Shown piece after piece: positions 1 to 64,000 of a stretch of DNA of 64,000 nt. Both the position numbers and the translations under genes were made by a program. This stretch comes from Antarcticibacterium sp. 1MA-6-2 (GTDB lineage Bacteria > Bacteroidota > Bacteroidia > Flavobacteriales > Flavobacteriaceae). The stretch spans positions 2,852,001 to 2,916,000 of the forward strand of contig NZ_CP091036.1 of NCBI RefSeq assembly GCF_021535135.1, given 5' to 3'. The notes beneath the pieces were generated by a model. It ran no database searches. It saw only the letters and a list, made by a program, of their open reading frames with translations, and was not told where the DNA came from. Position 1 is the stretch's first letter, and the number at the start of each line of letters is the position of its first letter.

Positions 1-836
1 CATTCCCTCGTCCTCCTTATAATCTCTTTTTGTACTAAGATTATAGCTGGCAAAGAAATTAAGCCAGTTATTTTTATAATACTGGCTAGTACCAACAAGA
101 TATTTGGGTACAACCCCAATGGCATAAGTTGCATTTAAGCTTCCTTTGTAGCCAATAGATGGATTTGTGCTGGTTTGTATATTTAGAATAGCTCCACCTT
201 CTGCGTCATATTTCGCTGGAGGATTGGTAATAACTTCAATAGATCGCACATTTTCTGCGGAGTAACCTTCCAGTAACTGCTGCAGTTCCTGGCTGGTAAG
301 ATATACACGCCTGTCGTTGATGTAAACTACCGCTAAGTAAGTTCTTCACCAGCAACTGCCCCTGGCTTTCAATTACACCCGGGGTGCGTTTAAGGATTTC
401 ATACGTATTCCCTGTGGAAAGAATAGAATTTTCTACATTAAATACCAGCAAGTCTATGCTCCTGCTTACAGTAGGTCTTTTTCCCGTTACCGTGACCTCC
501 TCCAGTGCTCCTGCGTCCTCATTTAAGGTAATCTGGTCAAGATCCATGTCGCTTCTCACTTCCACTTTTTGAAGATATCTTTCAAAACCCACAAAACTCA
601 CGGCGAGGACATACTCGTCACTAAGCTATATCCTCAAAAAGATAGTTCCCATCCTCATCAGAAACCACACCCCTGTAAACGGTGACAGTATCATTTTTAA
701 ACAAAACCACATTTGCAAATGCTACCGGGTTTTGGTTGTTATCCTGTAAATTGCCCTTTAGGGTATGTTGTGAATAGGAAGAGAAGGAGCCCGATAATAC
801 TATCAGTATGAAACAACTGAAGGAGAAATTCTTCAT
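1..836 (-). CDS. Outer-membrane beta-barrel (TonB-dependent receptor-like) protein, 3' end outside window, two frame breaks
   Basis: The start codon is at 836 and the gene runs off the left edge. The protein opens with a signal peptide ending near SSYSQ, then a carboxypeptidase-regulatory-like beta-sandwich (QHTLKGNLQDNNQNPVAFAN region) and a plug-like segment with an LEEVTVTGKRP motif. It continues with a VVYINDRRVYLTSQELQQLL segment and an EVITNPPAKYDAEGG segment, the pattern of the outer-membrane beta-barrel family related to TonB-dependent receptors. It probably sits in the outer membrane; the substrate is unknown. The frame is broken at about 620-626 and 332-338. Changing each to CTGG (GCTGGT and ACTGGC on the coding strand) gives one continuous protein to the window edge. 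It lies 140 bp downstream of the NagZ fusion on the same strand, so co-transcription is possible. The family is clear; the ligand is not. Confidence 0.8.
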
Positions 837-976
837 TCTTAATGATGAGTAAATATTTCTAAAATATGTAGGGCTGAGACAAATATACTATTTCTTTAAA
901 AACATAAAAGTTATTCTGAATAAAGTTGAAAAAAACCTTAAGGAAGTGCATTTTTACCTGAAGAAACCTCTTTCTT

Positions 977-3900
977 TTAATGGTTCTGCTCCATCGAATC
1001 GTAAAGCGCCTGCTGGATTTTGGTGCGGGTATTTAGCTGGTATAACCTGGTATTTTCCCTGGTTGGCAACACCCGGTTAGATAGAAAAACATACAAAAGT
1101 TTGGTTTCAGGATCCATCCATACCATAGTTCCCGTAAAGCCTGTATGACCATAGCTTAAAGCTGAAGCCCCGGGAGCAGCATTACTGTCAACAGTTCTTT
1201 CTCCAAAAGCTAGCTTGTCAAATCCCAGGCCGCGTCGATTCTTATTTTCCGGAAACTGGTAGCGGGTAAATTCTTCCACGGTTGCTTCAGAAATGTATCT
1301 TTTGCCAGCATAGCTGCCTTTGTTGAGATACATCTGCATCAATTTTGCAAGATCATTGGCATTAGAAAATAATCCCGCATTGGCTGAAATTCCGTTCATC
1401 ATAATAGCACCTTCGTCATGAACTACTCCGTGAATAGGACTGTTCCTGAATAAAAAATCATGTTCTGTAGGCGTTATATCACTCAGCATGAACTTCTCAA
1501 GCGGGCGGTAAGTAAGGGAATTAGCACCAAGAGGCCCGTAAAATTCCTCATCCAGATATTCAGTATAATTCTCTCCTGAAAGTTTTTCCACGATTTCCGG
1601 AAGCAGATAAAAGGTGAGGCCCGAATAAAGATATTTCTTTTGCTCACTCACTAAGTGATTTTTTTATTTCTCTATAGATCTTCTTTTTGTAGTTCCTGTG
1701 CAACCACATATCTTCCGCCACTTTTATAGGGTACCTTGCGGAAGAGTCCTTCTTAAAAGTATTCCATTTGTAACTGCCGTTCCTGCGGATGGTGTTCCTC
1801 CAGTAAGGGATCCATGCCTGGAATCCTGCCTGATGAGCCAGAATTTCCCGGAAGGATATTCCTGATTTATTGGATCTTCTGAATTTTGGCAGATAAGTAT
1901 CTATTCCTGCTTCCAGATCAAATTTTCCCTCATCTCTTAACTTCATAAGGGCAGGAAGTGCTGAAGTAACTTTTGTAATGGAGGCCAGATCATAAAGATC
2001 TGTGAGTTTGACTTTTATAGTATCGGTATAACTGTGGTGGCCGTAGGCTTTATGAAAAATAACTTTCTGATCCTTCGCCACGAGCACCTGTCCTCCCGGA
2101 ATTGCCCTTGCGTTTATTGCTTCCTGCATCAACGAATTTATCTTCGTACCGAGTATTTTTGAATCCATTCCTGCTTCTTCAGGAAGGGTATATTTGAATC
2201 TTAGTCCGCCTTCAAGTTCCAGTCCAGCTCCTGCTTTAAATTTTTCACCTACAGTTACAGGAAGTTTTCCGTTTGCACCAACCCCACCAAAGATGAGTTG
2301 CGCTGCAAGATCTTCAGAATTAAGATTATCCTGATAGGTAAGGATTAGCCCCGGTGCGGCTTCTATTTCATCAATTTGATTGAGCAGATAAGGATTCTTA
2401 AAAAAGGCAATTATTGTATTTTCTTTTGCTGAAAGTTCTTTCAGAAGAGATAAAGCTAAGTCCTGCCAGGTTGAGATTATTCCGCGGATATTTGCTCGAA
2501 TCGTGAACTCCCGCAATCACCATATTGTAAGGCTGAAGCAAAGCTCTTATGCTATCCACCTCTTCTTCTGAAGCTTCAAACGGAAGATTAAAATTCGCAG
2601 TACCCGCATATAAACCTACAGATCTCTGGAAAGTGGTTTCTTCTTCCTTTCCGAAAGAAAGGCTTGCAATAGAATGTTTATTTAATTCTTTAACAGGCAG
2701 AATATCTCCTTCATTTTTTAAGACTGTTAAAGAGGCTTCAGTAAGCTTTCGGTTCATCAAAGCTACTTCGGGAGAATTGAGTTCTTCGATGATATTATAT
2801 AAAGGAGTCGGTTTATAGTTATCCAGCCCCACCCACTGTTTCACCGCCAGAATCTTTCTGGCTCTCCTGTCAATTTCGGCCTGGGAAATCAATCCTGCGT
2901 TTATGGCTTTTCTTATTTCTTCAATGGCTTTGGGAACATCTTCCGTAAATTCGAGAAGATCATTTCCTGCTAAAAGCGCATCTTTATCGACAATTCCGGG
3001 AGTATTTCCTTCGGTCACTCCTTTCATATTCATAGCATCAGTCACCACGAGTCCTTTAAATTTCAGTTTCTTTTTAAGTAGATCTGTAATGGTAGGATAG
3101 GAAAGCGTGGAAGGAACGCCAGTAGAATCCAGGGAGGGAATATTGAGATGCGCAACCATGACCCCACTTGCCCCTGCCTTTAGCAACTCCTTAAAAGGAT
3201 AAAGCTCCAGAGAATCAAGACGGCCAAAAGAATGGTTTATTTGCGGCAGGGAATAATGAGAATCAACATCAGTATCCCCATGCCCGGGAAAATGCTTTGC
3301 TGTAGTTAAAACATTTTCTCCCTGGGAGCCTTTTACATAAGCCACCCCTTTTTTTGCTACATTATATTTATCTTCTCCAAAAGAACGATAATTAATCACA
3401 GGATTCCCTGCATTGTTATTGACGTCAACCATAAGCGCAAAATTCATATGCAGTCCAACCCTTTTTACATCCCGGGCGATTTGTGCTCCCATATTGTAGA
3501 TCAGGCTATCATCTTTAACAGCTCCCAGCGCCATTTGGAATGGAAAACTAACGGTACTGTCCAGTCGCATTCCCACTCCCCATTCTGCATCTATTGCTCC
3601 CAGAAGAGGAACTTTGGAAGCGGCCTGATATTCATTCATCAATTTCACCTGCCTTACCGGGTCTCCCTGGAAAAAAAGTACTCCCCCAACTTTTTGTTCT
3701 TTAATAAGTTTCAGGGTTTCCTCCTTATGCTTTTCGTCCCGGTTAGAGTATGCAGCAATCATAATAAGTTGTGCAACACGTTCATCGGGAGATAAGGTAG
3801 ACATAATGGAATCTACCCATTTGCTGTTTTCATATTTAAGAAATTCCGGAGCCACCCCTTCGGCTTCCTGGGCAGAAAGATTGTTGCTGAATAAGCATCC

Positions 3901-3987
3901 GGCAAAAATCATTAGCATTAAAATACGGGAATTGGAAAAGATAGTTTTGAAGAACCTGAGAAAGTTGATAAGCATATATTTTGACAT
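977..3987 (-). CDS. nagZ: NagZ-type GH3 beta-N-acetylhexosaminidase fused to a serine beta-lactamase/esterase domain (two frame breaks)
   Basis: The restored protein is 1002 residues. A signal peptide ends near LSAQ (residue 40), so it is exported. Residues about 60-400 form a GH3 domain with KHFPGHGDTDVDSH at 231-244 (the His244 dyad typical of NagZ) and the nucleophile Asp317 in VVTDAMN. A GH3 C-terminal domain follows to about 600. From about 610 there is a class C beta-lactamase-like serine hydrolase with SITK at 669-672, Tyr787-Ser-Gly and His947-Thr-Gly. NagZ removes GlcNAc from muropeptides. The second domain resembles the family of Bacillus AmiE, which splits MurNAc from L-Ala, so the fusion may do two successive steps; that is inference. 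The frame breaks are at 2455-2461 and 1650-1656, both repairable to ACTGGY. It is divergent from the amidase gene at 4108. Confidence 0.9.
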
Positions 3988-4107
3988 CTGTTAACCTGCA
4001 GGGAATTTAAGTCTTTTTTTCTACTTTTAAGTCGGCAGGAATAGAGCTATTAGAATTTGTTCCTGTTAATTACCTTATAAAAGAAAGGTTCATCAACAAA
4101 CACACCT

Positions 4108-5037
4108 ATGAGATACTACTTCAGGACATTTGCCTTTGCGTTCATTACTCTTACAATTATTTCCTGCGGAAGCAATCCTTACTCTAAAACCAATAAAATG
4201 CACAGGGAGCAGTCTAAAGAACTGACAAAGCAGCTTAATATTTTTCCTCCTGAAAGATCCCCGGAAGAAGCTCTTCTTCCTTACGGAGAAGATTGGGTAG
4301 GAACTACCAATTTTAGCTTGCGCAAGCCTAATTTCGTCATCCTGCATCACACGGCCCAGGATTCACTAGAGCAGACGCTATCCACTTTTACACTAACCAG
4401 AACCCAGGTGAGTTCCCATTACGTGATTGGCAAAAACGGAAAGATCTATCATATGCTCAACGACTATTACCGGGCCTGGCACGCAGGGGCAGGAAAATGG
4501 GGAAATAATACTGATCTTAATTCTACTTCCCTGGGAATAGAACTGGACAACAATGGAGTGGAACCATTCTCTCCGGTTCAAATTGAAAGTTTATTGCAGT
4601 TGCTGAAGGTGTTGAAAGAAAAATACAATATTCCCGCAGCTAATTTTATAGGCCATTCAGATATTGCTCCGGCCCGAAAAGTGGATCCCAATATCTTTTT
4701 TCCCTGGAAACTTCTAGCTGAAGAAGGCTTCGGACTGTGGTATGACGAGGATATTTTTGAAACCGCAGCAGGAATTGAAGAACAAATGAATTCTATTCCC
4801 GTTCCTGCCGAAGACAGTGCAGAGACTGTTGACAGTACTCAAACCTTCATACTAGGGCAGGAAAAAATACTGGACGTAGAACCGGAGGTGGCATTGAGGA
4901 TCATTGGTTATGATACCAGCAATCTTTCAGCAGCCATTCAGGCATTTAAACTGCATTTTGTACAGGGAGAGATCACCCCGGAACTAACGGAAAGAGATCT
5001 CATGATCCTGAATAACCTCTACCGCAAATACCTTTAA
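4108..5037 (+). CDS. N-acetylmuramoyl-L-alanine amidase lipoprotein (Amidase_2 family)
   Basis: The protein has 309 residues. The N-terminus is a lipoprotein signal with Cys20 in TIISCGS, so it is likely membrane-anchored. The Amidase_2 fold shows ILHHTAQ (His80/His81) and GHSDIAPARKVDPN (His183, Lys191, Asp193), the zinc ligands and catalytic region of AmpD-type amidases. It should cleave the bond between MurNAc and L-Ala in peptidoglycan or muropeptides. After the catalytic domain there is an acidic linker and a C-terminal helical segment (about 260-309) that looks like the small peptidoglycan-binding tail seen in related lipoproteins. It is transcribed divergently from the NagZ fusion, with 120 bp between the starts. 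Its stop codon touches the stop of the NlpC/P60 gene on the other strand. Confidence 0.9.
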   Translation: MRYYFRTFAFAFITLTIISCGSNPYSKTNKMHREQSKELTKQLNIFPPERSPEEALLPYGEDWVGTTNFSLRKPNFVILHHTAQDSLEQTLSTFTLTRTQVSSHYVIGKNGKIYHMLNDYYRAWHAGAGKWGNNTDLNSTSLGIELDNNGVEPFSPVQIESLLQLLKVLKEKYNIPAANFIGHSDIAPARKVDPNIFFPWKLLAEEGFGLWYDEDIFETAAGIEEQMNSIPVPAEDSAETVDSTQTFILGQEKILDVEPEVALRIIGYDTSNLSAAIQAFKLHFVQGEITPELTERDLMILNNLYRKYL

Positions 5038-6270
5038 CTATCCTTTAATTTCTTCAGCCTTTTCTGCGGCAGGTTCGTTGAAGATGTCATTTTTCTTAAG
5101 GTAGATAAGCCTGTCGTGAACTTCCCCGGCAACACGCTTGGAACGCAAATATCTGTTGTAGTTATACTCGTCAAAATCCTCTGCCTTTTGATCCATGTTA
5201 CTAATGTGGACATCTCCCATAGAATGGATAAATTTATTATCTCCAATCCACATTCCAACGTGAATCACCCTTTCTGAAGTTGAATCAGTCGCAGGACGGC
5301 CAAAGAACAAAAGGTCTCCCGGAATAAGATTTTCAAAATTACGGGTGGAGTCTACCTGTTCTCCTGTTGCTATTTGTTGAGATGCATCCCTTGGAATAAT
5401 TAACCCATTGAGAAAAAATACTGTTTTGGTATAACCGCTGCAGTCCACTCCTTTAGAGGAAGTACCTCCCCATAAGTAAGGTAATCCCATTAGATCTTTG
5501 GAGGTATCCACTAGACTTTCTCCATTTAGTTCAACATTCTCCAGCCATTCGTCGTAAGGCTTTGCATTCTGCTTTTCTACAAAGGCAACACGACCGTCAG
5601 GATATTTGATTTGGTAAAAATTATTCTGCTCTCCCTGAAGCTCAAAAATATTCCCTGCAACAACATCAGAAATTCTTTCAGAATCCCTGTTTGCCTCTTT
5701 ATATGAAAATCCGAATGGCTCCAGGTAGATCAGTTTTTCAGCAGCTTTCCAATTTTTATATTCTGAATCGGAAAGAAGTTCAACTCCGCCGGAATCCACC
5801 CAGGCCAGGTAATCATCGGGGGTTTGAATTAAATACCAATTGTCACTCTTTTTGTATACGTTCACCTAAGCATTCCTAAAGTTGCCTGAGTTACAAGTTC
5901 AGATGAATGTCCAGGTTCTCCTCTAAGATTGGCTACAGAAATTTTTACAACTGCCTTTGAGATTTCCCTTACATCTTCAGAAGGTAAAACAAGAATGCTA
6001 TCAGTAAAAGAAATTTCTTTTTTCTTTAGCCTTGCTCTAAGGCTGTCTACCGCGGCAGGAAGATTTGATTCCCCACGTAAAAAGACCTCTTCTCCTTTTT
6101 CTTCAGCTTCCACGTTGAACATCGCTACCCTGCGATCAGGCGCAAATTCATTGGAAACCTCAGCAATCACATCCTGTGCCTGCAGGAAAGATTCATTTTC
6201 CTTTTCCTTGTTCTCACAGCTAAGCTATTACCAGCGTGCTAAGAGTTAAAAAAACGAGCTTCTTTATCAT
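5038..6270 (-). CDS. SH3-NlpC/P60 peptidoglycan endopeptidase lipoprotein (two frame breaks)
   Basis: The restored protein is 409 residues, starting at 6270. Repairing 6219-6225 to GCTGGC on the coding strand recreates a lipobox (VIAGC), direct support for the repair. Repairing 5864-5871 to GCTGGT joins a bacterial SH3 domain (VANLRGEPGHSSEL onward) to the rest. A second SH3-like segment is near residues 180-240. The C-terminal NlpC/P60 domain carries GVDCSGYTK (catalytic Cys about 276), His about 336 in VIHVGMWIG and a downstream polar residue in FIHSMGDVHI. The architecture matches YkfC-type gamma-D-Glu-diamino-acid endopeptidases that trim muropeptide stems. The L-Ala-D/L-Glu epimerase lies just upstream on the same strand, the expected metabolic partner. 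The stop abuts the convergent amidase stop. Confidence 0.88.
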
Positions 6271-6280
6271 AATGTTAGTA

Positions 6281-7300
6281 TTAATTTTTTATCAGTCTTA
6301 CTCCGGTGCCGTTTTCATTTGGCAGGATAGCTTTTCCTTCTACTAGTTTTACACCTTCGGCTATGTCATTTTTTAAAAGCAGGGCCCCGTCCATATCTAC
6401 ATAATCCAACAACGGCAACAATTGGGCAATAGCCGAAATTCCTACTGTTGATTCCATCATACAGCCTACCATGGTTTTCATTCCTTTTTGTGAGGCTTCT
6501 TTGATCATCCGGCGGGCGGGAGTCAAACCGCCACACTTGGTAAGTTTGATGTTGATCCCATGAAAATACCCCTCACATCTTGCTACATCGCTTTCTTTTA
6601 TACAACTTTCGTCAGCAATTAAAGGTAAGGCTGAATGTTTATAGACTTCCTTGATCCCCTCCCAGTCATCTTTAGGAAGTGGTTGTTCCAGGAATTCCAC
6701 ATTTAAGTCCTTCAGAATTTTTGAGTTCTCTATGGCTTCCTCTACAGTCCATCCTGCGTTTGCATCAACTCTAAAAGGGGCATCTGTATGTTTCCTAAGT
6801 TCCCTTACAATGGCAACATCATCATCTGTTCCCAATTTGATCTTGTAGAGTGGCCAGGGGAAGTCCTTCAACTTTTGAACCATTTTCTCTACTGTGTCAA
6901 TACCGATTGTGTAATTAGTCAAAGGCATTTTTTCAGGATCCAATTTCCATAACCTGTAAAGCGGAAGTCCTTTCTTCTTACCAAACAAATCGTTAGCGGC
7001 TATATCAAGCGCGCATTGGGCGAAAGAATTATCTTTTAAATATATGTTTGTAATGTCCCAAAGTTCTTCGGGAGGAAGATTAATGTTTTCTTTGATAAGT
7101 GGTTCCAGCTGCTTTAAATCAGAAATCATTTTTTCAACTGTTATTCCATAATAGAAAACAGCTGCCGCTTCGCCATATCCTGAATAGCCCTGATCGTTCA
7201 ATTCCACGATCAGGCTGGGCTGGAAATCTCTTGAGCCATGGCTAATTGTAAAGGTGTTCCTTAGTTCAAGATCAAAGCTATGATAAGTGATTTCCATCAA
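6281..7300 (-). CDS. L-Ala-D/L-Glu (dipeptide) epimerase, enolase superfamily
   Basis: The protein has 339 residues and is cytoplasmic. It has the enolase-superfamily layout: capping domain to about residue 120, then a barrel with the KIK pair at 153-155, metal ligands Asp179 (VDANAGW), Glu205 (EQPLP) and Asp230 (ADES), and the second acid/base Lys252/Lys255 in IKLTKCGG. A MDGALLL motif near the C-terminus is typical of the YcjG/YkfB group. These enzymes convert the L-Ala-D-Glu dipeptide from peptidoglycan to L-Ala-L-Glu so that peptidases can split it. It lies 11 bp upstream of the NlpC/P60 gene on the same strand, consistent with an operon that makes and then epimerises the dipeptide. Confidence 0.9.
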   Translation of the reverse strand: MMEITYHSFDLELRNTFTISHGSRDFQPSLIVELNDQGYSGYGEAAAVFYYGITVEKMISDLKQLEPLIKENINLPPEELWDITNIYLKDNSFAQCALDIAANDLFGKKKGLPLYRLWKLDPEKMPLTNYTIGIDTVEKMVQKLKDFPWPLYKIKLGTDDDVAIVRELRKHTDAPFRVDANAGWTVEEAIENSKILKDLNVEFLEQPLPKDDWEGIKEVYKHSALPLIADESCIKESDVARCEGYFHGINIKLTKCGGLTPARRMIKEASQKGMKTMVGCMMESTVGISAIAQLLPLLDYVDMDGALLLKNDIAEGVKLVEGKAILPNENGTGVRLIKN

Positions 7301-7333
7301 CTGCTTATTTATATTAATAGTAAATATAACTAT

Positions 7334-9004
7334 TTAAAGGTCTTTGGGTGAAACCTCTATTTCATTGAAACTACTTTGATTCCCTGTTCTGTCTACCGCG
7401 GTCACTCCAACATGAGTAAGAGGAGTTTTGCCGTTTGATAAACGGTTAAGTTCTGTATTACGTTCATTTCGATTAAGAATTTTATAATTCCAGACGTCAT
7501 TGTACTTATAGTAAACCACCCACTTAAAGGCTTCGCCTTCCGGCAGATGCCAGTTTAAGTTAACCTTATTATCAACAATCTCCATATTAACCTTTGGAGC
7601 AGCAGGAAGAATTGGGTTTATCCAGGGGCTTTCAGGCACCAAAGCCTGGGTTTTATAGGGTCCATCAACGATTCCTTTTGAGATATTGGGATACTTCAAA
7701 AGAGGTCCTATGCTCCAGTGAATAGTTCCCTTACTATCCGGCACCATTCCCCGGGTGAGCATTATCTGGTTTACTGTTTCATCAAGATTTAATGCATCCC
7801 CTCCAAAATCAATATTTATCCCGGGCCAAAGATGGCGTCGATGATGATTTTCACTTTCCCACCAGCCAAGAAGCACAGGAAAACTCTGCTTTGTCTGATT
7901 TATCTTCCAGTATAACTGCGGGGAATAGTAATCTATCCAGCCTTCGTTTAACCACAATTTTGCATCGGCATATAATTCAGCAAACTGGTCCATTCCGGCT
8001 ATAGATTTGGGATATCCCGGTCTGTAAATTCCGAAGGGACTAATCCCAAATTTCACTTTGGGTTTTACGGCTTTAATTTCTTTATAGATCCGCTCCACAA
8101 ACTTGTTTACCCCATCCCTTCTCCAGTCATCTTTAGTAAGTTTTCCACCTTCCTTTAAATAAGCAGCATAACTCGCAGCATCGGGAAAGTCGGCTCCTTT
8201 ATTATAGGAAGCATATGGATAAAAATAATCATCAAAATGAACTCCGTCGATGTCGTACCGGTTTACTATGTCCATTACAACTGCAGCAGTATGATCCTGG
8301 GTTCCCTTTTTAGAAGGGTCCAGCCAGTACATCCCGTTTTTGAGTGCCACTACAAGTTCCGGATGAGTTTTCACAATTGAAGCAGGTGTTATTGGACCAT
8401 AGGTGGAATGGTGAGCGCGGTAAGGATTCAGCCAAACGTGAAGCTCCAGGCCACGGTCATGAGCCGCCTCGATCCAAAATTGTAACGGATCATAATAAGG
8501 CTCCGGTGCTTTCCCCTGAGTTCCGGTAAGGAAAAAAGACCAGGATTCGAGATTGCTTTCATAAAGAGCATCGGCCTGTGGTCTTACCTGGAAAATAGCT
8601 GCATTATAATTGTGCTTCTGAAGAAAATCCAGAAGGGCGATAGCTTCTTTTTGTTGTTCCGCGACTGAAAGTCCTGATTTGCTCGGCCAGTTGATATTTG
8701 CTACGGTTGCAATCCACGCTGCACGAAATTCTCTCATTACGTGCGGCGACTTTTTTACTATCTGCACCGCAGGAGTTTCTTCTTCTTCAATAGCCTCTTC
8801 CAGTATTTCTACCGGAGCAGGCTCCTCTATCACAGAAGGCACAGGTTTCTCGGCCTTTGCAGGAACTTCAACAGGAGCAGGTTTAGGTTTTCGTGGAACA
8901 GACTTAGATGAGGAACATCCACTTAATACAAGTGTGATAGCGATGAAAAGGGTGATATATAATCTGGGGTGCAACATGGGGTAAAGTAAAATTTTAATTT
9001 TCAC
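7334..9004 (-). CDS. Family 10-like glycosylhydrolase lipoprotein (DigH/YngK, GHL10 group)
   Basis: The protein has 556 residues if it starts at 9004; Met10 (8977) is an equally good start and places the lipobox Cys (LVLSGC) at a usual distance. A Pro/Glu-rich linker covers about residues 35-85. The GHL10 TIM-barrel domain covers about 90-430, with the family's REFRAAWIATVANINWP opening, HVWLNPYRAH, VHFDDYFYPY and ISPFGIYRPG segments. A C-terminal fibronectin-like domain covers about 465-556. E. coli DigH of this family cleaves glycan strands stripped of stem peptides, and the neighbouring amidase and endopeptidase would produce such strands, so the same role is likely here (inference). It is probably the first gene of the 9004-5038 operon. 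Confidence 0.85.
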   Translation of the reverse strand: MKIKILLYPMLHPRLYITLFIAITLVLSGCSSSKSVPRKPKPAPVEVPAKAEKPVPSVIEEPAPVEILEEAIEEEETPAVQIVKKSPHVMREFRAAWIATVANINWPSKSGLSVAEQQKEAIALLDFLQKHNYNAAIFQVRPQADALYESNLESWSFFLTGTQGKAPEPYYDPLQFWIEAAHDRGLELHVWLNPYRAHHSTYGPITPASIVKTHPELVVALKNGMYWLDPSKKGTQDHTAAVVMDIVNRYDIDGVHFDDYFYPYASYNKGADFPDAASYAAYLKEGGKLTKDDWRRDGVNKFVERIYKEIKAVKPKVKFGISPFGIYRPGYPKSIAGMDQFAELYADAKLWLNEGWIDYYSPQLYWKINQTKQSFPVLLGWWESENHHRRHLWPGINIDFGGDALNLDETVNQIMLTRGMVPDSKGTIHWSIGPLLKYPNISKGIVDGPYKTQALVPESPWINPILPAAPKVNMEIVDNKVNLNWHLPEGEAFKWVVYYKYNDVWNYKILNRNERNTELNRLSNGKTPLTHVGVTAVDRTGNQSSFNEIEVSPKDL

Positions 9005-9182
9005 AAAGTTATATGGATGAACGATTCAGAAAAGGAAATAGTGAAGAAATAATCAAGATTATTTTATCTGCTTTTAATTCCGGCAGGAGCAGGTGAAATG
9101 GGAAATAATTTCTATATTTCTGTAAGAATATGATTACTGCTCAGTTTTTTAATTCTAAAGCCTTTCCGGAAGAATTCCACTT

Positions 9183-10337
9183 ATGAAAAAAATTGTCATA
9201 GCCTCTGATTCGTTCAAAGGATCGGTAACCTCAATGGAAGTAGCCGATGCAGCCGAGACAGCGATTAAAAGAATATTTCCCGGGTGTGAAGTGGTAAAAA
9301 CAGCGGTGGCAGATGGCGGGGAAGGCACTATAGAGGCTTTGGTAGGTTCCTTAAACGGCACAATTATAAACTGCACAATTAAGGGTCCTTTAATGGAGCC
9401 AGTAACTGCGCACTACGGAATCCTTGGAGATAACACCACTGCGGTAATAGAAATGGCCTCGGCAAGCGGCTTAACTTTAATTCCGGAAGAACAAAGAAAT
9501 CCACTCCTTACCTCTACATTCGGAACAGGAGAACTAATTAAAGATGCGCTTGAGCGCGGCTGCCGAAAATTTCTGATTGGTATAGGTGGTAGTGCCACAA
9601 ATGATGCAGGTACAGGAATGTTGCAGGCACTGGGCTTCAAATTTTTGAATAAAGAAAACAGAGAATTAAAAAACGGCGGTCAGATATTGAAAAATATTTC
9701 AGCCATTGACCGTTCCGAAGTTATACCTGAAGTCTTTAATTCCAATTTTACTATTGCTTGTGATGTAGAAAACCCCCTCACAGGACCAAATGGAGCGGCT
9801 CACGTGTATGCAAAACAAAAAGGAGCTGATGATGAAATGATCGCCGTTTTGGAAGAGGGAATGAAACATTTTGCACAGGTAATAGCAGAAAGAGAAGGTA
9901 AGGATATTGAAAAAGTTCCGGGAGCTTAGGTGCGGCCGGAGGACTTGGAGGAGGATTCCTTGCATTCTTAAATGCGGAACTTAAACCCGGAGTAGAAATG
10001 GTGCTTGATATTATCAACTTCAACAAACTCATAAAAAATGCTGACCTGGTTATCACTAAGCGAAGGAAAAATGGATAAGCAAACAGGAATGGGAAAAGCC
10101 CCGGGAGGAGTACTAAAAGCTGCCGGAAAACAAGATATTCCCGTTATAGCTATTGGAGGTTATGTTGAAGAGGTTTCAGAATTAAATGCGATGGGATTTC
10201 TTGCTGTACTTCCTATACTTCCGTTTCCTGCCACTCTGGAACAGGCGATGCAGAAAGAATTTACCAGCAACAACATAACCCGAACCCTTGAACAACAGCT
10301 TAGGGTAATACATTACTTTAACTCCCAAAACATATGA
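9183..10337 (+). CDS. Glycerate kinase, GlxK/GarK family (two frame breaks)
   Basis: The restored protein is 383 residues, normal for this family. The N-terminus KKIVIASDSFKGS is the family signature. It continues through GGEGT and GIGGSATNDAGTGMLQALG to a C-terminal GEGKMDKQT segment. The frame is broken at 9924-9931, where GCTGGT now reads GCTTAGGT and an AAGGLGGG run is recovered after repair. It is broken again at 10055-10061, where ACTGGC is inferred and gives VITGEGK. It should phosphorylate D-glycerate. The stop overlaps the start of the GntP permease by four bases, so the two are translationally coupled and probably handle the same small acid. Why this pair sits between murein genes is unclear. 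Confidence 0.85.
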
Positions 10338-11587
10338 GTGCAATAGGCGCTTTAGTCGGCTTGATTTTATCAATTGTTCTCATCATCAGAAAGGTCTCCC
10401 CGGCCTACAGTCTTATTCTCGGTGCTGTTGTTGGTGGATTACTGGGAGGTTTTAGTTTAGCTGAAACAGTTGAATATATGATCTTAGGAGTCAAAGACAT
10501 TACTCCTGCCATTATAATAATACTCACAGCGGGAATACTTTCAGGAGTATTAATAAAAACAGGAGCTGCAGCCTCAATCTCAAATACGATTATCAGGAAA
10601 TTGGGGGTTACCCACGTCTATATGGCCTTAGCCCTCGCTACCTTTTTTCTCACCGCCATTGGTGTTTTTATTGACGTAGCTGTTATTACGGTTGCCCCTA
10701 TAGCACTTAACATTGGCAAAAAATTATCCATACCTAAAGCCATTCTCCTGCTGGTGATGATTGGAGGAGGGAAATGCGGAAATATAATTTCACCCAATCC
10801 AAACACCATAATTGCCGCAGAAAATTTTGAAGCTGACTTATTTTCGGTAATGTACGCGAACATACTACCAGCACTTCTCGGTCTATTATTTACTGTTTAC
10901 GTAGTAGCGAGATTTATGCTTAGGTAAAGGGGGACCTTGTGCAGGAGGAAGATGTTGAAAAGGAGCTGGAAAATCTGCCTTCCTTTTTTACAAGTATGGT
11001 AGCACCAATTGTGACAATTCTCCTTCTTGCTATGCGGCCTTTACTGGGTTATGGCATTGATCCTCTAATCGCCCTGCCAGTGGGAGGAATAGCCGGGGTT
11101 TTTGCAATGAGAAAAGTGAATACCCTGCGGGAAGGAATGAGTTATGGCCTTGCAAGAATGTCTGTTGTAGCTATTCTTCTGGTGGGAACGGGTACAATTG
11201 CCGGAATTATTAAAGCTTCTACAATTAAAGATGTGCTCCTCGATTCGCTTGCAAATACAGGTTTGGGAGAAGTTTTGATCGCACCTCTTTCCGGAATATT
11301 AATGGGTGCCGCGACAGCTTCATCTACAGCGGGAGCTACTGTTGCTTCTGCCTCATTTGCCGAAATTATTCTAAATGCCGGCATTAGCGGCATTTGGGGA
11401 GCTGCCATGATAAATGCTAGGTGCGACAGTGCTCGATCACCTGCCTCACGGCTCTTTCTTCCACGCTACAGGAGGAGTAACCAATGTAAGTATAAATAAC
11501 AGGATTAAAGTCATACCCTACGAGACTGCCATAGGTTTCTTCCTTACCTTCTTTTCGGTACTGACTTATCTACTAATTAGAAGTTGA
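10334..11587 (+). CDS. GntP-family organic acid permease (two frame breaks)
   Basis: The restored protein is 416 residues with about 12 hydrophobic segments. A GGGKCGNIISPNPNTI segment and a GATVLDHLPHGSFFHATGG-type segment near the C-terminus mark the GntP (gluconate:H+ symporter) family. Frame breaks at 10918-10925 and 11416-11422 both repair to GCTGGT. The second repair rejoins the NAGATVLDHLPHG motif, which is otherwise out of frame. The start overlaps the glycerate kinase stop (ATGA). GntP proteins move gluconate, glycerate and similar hydroxy-acids. With the kinase next door, glycerate is the simplest substrate, but D-lactate released by MurQ is also conceivable (inference). The gene ends 2 bp from the convergent murQ stop. 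Confidence 0.85.
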
Positions 11588-11588
11588 A

Positions 11589-12398
11589 TTAATTATTTAA
11601 ATTATTCAACACTTTCCTAACATTTCCATGTTCCTTCAGAAGTTTTTCTGCAGTAGTTCTGTCCAGGTTTAGCTCCTCCATAATCATTTTTATGCCGCGG
11701 TCAACCAGCTTACTATTTGAGAGTTGCATATCTACCATTTTATTGCCCTTTACTCTCCCAAGCTTAATCATAACTGATGTTGAGATCATATTCAAAACCA
11801 GTTTTTGAGCTGTTCCTGCTTTCATTCGCGTACTTCCAGTCACAAATTCCGGTCCTACAACGACTTCTATAGGGTATTCAACCGCCCCGGCTAAAGAAGA
11901 ATTTTCGTTATTTGTAATGCAAGCCGTAAAAAGGCCGTTTTTACGAGCTTCTTTTACTCCGCCTACTACGTAAGGTGTAGATCCAGAGGCGGCTATGCCC
12001 AGCAGGACATCATTTTTATTAATCTCAAATTTCTTAAGATCTTCCCAGGCCTGATTTGGATCATCTTCAGCTTTTTCCACTGCTTTTCTTAATGCGCTAT
12101 CTCCTCCGGCTATAAGACCTATAATAATATTATCGGGAACACCAAAGGTGGGTGGACATTCAGAGGCATCCAAAACACCCAATCTACCACTCGTACCTGC
12201 ACCAATATAAAATAATCTGCCATTATGCTCCCTAATTTGAGTAACAATAACATCAACAACCTGTTCGATCATAGGCAGAACTTTTTCTATTGCATCGGCT
12301 ACTTTCTTATCTTCATTATTAATATTAGTAAGAAGTTCTTTGGTGCTCATCTTCTCAAGATGTGCATATAATGAACCCTGTTCAGTTGTTTTTCCCAT
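11589..12398 (-). CDS. murQ: N-acetylmuramic acid 6-phosphate etherase
   Basis: The protein has 269 residues, slightly shorter than the roughly 300 of E. coli MurQ. It is a SIS-fold protein with IGAGTSGRLGVLDASECPPT at about 65-84 and the family-defining VTGSTRMKAGTAQK motif near 195. It splits MurNAc-6-phosphate into GlcNAc-6-phosphate and D-lactate in the cytoplasm. The intact ORF includes the C-terminal UBA-like helical tail (DRTTAEKLLKEHGNVRKVL). It is divergent from the ROK regulator at 12561, which may control it, and converges with the GntP gene. No MurNAc kinase or AnmK is seen in the window, so the source of the phosphorylated substrate must be encoded elsewhere or by an unrecognised enzyme. 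Confidence 0.95.
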   Translation of the reverse strand: MGKTTEQGSLYAHLEKMSTKELLTNINNEDKKVADAIEKVLPMIEQVVDVIVTQIREHNGRLFYIGAGTSGRLGVLDASECPPTFGVPDNIIIGLIAGGDSALRKAVEKAEDDPNQAWEDLKKFEINKNDVLLGIAASGSTPYVVGGVKEARKNGLFTACITNNENSSLAGAVEYPIEVVVGPEFVTGSTRMKAGTAQKLVLNMISTSVMIKLGRVKGNKMVDMQLSNSKLVDRGIKMIMEELNLDRTTAEKLLKEHGNVRKVLNNLNN

Positions 12399-12560
12399 AG
12401 TTTTTATCCTTTTTCCAAATTTACAATATAGTTCAAATTTGTTTTCACTTACAATAAGCCACGGGACTTTTATAAATTTTTTTGTAAAGTTATGCTTTTG
12501 TTATAATTTTTTTTAGTAATTTTAATAAGATTTTATCATCACCTTATAATTCCCAAGCCC
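12399..12560. promoter_or_regulatory. Divergent murQ / ROK-regulator intergenic region
   Basis: This is 162 bp of very AT-rich DNA between two divergent starts, so it must hold both promoters. A 7-bp inverted pair, CCACGGG at 12459-12465 and CCCGTGG at 12558-12564, spans it; the second half overlaps the regulator's GTG start. It could be an operator for the ROK protein, but the arms are 92 bp apart and I found no further copy. I could not identify a convincing Bacteroidota -33/-7 pair by eye. Confidence 0.35.
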
Positions 12561-13825
12561 GTGGAGGACCAGAATTTTCTAGTACAACAATCTCAACAGA
12601 CAGGTCTAAGTAATGTTCAACGTAAGAAAACTCTTCAAAAGATTAGTATTCTTCAATACCTCTATTTCCAGGGAGCCAAGACAAATTCTGAACTCTGTGA
12701 AGCTTTTAATATTAGCTCCCCAACCTCAATAAGACTTCTAAATCAACTTATAAAGGAGGGCTGGATCCTTAAGGAAGGCCGGGGTAAATCTGCTTAGGTG
12801 GAAGAAAACCAGATCTTTATAGATTAGGTCAGGATTGTTTCTTTATGCTGGGAATACAGGTTGAAAGGTTTAATATTAAAATGGCCTTATTTGATAATCA
12901 CAACAACAAGAAGCTGGAGATTACCGATATTCCATTTAGTATTGATGAAGAAGTAAGTGTAGTAGAGCATCTTTATGAGAAAGCCAACGAATTACTACAA
13001 AGTTCAGGAATAGACCAGGATAAGCTTTTGGGAATAGGGATAAGTATGCCCGGTTTAGTATCTTCTGAAGAAGGGAAAAACTTTACATACTTTCTAAAAG
13101 AAGAAGAATCAGAATCCCTGGAGCACCTCTTAAGACAAAAATTTAAAAAACCCGTTTATATCTTAAATGATGCAAAAAGTGCCTGTTTAGCCGAATCCAA
13201 TTTTGGACTGGCTAAACATAAAAAAGATGTACTTGTAATCTCCATGGACTGGGGTATTGGGCTGGGAATAATAATAGACGGAAAAACGTACCAGGGCTCA
13301 TCAGGTTTTGCAGGAGAATTTGGGCATATTCCGCTTATAGACGACGGTATACTCTGCTACTGCGGAAAACGCGGTTGCCTGGAAACTGTAGCGTCGGGAA
13401 TGGCTATTGTACGAATTGCTAAAGAAGGAATTAGTGCCGGGGAAAGCTCAATTTTAAGTAATTTATCTAAAAAAGAAATTGAAAGGCTTCAGCCGGAATC
13501 TATAATAGACGCTGCAAACAAAGGAGACCAATTCGCTATAAAAGTGCTTTCTGAAGCAGGAATAAATCTGGGTAAAGCTATTGCAATAATTATTCAGCTT
13601 TTCAATCCTGAGCTTATCATACTGGAAGGAAAGTTTGCTGATGCAAAACAACTTATTACTACTCCTATTCAGCAATCCATCAATAAATACTGTATGGTCC
13701 AGCTTAGAGAGAAAACAGTTATTTCTCTTTCTAATATTGGAAAAGACTCAATACTACTGGGGTCTGTCGCCACAGTAATGGAAAAAGTATTTGAGAACCA
13801 AATAAAAATAACACATAACCTTTAA
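12561..13825 (+). CDS. ROK-family transcriptional regulator (NagC/Mlc-like), one frame break
   Basis: The restored protein is 420 residues from a GTG start, as no in-frame ATG is near. Residues about 20-75 form a winged helix-turn-helix (ILQYLYFQGAKTNSELCEAF and following). The remainder is a ROK domain with VISMDWGIGLGIIIDG and an intact zinc motif CYCGKRGCLE. The break at 12792-12799 repairs to GCTGGT and gives a GRGKSAGGRKP segment, the normal end of the HTH domain in this family. Such proteins repress amino-sugar genes and are released by a sugar or sugar-phosphate. Position suggests control of divergent murQ and of nagB 31 bp downstream; the inducer (perhaps GlcNAc-6-P or MurNAc-6-P) is inference. 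Confidence 0.88.
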
Positions 13826-13856
13826 CTAAAACCCTCTAACATCTCAATTTTCTACT

Positions 13857-15781
13857 ATGGCCAGATTAAATCTACTTGAAGAAACACGTTTTGAAAAAGT
13901 TCCGGTAACCATCTATAAAAATCAACAAGTTGCTTCGCAAAAAGTGGCAGCCAGGATAGCCGCACTCATCAGGACTAAAAATGACCTGGGAGAAAATGCT
14001 ATTCTGGGATTGGCAACCGGAGCAACTCCCGTAGGAGTTTATTCTGAACTAGTACGTCTTCACAAAGAAGAAGGTTTAAGTTTTAGCAATGTAATTACGT
14101 TCAACCTGGATGAATACTATCCCATGTCTCCTACTTCCAGACAGAGTTACGTTACTTTTATGTATGAAAACCTTTTTGATCATGTAGATATCAAAAAAGA
14201 AAATATTCACATTCCCGATGGGACTCTTGATAAGGAAGATATAGCTGAATATTGCATTGCCTACGAAAACAGAATAGGTGCGTTGGGAGGATTAGATCTA
14301 CAAATATTAGGAATTGGTAGAACGGGACACATTGGCTTTAATGAGCCAGGTTCTGCACCAAATTCCGGTACGAGACTGGTTACCCTCGATGATCTAACGA
14401 GAAGGGATGCTTCCAGGGACTTTGGAGGAAAAGGAAATGTACCTACCAAGGCCATTACGATGGGAATTGGTACCATTTTTAAAGCCAAGGAAATTATTCT
14501 CATGGCCTGGAACACCAAGAAAGCCTCGATTATAAAAAAGGCGGTGGAAGGAGAGATTTCAGGAGAAGTTCCTGCCACTTACCTGCAATTATCAGAAAAT
14601 ACAGAATTTGTTCTGGATGAAGATGCGGCTTCAGAATTAACACGTTTTAATACTCCATGGCTCGTAAAAGATTGCGTTTGGGATGATTATCTCATTAAAA
14701 AAGCAGTAATCTGGCTTTCTAATGAAATTAACAAGCCAATTCTAAAATTGACAGACGATGATTACAACAATCATGGAATGGCCCAGCTGGCTACCGAGAA
14801 AGGACTTACTTATAATATAAATATTCACGTCTTTAATAAACTCCAGCACAGTATTACAGCTGGCCGGGAGGAAAACCAAACGCTGATGACAGCCAGCGTC
14901 CAGAGAGAGCCAATCCTGCGAGAAAACGATCTCTTATTTTCTCTCCCCATCCTGATGATGATGTAATTTCTATGGGAGGAACATTCATAAGACTTGTTGA
15001 CCAGGGGCACGAGGTGCACGTAGCTTATCAAACCTCCGGAAACACCGCCGTTTGGGACACAGATGTATTGCGGTACATGGAATTTGCTATTGATTTTAAT
15101 AACAGCATTGGTGATGATGTAGATAAACTGGAAAGGATTTATGAAAAGATGCGCGAATTTATTAACCGCAAAGAACCCAATGAGATTGATCTTCCGGAAA
15201 TAAGGAATGTAAAAGGCTTTATAAGAAAATCTGAAGCTATAGCAGGAGCACGATACGCGGGTCTTAGTGATGAAAACATCCATTTTATGGCCCTTCCCTT
15301 CTACGAGACGGGAAAGACCGTTAAAAACCCTATAACCGATAAAGATGTAGAACTTACAAAGGAGCTGCTCCAACAGATCAAACCACACCAGGTTTTTGCC
15401 GCTGGAGATTTTGCTGATCCCCATGGGACGCATTTAGTATGTTTTAATATTATTATCGAAGCAATGAACCAACTGCGCAAAACTGAAGACTGGGCAAAAG
15501 AAACCTGGCTATGGATGTATCGCGGTGCCTGGCACGAATTTGAGACACACGAGATCGAAATGGCCGTACCACTTTCTCCAAAAGAAGTGGCGAAAAAAAG
15601 AAACGCAATATTTGAGCATCAGTCACAAAAAGACCGACCTGTTTTTCCCGGAGACGATGAAAGAGAGTTTTGGCAACGTGCTGAAGAAAGAAATCGTGAA
15701 ACTGCCATTAATTATCACAACTTAGGACTGGCGAATTATGAAGCGATGGAAGCGTTTGTGAGATGGAAATTTGAAGATTAG
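13857..15781 (+). CDS. nagB: Glucosamine-6-phosphate deaminase fused to a PIG-L deacetylase-like domain (one frame break)
   Basis: The restored protein is 640 residues. Residues about 1-265 are NagB: LGLATGATPVG, FNLDEYYPM and GIGRTGHIGFNEPGS carry the phosphate-binding and catalytic residues. After a helical linker, residues about 370-640 form a PIG-L/LmbE domain whose zinc motif SPHPDDD is recovered only after repair, with DPHGTH further on. The break is a 2-base excess near 14945 in a CT/C-rich run and does not fit the RCTGGY pattern of the other breaks. NagB turns GlcN-6-P into Fru-6-P and ammonia. PIG-L enzymes remove acetyl from GlcNAc groups, so this fusion might also supply deacetylation (inference). 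This two-domain form is known in Bacteroidota. Confidence 0.9.
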
Positions 15782-15956
15782 GTCCAAAAAGACTTCTTCA
15801 CTCTCTTCTTAATTAGATCAGGCTATGCATTAATTCTGATTCATATTGTCCTGAAGATCGTCGTGCTGATTTTATTTTACAGTTTTATTTCCACAACTTC
15901 TTTTGAAGTTTTACTTTGTGTAAGTAAAAACCATTCAGAATTTTATTTATAACCAG

Positions 15957-15989
15957 AAGGGATTATAGCGGGATAAGCTTTAATCCCTT
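15957..15989 (+). terminator. Hairpin after nagB
   Basis: A 9-bp perfect stem (AAGGGATTA / TAATCCCTT) with a 15-base loop lies 176 bp after the nagB stop and before the next operon. There is only a short T run after it, so termination efficiency is uncertain. Confidence 0.45.
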
Positions 15990-16030
15990 TGATTGGGAAT
16001 AAAAAATTCAATCAAAATTTGATTTTTGAT
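15988..16030. promoter_or_regulatory. Cluster of TTTGATT / AATCAAA elements before the GMC operon
   Basis: A 15-bp palindrome AATCAAA-A-TTTGATT at 16010-16024 lies about 34 bp before the start at 16058. A further TTTGATT is at 15988-15994 and a TTTTTGATTTTT run follows at about 16021. This is a plausible operator for the 16058-19176 operon. The protein binding it is unknown, and the AT-rich setting makes chance occurrence possible. Confidence 0.35.
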
Positions 16031-16057
16031 TTTTAACAATTCGATTATATACTAAAA

Positions 16058-16600
16058 ATGAACAGACGAAATCTTTTAAAAATACTGGGAATTTCGGCAG
16101 TAGGGGTAGCTACTGTTCCTTTATGGTTGGATGCCTGGACTACAGATGATCTTCCTGAAGATTCTTTAGAACTAAACGAAGACAAAAAACTGCTCCTATC
16201 AGAAATTGTGGATACCCTCATCCCCCCGGGCGAAATCCCGGGAGCAAAAGATCTTGAGGTCGATAAGTTTGTAAGGGTAATTGTGGCCAATTGTTTGGAA
16301 GAAGACATTCAAAGGGAATTCCTGGCTGGATTCGATGAACTGGAATCTGTAGCAAAAGAGATGTATGACAAATCTTTTAAAGAAATTCCAAATAAAGAAC
16401 GTCTCATTATTCTGGAGAAAATGGCTGCCAATAAAAATGAAGGAAAGGAAATAAATTTTGTAGAATTTGTAAAAGAACTTACCATTACGGGATATATGAA
16501 TTCACAGTACGTAATGGAAAACCTGAGAGATTACGAGTTTATACCCGGGCGATTTGATGGAAGTTTCCCTGTGGAAAAAACTATTTACAGCACCACATAG
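16058..16600 (+). CDS. Gluconate 2-dehydrogenase subunit 3 family protein (Tat-exported)
   Basis: The protein has 180 residues. The N-terminus NRRNLLKILGISAVGVATVP is a twin-arginine-like signal. The rest fits the gluconate 2-dehydrogenase subunit 3 family: a helical protein with LIPPGEIPGAKDLEVDKFV and ITGYMNSQYVMENLRDYEFIPG. Such subunits pair with a GMC flavoprotein and carry it through the Tat system. The flavoprotein gene follows after 2 bp, so the two form one complex. In characterised glucoside 3-dehydrogenases the same two subunits work with a cytochrome c, and no cytochrome gene is seen here. Confidence 0.9.
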   Translation: MNRRNLLKILGISAVGVATVPLWLDAWTTDDLPEDSLELNEDKKLLLSEIVDTLIPPGEIPGAKDLEVDKFVRVIVANCLEEDIQREFLAGFDELESVAKEMYDKSFKEIPNKERLIILEKMAANKNEGKEINFVEFVKELTITGYMNSQYVMENLRDYEFIPGRFDGSFPVEKTIYSTT

Positions 16601-16602
16601 AC

Positions 16603-18315
16603 ATGGCAAATTTTAATATAGATGCAGCGAAGGAACGAACCTATGACGCAATAGTAATAGGCTCCGGAATTAGTGGAGGTTGGGCTGCAAAAGAATTGAC
16701 AGAAAAAGGTTTAAAGACCCTGGTTCTTGAAAGGGGAAGGAACGTGGAACACATAAAGGACTATCCAACCACTCATATGCGCCCCTGGGAATTTGAGTTT
16801 CATGGAAGAATGCCGCTGGAGGTAATAAGAGAAAATCCCATTGTAAGCAAGTGTTACGCATTTAAAGACGGAGCCGATCATTTTTTTGTTAAGGACAAGG
16901 AACACCCTTATGTTCAGGAAAAACCTTTCGACTGGATAAGAGGATACCAGGTGGGCGGAAAATCCCTTTTGTGGGCAAGACAGGTACAACGCTGGAGCGA
17001 TTTCGATTTTGAAGGACCTGCCCGGGATGGATTTGCTGTAGACTGGCCAATTCGTTACAAAGATCTGGCTCCATGGTACAGTTATGTGGAAAAATTCGCA
17101 GGAGTATCGGGAAATGCTGATGGACTGGAAGAACTTCCTGACGGTGAGTTCCTGCGCCCCTACCCTTTAACGAAAGTAGAGAATTATTTTAAAGATCATG
17201 TTGCTGAAAATTACAAAGACAGGCACGTGATCATTGCCCGGTGCGCTCATCTTTCTGAGCCAAAAGATATTCACAGAGAACAAGGTCGTGCGACCTGCCA
17301 GAATAGAATTATCTGCGAAAGAGGTTGCCCTTATGGTGGCTATTTCAGCAGTAATTCTTCCACTATCCCCTGGGCGATGAAAACCGGGAACTTAAGCCTT
17401 CAACCTAACTCTGTAGTGGCGTCTCTTATTTATGATGAACAAAAAGAAAAAGTAACGGGGGTACGGGTCATCGATGCAATAACTAAAGAAACCTCCGAAT
17501 ATTTCGCCAGGATTATTTTTGTAAATGCATCTGCAATTAATACTAATGCTATTCTTTTGAATTCTAAGTCCAGCCGATTTCCAAATGGACTCGGGAATGA
17601 TAATGGACTCTTAGGCAAATATTTAGCCTTTCATAATTATCGGGCAAATGTTCAGGCGGAATACGACGGTTTTCCCGAATTTACAACCGAGGGAAAAAGA
17701 CCAACAAGTGGTTATATTCCAAGATTTAGAAATGTTAGAAAGCAAGAAACAGAGTTTCTAAGGGGCTATGCCGCAGGTTTGGTTTCCTATAGGAATACCA
17801 TTACTAACTCGGGAGGCATGGGATCTACTCTAAAAGAAAATTTACTAACTCTCAAATTAGGACCCTGGAAAGTAGGTAGTCATATGATGGGAGAGACAAT
17901 TCCAAAGGAATCCAATTACGTAAAACTTCACGATTCGGGAACTGATGTATGGGGTATTCCTCTAATCAATTTTTCTGTAGATTATGATGAAAACGACGAA
18001 AAAATGATACAGGATTACTTTGATGAAATGACCCAAATGTTTGAAAGCGCAGGATTTACCAATATACGGACAACAGATAGTCACCAGGCACCTGGCCTTG
18101 ATATTCATGAAATGGGTGGGGTTCGCATGGGAAAAGATCCCGCTACTTCCCTACTTAATGAATGGAACCAGATGCACCATTCAAAAAATGTTTTCGTAAC
18201 AGATGGAGCCTGTATGACCTCTACAGGAACACAGAACCCATCCCTCACATATATGGCGTTAACTGCAAGAGCAGTAGATTATGCGGTAAAGGAAATAAAC
18301 AAAGGGAATTTATAG
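16603..18315 (+). CDS. GMC-family FAD-dependent sugar dehydrogenase, large subunit
   Basis: The protein has 570 residues, normal for the family. An FAD-binding VIGSGISGGWAAKEL lies near residue 20. Cys-rich segments (ATCQNRIICERGCPYGG) could hold an Fe-S cluster as in related 3-dehydrogenases. The C-terminal catalytic block has DIHEMGGVRMG and TGTQNPSLTYMALTARA. It has no signal of its own and presumably travels with the Tat-signal small subunit. Neighbours (a sugar isomerase downstream and many DUF1080 and Gfo/Idh/MocA genes further on) suggest it oxidises a glycoside at C3, giving 3-keto-glycosides in the periplasm. The exact substrate is inference. Confidence 0.88.
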   Translation: MANFNIDAAKERTYDAIVIGSGISGGWAAKELTEKGLKTLVLERGRNVEHIKDYPTTHMRPWEFEFHGRMPLEVIRENPIVSKCYAFKDGADHFFVKDKEHPYVQEKPFDWIRGYQVGGKSLLWARQVQRWSDFDFEGPARDGFAVDWPIRYKDLAPWYSYVEKFAGVSGNADGLEELPDGEFLRPYPLTKVENYFKDHVAENYKDRHVIIARCAHLSEPKDIHREQGRATCQNRIICERGCPYGGYFSSNSSTIPWAMKTGNLSLQPNSVVASLIYDEQKEKVTGVRVIDAITKETSEYFARIIFVNASAINTNAILLNSKSSRFPNGLGNDNGLLGKYLAFHNYRANVQAEYDGFPEFTTEGKRPTSGYIPRFRNVRKQETEFLRGYAAGLVSYRNTITNSGGMGSTLKENLLTLKLGPWKVGSHMMGETIPKESNYVKLHDSGTDVWGIPLINFSVDYDENDEKMIQDYFDEMTQMFESAGFTNIRTTDSHQAPGLDIHEMGGVRMGKDPATSLLNEWNQMHHSKNVFVTDGACMTSTGTQNPSLTYMALTARAVDYAVKEINKGNL

Positions 18316-18347
18316 ACAGAAGAAATTATTATTAAACACTTAAGAAT

Positions 18348-19176
18348 ATGAAAAATATTTCACTAATGGTGGTTTTTATGATGCTGGTAATGCAGCCAGT
18401 TTCAGCACAACAAAATTCAGAGGGTAAAGATCTGGACTGGAAATTAGGAGTTCAGGCATATACTTTCAAAAATTTTACTTTTTCAGAAGCGCTCGATAAA
18501 ATAAAAAGTATTGATTTAAAATTTGTAGAAGCTTATCCAGGACAAAAAATAGGAGGTGGTATAGAAGGCACTATGCACTATGATATGGACGCTCAAACCA
18601 GGAATAAGGTAAAACAGTTACTGGACTCAAAAGGAATCAAACTGGCGGCTTATGGAGTGGTTTCCGGGAAAAATGAGGAAGACTGGAAAAAATTATTTGA
18701 ATTTGCCCGGGAAATGCAAATCAAAATCATCAATTCTGAACCTGCGCCGGAAGACCTGGATATGGTGAATAGATTAGCTAAGTGAATATGGTATTACCGT
18801 GGCTCTCCATAATCATCCTGAGCCCAGTACATACTGGAATCCTGATACTGTCCTTGAAGCTGTAAAAGGACGGGAAAATATAAAGGCTTGTGCAGATGTT
18901 GGCCACTGGATTCGATCTGGAATGAATCCTGTGGAAAATTTGAAAAAGCTGGAAGGCCATATTGCCAGTCTTCACTTTAAAGATCTAAATGAAAAGACAA
19001 AAGAAGCACACGATGTACCCTGGGGGACAGGAATAAGTGATGTGGATTCATTGGTAGAAGAATTAAAACGTCAGGGATTTGAGGGAGTTATTTCTGTTGA
19101 ATATGAGCACAACTGGGACACCTCTCTTCCTGAAATAGAACAAAGTGTAAACTACTTTAAGAAAATTGTGAATTAA
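18348..19176 (+). CDS. Exported sugar phosphate isomerase/epimerase-like TIM-barrel protein (one frame break)
   Basis: The restored protein is 275 residues with a signal peptide ending near PVSAQ. It has the xylose-isomerase-like (AP endonuclease 2) barrel: WKLGVQAYTFKNFTF, FVEAYPGQ, ALHNHPEPSTYW, ACADVGHWIRSGMNP, ASLHFKDL and GVISVEYEHNW, which carry metal-binding His, Asp and Glu residues. The break at 18777-18783 is compatible with GCCAGT, giving RLASEYGI; a single inserted T giving RLAKEYGI is the alternative. Exported members of this family accompany GMC or Gfo/Idh dehydrogenases and DUF1080 proteins. They probably isomerise, epimerise or eliminate from 3-keto-sugars. It is the last gene of the 16058 operon. 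Confidence 0.82.
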
Positions 19177-19482
19177 ATTCAGCAGGCTATACCGGAGTGT
19201 TTTTATAAAAATTCCTTATTAGTCATCTATAAAAATTGGGTTAAAAAAAAGAGGTTGTCTCCAAAAATACTTTGGAACAACCTCTTTCTCTTTTTAGTTT
19301 CACAACATCTTCATCTGCCTTACTCAGCCTTCATAAAGAAGGTGCATTCAAATGAAAATCTATTGGTTTTTGCTTATCAATTCTTATGGCTCCAGTCCAA
19401 AGCTCTTAGATGCTTAGCCTGCTTCAGGTTTTTTACATTATTCACTTTCGCGAAGTGTATGGAAAAAACCTCTTAGAACAAC
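19177..19482. terminator. Convergent intergenic region with two hairpins
   Basis: No gene is seen in these 306 bp. At 19248-19287 there is an 11-bp stem (AAAGAGGTTGT / ACAACCTCTTT) extended by TCCA/TGGA, followed by T-rich sequence; it can serve both strands. At 19426-19471 a second structure has an outer AGGTTTTTT/AAAAAACCT stem and an inner CACTT/AAGTG stem. The first probably ends the isomerase operon and the second the GH20 operon. Confidence 0.6.
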
Positions 19483-21100
19483 TTAATTTACCTCACCCGG
19501 TTCAAAATCAGAAAAAACAGAACCAGGTTTATTTGACTTTTCAGATTCTATCCACTCAACTTCGGGACTTGGATGAAAATGTATTCCCATATTATTAAGA
19601 CGTTCGCCCTGTTGAGCCACGCGGAGGGTAAAATCCTCAAAATTGCGTTTTTCATCAGGAGACCATCCAATTTCAGCCACAGCTAATGTTCGTGGCCAAA
19701 AGCGATCATCCAGCATCTCATCATTTAAGACGTGCTCTGTCCATACCAATTGCTTCAACTCCTAATACATTAGGATCATCATTCATAAAGCTGTAAGCAT
19801 TTTCCAAAGAAACACCATCTTCTTTACACCAGTTTAAGGTGCCTTCCTGTCCCGGGAAATTAGCGTGATCAAAATAGAAATTTGTGCAAATAGATACGAT
19901 CTTCTTAACATCAACAACGCTTTCGGTTTTTCCGGTCCACTCCTGGCTAATCATACTGGAGCTCACAGGAGCTTTTGTGACTTCTTCCCAGCCTATAGCA
20001 GTTTTACCGTGATGTTGTACGATAGAATCTGCCTTTACGACGAAAGTTTCATATAAAGGATCTTCAATTTCATCACCACCTATATGTATCCATGGTCCTT
20101 TAGTAATCTCGGCCAGTTCACCTATTACATCAGAAACAAAATCATAAGTTTCAGGCTGCGCCAGGCAAAACCTGCTCCAACCCACCTCGTAACCAGAATA
20201 CAATCCGGGAGGAGTTGCAAGTTTAGGTTCAATATTAGAATTCTCCGGGCAGTTTAGTTCGGGATAAGAAACTAATGCGGCGTAAATATGGCCCGGCATA
20301 TCCACTTCAGGTACAATAATAATATTGCGGGAAAGGGCATAGTCCTGTAATTCCTTGTATTCTTCCTGTGATAAAAAACCTGATCTTCCACCTGTAACAG
20401 ATCCTTTAGAACCCACCTCTGTTAATTTTGGCCAGCTCTTTATTTCAATCCTCCAACCCTGATCATCGGAAAGGTGTAAATGGAGCCTGTTCAATTTATA
20501 CAGAGCCATCCTGTCCACATGCTTTTTAAGGTACTCCAAACCAAAGAAACTGCGGGCTACATCTACCATAGTTCCTCTCCAGGGATATTCAGGATAATCT
20601 GTTATGCTTACCTGTCGAAGAAAAATATCCTCTCCTGTATATTGCCCCTGTTCCATTTCAGATGGAAAGAGTTGTCTTAGGGTTTGAACGGCGTAAAAAA
20701 GACCAGCTTCAGTAGCACCTTTAATTTCTACAATTTCATTGGTGATATTAAGAGTATAACCTTCCTCTCCCAATTCGTCCTCCAATTGCGAATCTAAAGT
20801 CAGATTCCAATTTCCGCAGGCGTCTCCTGAAGTTATTGTCACTTCTTTATTGGCGCTGTCCAGAAGTTCCTGAAGCCAGGCTGCTGCTGTTTCACTACCT
20901 GTATTAAAGCAAATAATATTCTCCTGTGGGACACGAAACATATTATCTCCCCACTCCAGCGATTGGGGAGCAGGAATTAGAGACGGAGGGTTACCTTCAG
21001 CTGCGATATTCTCAGACTTTTGAATATTCGCACAGGACGAAAAAAACGCTGCAACCAGGATGCTGATAATATAGAATTTAGTTTTTCTTTTCATCTTCAT
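19483..21100 (-). CDS. GH20 beta-N-acetylhexosaminidase lipoprotein (one frame break)
   Basis: The restored protein is 538 residues. The lipobox Cys23 (FFSSC) predicts membrane anchoring. A GH20 N-terminal domain covers about 40-165. The TIM barrel carries RLHLHLSDDQGWRIEI near 205 and the catalytic pair Asp343-Glu344 in HIGGDEIEDP. The closing LVWTEHVLNDEMLDDRFWPR motif is split by the frame break at 19745-19752. ACTGGT at that point restores VEALVWTEH, though a simple extra A would also explain it. It should release terminal GlcNAc or GalNAc. It ends the block with creatininase-family, FHS transporter and ROK kinase genes, so GlcNAc uptake and phosphorylation is the likely use. Confidence 0.92.
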
Positions 21101-21117
21101 AAAAATTTAAATCATTA

Positions 21118-21882
21118 CTATTCCTCGTAACGCTGTTGTATATCTATCCCTGCTACTTCTGTAAAAAGCCCCGCAAGTTTCTCGCTTACGGCATTAAAAA
21201 ACTTTTCGCCTTTTTCTTTAGTGGCTTTTTTAGGATTTCCAATTCCGGTATCTTCTGATACCATATTCCATTTACGTTCAGACCAGGCCCATCCTTCTTT
21301 GATCCCAGTGATCCTGGACTTTTTCTCCTCTCCGCTTCCTGCCTTTTCTAATCCCGATACAAGATCTGGCCGCAAGTGCAGCATGAGGCTGGTTTCCATT
21401 TCATCGGCGTGATCTCCGGATTCTTCAAAAAATTGGTTCCTATCTACCGTCTGAAAAAAGCTAGTGGTAACAAATAATATTTTGGGAAACCTCGCTCCCA
21501 CTTCTCTTAGCAAGGCCTTAAAATTATTTCCCCCGTGACCGTTTAACAATATAAGTTTATAAATGCCGTGATTGTTTAAAACCTCTGCAATATCGTTAAG
21601 AATTGCCAATTGTGTAGACGGATATAAATTAATGCACAGATCGATATCTGTTTGCCCTGTATTTACACCAAAAGGTATATTGGGCAAAATTATAACTTTA
21701 GCTCCATTTTCCCAGGCTTGTTTTCCCGCCTCTGTAGCAAATGCCTCTATTTGAAAATTGTCTGTAGCATAAGGCAGATGATAGTTATGTGCCTCTGTAG
21801 CTCCCCACGGCAGGACGGCTACTTCTGCTTTATTCTTTTTTACTTCGCTCCAGTTGGATTCGGCTAAAATATATGGTCGCAT
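21118..21882 (-). CDS. Creatininase-family amidohydrolase
   Basis: The protein has 254 residues and is cytoplasmic. The creatininase fold shows AVLPWGATEAHNYHLPYATDN (Glu, His and Asp metal ligands), LLNGHGGNNFKALL and a DHADEMETSLML segment with a further Glu ligand. Family members hydrolyse small cyclic or linear amides such as creatinine, formamides and mycofactocin intermediates. The start overlaps the stop of the upstream transporter gene by one base, so they are coupled. The substrate is unknown; within an amino-sugar operon, an N-acyl or lactam sugar is a possible guess. Confidence 0.85.
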   Translation of the reverse strand: MRPYILAESNWSEVKKNKAEVAVLPWGATEAHNYHLPYATDNFQIEAFATEAGKQAWENGAKVIILPNIPFGVNTGQTDIDLCINLYPSTQLAILNDIAEVLNNHGIYKLILLNGHGGNNFKALLREVGARFPKILFVTTSFFQTVDRNQFFEESGDHADEMETSLMLHLRPDLVSGLEKAGSGEEKKSRITGIKEGWAWSERKWNMVSEDTGIGNPKKATKEKGEKFFNAVSEKLAGLFTEVAGIDIQQRYEE

Positions 21883-23165
21883 TAATTTCTTATTTTATAA
21901 CCTTTGATTGAATAATATAAAATGAACAGGTAGCAAGGAACCATAATCCAATATGCATCCCGGGGATTCCACTCTTCAGCCAGTGCTCCATACATTAGTG
22001 GAACGATGGCTCCCCCCGCGATTCCCATTACCAACAAAGAAGATGCTGCCTTAGTAAATTTACCTACATCTGCAAGTACTAAAGGCCAGATTGCAGGCCA
22101 CATAAGAGCGTTTGCTAAACCTAACAAAGCTATAAATACAAGAGAAACATATCCTTCTGTAAAAATGGCTATTATAGAAAACACAACACCTAAAATGGCT
22201 GAAACCCTTAGCGCATTCTCCTGCTTAATGAACTTCGGAATTGAAAATATTCCTATTATATAACCTATCACCATAGCAACCATAGTTCCGGTTGCAAAGA
22301 ATTTAGCCGTTGTAAGAGGTATTCCCTGAGATGAGCCATAACTTATAATACTATCTCCGGCGATTACCTCAACTCCCACGTAAAGAAAAAGTGTAAAGAC
22401 ACCAAGCATTACATGCGGAAACTGGAAAACACTTGTTTTTCCGGCCGCATAAGAAGTTGTCACTTCCTCTTCCTCTTCTTCATCAACCTCCGGAAGGCTT
22501 GACTTATACACCCAAAGCCCAAGCAACAATAGCACCACCACAATTCCTATATATGGTGGAATAACCCTTAGCGCCATTTCATCCAGTTCAGCATTTCTAA
22601 GTGCAGGTGAAAGATCTGCTAATTCTGCCTGAAGTTGATCTGCTTTATCTAATTGCAGGAAAAAACCAATAAGAATTGGAGCAATAGCACCTGCAAGTTT
22701 ATTACAAATACCCATAATACTTATACGCTTTGCAGCACTCTCTGCAGGACCAACTATTGTAATATAAGGATTAGACGCCGTTTGTAGAATTGCTAAACCG
22801 CTTCCCATTATAAATAGCCCTATTAAGAATATTATATAAGTCCTGCTCATCGCAGCTGGAATAAATAGTAAAGCACCTATTGCCATGACTCCCAGGGCTA
22901 CAGACATTCCTTTCTTAAATCCAAAGTAGTTAAGGGTACGGGTTGAAACCGGAGCCATTACAACATAAGCGATGTAAAAAGCAAAAGTGACAAAAAATGA
23001 TTGAAATTTTGTTAATTCACAAGCTATCTCCAGGTAAGGAATTAGTAAGGAATTTAACCAGGTGACAAATCCAAAAATAAAGAATAGCGCTCCTATAATG
23101 ATAATTGCGCGATTGGTATTTGAAGGCGATGCTTTAGGTTGTTCTGAATTGGCTACAATTGACAT
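21882..23165 (-). CDS. FHS/FucP-family MFS sugar importer (NagP-like)
   Basis: The protein has 427 residues with 12 predicted membrane spans and a charged, Glu-rich loop (DEEEEEE) in the middle. The N-terminal FFIFGFVTWLNSLLIPYLE and the ASNPYITIVGP segment are characteristic of the fucose/glucose/GlcNAc:H+ symporters (FucP, GluP, NagP). It probably sits in the inner membrane and imports GlcNAc or a related sugar released by the GH20 enzyme of the same operon. It lies 16 bp downstream of the ROK kinase gene. Specificity cannot be read from sequence alone. Confidence 0.88.
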   Translation of the reverse strand: MSIVANSEQPKASPSNTNRAIIIIGALFFIFGFVTWLNSLLIPYLEIACELTKFQSFFVTFAFYIAYVVMAPVSTRTLNYFGFKKGMSVALGVMAIGALLFIPAAMSRTYIIFLIGLFIMGSGLAILQTASNPYITIVGPAESAAKRISIMGICNKLAGAIAPILIGFFLQLDKADQLQAELADLSPALRNAELDEMALRVIPPYIGIVVVLLLLGLWVYKSSLPEVDEEEEEEVTTSYAAGKTSVFQFPHVMLGVFTLFLYVGVEVIAGDSIISYGSSQGIPLTTAKFFATGTMVAMVIGYIIGIFSIPKFIKQENALRVSAILGVVFSIIAIFTEGYVSLVFIALLGLANALMWPAIWPLVLADVGKFTKAASSLLVMGIAGGAIVPLMYGALAEEWNPRDAYWIMVPCYLFILYYSIKGYKIRN

Positions 23166-23181
23166 AGTAATTGGTATAAGT

Positions 23182-24042
23182 TTAAAATTTAGGTGATTTT
23201 TCTTCTGAAAGAATTAGGGCGGCTGATCCAAGAATAGAAATATTGGGAATATTGGAATGCATAATCTTTAATTGATCCCGCACCTTTTTAAAAGGAAAGC
23301 TACTAACAGTTTCAACAAGAGGTTCTTCAAAAAACCTGAAGGAATTACTTACCGAACCTCCCAGTAATATTGCCTGAGGAGAGAGAACGTAGAGAATTAA
23401 CTTTAAAGCTTCTCCCAAATGTTCTCCAAATTCCTGAAAAATCTTTAAAGCCCCCTCATCATTTTTTAAAGCTAAATTGTATACTTCATTACCTGTAGTA
23501 CCATGTATATCACGGAAAAATTTTCCACTACAATACTCTTCTATAGTTTTATCACGATAAGGGATATTTCCCAGTTCCCCTGCACTTGAAAAAGCACCGG
23601 AATAAAGTTTGTGGTCTATAATAATCCCTGTACCAAATCCCGAACCCAAAGTTATACCCACGAGATTTTCGTATGGTCTTCCCTTTCCAAAAATCTTCTC
23701 ACCCATTACAAAGACGTTGGCATCGTTGGTGATTTTTACAGGCTTTTGAAAATGATCCTCAAGATAATCCTTTAAATGTACTTCTTTCCAGGAGGGTATA
23801 TTTTCAAGATCGTATATAATTCCTTTTTTGCTATCTACTAATCCAGGAACACCTATACCTATACCTTCTATCCCGGGTTCACTTATTTCTTCAATTTTTT
23901 GAACAAGAGTAGACATTATTTCTTCCTTTGAACCTCCGGCCGTCGTGGAAAATTTTAATTCCCTAACCACCGTTGAGTCCTGTACAAGACCAATGTGTAT
24001 TTTTGTTGCACCTATGTCAATTCCTACTATTTTGGAGCCCAT
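23182..24042 (-). CDS. ROK-family sugar kinase lacking the usual zinc motif
   Basis: The protein has 286 residues. The ATP-binding VGIDIGATKIHIGLV start, GIGVPGLVD and GITLGSGFGTGIIID fit ROK kinases, and there is no HTH domain, so this is an enzyme rather than a regulator. The region that usually reads GHxxx...CxCGxxGCxE here reads GELGNIPYRDKTIEEYCSGKFFRD: the zinc His is Asn and only one Cys remains. Such zinc-less ROK proteins occur in Bacteroidota. It is the first gene of an operon with a sugar importer and GH20, so GlcNAc or glucose phosphorylation is likely (inference). Confidence 0.82.
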   Translation of the reverse strand: MGSKIVGIDIGATKIHIGLVQDSTVVRELKFSTTAGGSKEEIMSTLVQKIEEISEPGIEGIGIGVPGLVDSKKGIIYDLENIPSWKEVHLKDYLEDHFQKPVKITNDANVFVMGEKIFGKGRPYENLVGITLGSGFGTGIIIDHKLYSGAFSSAGELGNIPYRDKTIEEYCSGKFFRDIHGTTGNEVYNLALKNDEGALKIFQEFGEHLGEALKLILYVLSPQAILLGGSVSNSFRFFEEPLVETVSSFPFKKVRDQLKIMHSNIPNISILGSAALILSEEKSPKF

Positions 24043-24504
24043 GAAAGCTGCATTTTTTTAATTATTAATTATAAACTTTATTTAAAAATCCTTTTTCAGG
24101 ATTATACTTCTTGTTTGTTTCACCTTTTCCTAAAGCACTTAAGAAAGGATAATAGTAGTTTAATTACTGCCCTATTATGCAATCAATTCTTTCTACTTCT
24201 GAAGATCCTTAGACATAAGATAAACCAAAACTTTAAAATTAATTCCGGTCCTTCTTGGAAAACAATCAGTTACTAAACTTTTGTAAAAATTTTACTTATC
24301 GCGTCTCAATTTAGGAAAAAACTTATATTAACTGTCATTTCTTAAAAAATTTAACAGCGTAAAATTTGTCCTTCCCTCACATTTAATATTTTATCTTTTG
24401 ACGAATTTCAGATTAATGAAAATTCCTAATATTTAAAAGTTCCAGGCCAACAATTGTAAAGGCTATAGATTTAGTTTTTTCTTATCGATGGAACTAATGC
24501 TTCT
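24043..24504. other. Intergenic region upstream of the ROK kinase operon
   Basis: These 462 bp are very AT-rich and carry no convincing gene. They must contain the promoter of the 24042-19483 operon and the end of the Gfo/Idh/MocA transcript. A weak 6-bp hairpin (AATCCT/AGGATT) is near 24087. No clear operator or promoter consensus was recognised. Confidence 0.4.
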
Positions 24505-25554
24505 TTAGTCTGCAAAAGGAATTATCCTTTTTTCGGCATGGCTCTTCATTGCCAGTTCAATAACTTTAACCACAGCTTTAGCCTGTTCACCTGTTATTTC
24601 CAGATCTTCCTTACCAAGGATCGCATCATAAAGGTTCTGATATACTTTTTTATAATTTCCCCTTTCACTTTTTATCATTTCCGTTCCAGCCACAGTGGTT
24701 AACTTACCCCAAGAATCTTTAGGTTCTTCACCCCACTGCAAAACATTCTGAGGTTTTTCACCTCTTTTTAAAGCCTCCTCCTGCACATCATATCCTGATT
24801 TTAAAAAAGTACCATCGGTTCCGTATAGGGTGAATACAGGACCTTTTTCTCTTACCAGCATTCCGGCCTTCAGAGTAACTTTTAATCCTGAATAAAAAAG
24901 TATTAGCTCAAAATTATCTACCACTTGTGCCTCATCCCGCTGTATTTGAAGACTGGCAAAAACCTCCAGGGGATGTCCAAATAACAAAAGTGCCTGATCG
25001 ATAAGATGGCTTCCAAGATCATAAAGAAGCCCATTTCCTGCATTTTCCTTTTCCTGCTTCCAACCCGTTTTAATTTCCTTCCGGAACCTGTCCAGATGCG
25101 CTTCATATTCAACAAGCCTTCCCAGTCTTTTTTGTTCAAGAAGCTTTTTGACAGTTAGGAAATCACTTGCCCAACGCCTATTGTGATTTACAGTAAGAAG
25201 TTTGTTGTGGCTTTTGGAGAGGTCTATTAGATATTCAGCGTCCTGAGATGACGTGGCAAGAGGTTTTTCAACGATCACATGTTTACCCGCTTTTAATGCT
25301 CTTGCTGCATAATCTGTATGAGTGTGATTTGGCGTTGCAATCACCACCAGTCCAATAGACGAATCCTCCAGAATTTCCTTATAATCGGTTAAAATTATAG
25401 CCTTAGGAAAATCTGTTTCGGCATTTTTTACATTGTCAGGTGTTGATGTCAAAATTTTTTTGATATCAAAGCCTTCTATACTGGAAATGATTGGAGCATT
25501 AAAAAATCTAGCGCCAGAACCAAATCCCACAAGTGCCACATTTACTGTTTTCAT
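24505..25554 (-). CDS. Gfo/Idh/MocA-family oxidoreductase, cytoplasmic
   Basis: The protein has 349 residues without a signal peptide. A Rossmann NAD(P) site is at the start (VALVGFGSGARFFNAP) and the family EKP motif is in HVIVEKPLATS. A catalytic-region segment DLGSHLIDQALLLFG follows in the C-terminal domain. The C-terminus resembles the YhhX/YdgJ subgroup (a GNYKKVYQNLYDAI segment). It would oxidise or reduce a sugar or 3-keto-sugar in the cytoplasm. It stands at the boundary between the amino-sugar block and the DUF1080 block; its closest functional partner is unclear. Confidence 0.9.
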   Translation of the reverse strand: MKTVNVALVGFGSGARFFNAPIISSIEGFDIKKILTSTPDNVKNAETDFPKAIILTDYKEILEDSSIGLVVIATPNHTHTDYAARALKAGKHVIVEKPLATSSQDAEYLIDLSKSHNKLLTVNHNRRWASDFLTVKKLLEQKRLGRLVEYEAHLDRFRKEIKTGWKQEKENAGNGLLYDLGSHLIDQALLLFGHPLEVFASLQIQRDEAQVVDNFELILFYSGLKVTLKAGMLVREKGPVFTLYGTDGTFLKSGYDVQEEALKRGEKPQNVLQWGEEPKDSWGKLTTVAGTEMIKSERGNYKKVYQNLYDAILGKEDLEITGEQAKAVVKVIELAMKSHAEKRIIPFAD

Positions 25555-25681
25555 TTACGATCGTGGAGTAAATAGCGTTTTATATATTTCCATAAATTTT
25601 CTCATTAAATCCTTTACTATCAGGATTAAAAATTTTATCTGTTGTAGATCTTCAAAAGAATATTGTAAATCTTTATGAGCT

Positions 25682-27283
25682 CTAATTTTCCGGAATATAT
25701 TCTTCTGAGGAAGGAATTAATTTGGCGGTTAAGTCAGGACTTTTCATTTTTTTATCTAAGGGAAACATAGGCCTGTTAATCCTATTATATTCAAGACTTT
25801 CCAGATCCTGGTCTACACCACCAGGAGTAAGTGCCATGATCCAATCTGCTCTCATATCATAAAGCTCAGGTACTAAATAGCCCATTTTAACTACAATAAT
25901 ATCTGTTAATTTAGGATCAAGATTTAATTTATCGAAATTTGTATTACGATTTCGATCCTTAGTTACAATTACCCTGATGCTACCCACTCTTACTACTACT
26001 GCCCTGTCATTAATAGATTCCACTGTACCTTTTAATCTTACCGGGGGTGCAAAGCGGGAATCAATTAAAGCTCCCACATATCCATCTACTTTTGCACCAA
26101 CCCCTGCCGCAGTGGCTTTTGCTGCCAGTTCCGGTCCAGGTATAGATGCATAAATTAAAGAAGGTCCATTATTAGATTGAAATTCAGGACGTTCTAAAAT
26201 TTCCTTCAAGGTCCAGGTAACATCTCCAGCTCCTCCAGCAGTAGGGTTATCGCCCGAGTCACTAATGAAGAAGGGGCGTTTATTACTTGCCAATGCTTTA
26301 TCCAGACTTCCATGTAAAGAGTCTGTAGGGGCGACAAAATCAAATTTTGATCTTACTTCCCATAAACTATTCGCTAATTGTTCAGCTGTACTTTTGACTT
26401 TGCTCTTATCATCTCCCGTAACCATAACAACTGCACTATTTCTGGGTTCGTCTGCCCAGGCATATCCAATCCAGATAGCTGCATCAATAACCCCCTCCTG
26501 CGCAGTTGCGTCAGGAAGTTTTGCATACAAACTTTTGGCAGGTTCTACACGGGTACTCGTTTTTTCCCCCGGCAGTAATATTGGAACAGGTATCCAAGCT
26601 TTGTACGCAGGTTTTCCTTTTCCACTTTCTATACGGGAAAGGAGATTCTCCACCGCTCGTTCCTTGGTCTCATACCGATCCTCATGAGGTGCCATTCTAA
26701 AGCAGGTGAGCAAATCGCTGTTGTAAGCCAGGCGCCAGGAAACATTTCCGTGTAAATCCATAGAGGTTGAAATAATAGTTTCTTTTCCCACTACTTCCCG
26801 AATCCTGGCAATAAAATCACCTTCAGGATCATCTAAACCTACCACACTCATAGCACCATGTAAATCAAAATAGAGACCATCATAAGGCGCATTTTTTTTA
26901 AGCAATTCGAGGGTTTGCTCCACAAGGGATTCATAAGCTTTTCTTGTTACAGCACCTCCCGGAGATGCCATTGATACCATTGCCGGAAACCACTCTGCCC
27001 GTTTACGAAATGCATCTTTACTCATAAAAGGGTAGGATTCCATAACATCTTCCCCTTTCCTTACCCTAAAAGCATCCTCTTCAGCAAGTGCCGGAGAAAA
27101 AGTACTGGATTCTGTTCCAATACCTGCAATGGCAATTCTTGGGGCTCCTTTCCTTGAAGAAAGATCTTCCCGATTCTCTTGTGCAGCAGGAACTATCGGT
27201 GATCTCTGTTTTTGAGCGAAAATGAGGAAAGATGAATACATCACCAGGCTAAAAAAAATCGTAAGGAAAATTGCCTTTTTCAT
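25682..27283 (-). CDS. M81-family metallopeptidase (MlrC-like), exported
   Basis: The protein has 533 residues with an N-terminal signal (ending near IFAQ), so it is likely periplasmic. It has the MlrC N-terminal domain (RIAIAGIGTESSTFSP, YDGLYFDLHGAMSV, ISTSMDLHGNVSWRLA) with several His/Asp candidates for zinc, and the MlrC C-terminal domain (ISDSGDNPTAGGAGD). MlrC was described in microcystin breakdown, where it cleaves a linear peptide, but most family members have unknown substrates. It lies 109 bp upstream of nothing but its own promoter region and downstream of the DUF1080 gene on the same strand; a hairpin separates the two. Confidence 0.85.
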   Translation of the reverse strand: MKKAIFLTIFFSLVMYSSFLIFAQKQRSPIVPAAQENREDLSSRKGAPRIAIAGIGTESSTFSPALAEEDAFRVRKGEDVMESYPFMSKDAFRKRAEWFPAMVSMASPGGAVTRKAYESLVEQTLELLKKNAPYDGLYFDLHGAMSVVGLDDPEGDFIARIREVVGKETIISTSMDLHGNVSWRLAYNSDLLTCFRMAPHEDRYETKERAVENLLSRIESGKGKPAYKAWIPVPILLPGEKTSTRVEPAKSLYAKLPDATAQEGVIDAAIWIGYAWADEPRNSAVVMVTGDDKSKVKSTAEQLANSLWEVRSKFDFVAPTDSLHGSLDKALASNKRPFFISDSGDNPTAGGAGDVTWTLKEILERPEFQSNNGPSLIYASIPGPELAAKATAAGVGAKVDGYVGALIDSRFAPPVRLKGTVESINDRAVVVRVGSIRVIVTKDRNRNTNFDKLNLDPKLTDIIVVKMGYLVPELYDMRADWIMALTPGGVDQDLESLEYNRINRPMFPLDKKMKSPDLTAKLIPSSEEYIPEN

Positions 27284-27351
27284 ATGTAATGTTGCTATAT
27301 GTTAATTTACTGGATGGGGAAGCGTGGTTATTTGCAAACTAAAAATCATAT

Positions 27352-27383
27352 AAACCTCCTATACCCTGGTACAGGAGGAGTTT
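27352..27383 (-). terminator. Hairpin after the 27393-28046 gene
   Basis: AAACCTCCT...TACC pairs with GGTA...AGGAGGAGTTT, with small bulges. It lies just after the DUF1080 stop on the minus strand and before the M81 gene, so it probably ends the DUF1080 transcript. Confidence 0.5.
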
Positions 27384-27392
27384 TCCTAATCA

Positions 27393-28046
27393 CTAATTAT
27401 TTTCTTCTATTTCGCGGATTTTAATATTCTTCCAACGAACCTTTATTCCGCCACCACTGTGGATTTGCAAAGCAATGGAACCCTCAGCCGCACCAATTTT
27501 TTCATCTTTCAATTCCACCATCTTTTCCCCGTTCAACCAGGTTGTTACACTATCTCCAACAGCTCTAATTTTTAGGTGATTCCACTTTCCTGGTTTTAGT
27601 ATATCCTCCTTTTCATCAGGGATTTGTACCAGCCATTCCCTGCCATAAGATTCATATATTCCTCCTGTATCATTACCGGGAGGCGCTACTTCTACCTGCC
27701 AGCCAGACACCTTTGTACCGTCTACAGATGATCGAATAAAAACTCCACTATTCCCATCTGCTTCCTGTTTAAAATCCAGATCTAATTCAAAGTCTTTAAA
27801 AGATTGCTTTGTGGCAAGATATCCATATTCCTTATCAGGACCACTTTCACAAATCAATTCCCCATCTTCTACATACCATTTCTCAGTGCCATGTACTGTC
27901 CAGTTTTCTAAATTCTCACCATTGAAAAGGTCAGTTTTCGAACTCTGCTGACTCTCTACAGCCGAAGATGCTTGCACTTCCTCCTTCTTATCTTTGCAGG
28001 CAACGATGGAAGCGAACAATAAAATACCTATAATTCCTTTTTTCAT
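27393..28046 (-). CDS. DUF1080 (3-keto-disaccharide hydrolase family) lipoprotein
   Basis: The protein has 217 residues with lipobox Cys17 (SIVACKD). One concanavalin-like DUF1080 domain fills the rest: DLFNGENLENWTVHGTEKW, ICESGPDKEYGYL, NSGVFIRSSV, GWQVEVAPPG, WNHLKIRAVG and GGGIKVRWKNIKIREI. The Pfam family is named for hydrolysis of 3-keto-disaccharides. It would act on the glycosidic bond of 3-keto-glycosides in the periplasm or at the cell surface. It is very similar along its whole length to the protein at 43350-43964, while the other DUF1080 proteins of the window are more divergent. It is flanked by hairpins on both sides and may be a single-gene unit. Confidence 0.9.
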   Translation of the reverse strand: MKKGIIGILLFASIVACKDKKEEVQASSAVESQQSSKTDLFNGENLENWTVHGTEKWYVEDGELICESGPDKEYGYLATKQSFKDFELDLDFKQEADGNSGVFIRSSVDGTKVSGWQVEVAPPGNDTGGIYESYGREWLVQIPDEKEDILKPGKWNHLKIRAVGDSVTTWLNGEKMVELKDEKIGAAEGSIALQIHSGGGIKVRWKNIKIREIEENN

Positions 28047-28110
28047 TTTTAAATATTTAAATATTAATTAATCATATGTGAATTCTAGAGGACTAAATAA
28101 GAAGAATGGT

Positions 28111-28141
28111 TCACCTGTACCCTAAATAGGTACAGGTGAAG
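28111..28141 (-). terminator. Strong hairpin after the SusC/D-1 operon
   Basis: A perfect 12-bp stem (TTCACCTGTACC / GGTACAGGTGAA) with a 7-base loop lies between the end of the EEP gene (28264) and the start of the DUF1080 gene (28046). AGAAG/CTTCT outside can lengthen it. It likely ends the 35395-28264 operon. Confidence 0.65.
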
Positions 28142-28263
28142 CTTCTTCCTAAATCAAACAAGCCTATGGCTTTCCGGCAGTTTCTCACCAGCATTTCTTA
28201 CAAACCATAAACAGTTACTATCATTTTTGTTAAGTACTAATTCATAATTGCAGAATAAATATG

Positions 28264-29109
28264 TTATTGTACAATTACCAGGTTGGAAACAATTGGAAAA
28301 TGATCTGACGCATAATCTTGCTTTACAACGTGATGATTTTTCACTTTAAATTTTCCCGAGGCAGGATTGAAACCAATAAAGTCAATTGTCTTTACAGGAT
28401 TATCTGTTGAGATGGTGAAGGGACAATCTGTACAGGTTAATCCAAAATCATTTGTAAAAATGTTCATCACCTCTGAATCCTGAACCGCGTTAAAATCCCC
28501 CGCTATAATAAAGGGTAGCTCTTCATCCTGGGCCAACTCGACTATTTTCTTAATTTGTAATAACCTGTTCGTTGGTTCTCTCTGGGCGTCCAAATGTGTA
28601 CTGCCAAAGCGAATCGTATTACCTTTAGGAGTTACAATTTTAGCTGTGACAAGTACCCGGGGTTCACCATTGGTACCAGCCTGTGTGGGAAGCCTTTCCA
28701 CCTTTTCCTCTGCTAAAGGAAACTTAGAAAGAATCGCCACTCCATATTCTCCTCCTTCATAGTCTATGGCCTTTCCAAAAAAATAGTTCATATTTAATAG
28801 ACTGGCTATTTGCTCTGCCTGGTTGCCAGCTCCCGATCTTTCTGTGTTAAAGTCTACCTCCTGAAGAGCTACAAGATCTGGATCTTCATTGCGAATGGTT
28901 TCCACAATTGCATTAAGATCTATAAATTCCGGTTTAGAGGGAGGATTAGCGTGATGAATGTTATAAGCCATTACACGCAATTCTTCTCCAACTTTTTCCT
29001 GATTAGATCCGTCCATTTCTGAAGAATCTGCAGTAGATGATGAAGAGGAACAGGCAACAGCAAAAATAACTGCCATTCCGGCTACAATACCTTTTAAAAA
29101 ATTTGCCAA
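28264..29109 (-). CDS. Endonuclease/exonuclease/phosphatase-family lipoprotein
   Basis: The protein has 281 residues with lipobox Cys20 (FAVACSS) and a Ser-rich spacer. The EEP fold motifs are complete: VMAYNIHH, LVALQEVD, GSTHLD, IIAGDFNA and a final SDHFPIVSNL. It should be a metal-dependent phosphodiesterase or phosphatase outside the inner membrane. It is the last gene of the SusC/SusD-1 operon, 30 bp after the PKD/propeller gene, which suggests that the imported substrate carries a phosphodiester (for example a glycerophospho- or inositol-phosphoglycan). That is inference; family members range from nucleases to sphingomyelinases. Confidence 0.88.
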   Translation of the reverse strand: MANFLKGIVAGMAVIFAVACSSSSSTADSSEMDGSNQEKVGEELRVMAYNIHHANPPSKPEFIDLNAIVETIRNEDPDLVALQEVDFNTERSGAGNQAEQIASLLNMNYFFGKAIDYEGGEYGVAILSKFPLAEEKVERLPTQAGTNGEPRVLVTAKIVTPKGNTIRFGSTHLDAQREPTNRLLQIKKIVELAQDEELPFIIAGDFNAVQDSEVMNIFTNDFGLTCTDCPFTISTDNPVKTIDFIGFNPASGKFKVKNHHVVKQDYASDHFPIVSNLVIVQ

Positions 29110-29139
29110 AGCGATAGTTTAGATTATTAATATTTCTTT

Positions 29140-30637
29140 TTATTGAGCAACACCTGTATTCTTTACATTCTGCCCTTTCATAGGCCATGGGGAGACTGCA
29201 GGTCCACTATTCTCAACAACAATTTTATACAGCTTTATTTGTAACATCTCTGTAGCTTCAACGTACACGGTTCCATTTTCAGTAATAGTTGGAGAGTTCA
29301 CAACGCTATCTCCAAGAGTCCAACTTTTTATTTGTTCACCCTCAGGATTAACCACAAAGAAATTTCCATTAGTGGCACCCACATAGATGTACCCATTTAC
29401 ATCAACTGCAGGAACGCTTTCGGCAATCTCAGCCTCGAAAGTCCATTTAATCTCACCGCTTGATGGGTCAAGAGCCAAAAGTCCTCCTATTGAACCTACA
29501 TATAAATCTCCTTCAGGCCCTATCACGACTCCTGAATTTGAAGCATCATTAACTGCTGTCTGCCATTTTACTGATCCTGTTCCACCCTCATCTGAAATTG
29601 CCACTACATGTGTCTTTGTAGTAAAGTAAATAGTTCCGTCAGTATCCATTGATAATGAGGATCCATGAACCCCTGCGTCCAATCCTACAGGTGATTCCCA
29701 TTTTTCTGTACCATCTTCAGTATTAACTGCCCAGATCTTACCCTGGCTGGTATTGAGGAAGTAGACGGTACTTTCGTCTGAACTAATTACCGGAGAGGCA
29801 TAAAAAGCACCAACACCTGTAATTTCCCAACGTTTTTCACTAGGTGGGGCTCCATGAGAAAACTCCTCCATTAGCACCCTGCGATCTTGAACCGTGATAA
29901 GTATTACCTTCAGAATCCACGGCAGCTGTATTATTAGAGACGTCAGTTCCAATTCCTCCGCTCCACATTATTGACCCGTCAGTTGCATCAATTTTGGAAA
30001 TGGCTTGTTCATCAACCCAGGCGTTTATAAAAATGTTTCCGTCTGGTCCAATTGAAGGAGCGTTAGGAATATCTCCTCCCATGTAAGAAGATAGCCATTT
30101 TAACTCTGCTGTCTCTCCATTATCTTTAACAGCGACGATTTTACTTTCCAGACCTGCTCTGGATTGGGTATAATAAATAGTACCGTCATCACCAATAACG
30201 GGAGAACTTGAACCATCATTTATTCCAGAAATTTCAGAACCAGTAGTAAAATCCCAAACAATTCTTGATTCAAAAACATCTGTAGGTTGGGGAAGAACTG
30301 TTACTGTTTTGGTAACCTGATACTCATTTTGAGAAGCATCATTAATTGTGAGGACGACTTCATAGGTTCCGGAATTTTCAAATACGAAAGTGGGATCCAT
30401 AACCGTAGAAGTCGTGGAGTTTTCATCTCCAAAATTCCAACTCCAGGAAGTGATCTCTCCCGATCCCGGTCTTGGCTCGGCATCAAAAACAATCTCATCA
30501 CCTGCCAAAGGAGCAGATGGAGAATAATTAAAATCGGCACGGGCAGGCCAAAAAATTTCGGAGGAATCATCATTTTCGCATGCTGTCACACCTAAAAACA
30601 ACAAAAGACCATATATTAATATTTTTCCTTTTTTCAT
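29140..30637 (-). CDS. PKD-domain plus PQQ-like beta-propeller lipoprotein (one frame break)
   Basis: The restored protein is 498 residues with lipobox Cys20 (GVTACEND). A PKD domain covers about 30-115 (ADFNYSPSAPLAGDEIVFDA, WSWNFGDENS). It is followed by a chain of propeller blades with repeated PSIGPDGNIF, AAVDSEGNTYHGS and VIGPEGDLYVGS-type units. The frame break at 29839-29845 repairs to ACTGGT on the plus strand and gives SPTSEKRWEITG. In the SusE/F position after SusD, it is probably a surface glycan-binding lipoprotein of this transport system. It has no catalytic motif that I recognise. Confidence 0.85.
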
Positions 30638-30847
30638 TATAAAGAATTAGTTTTTATCTGGTTAATAAGATTATTTCCTGAATACTCTACCGAATATTTC
30701 TATTTCGCTAAGTCAATTCGACAAGCACGACATAATATTCAGGATTTTATCAATTAAAATTTGATTACCTATATATCCAGTCCCGGGATATTCCCTTACG
30801 GTTAGAACTATAGCATAATCGATTATTACAGATGGGTTTTTGTTAGT

Positions 30848-32451
30848 CTAATAGCCAGGATTTTGACTTAAACCCGGTTCTACCTTTAAATTACTTTCAT
30901 GAAATGGCCATAAATACATATGAGGTTCAAAACGTCGTTCTTCTATAAATAAGGACTGTAATTCACCATTTACTTTTCTGGTGTGTCCAAGAGCAGGCTT
31001 GTTTAAAACATCTTCGGCAATTCTCCATCTTATTATATCATCATATCTCAAACCTTCCCCGGCAAATTCAATTCTTCTTTCATTCCATATTAGATCGATC
31101 CAATCCTGCTGGGAGTAGGAGGAGTAACGAGGCAGAGTAACATCAGCTTCGGTCATGTCCAAACCAGCTCTTTCCCTAATCAGGTTAATTGCATTCTTGG
31201 ACAATTGATCTGGTTCCCCCATCATGATTTTTGCTTCAGCATAAGTTAAGAGAACCTCAGCGTATCTTAGTAAAGGAAAATTCATGTCACCACTACAAGC
31301 ACCTCTAAAAGCATCAGCTTCATCTACGAACTTTTTCCACCAGTATCCCGAAGCACTGGCTCTTGTGTTTTCGTAAAACATTGGGCTATTAGGATTGTAA
31401 ATATTAATGGTATCTTCATAGAAGATATCACCATGACCAATAATTGTAGCTTCAAATCTTGGATCACGGTTTAAATCGGGATTTAATACATATTCTTCTC
31501 TCGTATGGCGCGTATCTTCATCAATTTTATTTCCCTGCAGGGTCCAATACGAGTCCACCAGATTTTTTAAAGGAACTACGAATGATTCACCGGGACCTGT
31601 TCTATAATGTGGACCGAGATGGCTAAAGGAATAAGTACCCCCGGAATGGCTAGCCATATCCTGCCACATTATAAATTCATTATTACTATCTGTTCCTTCA
31701 TACATGAACAAAGCTTCGTAATCTGGATATAAAGAGTAATTTCCACTGTCCATAATCTCCTTTGCAAGTCTTGCCGCCAATTCATAACGCTCATTGTAAA
31801 GAGCATATCTCATGGTCAAAGCTTTAAGAGAATATTTGTTGAACATGTAACGATCTGAGGTGTACTCCTCTTCGGGCAACCTGTTGGCAATTTCTTCAGC
31901 CAAAGGAAAAATAGTAGCCAGTATTTCCTCTTTAGGAGTGGTAGGTTGTGTCGCGTCGGCTAAATTTGCTTAGGTTCCAAATAAAAGGGAACATCGCCCC
32001 ATTGAAAGGTCAGTTTAAAATAATGCCAGATTCGCAAGGCTTCCAGTATACTTTTATACTTTGTCCTAATCGCTTCATTCTCCACATAAGGTTGATCTAC
32101 ATTGGCAATAAAGGTGTTTAATCTTCCTAAATGTTTCATATGGAGATCCCAATAATACGCCATTCCCGGTGTACTGCTGTTTAAACGCCCATTTGCTATA
32201 GCCTGATGATGATCCCCCTCAATTCGGGAATAAGCATTATCAGACCTACCATCCAACATATAGAACAATGTCCTGCGGTTACCTGTATGAGTAAAAACAT
32301 CTAAATAACTACTATACACTACCCGTCTCAAATCTTCTTCATCATTAAAAAACTCATCAAAAGAAGTAGCTGTAGGATCTGGCCTATCCAAAAAATCATC
32401 ACAGCTCATTAGACTGAAGGAAATGAGGCAGATTATTATTATATTTTTCAT
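30848..32451 (-). CDS. SusD-family outer-membrane lipoprotein, locus 1 (one frame break)
   Basis: The restored protein is 533 residues with lipobox Cys17 (SLMSCDDFLD). The SusD N-terminal pattern (DFLDRPDPTATSFDEFFNDE, EALRIWHYFKLTFQWGDVP) and C-terminal RagB/SusD domain (LTYAEAKIMMGEPD, IWNERRIEFAGEGLRYDDIIRWR, LSQNPGY end) are present. The break at 31968-31975 repairs GCTTAGGT to GCTGGT, giving YLEPANLADATQ. It binds glycan at the cell surface as the lid of the SusC channel encoded 22 bp upstream. Ligand specificity is not readable. Confidence 0.93.
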
Positions 32452-32473
32452 GATTTTAGTTTTATAATTTTTA

Positions 32474-35395
32474 TTAAAATAAAGTAGCTCTAAAGCCTAA
32501 GCTATAGCTAGCCATCCTTGGATATCCACCATTTCCACCATCTCTTTCCGGCTCCAGACCTTCCCAGTTACTAAAGGTGAAGGCATCCTGAGCATTGACA
32601 TAAATATTAAGATTGTTTATTTGGGTACCAATACTGGGAATAGTGTAACCTAAGCGAAGGGTTTTGATCCTGAAAAATGAGGCATCACTTAACCAAACAT
32701 CACTAAGCACTGCATTGGAACTATTACCTGTCCACATTCGCGGGAAGCGACTATTTGGTGTTTCCGGGGTCCAACGATTTGCAGCGTAATATTGCCGTGG
32801 GGTTCCTAAATTGTTGGCCGAACCATCCATTACTACAGGATATCCTTCTAATCCATTTAGCCTTCCTAACCTTTCTCCCACACCTTGACCAAGGAACCTA
32901 AACTCCCATCTTCTATAATTCATGGTAAGATTTATAGAATAATTCAAATGTGGAAAGGGATCTCCCAGGTTTACCCGGTCCTTATCGTTTATTATCCCAT
33001 CTTCATTTTGATCTACATACTTAATATCACCCTGGCGGGTGTTTGGTAAACTTGCACTCGATTCTATCTCTTCCGCAGTCTGGAAAAAACCATCACTTTC
33101 ATAGCCGTAAAAATTATCTATTCCAATTCCCTGATACCAAATTTTGTCGGTGTTATCTCTAAAAATAAGAGTATCAGATTTTGAATATCCGGCCTTTAGC
33201 ACCTCATTTTGATTGTCAAACATCATTCCTCCTACTGTGTAAGAAAACTCACCTATTTGATCACTCCAGGTTGCGCCTACTTCCCAACCCCTATTCTCAA
33301 CCTCTCCAATATTTACAGAAGTGGTTAAGTAATAAGATCCTGTTAATGGCGGTACCGGAAAGGCTCCATAAATTAGATCATAAGAACGTTTGTTATAGAC
33401 ATCAGCAGTAACACTTAGCTTATTATCCAGGATGCTGGCGTTAAGTCCTACGTTCCATTGCTCCTGCTTTTCCCAGCTGAATTGGGGATTAGGGACTCGC
33501 ATGGTCCATCCCCAGGTATTTACAGACTCTTCCCACAAGTAGGGGTCCACATCTTCGTTTCCAATCAAACCAAAGGAGCCTCTCAACCTCAAACGGTTTA
33601 TAACACCGCTCTCTACCATTCCAGACAAAAAGCCTTCATTATGAAGGTTCCAGCTCACTGCGCCGGAGGGAAAAAAGCCCCATTGATATCCGGGAGCAAA
33701 CTTACTGCTTCCATCTTTTCGAACAGTGGCCTCAAGAATATATCGATTATCAAAGGAGTAGTTTAGTTTTCCAAAAAAAGAAGCTTTGGCTACCTCCCGG
33801 AAATCGGTATAATTGTAATTCATCATTTCTGCTCCTCCTACAAGGTAAATTCTGTCCTTACCATCTCTCAATCCACTTTCAAAATTAATAAGTCCACGGG
33901 CAGTAATTTGACTAGAACTCACACCTTGTTCAGCACCTACAGCATTCCCCCAAACATCTACTAGTCTACCGTCCCCATCAAAGAATCTAAAGGTCTCCCG
34001 TTCCCATTTGTTGGCAGACTTGTTTAGCAAGTAAGACACATTTCCCTGCACACTGAGTTTATCATTAATAGTGTAAGTTGGTCTAAGGTTAACAGTACTT
34101 CTGTCGTGTAAGGCGTTCCAATATCCTCCCTGATTCATCCTTGCTACAGGATTCAGGTTATTATGTAAAATATAATGATCCTCAATATCAGATTCATATG
34201 TAACTGCCTGAGTAGGGTTCATCCTCCAGGCCTCATTATACAAACCATGACCATTAGTGGCAGCCCAAAGGCGGTCCACCTGCAATTGGTGAGCATAGAA
34301 ATCGGCTAATAATACAAAATCTTCACTTATTTGGATATTGGTATTAAAGCGGGCACTAAACTTTTGAGAGCCTTCGCCTTCATTAAGCCCGGCTTCTTCC
34401 ATATAACCAACCATTAGATTAAAGGTACCTATACCACCACCACCTGATATACTTGCACTGGTGTTATGCGAGAAAGAGGTTCTTTGAGTTATTTCTTCTA
34501 ACCAGTTTGTATTAGTATATTCTCCGCTTTGGGCCAGATTAATATCTTCCTGACTAAAAAGCAAGGTTTCGCCCTGTACATAACGGGCTTCATTATTGAG
34601 CCGCATATAATCAGCAGAATTTACAAAGTCCGGTAGATCTATGGGATCATTAACAGCAGCCCACGAATGAATATTGACATTGAATTCTCCTGCGCCTCCT
34701 CTTTTTGTTTCAATAATAATTACACCGTTCGCTCCCCTTGAGCCATACATAGAGGCAGAAGCAGCATCTTTTAAAACGGTTATACTTGCCACCTGATTTG
34801 GATCTACATCAGTTAAGGACTGCTCCATTCCATCTATAATAACAAGAGGAGAGGAATTTTGTAAGGTGGCTATTCCACGAATATTTATATCACCGGGAAC
34901 TGATCCAGGTAAGTTACTCCCCTGTAACATTGTGACACCAGGGATGGTACCACTAAAAGCTTCCTGTAGCTTTGAAATTGGCCTTTGGTTTATTAGGTCC
35001 ATATCAAGCTCTGCTACAGATGATGCTATATGTTCTCGTTGCACGGTATTGTAACCCACCAGAACTACTTCATCCAACTGAGCAGCCTGAGGCATTAGAG
35101 GTATGACAAATTCTTTTTGATCCCCCACCTCAATTTCGGCTGTTGCATAACCCATAAAGCTAATTTGAAGAACAGCTCCCCGGGTTACTCCAAGGATAAA
35201 TTTTCCATCGAAGTCTGTAAGAGCCCCATTGGGCTTTCCTTTTTCTACAACTGTTGCTCCGGGAATAGGGACATCTGTCTCAGCATCCATTACTGTACCC
35301 TGAACAGTCGTCTGTTGTTGCTGGCCGTAGGTGGGAATGAGTGTAGAACAGGTTAATAAAATTAATAGTAATTTATTAGTAATTTTTTCCTTCAT
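32474..35395 (-). CDS. SusC-family TonB-linked outer-membrane transporter, locus 1
   Basis: The protein has 973 residues and is intact. A signal peptide is followed by the carboxypeptidase-regulatory-like domain (TVQGTVMDAETDVPIPGATVV), then the plug (LDEVVLVGYNTVQREHIASSV, RGIATLQNSSPLVIIDG, MYGSRGANGVIIIETKRG) and a long beta-barrel with a terminal aromatic strand (SLGFRATLF). It imports oligosaccharide bound by SusD. It is the first gene of an operon continuing with SusD, the PKD/propeller lipoprotein and the EEP protein. A 365-bp gap precedes it, holding the promoter. Confidence 0.95.
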   Translation of the reverse strand: MKEKITNKLLLILLTCSTLIPTYGQQQQTTVQGTVMDAETDVPIPGATVVEKGKPNGALTDFDGKFILGVTRGAVLQISFMGYATAEIEVGDQKEFVIPLMPQAAQLDEVVLVGYNTVQREHIASSVAELDMDLINQRPISKLQEAFSGTIPGVTMLQGSNLPGSVPGDINIRGIATLQNSSPLVIIDGMEQSLTDVDPNQVASITVLKDAASASMYGSRGANGVIIIETKRGGAGEFNVNIHSWAAVNDPIDLPDFVNSADYMRLNNEARYVQGETLLFSQEDINLAQSGEYTNTNWLEEITQRTSFSHNTSASISGGGGIGTFNLMVGYMEEAGLNEGEGSQKFSARFNTNIQISEDFVLLADFYAHQLQVDRLWAATNGHGLYNEAWRMNPTQAVTYESDIEDHYILHNNLNPVARMNQGGYWNALHDRSTVNLRPTYTINDKLSVQGNVSYLLNKSANKWERETFRFFDGDGRLVDVWGNAVGAEQGVSSSQITARGLINFESGLRDGKDRIYLVGGAEMMNYNYTDFREVAKASFFGKLNYSFDNRYILEATVRKDGSSKFAPGYQWGFFPSGAVSWNLHNEGFLSGMVESGVINRLRLRGSFGLIGNEDVDPYLWEESVNTWGWTMRVPNPQFSWEKQEQWNVGLNASILDNKLSVTADVYNKRSYDLIYGAFPVPPLTGSYYLTTSVNIGEVENRGWEVGATWSDQIGEFSYTVGGMMFDNQNEVLKAGYSKSDTLIFRDNTDKIWYQGIGIDNFYGYESDGFFQTAEEIESSASLPNTRQGDIKYVDQNEDGIINDKDRVNLGDPFPHLNYSINLTMNYRRWEFRFLGQGVGERLGRLNGLEGYPVVMDGSANNLGTPRQYYAANRWTPETPNSRFPRMWTGNSSNAVLSDVWLSDASFFRIKTLRLGYTIPSIGTQINNLNIYVNAQDAFTFSNWEGLEPERDGGNGGYPRMASYSLGFRATLF

Positions 35396-35760
35396 TCTTT
35401 CTGGGTTTTAGATTTAGTTAATATTAAAAAGATTAATTTTTATTGCATTTCCTGACTTTTTTAAAGTCTCAAATGCTTCCTTATTTATTTCTTTTTATAA
35501 TTTTCCCACAGCTTCCACCCGACTAAAGGGGATTAAAACTTTACCTATTCATATTTTAAAAGATATTGTTCCCACAACCTGGTAATATATACTACATCTA
35601 ATCCTTTCCATATTCAAACCTGGCATAATTACTATCCCTCCATCTCTAAACGGTGCTTTTACTTTTAAGGCCTGGTCAGGAAATTAAAATTCCCGACCAG
35701 AAACCTAAAAAGCACTGATTAACACTTAAATTTTAATATGAAATCTAGATTTTTAAAATT
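35396..35760. other. Intergenic region with terminator hairpin at 35672-35700
   Basis: No gene is seen in these 365 bp. At 35672-35700 CTGGTC-GGAA pairs with TTCC-GACCAG (one mismatch), 60 bp beyond the stop of the HEAT/DUF1080 gene on the minus strand, so it likely ends that transcript. The remaining AT-rich sequence up to 35396 should contain the SusC-1 promoter; no clear consensus was found. Confidence 0.5.
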
Positions 35761-38700
35761 CTATAATTCTTTGATACGAATGTTTCGGAAATACACTTCT
35801 GAACCGTGACCCAAAAATCCAATATGTCCTTTTTTACGGAGAAGTCCCGGGTGCTCTTTTCCATCAAGAGTACCATTTTTTATTGCTTCAGAGATATCAG
35901 TTTCTAAAATAGTATGTCCATTAAGGTTTACCTTGATCTTATTCCCTTCAACAATCACTTCTTCATAATTCCACTCTCCTACCTGCTTAAGATGTCTTTT
36001 TTGTGCTGCGGCAACTCCATACAATGATCCATGGTATTGATATTCTTTCAAATCCTTATAGATCTCGGCTGTATTATCAAGTATTTGCAATTCCATACCG
36101 TGATAAGCCACGTCTCCTTCAAGAGGTGCGCGAATTCCCAATCCGTTATTTGCTCCCGGAGTAAGTTTGAACTCAAATCTATATATGAAGTTATCATACT
36201 CTTTCCTGGTAAAAAGGTTACCACCACTACCAAATTCAGGTTTGCGAACTACCATATTTCCATCCTCAATAACATAATCTCTGGTGTTTCCCTGCCATTC
36301 GTCCATGTTGGTACCATCAAATAAGATTTTAAAACCTTCCTTTTTCTCAGCTTCACTCAATTCAAAAGTTTCGGTTTCTGCGATCTCCCGAATATAAATA
36401 TCTCTATAAGCTACCCGCGAACCGTGAGCTTGTAGTTCAATTTGTTCTTCAGAAAAAATAGGTGACTTGCGATCCCAGTAATTTTCCAGAGTAACATTAT
36501 CAGTCACCAACTTTCCATTAAGGTGTACCGTTACACGATCTCCTTTCATGAGTATTTTAAAGTGGTTCCATTCTCCCAGGGGATTATCGGCGACTTCCAG
36601 AGGATCACTTTCATTGGTTTGATTGTTATATAAGCCTCCTGAACCCACCTGAGCTCCATCCTCAACACGTGAGATGTCCCACATTTGCACCTGAGGTGTT
36701 CCTCTCAAATAAATACCTGCATCGCCATTTTTATGTCCGTCGTCATAAATTTTCCAATCCAAAATGAGTTCAAAGTCTCCATAGTTTTTGGTAGTAGCAA
36801 TGTTATTCCCCTTCCCGGTAAAAACCAGTTCCCCATTTTCAACCTTCCAGCTTCCCCTCATTTCCTCATCTGCAGCCTGTTGTTTTTTATTCAGCGTATT
36901 TTTGCTCATTTTAGCTCTTTCCACTGGATTGGCAACCAAACCTTTCCAACCGCTCAAATCTTTTCCATTAAACAGCGGAACAAAACCTTCACCCTCCGGC
37001 ATGCTTTCCAGATGTTTGACGATAGACTGTTTTAAGTATTCACTTTCTGCACCTTCCAGCACTTCAATAGTTTTATTAAGCAGCTGTTTTACTATTTGTC
37101 CATCGTAATTATTATTAAGTGCCACCTCCATAACTGCACGAGCCGCCTCCTGTTGCAGTAAAGGTTCCTCAAGATATTCTCCTGCAAAAGTTAAAGAATG
37201 CAAATCTCCCAACTTACCTATTTCCTGCAGAATGAGTTTTTTATGTTGTATCCCCGAAGCATCAAAGGCCTTACGTAGCAATAACAACTTTTGTACATCG
37301 GGATAATTTGATCGGCTAACTGAACTAATATACCCGTTCACTGCCTTATCCTTATATTCTTTGTTAGCCTCGTCCTGGCTTACCCTAAACAGTTCCGTCG
37401 CGGCAGCGTTATCACTCCAGGCTGAAAGTGCGTTAATAGCAGCGGCCTTTGTGGCAGCATAATTTGTGTTATCAAATTCAGATGCAACAGCGTTTAAAGC
37501 TTCAGTCCCACCAATACTGGCAAGAACTGGAAAATAAAGCGCTTTTTTCTCTTCTGAAACAGTATTCATTTGCTCCAGTACCAGTTTTGATTTTTGTGTT
37601 TGATCGTCGTATTCATTTATTCCTGCTATGACCGCTTTTTGAAGCATTTTAATGTCTTCAGCCTTATCAGCTTTCTTCAATAGAGAAAATAATTGAGGTA
37701 AGTCTTCTTTTCTTGCCATGGGTACCAGTGCAGCCAAAGCTGCAGTACGTACCTCATCGTTTGGATCTTCTGCATAATTTATTACATCTTTGATCCTGTC
37801 ACTGGCAGCACGTTTTCCTAACACAGGAAGCAGAGCAGCGCGGGCTTCGTTACTCATTTGTGGAAGAGCATCAGCTACGGCATTAGTTAAATTTTTTGCA
37901 TCTATAATAAATAAAGCGTCCCGCACTGCGATTGCTTTTTGTTTGTCCCCATTCCTCGCCACATTTAGCAAATGGGATACTGCTGCATCATCACCAATTT
38001 TCCCAAGTGCATTGATGGCTGCCATTTGAACACCTGTATTTTTGCTGTCAAGAGCTTTAATAACTTCCGGAGCAACAGAGTTTGCGTTATTATCTCCCAG
38101 CATCTTTATAATCTCAGCTTCTACCTGCGGATTAGATTTTTTAGCTTTTTTGATCCATAGATCAGAGTTTTCCGGGGTAATGTAATTAGAAGCATATTTT
38201 AAGGCCGCTGCACGATATTCGGCATTTTTATCCTCAGTAGCTTTACGTAATAATGCCACACTGCCTTCCCCATGAATATCTGTCAATAATTTTAACGAAG
38301 CAGTACGGCTATAGAGGCGACTTTCATCTTTTGCTCTTTTAGAAATTCTTTTGGCTACTTTTTCTGCTGCCCTGGAATCTCCTTGTTCAAGCAAGCGTCT
38401 TCCGTATAGCAGGTATGCAGAAATTGCATTGTCATTATCAAAGCTAAAACCATCATCCTCTGCTGCTTTTCTTAAAACTTTTTCTGAAGCAGGGTCACCT
38501 ATATTCGCGAGTGCATACAACGAAAGCTTTCTTAATTTCTCATTGTCACTACCAGCCAGTTTTATAATAGCAGAACCAGCTTTGGCATATTTCACATCTC
38601 CTATCGCCTGCACTAATGACAGTTGACAGTCTCCCTGTGAATTTTCTAATGCTTTCAATAAAGCTTCATTCGCAGCAGAAGAATTTATATTAATCAAAGC

Positions 38701-39171
38701 CTCTGCAGCAGGAGCACAAAGAGAACTATCATTAAGATAGGGTTCCAAACAGGAAATTGCATCATTCCCGCCAACCATCTTAAGCTGACGTATAATGAAA
38801 GATTTATTTTGAACATTCTTTAGCTGCGGTAGAGCACTGCAGTACGCACTAACACTCATTTGCCTTAGAGTCTCCATCTCTGGCTGCGTCACATAAAAGG
38901 AAAAGCCTCCTAAAGCATACTCCAGATTTGTATTGTCACCTGTTTCAGGATCTACAAGCATTTTTGTCAATGCAAGAATGCCTTCCTCGCCCATGGCACC
39001 TATATTGGCCATGGTGGAACTAAATTCTTCAGGACTTTCAGTCAGTAGTTCGGCCAGCACATCTGCGATTTTTGTGGATAAGGTACGTTGATCTTTGTCT
39101 CTTTGAGCCAATACTATAGTACCGGAAAAAAGTGCGGTGAGAATAAGAAAGGATTTTATAATTTTTTGCAC
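35761..39171 (-). CDS. Exported HEAT-repeat protein with two C-terminal DUF1080 domains
   Basis: The protein has 1136 residues with a signal peptide ending near IVLAQ. Residues about 90-700 are HEAT-like alpha-helical repeats (units such as NTGVQMAAINALGKIGDDAAV and DPNDEVRTAALAALVPMA). Two DUF1080 domains follow, about 725-925 (FVPLFNGKDLSGWKGL ... YRDIYIREI) and 935-1136 (FKILFDGTNMDEWQGN ... YFRNIRIKEL). The catalytic half probably cleaves 3-keto-glycosides; the repeat half likely makes a binding platform. It is followed downstream by a hairpin and lies 41 bp below the Tat-exported Gfo/Idh/MocA gene, probably one transcript. The frame is intact across 3.4 kb. Confidence 0.92.
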   Translation of the reverse strand: MQKIIKSFLILTALFSGTIVLAQRDKDQRTLSTKIADVLAELLTESPEEFSSTMANIGAMGEEGILALTKMLVDPETGDNTNLEYALGGFSFYVTQPEMETLRQMSVSAYCSALPQLKNVQNKSFIIRQLKMVGGNDAISCLEPYLNDSSLCAPAAEALININSSAANEALLKALENSQGDCQLSLVQAIGDVKYAKAGSAIIKLAGSDNEKLRKLSLYALANIGDPASEKVLRKAAEDDGFSFDNDNAISAYLLYGRRLLEQGDSRAAEKVAKRISKRAKDESRLYSRTASLKLLTDIHGEGSVALLRKATEDKNAEYRAAALKYASNYITPENSDLWIKKAKKSNPQVEAEIIKMLGDNNANSVAPEVIKALDSKNTGVQMAAINALGKIGDDAAVSHLLNVARNGDKQKAIAVRDALFIIDAKNLTNAVADALPQMSNEARAALLPVLGKRAASDRIKDVINYAEDPNDEVRTAALAALVPMARKEDLPQLFSLLKKADKAEDIKMLQKAVIAGINEYDDQTQKSKLVLEQMNTVSEEKKALYFPVLASIGGTEALNAVASEFDNTNYAATKAAAINALSAWSDNAAATELFRVSQDEANKEYKDKAVNGYISSVSRSNYPDVQKLLLLRKAFDASGIQHKKLILQEIGKLGDLHSLTFAGEYLEEPLLQQEAARAVMEVALNNNYDGQIVKQLLNKTIEVLEGAESEYLKQSIVKHLESMPEGEGFVPLFNGKDLSGWKGLVANPVERAKMSKNTLNKKQQAADEEMRGSWKVENGELVFTGKGNNIATTKNYGDFELILDWKIYDDGHKNGDAGIYLRGTPQVQMWDISRVEDGAQVGSGGLYNNQTNESDPLEVADNPLGEWNHFKILMKGDRVTVHLNGKLVTDNVTLENYWDRKSPIFSEEQIELQAHGSRVAYRDIYIREIAETETFELSEAEKKEGFKILFDGTNMDEWQGNTRDYVIEDGNMVVRKPEFGSGGNLFTRKEYDNFIYRFEFKLTPGANNGLGIRAPLEGDVAYHGMELQILDNTAEIYKDLKEYQYHGSLYGVAAAQKRHLKQVGEWNYEEVIVEGNKIKVNLNGHTILETDISEAIKNGTLDGKEHPGLLRKKGHIGFLGHGSEVYFRNIRIKEL

Positions 39172-39212
39172 GATAGTAAGTTTTTAAATTCTTTAAAGGT
39201 TACAAAGAGTGA

Positions 39213-40490
39213 TTATTGGACCATAGTCCAATCTGCCCGCATAGGTTGATCAATAAGGCGATTAGCCCCTTCATCATTAATAAAAACCTGCTTTTCCGGA
39301 TCAAATTTTAAAGATCGCCCAAGACGAAGGGCAGCTAATCCTAAATTAACCAGGGTGCAGGACCTGTGACCATTTTCTTCATTAAGCGCAAACTTTTTTC
39401 GCTCCTTCACTGCTTCAACAAAATTTGTTACTTGCGGCTCAGGATCGGGAAATGCAGCTAATTTTTTCTCAAGATTAGGAATATCTGACCTGAAGCCAGG
39501 ATACAGTTTTCCTTTTGGACCTTCTATATAAGGTATGTTTTCCTGTGTTCCTTCTCCATCTAACACGATCTGGCATCCATCTGCATAAGTGTAGGTGATT
39601 CTGCGCCATGTACGTACTGCATCGGGGTGTTGTTGTGGTGCATCTATTTCTACTGAAACAGGACTTGTATTATCCTTACCTAGAAAATATTGAACGGGAT
39701 CGAGGTAATGCTGACCCATATCTCCAAGACCACCACCGTCATAATCCCAATATCCCCGGAAAGTTTGATGTACCCTGTGTGGATTGTAAGGTTTATAAGG
39801 TGCAGGGCCGAGCCACATGTCGTAATCTAATTCTGGAGGAACCAAGATGGGATCAAGATCTGTCTTACCCACCCAGTAGAATTTCCAGTCGAAGCCTGTG
39901 CCTTTGCCCACAGTAACCTTAAGAGGCCATCCTAAAAGGCCGCTCTCAACTAATTTTTTTATAGGTTTTACAGGCGTGGCCATTCCGTAAAAGTTATCTT
40001 TAAACCTGAACCAGGTGTTAAGTCGGAAAATACGTCCATGTTGTTGAACCGCTTCCTGAAGACGCTTACCCTCTCCTATTGTTCTGGTCATAGGTTTTTC
40101 ACACCATATATCCTTTCCGGCCCGGGCAGCATCTGCCGCTATAATCCCGTGCCAATGCGGTGGAGTGGCAACGTGTACTATATCTACTTCCGGGAGCTGA
40201 ATCAATTCGCGATAATCCCCAAAAGTCTTTACTCCACCTCCCACCATCTCTGCTGCTTTCTTAAGGTGATTCTTATCTACGTCACAAAGAGCAACAACTC
40301 TAGTTCCTTCATAAGGAAAATGATTTCTACCCATAGCCCCTGTTCCTACTACCGCCTTCGTGAGTTGATCACTGGGAGGTATGTAGCCCGTGCCTCCAAG
40401 TACAAAACGGGGAACAATAGTAAAAGCTGCTGCAGTAGCTGCTGTCTTTTTTATAAAATCCCGTCTTGAATTAATATTTTTTATTGCCAT
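39213..40490 (-). CDS. Tat-exported Gfo/Idh/MocA-family oxidoreductase
   Basis: The protein has 425 residues. The N-terminus NSRRDFIKKTAATAAAFTIVP is a twin-arginine signal, so the protein is exported folded with its cofactor. A variant Rossmann segment follows (KAVVGTGAMGRNHFPY), then the WCEKPMTRT motif (EKP) and a GDMGQHYLDPVQYFLG segment. Exported members with tightly bound NAD oxidise or reduce glycosides without releasing the cofactor, and a role in making or removing a 3-keto group fits the DUF1080 partner just downstream. The substrate is not known. Confidence 0.9.
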   Translation of the reverse strand: MAIKNINSRRDFIKKTAATAAAFTIVPRFVLGGTGYIPPSDQLTKAVVGTGAMGRNHFPYEGTRVVALCDVDKNHLKKAAEMVGGGVKTFGDYRELIQLPEVDIVHVATPPHWHGIIAADAARAGKDIWCEKPMTRTIGEGKRLQEAVQQHGRIFRLNTWFRFKDNFYGMATPVKPIKKLVESGLLGWPLKVTVGKGTGFDWKFYWVGKTDLDPILVPPELDYDMWLGPAPYKPYNPHRVHQTFRGYWDYDGGGLGDMGQHYLDPVQYFLGKDNTSPVSVEIDAPQQHPDAVRTWRRITYTYADGCQIVLDGEGTQENIPYIEGPKGKLYPGFRSDIPNLEKKLAAFPDPEPQVTNFVEAVKERKKFALNEENGHRSCTLVNLGLAALRLGRSLKFDPEKQVFINDEGANRLIDQPMRADWTMVQ

Positions 40491-40803
40491 AATGAAAAGA
40501 TATAATGATGCTTGTATTGATTTATACTAGAAAAATGTCCATAATAATAAAATTACACAGGGTTAATTTATGAACAGAAAAATCAGCAATTTCCTGATAA
40601 GCAAATTTTTGCTTCAGCAATATAAAAACTTTTCTTAAAATAAATACAATCTTTCCAAATATTTTGTTAGTGTATTGTAAACTTCTTGAAAAATTTAAGT
40701 TAAGTCTGCTGACTCAAACTATTAAGCAGGTAGAGATAATCCGGAATACGGTTTAAAAGTGTATAAAATTTATTTTGAAAACTGACAGGTGGGATATTTA
40801 ATA
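40491..40803. other. Intergenic region upstream of the HEAT/DUF1080 operon
   Basis: These 313 AT-rich bp hold no gene. They should carry the promoter for the 40490-35761 unit. I saw no strong hairpin and no convincing -33/-7 promoter pair. Confidence 0.35.
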
Positions 40804-41880
40804 TTAATCTAATTCTACCATTTTTCCCGTACGTACAGACTCGTCGCAGGCAAAGGCCACCCGTAAACTGTTTACTGCATCCCCGACGTGGGCAGATAGA
40901 TCTATATTTTCTTTAATGGCTTTTAAAAAATATTTTTGTTCCCTGGTACAAAGTTCCTGATGATCGGGTTCATCTTCTAAATTTATCCAGGAATCTTCTT
41001 TTACAAATTGACCATTTTCATCAAGATCGGCATGATGGACTCTTAAGGATTCTGTTTTTGTATGAGCTTCAATAGAATCAGATTTTCCAGTTCCACCCGC
41101 TTCTTTAGCGACAATGGACACTGAACCTTTTGGCCCAAAAACATCTTTTACAAAAAATGCGGTTTCACTAACCATTGGTCCCCATCCTGCTTCATACCAC
41201 CCAACAGATCCATCATCGAACCTTATTTGTAACTGGCCATAATTATAATTTCCCTTAGGAATATCCTCGGTTAATCTTGCTCCTATGGCGCTTACCTGTA
41301 AAGGTTTTGCACCAGTCATTTGGCACATTACATCTATATAATGTACGCCACAGTCTACAATAGGGCTTAAACTTTTCATAAGGTTTTGATGGACCTTCCA
41401 TTTATCTCCCTTACTTTGTTGATTAAGATTCATTCGCATCACCAGGGGTTTTCCTAATGTTTTACTTAACTCTACAAATCGCTCCCAGGAAGGATGGTGC
41501 CGGAGAATATATCCCACGACCAATTTTTTATCGGCCTCTTTTGCCGCTTTTGCTACTCTTAATGCACCTTCAACAGTGTCGGCAACTGGCTTTTCAACGA
41601 ATACATGGCATCCGCGTTTAAAAGCTTCCAAGGCAATGGCTTCATGAGTATCGGGATATGTGGATATACATACGGCATCTGGTTTTGTCATCCTCATTCC
41701 CTCTTCAAAATTATCGAACAGTTCATAGGAGCCTCCTAATTCCTGGTTTAACAACTCTTTACTTTTACCTGTAGAAACAAGACCACAAATGCTAAAATCT
41801 TCTATAGAGTGGTAAGCTTTTGCGTGGGATGCTCCCATGTTACCACACCCTACTATTAGAACTCTTATTTTATTGTTCAT
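40804..41880 (-). CDS. Gfo/Idh/MocA-family oxidoreductase, cytoplasmic
   Basis: The protein has 358 residues without a signal. The Rossmann site is VLIVGCGNMGASHAKAY, the family motif is HVFVEKPVADT and a catalytic-domain segment is DCGVHYIDVMCQMTG. It is probably NAD(P)-dependent and acts on an imported sugar or its keto form. The MFS importer 79 bp upstream on the same strand would supply the substrate. The DUF1080, SUMF1 and PIG-L genes further upstream are oriented the same way and may share a transcript. Confidence 0.9.
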   Translation of the reverse strand: MNNKIRVLIVGCGNMGASHAKAYHSIEDFSICGLVSTGKSKELLNQELGGSYELFDNFEEGMRMTKPDAVCISTYPDTHEAIALEAFKRGCHVFVEKPVADTVEGALRVAKAAKEADKKLVVGYILRHHPSWERFVELSKTLGKPLVMRMNLNQQSKGDKWKVHQNLMKSLSPIVDCGVHYIDVMCQMTGAKPLQVSAIGARLTEDIPKGNYNYGQLQIRFDDGSVGWYEAGWGPMVSETAFFVKDVFGPKGSVSIVAKEAGGTGKSDSIEAHTKTESLRVHHADLDENGQFVKEDSWINLEDEPDHQELCTREQKYFLKAIKENIDLSAHVGDAVNSLRVAFACDESVRTGKMVELD

Positions 41881-41959
41881 AAATCCTGTATTTTAAATTA
41901 TTCAACACTTTATATAGCAAAAACAATCGCTTCCCGCACTGGAAGAAATTGTTCCTGAT

Positions 41960-43183
41960 TTACCTAAACACTTCCTTTAACACCTTAGTTTTTCTATACG
42001 GTTTGTCGCGGAAAAAAATCATGAAAAGCAAACTTACAACCACAGCGATCCCCCCGGGAATTAACCAAATTATTTGCCATTGATAGGTGATAGAGTCATT
42101 AAACGTTGTAACAAAAGATTCTGTTATATAGCCTGAGAACAGAGACCCAATAAGCATTCCCATACCATAAGTAGCGAAGGTTATCATTCCCTGTGCAGAA
42201 TTTCTAAAGGAAGGATCTGATTTTTTATCAATATAAATTTGACCTGAAACAAAAAAGAAGTCATAACATATTCCATGTAAAATAATACCCATATAAAGCA
42301 TCCAGGCTCCTGAACCTGCATCTCCAAAAGCAAAAAATAAGTACCTCACCACCCAGGCGATCATACCAGCCAGCATTACTTTTTTAAGTCCTAATTTGGC
42401 AAAAGCGAAAGGCATTAATAGTAGGAAGAGAAGCTCTGAGACCTGACCTAGAGTCATTTTACCTGCCGCATTCTCTATTCCTATATTGTTAAGAAAAGGG
42501 TTTGCAAAACTGTAGTAAAAAGCAAGGGGAATACAAATTAAAATTGAACTTAAAAAAAAGATTATAAAGGACCTGTCTTTAAACAACGACAAAGCATCTA
42601 AACCTAGAATTGACGTCAAACTGGTACCTCTGGTTGATTTAGGAGTATCAGGCAGGAAAAAACTGAAAATTGCTAAAATAAGAGAGCTACCTGCAGCAAT
42701 GCGAAACGTCAAATATGAAGATTCTACATCCATAAAACCAATTAACAAATAGCTGCTATCCATCCCAAAGTACCTATGACCCTTACCCGGGGAAACTCTT
42801 TTCCGGGATCTTTCATTTGTGCAAAAGACACTGAATTTGCCAGGGATATTGTTGGCATATATAATAGAGTGTTCAACAGTATAAGCCACCAAAATTCTTC
42901 AAAATTCTGAATGGTACTTATGTAAAACAACGTTATAGCTCCAAGAAAATGTAATATTCCCAGGACCTTTTGTGCAGAAAAGAAACGATCGGCAATTAAT
43001 CCGATAAAAAAGGGAGAAAAAAATTGCGGCAATTGAAAGATTTGCATAGGCTGTCCCTACCTGAACTGCATCGACTTCCAAAGATGTAAGGAGATACGTA
43101 CCCATAGTTACATACCAGGCACCCCAACTAAAATACTCCAGGAACATTAGGAGGGATAAGCGTAACCTAATTGAGTTTTTCAT
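41960..43183 (-). CDS. MFS transporter, nucleoside:H+ symporter (NupG/XapB) family (two frame breaks)
   Basis: The restored protein is 407 residues with 12 likely membrane segments. The start LSLLMFLEYFSWGAWYVTMGTYL and the later VRVIGTLGWI segment are typical of NupG-like MFS proteins. The first break is a plain homopolymer error in the A run at 43017-43023 (seven bases where six fit). The second, at 42746-42753, is compatible with GCTGGTTTG shortened to GCTATTTG and gives GWIAAGLLIGFMD. In Bacteroidota these transporters often accompany Gfo/Idh/MocA and DUF1080 genes, so a monosaccharide or keto-sugar is as likely as a nucleoside (inference). Confidence 0.82.
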
Positions 43184-43349
43184 GATCTTTTAATCCCGGA
43201 ACTTTAAATTATCAAGTAGGTAACACGGGCCCTCCTTCAATGTTTTTAGTTATACTTTATTGAAATTCCACTATGTAGCTATAATTCCTTAAGGTGTAAC
43301 AGCGAGTTTTATATGTTAGAACGTTTCTTTCAGAAACAAAGGAAAAACT

Positions 43350-43964
43350 TTACTCAAGCTCCTGTATCTCTATATTCTTCCATCTCACTTTTATACCACC
43401 TCCACTATGAATTTGAAGTGCTATTGACCCTCTTGCCGCTCCAATTTTTTCATCATTCAGGTGTACCATTTTTTTACCATTTAGCCAGGTGGTAACTTCA
43501 TTTCCTCTTGCCTCAATTTTCATGTGGTTCCAGTCAGTTGGATTTAGATTTTTTTCATCTTCGGGTTCAGGCTTAATTATCCATCCTCTTCCTCCTACCG
43601 TGGATTCATATATCCCACCAGTGTGCAAATTTGGTGGTGCTACCTCAACTTGCCAGCCTCGAATTGTTGTACCATCTTCACCCCCAACGTGCGATCGAAT
43701 AAACACACCACTATTCCCATTAGATTCCAGCTTGAAATCAAGATTTAAGATAAAATCTTTGTAAGGTTTATTAGTAGAAAGATACCCATACTTTGCCTCA
43801 GGACCACTTTCACAAACGAGTTCCCCATCTTCAACATACCAGTATTCAGTACCGTGCTTAGTCCAGCCATTTAAATTTTCACCATTAAACAAACTCTGTA
43901 TTTCCTGAGAAAAAATAGTTCCTGAAAATAAGGTAAAAGCAAAAACAAAAAATAAATGTTTCAT
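43350..43964 (-). CDS. DUF1080 (3-keto-disaccharide hydrolase family) secreted protein
   Basis: The protein has 204 residues with a signal peptide ending near TIFSQ rather than a lipobox. A single DUF1080 domain has SLFNGENLNGWTKHGTEYW, VCESGPEAKYGYLSTN, NSGVFIRSHV, WQVEVAPPN, TTWLNGKKMVHLNDEKIGAA and SGGGIKVRWKNIEIQELE. It is the close paralogue of the lipoprotein at 27393-28046. The two differ mainly in the N-terminal export signal, so one would be periplasmic or secreted and the other anchored. It lies upstream of the MFS and Gfo/Idh/MocA genes on the same strand. Confidence 0.9.
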   Translation of the reverse strand: MKHLFFVFAFTLFSGTIFSQEIQSLFNGENLNGWTKHGTEYWYVEDGELVCESGPEAKYGYLSTNKPYKDFILNLDFKLESNGNSGVFIRSHVGGEDGTTIRGWQVEVAPPNLHTGGIYESTVGGRGWIIKPEPEDEKNLNPTDWNHMKIEARGNEVTTWLNGKKMVHLNDEKIGAARGSIALQIHSGGGIKVRWKNIEIQELE

Positions 43965-44010
43965 AGTTTTGTGTATTATTAGTGATGTTATTCTTCTATG
44001 GATAGAACGA

Positions 44011-45069
44011 TTAAAAATCCTCCATTACCTCAATCCAATATTTTTCCATTTCCTCCCTTGTAGGAGTTTCTTTTGGTCTTACCAGTCTAAATCCTACGAA
44101 AGGCGCATCGGTTAGCCACCAAAGGCTTTTGGGCATTTGAGGATCCCGTTGTTTCCATTTTTTGGAAGAGGCTGCACGACTTGCACATCGTAAACCACTA
44201 CCATCATCCATCCAGGAACCGCCTCTTACAGACCGGGGATATAGAGTGGTAGGTTTAAAATAAGGATTATTTGAAGGGTTTCCCTCTAACTGCTCATGAT
44301 AATCTTCTAGGTATTGATCCATCGTCCATTCTGCAACATTCCCGTGCATATCATATAAGCCAAGGCTGTTGGGTTCTTTTGTCCCAACTTTTCTATAGGC
44401 CTGTCCACTATTTTCTTTAAACCAGGCATACTTATCAAGATCCTTTGAATTTTCTCCAAAATTATATGCAGAATTTGTTCCGGCACGGCAGGCATATTCC
44501 CACTCGGCCTCTGTGGGTAACAGGTAAAATACACCCGTTTTTGCGAACAGCCATTTAGCATACATTATTGCCGCGTACTGAGTCATATTTACAGCGGGAA
44601 AACCTCCTCTTCCCATCCCAAAACTCATATCCATGTACATTGGCGTAGCCGTAGAAATAGCATCTACCTCAATTTCTTTACCATCCACCAGGATCTTTAC
44701 ATTTTGCCTATTGGGTTCCTTCTCTTCAAGAAAAGGGTCGTATTGATCCCAGGACAGTTCATAGGCTCCCATCCAAAAAGAATCTACCTTTACTAAACGC
44801 TGAGGACCTTCGTTGTCGTTCCTTCCAGCTTCAGTTTCGGGACTCCCCATCATAAAGGTTCCTCCGGGCACAGGGACCATTTTTATTTTGGCATCAGATT
44901 CCGGAATGTCCTGGACATAGGGAATAAAAACATTACTTTCCTTCTCCAATTCCTGCCGGGGTCCTACATAATAACTACAACTCAAGAGTAGGATTACTAT
45001 TAACAGGCTACTTCGTGTAGCTCCAGTCCTCAAATTCATTCTATTAAAACACTTTTTCATAAATCGCAA
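44011..45069 (-). CDS. SUMF1/FGE-domain lipoprotein, probably not a sulfatase activator
   Basis: The protein has 352 residues with lipobox Cys31 (LLLSCSYY). The formylglycine-generating-enzyme fold is clear: VPVPGGTFMMGSPETEAGRNDNEGP, LPTEAEWEYACRAGT, GLYDMHGNVAEW and VRGGSWMDDGSGLRCASR with a FVGFRLVRP end. In true FGEs a Cys pair sits in the last conserved block; here only one Cys is seen there, in LRCASR. No sulfatase is present in the window. It may instead be a ligand-binding or structural lipoprotein, as many SUMF1-domain proteins are, such as GldK/GldJ. It is the gene upstream of the DUF1080 gene at 43350. Confidence 0.85.
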   Translation of the reverse strand: MRFMKKCFNRMNLRTGATRSSLLIVILLLSCSYYVGPRQELEKESNVFIPYVQDIPESDAKIKMVPVPGGTFMMGSPETEAGRNDNEGPQRLVKVDSFWMGAYELSWDQYDPFLEEKEPNRQNVKILVDGKEIEVDAISTATPMYMDMSFGMGRGGFPAVNMTQYAAIMYAKWLFAKTGVFYLLPTEAEWEYACRAGTNSAYNFGENSKDLDKYAWFKENSGQAYRKVGTKEPNSLGLYDMHGNVAEWTMDQYLEDYHEQLEGNPSNNPYFKPTTLYPRSVRGGSWMDDGSGLRCASRAASSKKWKQRDPQMPKSLWWLTDAPFVGFRLVRPKETPTREEMEKYWIEVMEDF

Positions 45070-45115
45070 TAATTCGCCAATTTGATTAAAATTTTAGACC
45101 TTAAAAACTTAAATT

Positions 45116-46020
45116 TTATCTGCCATTCTCAAAAGTTGGAAAAAGCAACTTTAACTCTTCAACAGAGACCTGTCTTCCATACTGGCACAATTCAAATGCT
45201 TCTGCATATTTAATTTTTTGTCCTTTTTCTGATCCGTATAATTCTACCAGACGATCTCTATATTTATCTGCAACAGAAGCAATCCTGTTTTGGTGAACTC
45301 CTAATATATATTCCTGTCGCTTCTGGGCATCTTTCGGTACATTTGGAAGATATCTCCCGCCCCAGGAATCGGCATCTTTAAATTGCGAAGGCATTGCCCT
45401 GATGCAGTTCCATTTTTCTTCAGAAACCTCGTCAATACTTACGACAATAGTAGGATCTGTAGGGTAGGGTTTTTCAAAATTATCAGAATAGTATATAAAA
45501 ATTGGATTCTGTTCGGTTGGAGGAGTTAGAGGCAGGAAAAAAGGCGCCGCGACTAAAACCGCAGCATCCTGAACCAAAACTCCGGTATATCTATGATCCG
45601 GGTGGTAATCATACGGGCGGTGAAACAAAACAATATCTGCCTCCCATTCCCTAATCAATTTAGCTACTGTACGCTATGTTTCTCTAATGAAGGCATAAGT
45701 TCTCCATCATGAATGTCTAAAACTTCTGTCTCAATGCCCAGCAGCTTTGCACATTCCTGAACTTCGGCCTGCCTTCTTTGAGCTAAAGGACCGCCGCCTT
45801 CTTTAAAATGACCCACATCTCCATTTGTCATAGCCACAAATTTTACTTTATGGCCCTGTTCCGCCCACAAAGCTGCAACGCCACCAGCTTTAAGTTCAGC
45901 ATCATCAGGATGTGCCCCAAATGCGATGATTTTTAGAGGCTTTATTGCCTTTTGCTGTGCATATCCAGAAAAACACAAGAAGATAATCGCAAGAATATAG
46001 CAGAATTTAAAATCTTTCAT
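45116..46020 (-). CDS. Exported PIG-L/LmbE-family deacetylase (one frame break)
   Basis: The restored protein is 300 residues with a signal peptide ending near SGYAQQ. The zinc motif FGAHPDDAELKAGG and the later FHRPYDYHPDHR are complete. The frame break at 45671-45682 falls between SLE and TVAKLIREW. If the original was GCTGGT on the plus strand the protein reads LENQRTVAKL, as in homologues. Family enzymes remove N-acetyl groups from GlcNAc-type sugars. Placed with DUF1080 and Gfo/Idh/MocA genes, it would let the pathway handle N-acetylated glycosides (inference). Confidence 0.85.
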
Positions 46021-46156
46021 ATCTAATTATTTTATTTGAAATGGAAATGAATTTTTTTACCTCAGAAATTTTCAAATTAGAGGTAAGCCACCCTTATAGA
46101 AAAGTATTTTACCAATTCCCTATACCTTATATAAACGAAAATCTCAGATAATTTTC

Positions 46157-46927
46157 CTAAGGAATTACCGGAGCAATTTGATCGGGGCTGGTAATTCCAG
46201 AAGGCAGTTCTATAATTTTTAAATTCCTAAAATGAATTTCTGCACCTTCCGATTCCAGGCAGAGGTATCCCTTTTTTTGGGAAGATTTATTAAGTCCATT
46301 TACAAATTTTCCATTGACCGCGAGTTTTATAACACCATCAACGCAAATTACATCATAGGTATTCCATTCACCTTTTCCCTTTGCCCTGTTTTCAATAGAT
46401 TTACTCCTTGTTCCCCTTGGATTGTCAGGAATCGTTTCTACTCCACCAACTCCAAATAATTCACCATGTACGTAAGCAATTGGTGGTACAACTCCATCCC
46501 GTGTATTGAGCTTAACCCAATCCAGTTCAAGCATTTGTACTTCAACACCATCTGGCAGCCTGTTATCACCCGGAGTGGCGTTACTCCAAACAAAGACACC
46601 AGAATTTCCTCCTGGTTCTACATGTTTCCATTCCACATGAAGGATAAAGTTTTCGTACTGCTTCTCAGATCGAACCACACCAATAGGTTCCCCCGAGCAT
46701 ACTAAGATGCCTTCCTCATTAACAGACCAGGTACCATTCTCTGTATTTACATTGATCCATTTTAATGGCTCCTCCATATTAGTTTGGTCAGAAAGGAGCT
46801 TTCCAAAATTTTCAATTTCACCAAATTGAAACTCAAAGTTACTGTTCTGTCCATACGAATAACAAGTAAATAACAGTCCAATCATTAATTGGAATTGAGC
46901 TAAATAATATTTTTGCAGAATTTTCAT
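46157..46927 (-). CDS. DUF1080 (3-keto-disaccharide hydrolase family) secreted protein
   Basis: The protein has 256 residues with an N-terminal signal (ending near SYGQN). A DUF1080 domain covers about 50-245: [78 protein letters not shown] and [11 protein letters not shown]. It is more divergent than the 27393/43350 pair. It has an extra C-terminal tail and an internal insertion ([18 protein letters not shown]) like heparinase-side DUF1080 proteins. It lies 57 bp downstream of the Tat-exported Gfo/Idh/MocA gene on the same strand, consistent with consecutive oxidation and cleavage steps. Confidence 0.88.
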
Positions 46928-46984
46928 TAGGTTTCTTTTATTAATTAAATTACCACTGGTAGCCTTACTTTTCTATATCGCTTC

Positions 46985-48287
46985 CTATACCAGAACCTTT
47001 GTAACACCAGGCACAGCAATATCCGGCCCTTTAAAATTTAGATCCCAGTTATACTTTTGCGGACCAAGAGATTTCTCAGAATTCATTGCCTCTTCCCAGG
47101 TTATCGTTTGGCCACTATAAGCAACCATTCTGCCCAAAATGCCCATCATTGAACTATTTGCAGCACGTTCCCCATCATTAATTGCTTTCCCCTCACGAAT
47201 GGACGAAAATAAAACGTCATGCTCAGTTTGGTACATATCATTACTTTCACCATCATATTGCCAACTATTCTCTCCAGTAATCAAATGTTTATTGCCTTCA
47301 TAAAAAGCATTTCCCTTCGTTCCAAATATTTCCAGAGAATTCTCAGTTGAAGCTCCATCCTGCTGCCGGGTAAAAGTATATGCTTTGGCTCCATTCTCAT
47401 ATTCATATTCCGTAGCAAAATGATCATAAATATTCCCAAATTTTGGCTCGACCCGGGCTTGTCTTCCTCCAGATCCAGTAGCCCTAACAGGTACTTTATC
47501 TCCCATTGCCCACGAGATCATATCAAGGCTATGCACAAACATTTCAACAATAAAATCTCCTGAAAGCCAATTGTAGTAGTACCAGTTGCGCATGTGGTAT
47601 TCCATATCACTCCATTCCGGCTGTCTTGGCTTGTACCATAATCCACCACCATTCCTGGTAGAGGTTAGGATTTTTACGTCTCCTATTTGTCCATCCAATA
47701 CTCTTTGGTAGAGGGCTTGCTTAGGGAAATGGTATCGAAAGCAGAATCCCGATACTAAAGAAAGGTTCTTTTCCTTTGCAACCTTTGCTGCATCTAAAAC
47801 CTTTCGAACGCCAGGACCATCTACGGCCACAGGTTTTTCATAAAATACATGTTTACCTGGCCTCCACTGCAGCAGCCAAATGATTGGGTCGAAACCCGGG
47901 AGGAGCGGCCAGCAATACCACATCAACTCCAGAATCAATAAGCTTTTGATAAGCATCAAAACCTACAAATTGTCGTTGTTTCTCAACCTGAACTCTTCCT
48001 CCATGGGCTTTTTTCATTAATTCAAGAGAGCTCTTCAGGCGGTCTTCAAAAGCATCTGCCATAGCGTAAAGAACTACATCAGGATCAGCATTTAATGCCT
48101 GTACAGCAGCTCCTGTACCTCTTCCTCCACAACCTATTAAACCAACTCTTAGGGTATCTTTCTTTGCGGCAAACATAGGAGTTGGAAAGCCCAGGTTTAA
48201 GGCCGCTGTACCGTAAAGAAGAGCCGCACCTGTAGATTTGATAAAGCTCCTTCGATCATTTATTAATAATTTTTTATTATTTGTCAT
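46985..48287 (-). CDS. Tat-exported Gfo/Idh/MocA-family oxidoreductase (one frame break)
   Basis: The restored protein is 433 residues. The N-terminus has a twin-arginine-like NDRRSFIKSTGAALLYGTAAL signal. The Rossmann segment is RVGLIGCGGRGTGAAVQAL, followed by VDVVLLAAPPGFRP and, after repair, AVEAGKHVFYEKPVAVDGPGV. The break at 47865-47871 reads GCCAGGT where GCTGGT (or GCAGGT) is expected. The C-terminal domain carries SGDFIVEMFVHSLDMISWAMGD. It probably works in the periplasm on a glycoside at C3 together with the DUF1080 protein encoded directly downstream. It lies below the SusC/SusD-2 pair, separated by a hairpin. Confidence 0.88.
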
Positions 48288-48358
48288 AATTCTTTTTTTT
48301 ATACACCTCCTCGACGATCAAACAAATAATTAGCCTTTGGGTTTTAAAGCCGAAACAC

Positions 48359-48377
48359 GGGATTTTAAAAAAATCCC
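48359..48377 (-). terminator. Hairpin after SusD-2
   Basis: GGGATTTT pairs with AAAATCCC around a 3-base loop, and AACA/TGTT outside can extend it. It lies 88 bp after the SusD-2 stop on the minus strand and before the Gfo/Idh/MocA start, so it may end or attenuate the SusC/D-2 transcript. Confidence 0.5.
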
Positions 48378-48464
48378 ATGTTACAGCAACGACTAATCAG
48401 GTATTTTTTCCGGGGTAAATTCCAGTCTAAGACCTTAGGCCTGAACTACCTCCATTTTAATCAA

Positions 48465-50026
48465 TTAATAGCCGGGGTTCTGCGTAATTACATCGTTTAT
48501 ATCCATTTCACTTGCAGGAATAGGCCAGCAATAATCTCTTGGTCTAAAGCTTGCTATCTGTCCATAGTCCATTATTTCCCATTGACTAAGCCGCATTTAA
48601 ATAATACATACCCTGAAGCAGACCTGCCTTTTCTTCACCAATTTCCCATCGGTTTATATCAAACAGGCGTAATCCTTCAAAAGCCAGCTCCCGCGCACGT
48701 TCATCTCTCACAAATTGCCTTAGCTCTTCCTGACCTAAACTTTCTGATACGGGAGGCATCTCTACTGTGGGACGTTGCCTAACCTGGTTTATGGCGTCAT
48801 ATACAGACTGGTCTATTTCACCCAATTCTATTTTTGCTTCAGCATACATTAAAAGAACATCAGCATATCTCATCAGGATCATATTAGTTTCACCAAGGTC
48901 AGGATTAGCAGCATACGCGTCATAATCTACCCACTTCTTAAGGTTAAAACCATACAGGGTTGACCATTCACTTCCACTCACCCTATCAGGAGTATCACTT
49001 GTGGGCCAGGAATTATAGATGTTGTTTCCAATAGGTTGCCCGGTGTAATAAACATTATAATCCCATCTAGGATCTAAATTTGCATATGGATCATTGGGAT
49101 CAACAGGACCTACATGTTCATACTTCTCATATAAACCCATCATTGGTTCAACAGTGGAATTTCCACCAATAGAAGCTGCGGAATATCCAAAGTTATTATA
49201 AGTGTCTCCTCCTACTGCATACTGCTAGGTCAAAAATTACTTCCTGGGAATTTTGCCCTTCCACTTGAAATAGTTCTTCATAATCCGGATACAGGCTATA
49301 AATACCTAAATCCATAACAGCCTGTGTAGCATCACGCACCACTTCAAATCTATCGTTTCGTAATGCTGCTCTTGCTTTTAAGGTTAATGCAGCCCCATGG
49401 GTTGCCCGACCTAAATTATCACCCGTATAACTTAGAGGAAGAGCATTTGAATTGATTATCATATCCAATTCATCAATAATAAAATCTACTATCTCTTCTC
49501 TACTGGTAGTAGGTCTTTGATCATTTACATCTATAGGCTCTGTAATTAATGGCACATTACACCATAAGCTCGAAAGTTGAGTGTAATAAAAGGCTCGCAG
49601 GAAACGTGCCTCAGCCTCCAATCTATCAAGCACTTCCTGATCTCCTCCTTCTATCCTGTCTATATTGGCAAGTACATCATTTGCTTTTCGAATACCTCTG
49701 TAATATCTGTTCCAAATTCCTGTAATGGTTCCATTCGAAGGATCTATTTCACCCAAACGTACGTCGTTGAATGTTGGTACGTTTGATGCAGAACGAAATC
49801 CAATATCTGTTATACCATCAAGTTCAATTACCGACTGGGTGTTGTCCAGTTCATTATATACTGCATTTACAGCCAATCTTGCATCTCTTTCAGTTGACCA
49901 ATAAACAGTTTCAGAAACTGCCCCGGTAGGCTCCAGATCCAATCCACTGTCTAAACCATCTTCACAACTAAAGAAAAAGGCGATCGCTATAAATAATACA
50001 CTTTTTGTTATATTAAATTTTCTCAT
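48465..50026 (-). CDS. SusD-family outer-membrane lipoprotein, locus 2 (two frame breaks)
   Basis: The restored protein is 519 residues with lipobox Cys21 (AFFFSCEDG). N-terminal SusD features are EPTGAVSETVYWSTERDARLAVNAVYNEL and ARFLRAFYYTQLSSLWCNVPLIT. The C-terminal features are ILMRYADVLLMYAEAKIELGE, FVRDERARELAFEGLRLFDINRW and an end in ITQNPGY. Frame breaks at 49224-49230 and 48585-48591 both repair to RCTGGY, giving FDQQYAVGGDTYNN and LNAAGQWEIMDYGQ. The true stop is at 48465-48467, beyond the second break. It pairs with the SusC protein encoded 24 bp upstream. Confidence 0.92.
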
Positions 50027-50050
50027 AATACTATTCTTTACATTTTATTT

Positions 50051-53000
50051 CTAAAAAACCACATTTAAACCGACACTCATAGTTTTGGTTTGTGGAAAGA
50101 ATTGGCTCCTTCCCCTAGGAGTTTCAGGATCAAAAAGATCTTGAGGAGTGAATGTCAACATGTTCTCCCCTGATACATAAATTCTAAAATTTGATACGAT
50201 GTCCTGATTTACAGTATAACCCAATTGAAAGTTTTTTAATCTGGCATATTTACTGTCAATAAGCCAAAAATCTGATTTTACGATATTCCAGGAATTACCC
50301 GATGTCACTAATGGCCAGTCACCATTTGGATTTCTTGTGGGATGATAAGCTCTCTCCACCATTTCCTTATGTACAAAGTTTTGAAAAGCAGGCCCTTCGG
50401 GAATTGCTCCATCCAATAAATGTTGCTTCTTCAACACACCCTGCCAAAACATTGAAAAATCAAAGCCTTTATACGAAGCGTTAAATCTAAGACCAAACTC
50501 ATATCGCGGATCTTCATTACCAATTATTACCTGATCTCCTCCGGGAGCAAAAGATTGTGTAATTGCTCCATCCCCATTAACATCTCTATAAATTATATCT
50601 CCAATTCCCACAGCAGGGTGAATAGTTGCAGGATATTGCTGTAAATCTGCATCAGTACGATAAAGGCCCGGGGAAGACAATCCTCTTAAGGCATTCATAG
50701 ATTCACCCTCAGTCCATATTGAGAAATTATCCGGGAAAAATGGACCCGCCCCGTTCAAATCCTCTATTTTGTTTATAACATCTGAAAAATTAACTCCTAC
50801 AGAATAATTGAATCCATCATCAGACCGGAACGGACTCTGATAATTAAGACTAAGTTCATAACCATTATTTGATACCGCTGCTGCATTTTGAACAGGAGGA
50901 TTCACACCTATGGTTCTTGAGATAGGTAGTTCAATTAAAATATCGTCAGTATATTTCCAAAAGTATTCCGCAATAAAACCTATTCTTCCATTAAGGAAAG
51001 TAGCATCCAATCCAACATTCGTCATAGTAGATGTCTCCCAGGTTATGTCTGGATTACCAGCCTGTGTTATGGCAGCACCAGGAACCACATTACCTCCGAA
51101 CTGGTAGCCCTGATTTAAATTATAGGTACTTCTAAATCTATTAAGCCCAATATTCTGGTTACCTAATTGACCCCAGGATCCTCTCAATTTTATATTGCTG
51201 ATTACAGAATTATCAACAACATCCTGCATGAAGGCTTCGTTGGTAATATTCCATCCGGCAGAAAGAGAAGGGAATAATCCCCATCTGTTCCCTTCACCAA
51301 ATCGTGAGGAACCATCATATCTTAAGTTGGCCTGAAGTAAATATCTATCGTCAAAGGAATAATTAACTCTACCAAAAAAGGATCTAAGACGCCATTCCTG
51401 ATTATATCCACTAATTCCCTGATTATCCACACCACTAAGCATTAAATCCCGAAGATCGTTGTTAAAGAAATTTTGACGACGCGCCACTACATTTTTAAAC
51501 TGGTTATAAATTTCTTCATATCCTGCTAGAGCTTCCACTTCGTGCACACCAAAATCTTCATCATAATTTAAATACAGCCTTTGACTCAATTCTCTTTCAG
51601 TATTTCCGGTTTCGGTCATTTGATTTGTCGCAAACCAGCCTGATACTGCAACAGGTTCCCCTGTTACATAATGTCTCATTCCCGCAAGACTATTCATAAA
51701 TTGAGATGTACCCTGGTTTTCAAAATTGTAAGTAACATTTCCCTGTAGGGAAAGTGTAGGGAAAATATCATAATCAAAACCTACCTGAGCAAAAGCATCA
51801 TCTTTAAGCCTTTTTGTCTCACCCTCATTTGCCATTGCATGAGGATTCCAATAACCAGATACAAGATCATAAGTTCCATCTGGATACCTCATCACCACAT
51901 TTCTGTTAATGTGCAAAAGACCCTGAACAATTTGTTGACCTGCTATTCCGGCCCCGTTTATAGCATGACCCGGCCCACTGAAATTTCCATTTCTATACAT
52001 GAGGCCCAAATTAAATGTCAACTTATCATTTGCATATAAATCGGCATTTATACGCATTGTAGCTCTCTTGTTGTTAAAGTTTTGAAGAATACCATCTGAA
52101 TCATTATAATTTAAGGAAGCAAAGACCTTTCCTACTTCCCCACCACTGGAGATAGAGAAGGAATGCTGTTGCATAAGAGCATCTTCATTAAAGATCCCCT
52201 CTTCCCAAAGTGCCCAGGGAAATTCATAAGGATTAGTACCTGCAAGCACGTTTTGTATATATTCTTCACTGTAAGTAGGAGTACCTCCTGCATTTACCTG
52301 AGCTTCATTTTCTAACCTCATCCATGACTCCGTATCGGCCGCTTCAGGGAAAAAACTAGGATTTTGAATCCCTACGAAGGTATTGTAAGAAATAGTTGTA
52401 CTGAACAGCACCGCGTTTAGTGGTTACAAGAATAACCCCGTTTGCAGCCCTGGACCCGTAGATCGCGGCAGAAGCGGCATCTTTTAATACAGAAATAGAT
52501 TCAATATTCTGAGGTTCTACAGAACTTAATGATTGTTCAACCCCATCTACTAATACCAAAGGGTTTGCGTTGTTCAGGGTTCCTATACCACGAATACGGA
52601 TTCCCACATCTTCAACCCCTGGTGCTCCTCCCTGGTTCATTATAGTTAAACCCGGGGACTGGCCCTGTAAAGCTACAGCTGTACTTGTAACAGGCCTTTG
52701 CGTAAGTTCCTCCCCATTAACAGAACTAATAGCACCTGTAACATTAGCCCTTTCCTGGGTACCATAACCCACAACCAGAACCTCTTCCAAAGCTTGTGCA
52801 TCCTCCTGCAAACTAACGTTTATAGTAGTATCCCCTCCAACTGTTCTACGTATGGTCTGCATACCTACATAAGTAAAGATCAATACTGATTGGGGAGATT
52901 CCACAGCAATTGAGAAATTACCGTCAAAATCTGTTAGAACACCGTTATTCGTTCCTTCTTCCTGGATGGTAACACTGGGAAGAGGCATGCCGTTTGCATC

Positions 53001-53096
53001 AGTAACAGTACCAGTCACAGTAATGTCCCCTCCCTGTGCAAAAGCACCAATCTGGAAGAGAAATAAACTCGTAAATAATAAAAAAGATAATTTCAT
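50051..53096 (-). CDS. SusC-family TonB-linked outer-membrane transporter, locus 2 (one frame break)
   Basis: The restored protein is about 1015 residues. A signal peptide ends near GAFAQ. It is followed by a carboxypeptidase-regulatory-like domain (TVTGTVTDANGMPLPSVTIQEEG), the plug (LEEVLVVGYGTQERANVTGAI, IYGSRAANGVILVTTKRGA) and a full beta-barrel. The frame break at 52403-52409 lies right after the TTKRGA motif. Restoring GCTGGTTTC there, two bases longer, gives KRGAGFSTTISYNTFVGIQNP, the usual SusC continuation. An 853-bp upstream gap contains its promoter. It does not show strong sequence similarity to SusC-1 beyond family level, so a different ligand is likely. Confidence 0.93.
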
Positions 53097-53949
53097 ACTT
53101 GGTCTTTTGGTTTGTGATTAATAATTTTTCATTTTCTATTTATTTATTTCTAAAAGTAATAAAACAAAATATAATAGTAAATAAAATAAAAAAAGTTAAG
53201 TAACAAAAATAAATCTTAAAAAAATCTATATATGGAGAAGTTAAATTTTGCAGACGACAGTTCTATATGCTTCTAATAAAGGTGTATATCACGCTTATTC
53301 CGTTTATGGGAATTTTATATAAAACCCTAATTTGGGTAATATTTTGCTAATTTATTATAAAAATGGGAAAAAAAGTAAATTCTGTTTTATTACGAATAAT
53401 AATTATCCTGTATTATCTCTTATAATATAGAAAGGAAATGAAACTTGTCTACTCGGCAACTCATAAAATCTAAGGAATTTTAAAGCACTTAGTCCGTTTA
53501 GAAAAAAGAATTTCAGAACTTACGCTGTTTTTAAAATGGATTTATAAAATGAGCCACAAAAACCTGCTACAGTATTTTATAACCATTTTCTCCACACCAC
53601 GAATCCTCAGCTTTTAAATCTGAAAATTATTTCCGAAACTTTAAACAAAGCATAGACATCCTAGCTTCGTAAGGTAAAACCTTTTCAACATGTCCTGAAA
53701 AATACATCAATTTATTATGAAATTATAGGTATAAGTTTGATAAAATTTTGCCTCCTATTATTCATTTTTACACTCTTTCCCTAATAGAAACGAATGTTCT
53801 ATGACAATTTTTACCTGCCCGTATATTCTCATATAGAATTTAAGATAACACTGGCATAAGTTTCATTTGCGAAAAAATTTTTATTTATTAAAGAATTATT
53901 TTCTACTCATTTATTAATTTAACGGGATAATGCCTGGGGCGATAACTAT
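53097..53949. other. Long AT-rich intergenic region upstream of SusC-2
   Basis: No credible coding sequence is found in these 853 bp on either strand. Near the SusC-2 start a TATTTTTG element on the minus strand (53204-53211) fits the TAnnTTTG -7 box of Bacteroidota promoters, but I saw no matching -33 element. The rest might hold a long leader, a small RNA or a decayed gene. No clear hairpin series was seen. Confidence 0.4.
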
Positions 53950-54759
53950 TTATAGTTTTCTAATTTTGATATTTCTAAACCATATGGGACTGGCATGATC
54001 CTGTAGGGCAATATAACCTGTCTTGAATTTTCCGTAGTCCGGGCTATCTTTCCATTTTCCTGAATTCCTTTTCTCATACCACTCATCTGACCAGGGTTCA
54101 AAAGAAACTACCTTTTCCCCATTTAGCCAGTATTCAACTTTCTCAGGGGTGAAAATAATTCTACTGCTATTCCATTCCCCAATTGGATTTAAAGATTTCT
54201 TATCGGGATTTGGTGCGTACATGGAATAATCTGCAGCTGTTTTGTTAAGTGGTTTTAATTCTGAAAGGTTTTCTGTATGACCAAGGCTTTTGTTGTAAGA
54301 GGTTAGGTCGTGGATCTTTGCGTAATTGTCATCGTCTATAAGTTGATATTCCGGTGCCACTTTTGAAGGATTCTCGTAACCTTCTTTAACATGGTAAAAT
54401 ATTCCACTGTTTCCTCCTTCGGGAAGTTTCCACTCCAGGTAAAGTTCAAAATTCTCAAATTCTTCGGCTCCATAAATAATGTCACGCCCTCCTTTATAAT
54501 CTTCTTCTAATCCAAGTTCAGTATCATAAGTAAGCACCTCATCTTTTATTACCCAGCCAGGAGGTAGTTCTTCTTCACCATAGCCTCTCCATCCATCTAA
54601 ACTGGTCCCGTCAAACAAAAATTGCCATTCCCCGGCAGTAGATTGATCTGTTTTATCTTCCTGTACTATTTCCTTTTCAACTTGCTTATCGCTGTTGTCC
54701 TGATTTTTACACGACAGGGCTAAAATTCCCAGTACCATGCATAGAATTGTCTTTTTCAT
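53950..54759 (-). CDS. DUF1080 (3-keto-disaccharide hydrolase family) lipoprotein
   Basis: The protein has 269 residues with lipobox Cys17 (ALSCKNQ) and an acidic spacer to about residue 45. The DUF1080 domain opens with WQFLFDGTSLDGWRGYG. It shows NFELYLEWKLPEGGNSGIFYHVKEG, APEYQLIDDDNYAK, GEWNSSRIIFTPEKVEYWLNGEKVVSF and SPIWFRNIKIRKL. It belongs to the subgroup with a longer insertion (HDLTSYNKSLGHTENLSELKPLNKTAADYSMY). It stands alone between two long noncoding stretches, so it may be a single-gene transcript, oriented like the SusC/D-2 genes downstream. Confidence 0.9.
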   Translation of the reverse strand: MKKTILCMVLGILALSCKNQDNSDKQVEKEIVQEDKTDQSTAGEWQFLFDGTSLDGWRGYGEEELPPGWVIKDEVLTYDTELGLEEDYKGGRDIIYGAEEFENFELYLEWKLPEGGNSGIFYHVKEGYENPSKVAPEYQLIDDDNYAKIHDLTSYNKSLGHTENLSELKPLNKTAADYSMYAPNPDKKSLNPIGEWNSSRIIFTPEKVEYWLNGEKVVSFEPWSDEWYEKRNSGKWKDSPDYGKFKTGYIALQDHASPIWFRNIKIRKL

Positions 54760-55731
54760 ATGATTTGTTTATGTATTTACTCCAGTCCCTCGTTTTGGCT
54801 TCACTGTAAAAAATATTAAAATAAAAAAATAATGATCTACAACTTATCCCTCCAAATACAACAATTGATCTTCTTAAAATACCAGTTTACAATGAATACT
54901 TTAATTAAAAGTGAATTAAGTGAAATTATTGCAAAAAACAAAGAGAAGTTTAAAATTTTTACACAAAGGATTATCTATTTACTAAAAATTTTAATAATCT
55001 AAACTTTTTAATGGAATCTTTTCCTTTTTTACACGGAAAGTTCTCCCTCTCCTATTCACTTATACCTGAATAAATTATGTAGTTCGGGCAAGAAGGGAAA
55101 CTCCAATCTTTTAACTATTCACTATAATCTGGGAAAACAAATCTCCTTACCTAACATCAAACACTGAATTCATTTAGGAAAAACCAGATATATAATTGAA
55201 TATTCTGTTGATCTTTAAAAGAATTGTCAAAACCTGAAATCTGGTAAACCCCTAAAAAACCTGATTGGATTGAATTAAACGGAGTCTAATAATATTAATA
55301 TCTTATTTCAATGGAAAATAAGGAAGACTCAAAATTGTAATAATGTACGCCGTCCTATTACATAACCTTAAGGAAAAGTATCCTCACCACGTCTTAAGAG
55401 AATCTATATTAAAGGAAAATTTGTAAATGACTCCCAGCTTATAATTCTGGTAATTTCTTATAAAAGCAGAAGCTGGCTTTGAAAACAAGAAGATCGTCTC
55501 TGTACCAGCAATGACAATAAAGAAAGGCGGTAGAAACTTCAATAAAGAAATCCTGCCATTGGTGTTGACCAAATAAGAATTCCAGAGAGATGAAGAAAAA
55601 GCAAGCAATTATATGTCTGCACAACCCTCGCAGCTTCAGAAATTAAAAATATTATTGATTTTCTTCAAAAAAATCCAAAATAGGAACCGCGGATTTTTTT
55701 CATAGGACCTTCGATCTTTAAAGCCTATAGA
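54760..55731. other. Long AT-rich region, possibly with a degraded gene at about 55384-55624
   Basis: No complete gene is supported in these 972 bp. On the minus strand, about 55384-55624, two overlapping frames each give hydrophobic, aromatic-rich stretches (one with a signal-like IIACFFFISLEFLFGQ, another ending YKLGVIYKFSFN). A decayed or frame-broken small exported protein would explain them, but no family is recognised. The stretch above 54760 must carry the promoter for the DUF1080 gene. Confidence 0.3.
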
Positions 55732-56381
55732 CTATTCAAATAACAGAAGACCAAATTCCTTATATTCATGAAAAGATTCCCCTGTCTCTTGCCACGACCA
55801 AACATCTGTCGATGGATGGTCATAGTCTACTCTATAAAAGTTTGCCCTCCATCTTGTCCCCGGCACAGGAGGAATGTTGTTTAGCGGTCTTAGTAATTTG
55901 TACGGGATAAAGAATTCGGCAGTCCAACCAGAAATGGTTGCAAGCTTTTGCTTTTCTCCCCCCTTGACACTAGTTGCGTGACGGGTTTTCCTGTCTTCAT
56001 CATAATGAAAAGGTTGCCACCTCACCAGATCACCATTTTCATTTGAAACTAAGATAGGTAATTCATGATTCAATGGTGATAATTCGTATTCAAAATATAC
56101 TAAGCCGGGTTTCGTCCGGCCAAAGAAACACTTCTACAACATCCTCCAGCCATAAATCCAGGAAATCTTCATCCATCGTTGCAGTCAGCTTTAAATCTTC
56201 GCAATCAAATAAGAAGTAGATGCTTAGTACCGGAATAAAGGATTTTTAATGCTGTAGCCAACTCTCTACCAGATTGTTTACGTTGAGGGAGTTTCAGCCA
56301 TTCTGTCTTTTCCCAATACTGATGAGTACCTTCTCCATTTATTTCAAAATCGGAAGATTTTTTTATGTATAACTTCTCCAT
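55732..56381 (-). CDS. Carbohydrate-binding family 9-like protein (two frame breaks)
   Basis: The restored protein is 215 residues from an ATG at 56381. It reads as a CBM9/DOMON-like beta-sandwich: GTHQYWEKTEWLKLPQ at the start, ALKILYSGTSIYFLFDCEDL, FLDLWLEDVVEVFLWPDE, TRLVYFEYELSP, GWTAEFFIPYKLL and GTRWRANFYRVDYDH. Breaks at 56222-56228 and 56099-56105 both repair to GCTGGT. No signal peptide is seen, so either the start lies elsewhere or the protein is cytoplasmic. CBM9-like proteins bind sugars; no catalytic role is known. It lies 34 bp downstream of the GH123-like gene, in the same transcript direction. Confidence 0.8.
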
Positions 56382-56415
56382 TTCCTAAGAGTTACTAAGA
56401 TTCATAATTGTATTC

Positions 56416-58098
56416 TCAAAAGTCGTTTATAGCCTTATTAGCTCTTTTAACCATCTCCCCTGTCTGATTATGGTCTAATGCCTTAACCGTGAATTCATTT
56501 AAAATCTCTTCAAGAGCTGCTAATTTTTCCTCCTGGTTATTTTTCTGAAAATCCTCTTTCAATATCCTGATCTTTTCATAATCCTCTATTCCTTCGATCA
56601 AGCGCTCAAAACGAACTGAAGACAATGCTCCCGGATATATTAAATAAGTGTCTCCGGAAGGCCAGGACCCAAAACGACTGTCAAACAAAGGATCTTTAGG
56701 CCAGCTATTATATGCCCACCTCAAATAGCCGTCATAACCTTCACTTGCCACAAACCAACCCAACCATGCCGATTCGGCAGGCGGGAATCCCGTGAAGGTG
56801 TTTGGGTATTCATGCGAGCAGGAAGTATAAATAGTAGTCTTTAAGCCCTTACTCCTTCTTTCCGCTAACTTTTCATTGGCAATAGATTCCCCCAGAAACA
56901 CACTATAGTCAAAAATAGAGCTTTCAATTTCCGGATGATAATTGCCCGCCAGCGATATTTTAAAATCTTTATCAGCAGCTTTAATAATTTTTATTGCTTC
57001 CTGCATTGCTTCCATGGGCCTTTCATCCATGGCAATAGCCGTTTGATCAAACCATCCTTTATCTTTAAGGTGCCTGGCAAAATCTGATAACATTGGTTTC
57101 CAATGATCTCTGTACTCAAAGCTTCCAGGTTCGGCCACTAAGACAGTATCTTTTCCAAGATTTTCATCGTGGTAATAAAATTTTAAATTCCAGGGTATCA
57201 TACTAAAACTTTCAATTAGCCCGTCCTGGTTATTCTCTAACATAGAAGTAACATATCTATCAAAAACTGAATAATCATATCTCCACGAGCCATCTATCTC
57301 TTTTGTCCATTTGATCATCGTATCATAGACGTCCTTAGTTTGACTGTTCCAGGGATCATGAATTAATGTTGTTGTTATGACTTTTTGTCCCGCCTCCATC
57401 AATTTTCTCATGTATGGTTTCATAGCTTCCAAATGCTCTGGAGACCATTTCTCCACATCGTGAACTCTAGCAATAGCGTCTGGATTCTGCCAAAGATTAA
57501 GATAGAAACTCCATTCCTTAGGATCGGGTAGGACACGGTTTCCAACCTCTACAGAATATTTTAAAGTGGGTCCACTTTGATCGCCTTTAGATAGAAAACG
57601 AATAGAACCCTGATAAAGGCCTGCTGGAGTGTCTTTAGGAATATCAATACTTAGCCAAATTGGTTGCAGAGTATTAGCCGAAACATTCTTATACTTTATG
57701 TTCTCAATAACATCAGCAACCAGGATGGAATCCTGCCCCTGTTCTACTGCACAACCTTTTTTCCGGGCAGCTCCACTATCTGACCAGACATAGCCTAAAA
57801 AGCTGATATCAATATTTTGCTTCCCCAACTTAGCATTAGGACCTACCAATTCTCCTTTTTCTATTTCAATTTCTTTGAGTGGAACTTCAGACCATAGCAG
57901 AATTTGAGTATTTACTTTCTCACCTTTCCATGCCTTAAAAGTCCATTCAACATTATTACTTTCAGGTGGTTTATCTTGAGGTGAATAAAGATCGTCTGGA
58001 CTTACGAAACTTACGTGAACATCAGGAGCTTCACATGAGAAAATACATAGAGCCATTGATATAATAATAAGCACTTTAGTATTTATTTTATTACCCAT
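56416..58098 (-). CDS. DUF4091 glycoside hydrolase lipoprotein, GH123-like
   Basis: The protein has 560 residues with lipobox Cys22 (CIFSCEAP). An N-terminal beta-sandwich reaches about residue 185 and is followed by the DUF4091 TIM-barrel (WSFYLNLWQNPDAIARVHDVEKW, TTTLIHDPW, YVTSMLENNQDGLIESFSMIPW). An adjacent acidic pair Asp358-Glu359 in AIAMDERP matches the Asp-Glu pair used for substrate-assisted catalysis in GH123 N-acetyl-beta-galactosaminidases. The C-terminus LIYPGALSSVRFERLIEGIEDYEKIRIL is typical of DUF4091. It likely removes GalNAc or a related sugar from a glycan (inference). It is next to the CBM9-like gene and a few kb from the M60 peptidase. Confidence 0.8.
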   Translation of the reverse strand: MGNKINTKVLIIISMALCIFSCEAPDVHVSFVSPDDLYSPQDKPPESNNVEWTFKAWKGEKVNTQILLWSEVPLKEIEIEKGELVGPNAKLGKQNIDISFLGYVWSDSGAARKKGCAVEQGQDSILVADVIENIKYKNVSANTLQPIWLSIDIPKDTPAGLYQGSIRFLSKGDQSGPTLKYSVEVGNRVLPDPKEWSFYLNLWQNPDAIARVHDVEKWSPEHLEAMKPYMRKLMEAGQKVITTTLIHDPWNSQTKDVYDTMIKWTKEIDGSWRYDYSVFDRYVTSMLENNQDGLIESFSMIPWNLKFYYHDENLGKDTVLVAEPGSFEYRDHWKPMLSDFARHLKDKGWFDQTAIAMDERPMEAMQEAIKIIKAADKDFKISLAGNYHPEIESSIFDYSVFLGESIANEKLAERRSKGLKTTIYTSCSHEYPNTFTGFPPAESAWLGWFVASEGYDGYLRWAYNSWPKDPLFDSRFGSWPSGDTYLIYPGALSSVRFERLIEGIEDYEKIRILKEDFQKNNQEEKLAALEEILNEFTVKALDHNQTGEMVKRANKAINDF

Positions 58099-58377
58099 TC
58101 CTCTTTTTTTATGTTCAATTTCTGCTGTACTTATAATTTGTAGTAAAACTCAATAGGCCCAAATTTGAATTCCTGTAATTCATCTACTCACCGTTTGGTC
58201 TCCAATTCTTAATATTGGACCTTAGGATATTTTTTCTTAAAACCTGGATTCTTTTTAATTTTTCTGAATATGCTAAACATCTTCAGAAAACTAATTTCAT
58301 ACCTGAATAAGAACATCCTTATAAATTCCATTTTCTCTCGTACCCCGCATTGAATTCCTATTCCTTCATAACATGTA

Positions 58378-59358
58378 TTATAAAATGGATATTAATAAAT
58401 TTGATGAGCCCTGTCGATTTCTTTTTTTATTAATATTCTTCAGCATATTTAAGGTCATTTTAGAAAGATCGTACTTCGGCTTCCATCCCCACTCTATACG
58501 AGCAATACTATCATCAATACTTTCAGGCCATGTATTTGCTATATTTTGTCGAAAATCAGGACGGTAAGAGATTTGGAATTCTGGCAGGTGTTTTTTGATC
58601 TCCCTAAAGAGTTCGGCTGGAGTAAAACTTATTCCTGAAATATTATAAGAAGTTCGGGTCTTTATCTTTTTAAAATCTGACTGCATTAATTCGAGAGTAG
58701 CCCTCACAGCATCTGGCATATACATCATAGGAAGTCGCGTTTCTTCACTTAAAAAGCACTCGTAATTTTGATTGCAAACTGCTTTGTGAAAAATATCTAC
58801 AGCATAATCTGTGGTGCCACCCCCTGGGGGTGAGGAATAAGAAATTAAACCTGGATACCGTATACTTCTCACATCCACATTAAATTTTTCAGCATAATAA
58901 TTACACCATTGTTCTCCGGCCTGCTTGGAGATCCCATAAACCGTATTAGGTATTGTTCCCGGATTTTGTGGAGTGTTTTGTCGCTGTGTACCCCTTCCAA
59001 AGACTGCAATGGAAGAAGGCCAGAAAACCTTCAATTTATACTTCCTGGCAAGTTCAAGGACAATTAGAAGGCTTTTCATATTTACTTCCCAGGTAGCGAG
59101 CGGGTTTTGTTCACCATTGGCTGATAGAATTGCTGCCAAATGATATACCTGATCAATCTTATATTCATTTACAATTTTGTCCAGGTAATCGGCATCCATT
59201 GCGTTTACAGATAAAAAGTTGGTGTCTGAGAATTTACTCGCAGCATCGGGATTAATATCGGTTGCCAGGATATTCTCGGCCCCATAAACAGGAATAAGGG
59301 CATTGATAAGTTCTATTCCCAATTGCCCTGCGGCCCCGGTGATCAGAATTTTTTGCAT
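58378..59358 (-). CDS. Short-chain (SDR-type) L-threonine 3-dehydrogenase-like epimerase-family protein
   Basis: The protein has 326 residues and is cytoplasmic. An NAD site GAAGQLG is at 8-14. The catalytic motif is Tyr141-x-x-x-Lys145 (YGISK), with WPSSIAVFG before it. The segment PGLISYSSPPGGGTTDYAVDIFHKA is characteristic of the SDR form of L-threonine dehydrogenase, which makes 2-amino-3-ketobutyrate. The usual partner Kbl is not in the window. The alternative is a sugar-nucleotide epimerase, but the motif set favours threonine. It lies between the GH123-like and DUF3472 genes, and threonine use next to a mucinase-type peptidase is suggestive. Confidence 0.8.
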   Translation of the reverse strand: MQKILITGAAGQLGIELINALIPVYGAENILATDINPDAASKFSDTNFLSVNAMDADYLDKIVNEYKIDQVYHLAAILSANGEQNPLATWEVNMKSLLIVLELARKYKLKVFWPSSIAVFGRGTQRQNTPQNPGTIPNTVYGISKQAGEQWCNYYAEKFNVDVRSIRYPGLISYSSPPGGGTTDYAVDIFHKAVCNQNYECFLSEETRLPMMYMPDAVRATLELMQSDFKKIKTRTSYNISGISFTPAELFREIKKHLPEFQISYRPDFRQNIANTWPESIDDSIARIEWGWKPKYDLSKMTLNMLKNINKKRNRQGSSNLLISIL

Positions 59359-59389
59359 TATTTAAAAGTTATAAGTGGAATTTTTTACA

Positions 59390-60706
59390 TTAAGGCAGGC
59401 TCTGAAAATCTATGATCGGCTCCTGATTATTTGGCTCCCGTTCTAAAATGGTGTTGACTTTAGTGTAATCATCAAAAAAACCGCAATTCTTCATAAAATA
59501 AGAATTGCCTTCTACACCCCCGGCATAATCCAGCCTATGTTTCTGCCCTGCAGTGGCATCGGCAGTAAAGCGGGCTTTAGTAGATTCAATCCATTTTCCG
59601 TTTTTTGTATAAACCCACTGGTTTTTATAAAAAGCTTTCCTTGAAATATCTCCTGTGGACGGCACAAAGTTCTCAAGGAAAGAGTAGAAATTTCCAAGGT
59701 AACTATCGGTATGGGGTCTCTTAAAACTGGCTATTAACTCCCAAGCTTTCTTTTCAGGAGCATAGAAATAAGCGGTGTAGTCGGTACTATTGTTGCCTGC
59801 AGGTTCTCCTTTTAGCAAGAATTTGTAGGTTGTATCGGGCTTCCACATGTACTTTAAATAACTTTGCCCGCCAGATCCTTCATTTCCAAACTCTCCTGTA
59901 TATACGTCTTCTCCCTTTTTAAGAAGGTTTATCCTGTAATCTTCAGGAATTTCATTTGGATCCTGTGTTTCGTAGGGACTCCAGACGGAGAATAGGATCC
60001 TTCTCTCCTCAAGAGAATTTACCTGTATCCCAAAATATCCATGGGAAAATCCATTAGCCATAAAATAGGAACCAATAACATCTTCGCCTTCGGGAACTTC
60101 TATTTCATTATAGAAGTATAAGACCTCCTTTTCTTCAGGATATTCATACCTGAGATGTACTGAGGGACCACGCCTTCCAAAATGGAAGTTATCTTCTACA
60201 AAATTAACCCCTGCCTGTGTGGCTGGCCCTCCTACCAGGATCTCTTCAATATCCACAATGGTTTTCCCCGTTTTATCGACGGGTATTATCTCTACGGAAT
60301 GATATCCGGGCTTCTCAAGAGCGTAGGTTCCTATGGTGATATCTTCAAATTGTGAGTTATCAATACTTATTTCCTTAGTTTCTTCAGCAAAGATGATCTT
60401 TAGAGTAGCTGGCCCTGAGGCCGCCTTAATTTTCAATCCCAGTTGCAGTTTTCCTGAATTTTCAGTCCTGAAAAAGGAGGTGATTTTGTTTTCCAGATTG
60501 CTCCAGTTTTTAACTCCCTCCTGGGTTATGGGTCCGGAACGTCGACCGCTCTCCTGAGAAGCCCAACTGTTCTCCCCGGCGGGAATACGGTAGGCAATTT
60601 CCATTTTCTCTTCAGTTGCACCTTCAAAAGGAAGATTATTGTTCTTACAGGAAACCAGGGCCAGAAACATTAGAAAAAACAGGAGGTACTTTTTAATTAA
60701 ATTCAT
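59390..60706 (-). CDS. DUF3472 (with DUF5077) lipoprotein
   Basis: The protein has 438 residues with lipobox Cys20 (ALVSCKN). Residues about 35-160 resemble the DUF5077 N-terminal module (YRIPAGENSWASQESGRR). Residues about 170-420 fit DUF3472 (PSVHLRYEYPEEKEVLYFYNEIEVPEGEDVIGSYFMANGFSHGYFGIQVNS ... ISRKAFYKNQWVYTKNGKW). The function of DUF3472 is not established; it occurs in extracellular glycan-related loci. It lies 31 bp upstream of the threonine dehydrogenase-like gene on the same strand, so the two are probably co-transcribed. Confidence 0.82.
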   Translation of the reverse strand: MNLIKKYLLFFLMFLALVSCKNNNLPFEGATEEKMEIAYRIPAGENSWASQESGRRSGPITQEGVKNWSNLENKITSFFRTENSGKLQLGLKIKAASGPATLKIIFAEETKEISIDNSQFEDITIGTYALEKPGYHSVEIIPVDKTGKTIVDIEEILVGGPATQAGVNFVEDNFHFGRRGPSVHLRYEYPEEKEVLYFYNEIEVPEGEDVIGSYFMANGFSHGYFGIQVNSLEERRILFSVWSPYETQDPNEIPEDYRINLLKKGEDVYTGEFGNEGSGGQSYLKYMWKPDTTYKFLLKGEPAGNNSTDYTAYFYAPEKKAWELIASFKRPHTDSYLGNFYSFLENFVPSTGDISRKAFYKNQWVYTKNGKWIESTKARFTADATAGQKHRLDYAGGVEGNSYFMKNCGFFDDYTKVNTILEREPNNQEPIIDFQSLP

Positions 60707-61128
60707 ATTTCATTTTTTAAATTGAGAGTTTGACCATATGCGGCCATATCAAATCCATTGTCAAATACTATTCTTAGGTCAGGATTTCAAAAAAATCTTC
60801 ATAAGTATTTACTTGAAAATGAGGTCCAATTCTTAGAGAATAGAAAGATCAACAGAGAGAATAAAATTTCGATGAAAAATTACAGTTATTTACTAATTTC
60901 CAGGAAGGTAAAGAGAGCTAAAAATCTTATGTTCTTTTCTCCCGTCTTCCGGCACTTATCTTGATTGTTTAAAATGTTCCCTTTTATTTATTTACTGAAT
61001 TAACCGGAAACCCAGTTGTACTTTCCAACTGGGAGATAGAGTGGCTATCCAAATACCTCCTGTTTCTGAATTACGTGGAGGCCCAACAAAACGAGAATCT
61101 TACTAGCAATAATATTTTTTACTGAACT
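60707..61128. other. Intergenic region with terminator hairpin at 61011-61033
   Basis: No gene is seen in these 422 bp. CCCAGTTG pairs with CAACTGGG (8 bp, 7-base loop) at 61011-61033, about 96 bp beyond the stop of the M60 gene on the minus strand; on that strand a short T run follows. It likely ends the M60 transcript. The portion next to 60706 should carry the promoter for the DUF3472 gene. Confidence 0.55.
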
Positions 61129-63354
61129 TTAATTTACCTGAACTTCCCTCCTTTGACCATCATATCCTACTGCAAAGAACTTGTCTCCCGCCTCAGCGGA
61201 ATGGACTTTAAAATTAGCTCTGGGAGATACGAAAATCACTTTTCCCTCCCGCTCCTGCTCGTACACCACCGCATTTTGGGTGTTTAAAATGGTAACGGAT
61301 AGTCCTGAAACAATCGCTGACCCTCCTACAACACTACTTCCTGATTTATATAAATCCAGGTTTGAGTCTGTAATGTATTTCATGGCATCATCCGGCTTTG
61401 CATAAGCTTTCCCGGTTATGTATGCTTTCACCTCGTCAATCATACTTTGAGTAACGGTAAGATTGCCATCTCCATAATCGTTAATTTCCACATTCACCGG
61501 AGTAAGAAAGCCCCAGGCCTCAAAGAATTCCGTGAGATCTAAACTAAGCTACATCAGAGGCAATTTTTACAAATTCTAGTTGATGATGTCCATTAGTAGG
61601 TTCATTTTCTGAATTTCTAATTACTTCATGAAGATCTTTATAAAAATCTTTTTGACCCAGAACGTTAGAGACATAAAGCTCTAGTTGCCAAAAAGGTACG
61701 AGTTTTACAAAGACATCATTATGAGAGGGATGATCCTTACTAAGCAGCCAGAATTTCTGTAAAAGCTTTTTCATATCGGTTAGTGTAATTTTCCAACTCT
61801 TCTATATCAATTCTGGATTCATTACCCAGAGCTTTTTGGACATACAGGGAATATATATTAGTAGTTACTTCTGTTAACCCTAACCATTTTAAACCAGGAC
61901 GGGTTTGGTTAATGTGGCCCACCTCGTGTGCAGGCCCCCAGGGAGAAGATCTTAAAATTGCTGAATTCGCAATTGATGAAAGAGTGCTTTTACTATATTC
62001 CGTACGGTAACTGGTCGCAAACATATACATGTCCTGATGTACATTTACCCGAAAGTACATCCTGCTGGTATTTTCCCGGTTGTACTTATATAAACCTAAG
62101 AACTCCTGTTCGAGTTCTACTATTTCATCGTATAACTCAATTAATTCAATTGGTTTATCTGTGTACTGTTGAAATGCCGGAGTTGTAAAAGTCAGGTGAG
62201 AATATTTCCCCAGGACGTCAAAAAATTGATATGTAGTGTTATCTAAAAGATCCTGCCAATCAGCCTCTGTATGTTTTTCAATATCAAAATACCCATTCAC
62301 TTCTCCAGTGGCAAAATTTAAACTGACTTCTTTCTCCTGGTCGTCCTGAAAAATAAGGTAAGCTAAACCTTCTTCCCCATTTGTAGGGAATTTGTTAATT
62401 CCTGGTCTTATTGGAAAATCAACACCAGTAAATCCTTTCGTATGATCTACCACTCTTAAAAAAATTTCTCCATCAAAATCCCCGGCAAATACTACCATGT
62501 CTGCGTAGGATTTCACATAAATACCAGTAACATTATCATATATGCCGTAAGTTCCCGTTTTATTCCTGGTTGCTATAATGTTCGGGTTAGGATAACTTTG
62601 AAAAGTTCCTGTCCGGAATTCACTGTAGGTATGGTTAAACATTGCTTCGGCCATATTTTTTATAAAAATATTCTCAATATTTTCAATATCATTTATGGTC
62701 ACCTCCGGCTTCAGTTCTGTTGCAGACTTATCTCTAAAAATATCCAGGTCTTCACTTAAATTTTCTTCGTTATAGAATTCTATTTCTGCGAGGCTAGCAA
62801 AGTCCCCCATCCCTTTTGTAACTACCAGTTTAATTGCTGTGGGATCTTCAATTCCTTCAGGAAATGAAATGATCCTGGGAGCCGTACTTTCTGAATATTC
62901 ATAGGTATTCATTACCCGATAATCCACATCTCCTTCCGTCTTAAAATAGACGGTAAAGTTTAAAATTATACCATTTGTTCCACCGTCCCGGCGCGGATAT
63001 AAAACAGCATAATCTATGGTTTTTTCATCCGTTCCAAAAAAATATTCTAATGTAACAGGAAAGGATGTCTCACCATTCCAGGGGCTGTGATATATTGTGC
63101 TATAGTCACCATCAATAGATTTTTCTATTTCGCCGCCAGGTTGAAATTGGTTAGTGAGCACGTCCTTTACTAAGCACTTTGGTATTTGATTGTATTTTAT
63201 CTGTATCCCCGGGTTGATAAGGATTTGGTTCTAATACAGTGGGCGGATCTTCAGGCGGGTCTACAATTTCTTCAATTTTATCATCCGAACAAGCAAGAAA
63301 AAGACCCAAAATAATCAGAAATCCAAAATATTGCTGAGGTTTGTAATATTGCAT
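61129..63354 (-). CDS. M60-family (mucinase-type) metallopeptidase lipoprotein with discoidin domain (three frame breaks)
   Basis: The restored protein is 740 residues with lipobox Cys22 (LACSDDK) and a Pro/Asp-rich spacer. An F5/8 type C (discoidin) domain covers about 65-200. The M60 catalytic region carries HEVGH at 476-480 and Glu495, the gluzincin zinc site, within PAHEVGHINQTRPGLKW. A C-terminal domain covers about 540-740. Breaks at 63169-63175, 61739-61745 and 61543-61549 all repair to GCTGGT and give KVLVKDVLTNQ, ILAAGKDHPSHN and DVAGLDLTEFF. M60 enzymes cleave glycosylated proteins such as mucins. It is followed by a terminator and preceded by another discoidin-domain gene. Confidence 0.92.
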
Positions 63355-63387
63355 ATTGAGTATTGAAATTTTAATTCCCTTAAAGAG

Positions 63388-63424
63388 AATACAGATCCCG
63401 TAATTTTCTTCCGGGATCTGTATT
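63388..63424 (-). terminator. Strong hairpin after the discoidin-domain gene
   Basis: A 13-bp perfect stem (AATACAGATCCCG / CGGGATCTGTATT) with an 11-base loop lies 19 bp after the stop at 63443 on the minus strand, between the two genes. It may terminate or attenuate transcription between the discoidin-domain gene and M60. Confidence 0.65.
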
Positions 63425-63442
63425 AACTATTCCCCTTTTCCA

Positions 63443-64000
63443 TCACTCCAGGATATAAGGACTCACTTCTCCTAAAGCAGTAAAAGCCGCCCCTCCATCA
63501 TTGTATCCCGATTTCACAATGATCTTTAAGTATTTAAAGCTTTGCAATTCCTCAAATTCAATTAATTGAAGTGCGGTTATGTCCTGTAGATTAAAGTCTC
63601 CTAAGCTACGCCACTCAACATTGTCATTACTTACCTGAATTTCTATAAGCTCAATTCCACGTGTTCCACTTTGGCGTTGGGCAAATCCCAGACCACTGAC
63701 CTCGAGTTCTTCCTTCATATCTATGGTAATATGATGTGGATATGAAGATCCTTCTGCAGTACAGGAAGACCAACAGGAATGCCAAAAGGTTTCAATATTC
63801 CCATCAATTATTGCAGATGCATACCCATTTGTTGGACCCTCACCTCCAGCTTCTTCAGAACTTAGATCAATTACTTCCCAGGAATCCTTTTCGTAATATT
63901 TTGGTTCCGGTTCAGGAATAATTACTTCCTGAACTTCAAACAGAAGGATCTTTCTGTCTGGATTAATTGCGTAACCTGACGGGGATTCTATTTCTACGGC
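63443..64000 (-). CDS. Discoidin (F5/8 type C) domain surface protein, 5' end outside window
   Basis: An open frame runs from the right edge to the stop at 63443 without interruption (185 codons and a stop visible). The visible part starts with a strand-rich segment (ESPSGYAINPDRKILLFEVQEV), then a linker. An F5/8 type C-like domain follows: SWEVIDLSSEEAGGEGPTNG, IDGNIETFWHSCW, PHHITIDMKEELEVSGLGF and SFKYLKIIVKSGYNDGG, ending ALGEVSPYILE. The arrangement resembles BT_3987/DUF1735-type surface lipoproteins that bind glycans in SusE/F position. It is upstream of the M60 gene on the same strand. N-terminal signal and full length cannot be seen. Confidence 0.8.
   Translation of the reverse strand, partial: AVEIESPSGYAINPDRKILLFEVQEVIIPEPEPKYYEKDSWEVIDLSSEEAGGEGPTNGYASAIIDGNIETFWHSCWSSCTAEGSSYPHHITIDMKEELEVSGLGFAQRQSGTRGIELIEIQVSNDNVEWRSLGDFNLQDITALQLIEFEELQSFKYLKIIVKSGYNDGGAAFTALGEVSPYILE

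Follow-up and report, generated by a model that had tools for sequence, protein, structure and literature searches.

Why do so many genes in one stretch of the genome of Antarcticibacterium sp. 1MA-6-2 appear to be broken, and why do the breaks look alike? The window, the whole stretch of 64,000 nucleotides that was analyzed, had been described in a first-pass annotation as carrying frame breaks that share the hexamer RCTGGY. All 18 positions that it listed as clear begin a string of the type RC-core-GY that is 7 or 8 bases long (chance of about 0.004 per position), and 13 of them were also called as breaks by a coding HMM or by homology junctions.

Both methods called the strings GCTAAGT (332..338), ACCTAAGC (5864..5871) and GCTTAGGT (9924..9931), the last at the point where a glycerate kinase piece ends. 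Homology called ACTAAGC (620..626), ACTAAGT (1650..1656), GCTTAGGT at the end of a GntP-like piece with a family match below cut-off (10918..10925), GCTAGGT downstream of that piece (11416..11422), and GCTTAGGT immediately before a ROK-family ORF (12792..12799). The HMM called GCTAAGT (2455..2461), GCTTAGGT (31968..31975), GCTAGGT in a SusD-like piece (49224..49230), and ACTAAGC twice (61543..61549 and 61739..61745). Neither method called a break at GCTAAGC (6219..6225), at GCTTAGT (56222..56228), or at the three further copies of ACTAAGC, which lie at 48585..48591 (adjoining the SusD-like piece), 56099..56105 and 63169..63175. The main forms of the string occur at none of the five cases that had been set apart as odd, although the Pro-Val of relatives at one of them (19745-19752) fits an original RCCGGY.

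Frame breaks across the genome

The excess of frame breaks is genome-wide and extends beyond the window. A reference-free coding HMM predicted 123 breaks in a 464 kb sample of the genome (26.5 per 100 kb), compared with 13 and 17 (6.5 and 8.5 per 100 kb) in 200 kb from each of two genomes of the same genus. The breaks sit at RC-core-GY strings, most of which are one or two bases too long. A main form, taken from a list compiled after the first events had been inspected, lies within 25 nt of the break in 51 of the 123 events (3.0% for random positions), and near none of the 13 and none of the 17 breaks in the two control genomes. In 50 of these 51 breaks the length of the form modulo 3 agrees with a six-base original, which predicts the frameshift.

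Read in gene sense, CTTAG occurs in 24 of the 123 events and CTAAG in 19, with 2.89 expected for each, so that the proposal that gene strand does not matter is borne out. These counts bear directly on programmed ribosomal frameshifting at CTTAG(G), in which the breaks would be real and bridged during translation. CTTAGG does resemble known +1 shift strings. Such a mechanism calls for a single orientation relative to the gene, however, and both are seen; lengths and shifts vary among the forms, and 16S rRNA is affected although it is not translated. We regard programmed frameshifting as practically untenable.

On the contig strands, the forms show asymmetries that are suggestive only, being uncorrected for the number of forms examined: RCTTAGGY was counted 192 versus 132 times (p 0.001) and RCTTAGY 740 versus 810 times (p 0.08). 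Flank-product estimates of the excess of forms were too noisy.

No main form is found near the other 72 of the 123 events called by the HMM. Homopolymers are close to 27 of these (37.5%, against 21.1% for random positions) and to 3 of 13 and 5 of 17 breaks in the control genomes; 26 of the 72 show the signature of a start/stop overlap (36%, against 24% at random). Many of these 72 events stay outside the account given below.

The target is RCCGGY

The hexamer proposed in the first-pass annotation is not depleted. RCTGGY was found 391 times in the 464 kb sample against 393.5 expected under a higher-order model, and 395 times against 389.0 by a both-strand count; the window contains 117 copies, counting both strands, which exceeds the mean of 72.6 in dinucleotide shuffles. 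Consequently, its copies at 292 and 6230 are not spared targets, as had been thought.

RCCGGY behaves very differently, with 8 occurrences in the sample against 120.7 expected. About 93% of these sites are gone: the loss is nearly complete and not, as the first-pass annotation held, limited to some of the sites. The window retains only two, ACCGGT at 8257..8262 and GCCGGC at 11377..11382. The four hexamers of RCCGGY are the four most depleted by z among all 4096 in the sample. The pattern is absent from related genomes: ten other sampled genomes hold RCCGGY at 0.72-1.04 of expectation, and a whole-genome count of ACCGGC/GCCGGT gave 19 here against 614-2421 in seven others, while the reversed control pattern gave 1038 in this genome. 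By extrapolation from the sample, about 1000 RCCGGY sites appear to have been lost across 4.38 Mb.

CCGG in all contexts (1221 against 1120.8 expected) and RCCGGR (376 against 263.4) are not depleted, and therefore palindromic flanks matter. None of the further targets considered, CCGG, WCCGGW, TCCGGA, TGGCCA, GCWGC and CTGCAG, is clearly depleted. In a comparison of avoidance across genomes the palindromes CTAG and CATG outrank RCCGGY by z, but their depletion expressed as a ratio is far weaker and they are depleted in most other genomes too. These two, together with TCSGA, CTSAG, CTNAG and GAWWTC, are also among the seven most avoided palindromes of this genome, and each of the six also ranks in the top seven elsewhere, in one or more of the other genomes. 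Save for the 72 events that lack a main form, the effect is thus confined to one motif with exact flanks.

Comparison with homologous sequences leads to the same hexamer. Where RCCGGY is aligned in relatives it is kept at 0 of 106 positions in Antarcticibacterium sp. 1MA-6-2, compared with 12 of 81 when genome G005 takes its place, whereas retention of RCTGGY is normal (13 of 65 in the studied genome and 17 of 86 in G005). For the 9 of 17 usable loci whose site is in codon phase 0, an RCTGGY original would keep the frame and the residues equally well. The discriminating codons separate the two hexamers: homologues have Pro or Arg at 7 of 8 informative loci and Leu or Trp at 0 of 8. The target is the palindrome RCCGGY and not the asymmetric RCTGGY/RCCAGY, and the proposal that modified RCTGGY/RCCAGY is miscalled is hardly tenable. 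What stands of that proposal is base-calling error at a modified motif, which is the best reading of the breaks.

Three 16S rRNA genes and the origin of the strings

The genome has three 16S rRNA genes that are nearly identical otherwise and yet are spelled differently at two positions. The first position reads ACTAAGC, ACTAAGC and ACTGAC in the three copies, and ACCGGC in 9 of 9 copies from relatives. The second reads GCTTAGGT, GCTAAGGT and GCAGGT; relatives have GCCGGT followed by AAACCG in 4 of 9 copies and GCCAGT followed by AAACTG in 5 of 9. The three copies here all carry AAACCG, which in relatives goes with GCCGGT. Note that one additional two-base difference between the copies lies inside the gene. 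Repeats that should be alike thus differ mainly at the motif, which establishes nearly conclusively that the strings are errors and not real DNA.

The first-pass annotation had offered a real, motif-directed mutation process as its alternative. A process that inserts bases at methylated RCCGGY in the living genome would yield an identical sequence pattern, and the Vsr repair endonuclease next to the methyltransferase described below would favor it. It must, however, have struck about 93% of the sites, roughly 1000 in 4.38 Mb by extrapolation, as well as the 16S sites in all three copies, leaving otherwise near-identical copies different there. Because of these differing spellings we consider such a process very unlikely.

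The breaks are almost certainly produced by consensus base calling that errs at the modified palindrome RCCGGY, and not by gene decay. RCCGGY is lost and strings that are mostly longer take its place, regardless of gene strand and of coding, since both orientations occur and the 16S genes are affected. The DNA of the organism would be modified at RCCGGY, most likely by cytosine methylation, and the sequencing platform or its base-calling model would misread the modified center of the site. In the consensus such sites would then appear as RCTTAGY, RCTAAGY, RCTTAAGY, RCTTAGGY or related strings, most of them exceeding the true length by one or two bases, and genes that span them would therefore look frameshifted. 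That modification causes the misreads we infer from the exact specificity of the flanks. The source data were likely nanopore reads that had no short-read polishing. A homopolymer-compressing platform was also considered and set aside, on run lengths that fall inside the span seen in other genomes or at its lower edge, a comparison that is not decisive.

Ordinary m5C would not necessarily yield insertions of one and two bases. A bulkier or unusual mark would account for the frequent gain of one or two bases at the lost sites, roughly 93% of the total, although we think it improbable that the mark is anything but plain m5C.

A candidate methyltransferase

A search of two cytosine-capable families left one candidate for the enzyme. 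The genome encodes a single PF00145 (C5-cytosine) methyltransferase at G000:C1:3945020-3946102, also a C5 enzyme by TIGR00675, and has no match to PF01555. Its neighbors are Vsr and a restriction enzyme of type II, in a locus that matches PF00145 and PADLOC MTase_II/REase_II. For the restriction enzyme, matches were to PADLOC PDLC03534 and to proteins carrying the label PF27126, with none among PDB sequences or curated Pfam families. This methyltransferase, with its restriction enzyme and Vsr, probably makes the RCCGGY mark. The expectation that the breaks would reveal a methyltransferase is therefore upheld in that a plausible one is encoded; its inferred RCTGGY/RCCAGY specificity was wrong because the motif was wrong. 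A phosphorothioate (Dnd) mark was rejected as the cause after a search for DndB (PF14072), which found no match in the genome.

Three genomes with restriction-enzyme homologues of 76-80% identity do not confirm the link between enzyme and motif, showing no loss or slight loss of RCCGGY (58 against 56.0 expected, 131 against 164.0 and 29 against 40.3). The slight deficit in two of them would agree with restriction-site avoidance, in which selection removed RCCGGY and the breaks were caused otherwise. Hosts can shun a methylated site, and rCCGGy is under-represented with DmtD (PMC4390886). Yet the broken strings occupy the very positions of RCCGGY in relatives (16S), or of residues that RCCGGY would encode, and avoidance would leave frames open, while all but one of the 51 frame errors fit a six-base original. 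Avoidance is exceedingly unlikely.

Implications and known systems

With about 1000 sites apparently lost and the 16S genes altered, the annotation is not trustworthy at face value, and this applies to the pseudogenes, protein set and 16S of a single-contig genome. A depleted palindrome accompanied by length-changing look-alikes could flag such genomes, and the same signature could reveal a modification motif from an assembly alone, with no reads at hand.

The Cfr10I and BsrFI restriction-modification systems recognize RCCGGY. If our reading of the locus holds, it too would be a type II system that recognizes this hexamer; it differs in that its restriction enzyme is known by matches to PDLC03534 and PF27126. 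BsrFI is named for RCCGGY in PMC4654547. The m5C methyltransferases VchM and M.AvaIX/DmtD (PMC4654547, PMC8112702, PMC4390886) act on the palindrome RCCGGY and, like the candidate, belong to the C5 class. Unlike VchM, which has been described as an orphan, the candidate adjoins a restriction enzyme and Vsr.

Sequencing errors offer a second comparison. Among the listed papers that combine RCCGGY with methyl or nanopore, no title or abstract opening reports nanopore errors at this hexamer, and with current models methylated motifs are described as mostly free of errors (PMC12392509). In R10 data, methylation leads to ambiguous positions (PMC11610573) that are similar in being systematic, motif-linked miscalls in native bacterial DNA; they differ in being A/G and C/T ambiguities, the main text of that report having no terms for insertion, indel or deletion. 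Consensus errors at Dcm sites (CCAGG/CCTGG) arose in nanopore base callers whose model had not learned the mark, and in a K. pneumoniae set about 70% of the consensus errors of then-current ONT callers lay in Dcm motifs (PMC6591954). The present case differs in its hexamer, RCCGGY, in break forms that are mostly one or two bases longer, and in a platform that is deduced; it is like the Dcm errors in being concentrated at a single, here probably methylated, cytosine palindrome.

Frame Breaks and Their Spelling

The pattern of frame breaks is real, genome-wide and independent of strand, as revealed by an excess of predicted breaks, by the short words enriched at them, and by the strings found at all 18 positions that the first-pass annotation had considered clear. 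At each of these positions begins a string of the type RC-core-GY, with TAA, TTA, TTAG, CTAA or TAG as its core. A reference-free HMM, built on a 3-periodic fifth-order Markov model and trained with long ORFs, predicted 123 breaks in 464 kb of the Antarcticibacterium sp. 1MA-6-2 genome (26.5 per 100 kb), whereas two congeneric genomes had 6.5 and 8.5 per 100 kb. The top gene-sense 5-mers enriched at the breaks were CTTAG, GCTTA and CTAAG, and the joint presence of CTTAG and CTAAG bears out the earlier view that gene strand is irrelevant. SusC/SusD genes of the Bacteroidota type were also found.

The Missing Palindrome

Taken together, the strings (hereafter forms) resemble a palindrome, with RCTTAGY and its complement RCTAAGY, RCTTAAGY, and RCCTAGGY, and a palindromic original of the type RCNNGY was therefore suspected. 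Among the 16 RCNNGY classes, RCCGGY alone was missing from the 464 kb sample (8 observed vs 120.7 expected), and its four hexamers were the four lowest by z of all 4096. RCTGGY, the hexamer initially proposed to be shared by the breaks, showed no depletion (391 vs 393.5). RCCGGY occurred at 0.72 to 1.04 of expectation in ten other genomes. Counted over whole genomes, ACCGGC/GCCGGT was found 19 times here and 614 to 2421 times in each of seven other genomes, and its reversed control pattern 1038 times here. A general difficulty with CCGG was rejected as the cause, since neither CCGG (1221 vs 1120.8) nor RCCGGR (376 vs 263.4) was depleted; the loss of RCCGGY depends on its flanks, as expected of a site that an enzyme recognizes.

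The forms themselves were abundant, with RCTTAGY present 1550 times on either strand (about 354 per Mb, vs about 165-278 per Mb in four genomes of the same genus) and RCTTAGGY 324 times (vs 114-222 in each of seven other genomes, 3.4-4.4 Mb in size). Relative to the contig strand, which is arbitrary, RCTTAGGY was split into 192 forward and 132 reverse occurrences, more unevenly than in the seven other genomes, an imbalance that might stem from consensus tie-breaking.

Independent Tests of the Original Sequence

The frameshift fits a six-base original in 50 of the 51 breaks that carry a form, the list of forms having been drawn up post hoc with the events already seen. A form lay within 25 nt of 3.0% of random positions and of none of the 13 and 17 events in control genomes. 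Comparison by blastx against 1445 ORFs of relatives yielded 35 junction loci, of which 23 carried a form; the wider window of the residue analysis placed a form at 24, five of which counted as antisense copies, leaving 19 (17 aligned without residue slippage, 2 with it). At the eight loci where codon phase separates RCCGGY from RCTGGY, homologues carried Pro or Arg in seven, Phe in one, and Leu or Trp in none, on which ground too RCTGGY was rejected. At nine loci of uninformative phase, the second residue was Gly in eight and Asp in one. Phase was kept in 32 of 32 alignment rows. Finally, in aligned pairs that are partly non-independent, the RCCGGY of relatives was still RCCGGY here in 0 of 106, and in 12 of 81 for the comparison genome G005.

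Error or Mutation in 16S rRNA Genes

The three 16S genes are nearly identical along about 1560 aligned bases, yet at two positions their spelling is odd and, in part, divergent. The first reads ACTAAGC, ACTAAGC and ACTGAC, where relatives have ACCGGC in 9 of 9 copies; the second reads GCTTAGGT, GCTAAGGT and GCAGGT, where relatives have GCCGGT (4 of 9 copies) or GCCAGT (5 of 9). In relatives GCCGGT is followed by AAACCG and GCCAGT by AAACTG. Since AAACCG lies downstream in all three copies here, GCCGGT is the predicted original. Independent decay at one rRNA palindrome is not expected in copies of the same cell that otherwise agree, bar one two-base difference. We regard the breaks as consensus errors, the explanation already favored over decay in the first-pass annotation. 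The two-base difference (CC to TT), which sets copy L186 apart from L182 and L175, falls outside both RCCGGY positions. The three 23S genes scored like those of relatives.

Remaining Breaks

No main form accompanied 72 of the 123 HMM events. Homopolymer runs were near 27 of these (37.5%; random 21.1%) and start/stop overlap signatures in 26 (36%; random 24%), so neither accounts for most of them. Among the palindromes compared, no other was depleted solely in this genome that could account for the leftover breaks. Form-less breaks in genes conserved in relatives affect DNA polymerase III alpha (locus L080, near 257), a cytidine/dCMP-type deaminase (L079, near 318) and Ku (L073, near 16992, in an A/G-rich run). 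These three are probably other sequencing errors; form-less breaks in conserved genes point either to further errors of sequencing or to less common spellings of the one described here. The odd breaks at window positions 42746-42753, 45671-45682, 47865-47871 and 52403-52409 lack main forms as well.

A Candidate Modifier and Known Systems

No position of RCCGGY is fixed as A or T, and a methylation shared by every site would therefore be expected on cytosine. DndB, the one test of guanine or backbone marks, had no match in the genome, and PF01555 had none at E 0.001. The profile search recovered a single PF00145 C5-methyltransferase. The genome thus holds a methyltransferase as anticipated, but not with RCTGGY/RCCAGY as the indicated motif, RCTGGY being undepleted and RCCGGY lost. 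The enzyme (394 aa) forms, on the same strand as a Vsr protein (139 aa) and a type II restriction enzyme (359 aa; PADLOC PDLC03534, 438 bits), a compact restriction-modification unit (L148:381-3974, within G000:C1 3943520-3947602) adjoined by an integrase-family ORF (PF00589). The methyltransferase, the one candidate from the two families searched (PF00145 and PF01555), is the likely modifier of RCCGGY.

Proteins related to the restriction enzyme are numerous (2132 at E 0.001), and the enzyme itself has no sequence match in the PDB. Enzymes 76-80% identical to it occur in three other genomes (395 genomes of the phylum searched, its own included), where RCCGGY was observed 58, 131 and 29 times (vs 56.0, 164.0 and 40.3 expected). 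Avoidance there is at most mild, and the counts speak neither for nor against a link between enzyme and motif. The slight deficit in the last two, the G084 and G193 stretches (L191-L198, L207-L210), may be true site avoidance.

Motif-linked consensus errors have a precedent. One study of nanopore base callers with default models attributes about 70% of consensus errors in a K. pneumoniae set to Dcm sites (PMC6591954). This should not be generalized too far, as a 2025 study with newer models describes mostly no errors at methylated motifs (PMC12392509). Known RCCGGY-specific m5C enzymes include VchM and M.AvaIX/DmtD (PMC4654547, PMC8112702, PMC4390886), and the L148 candidate is likewise a C5-methyltransferase.
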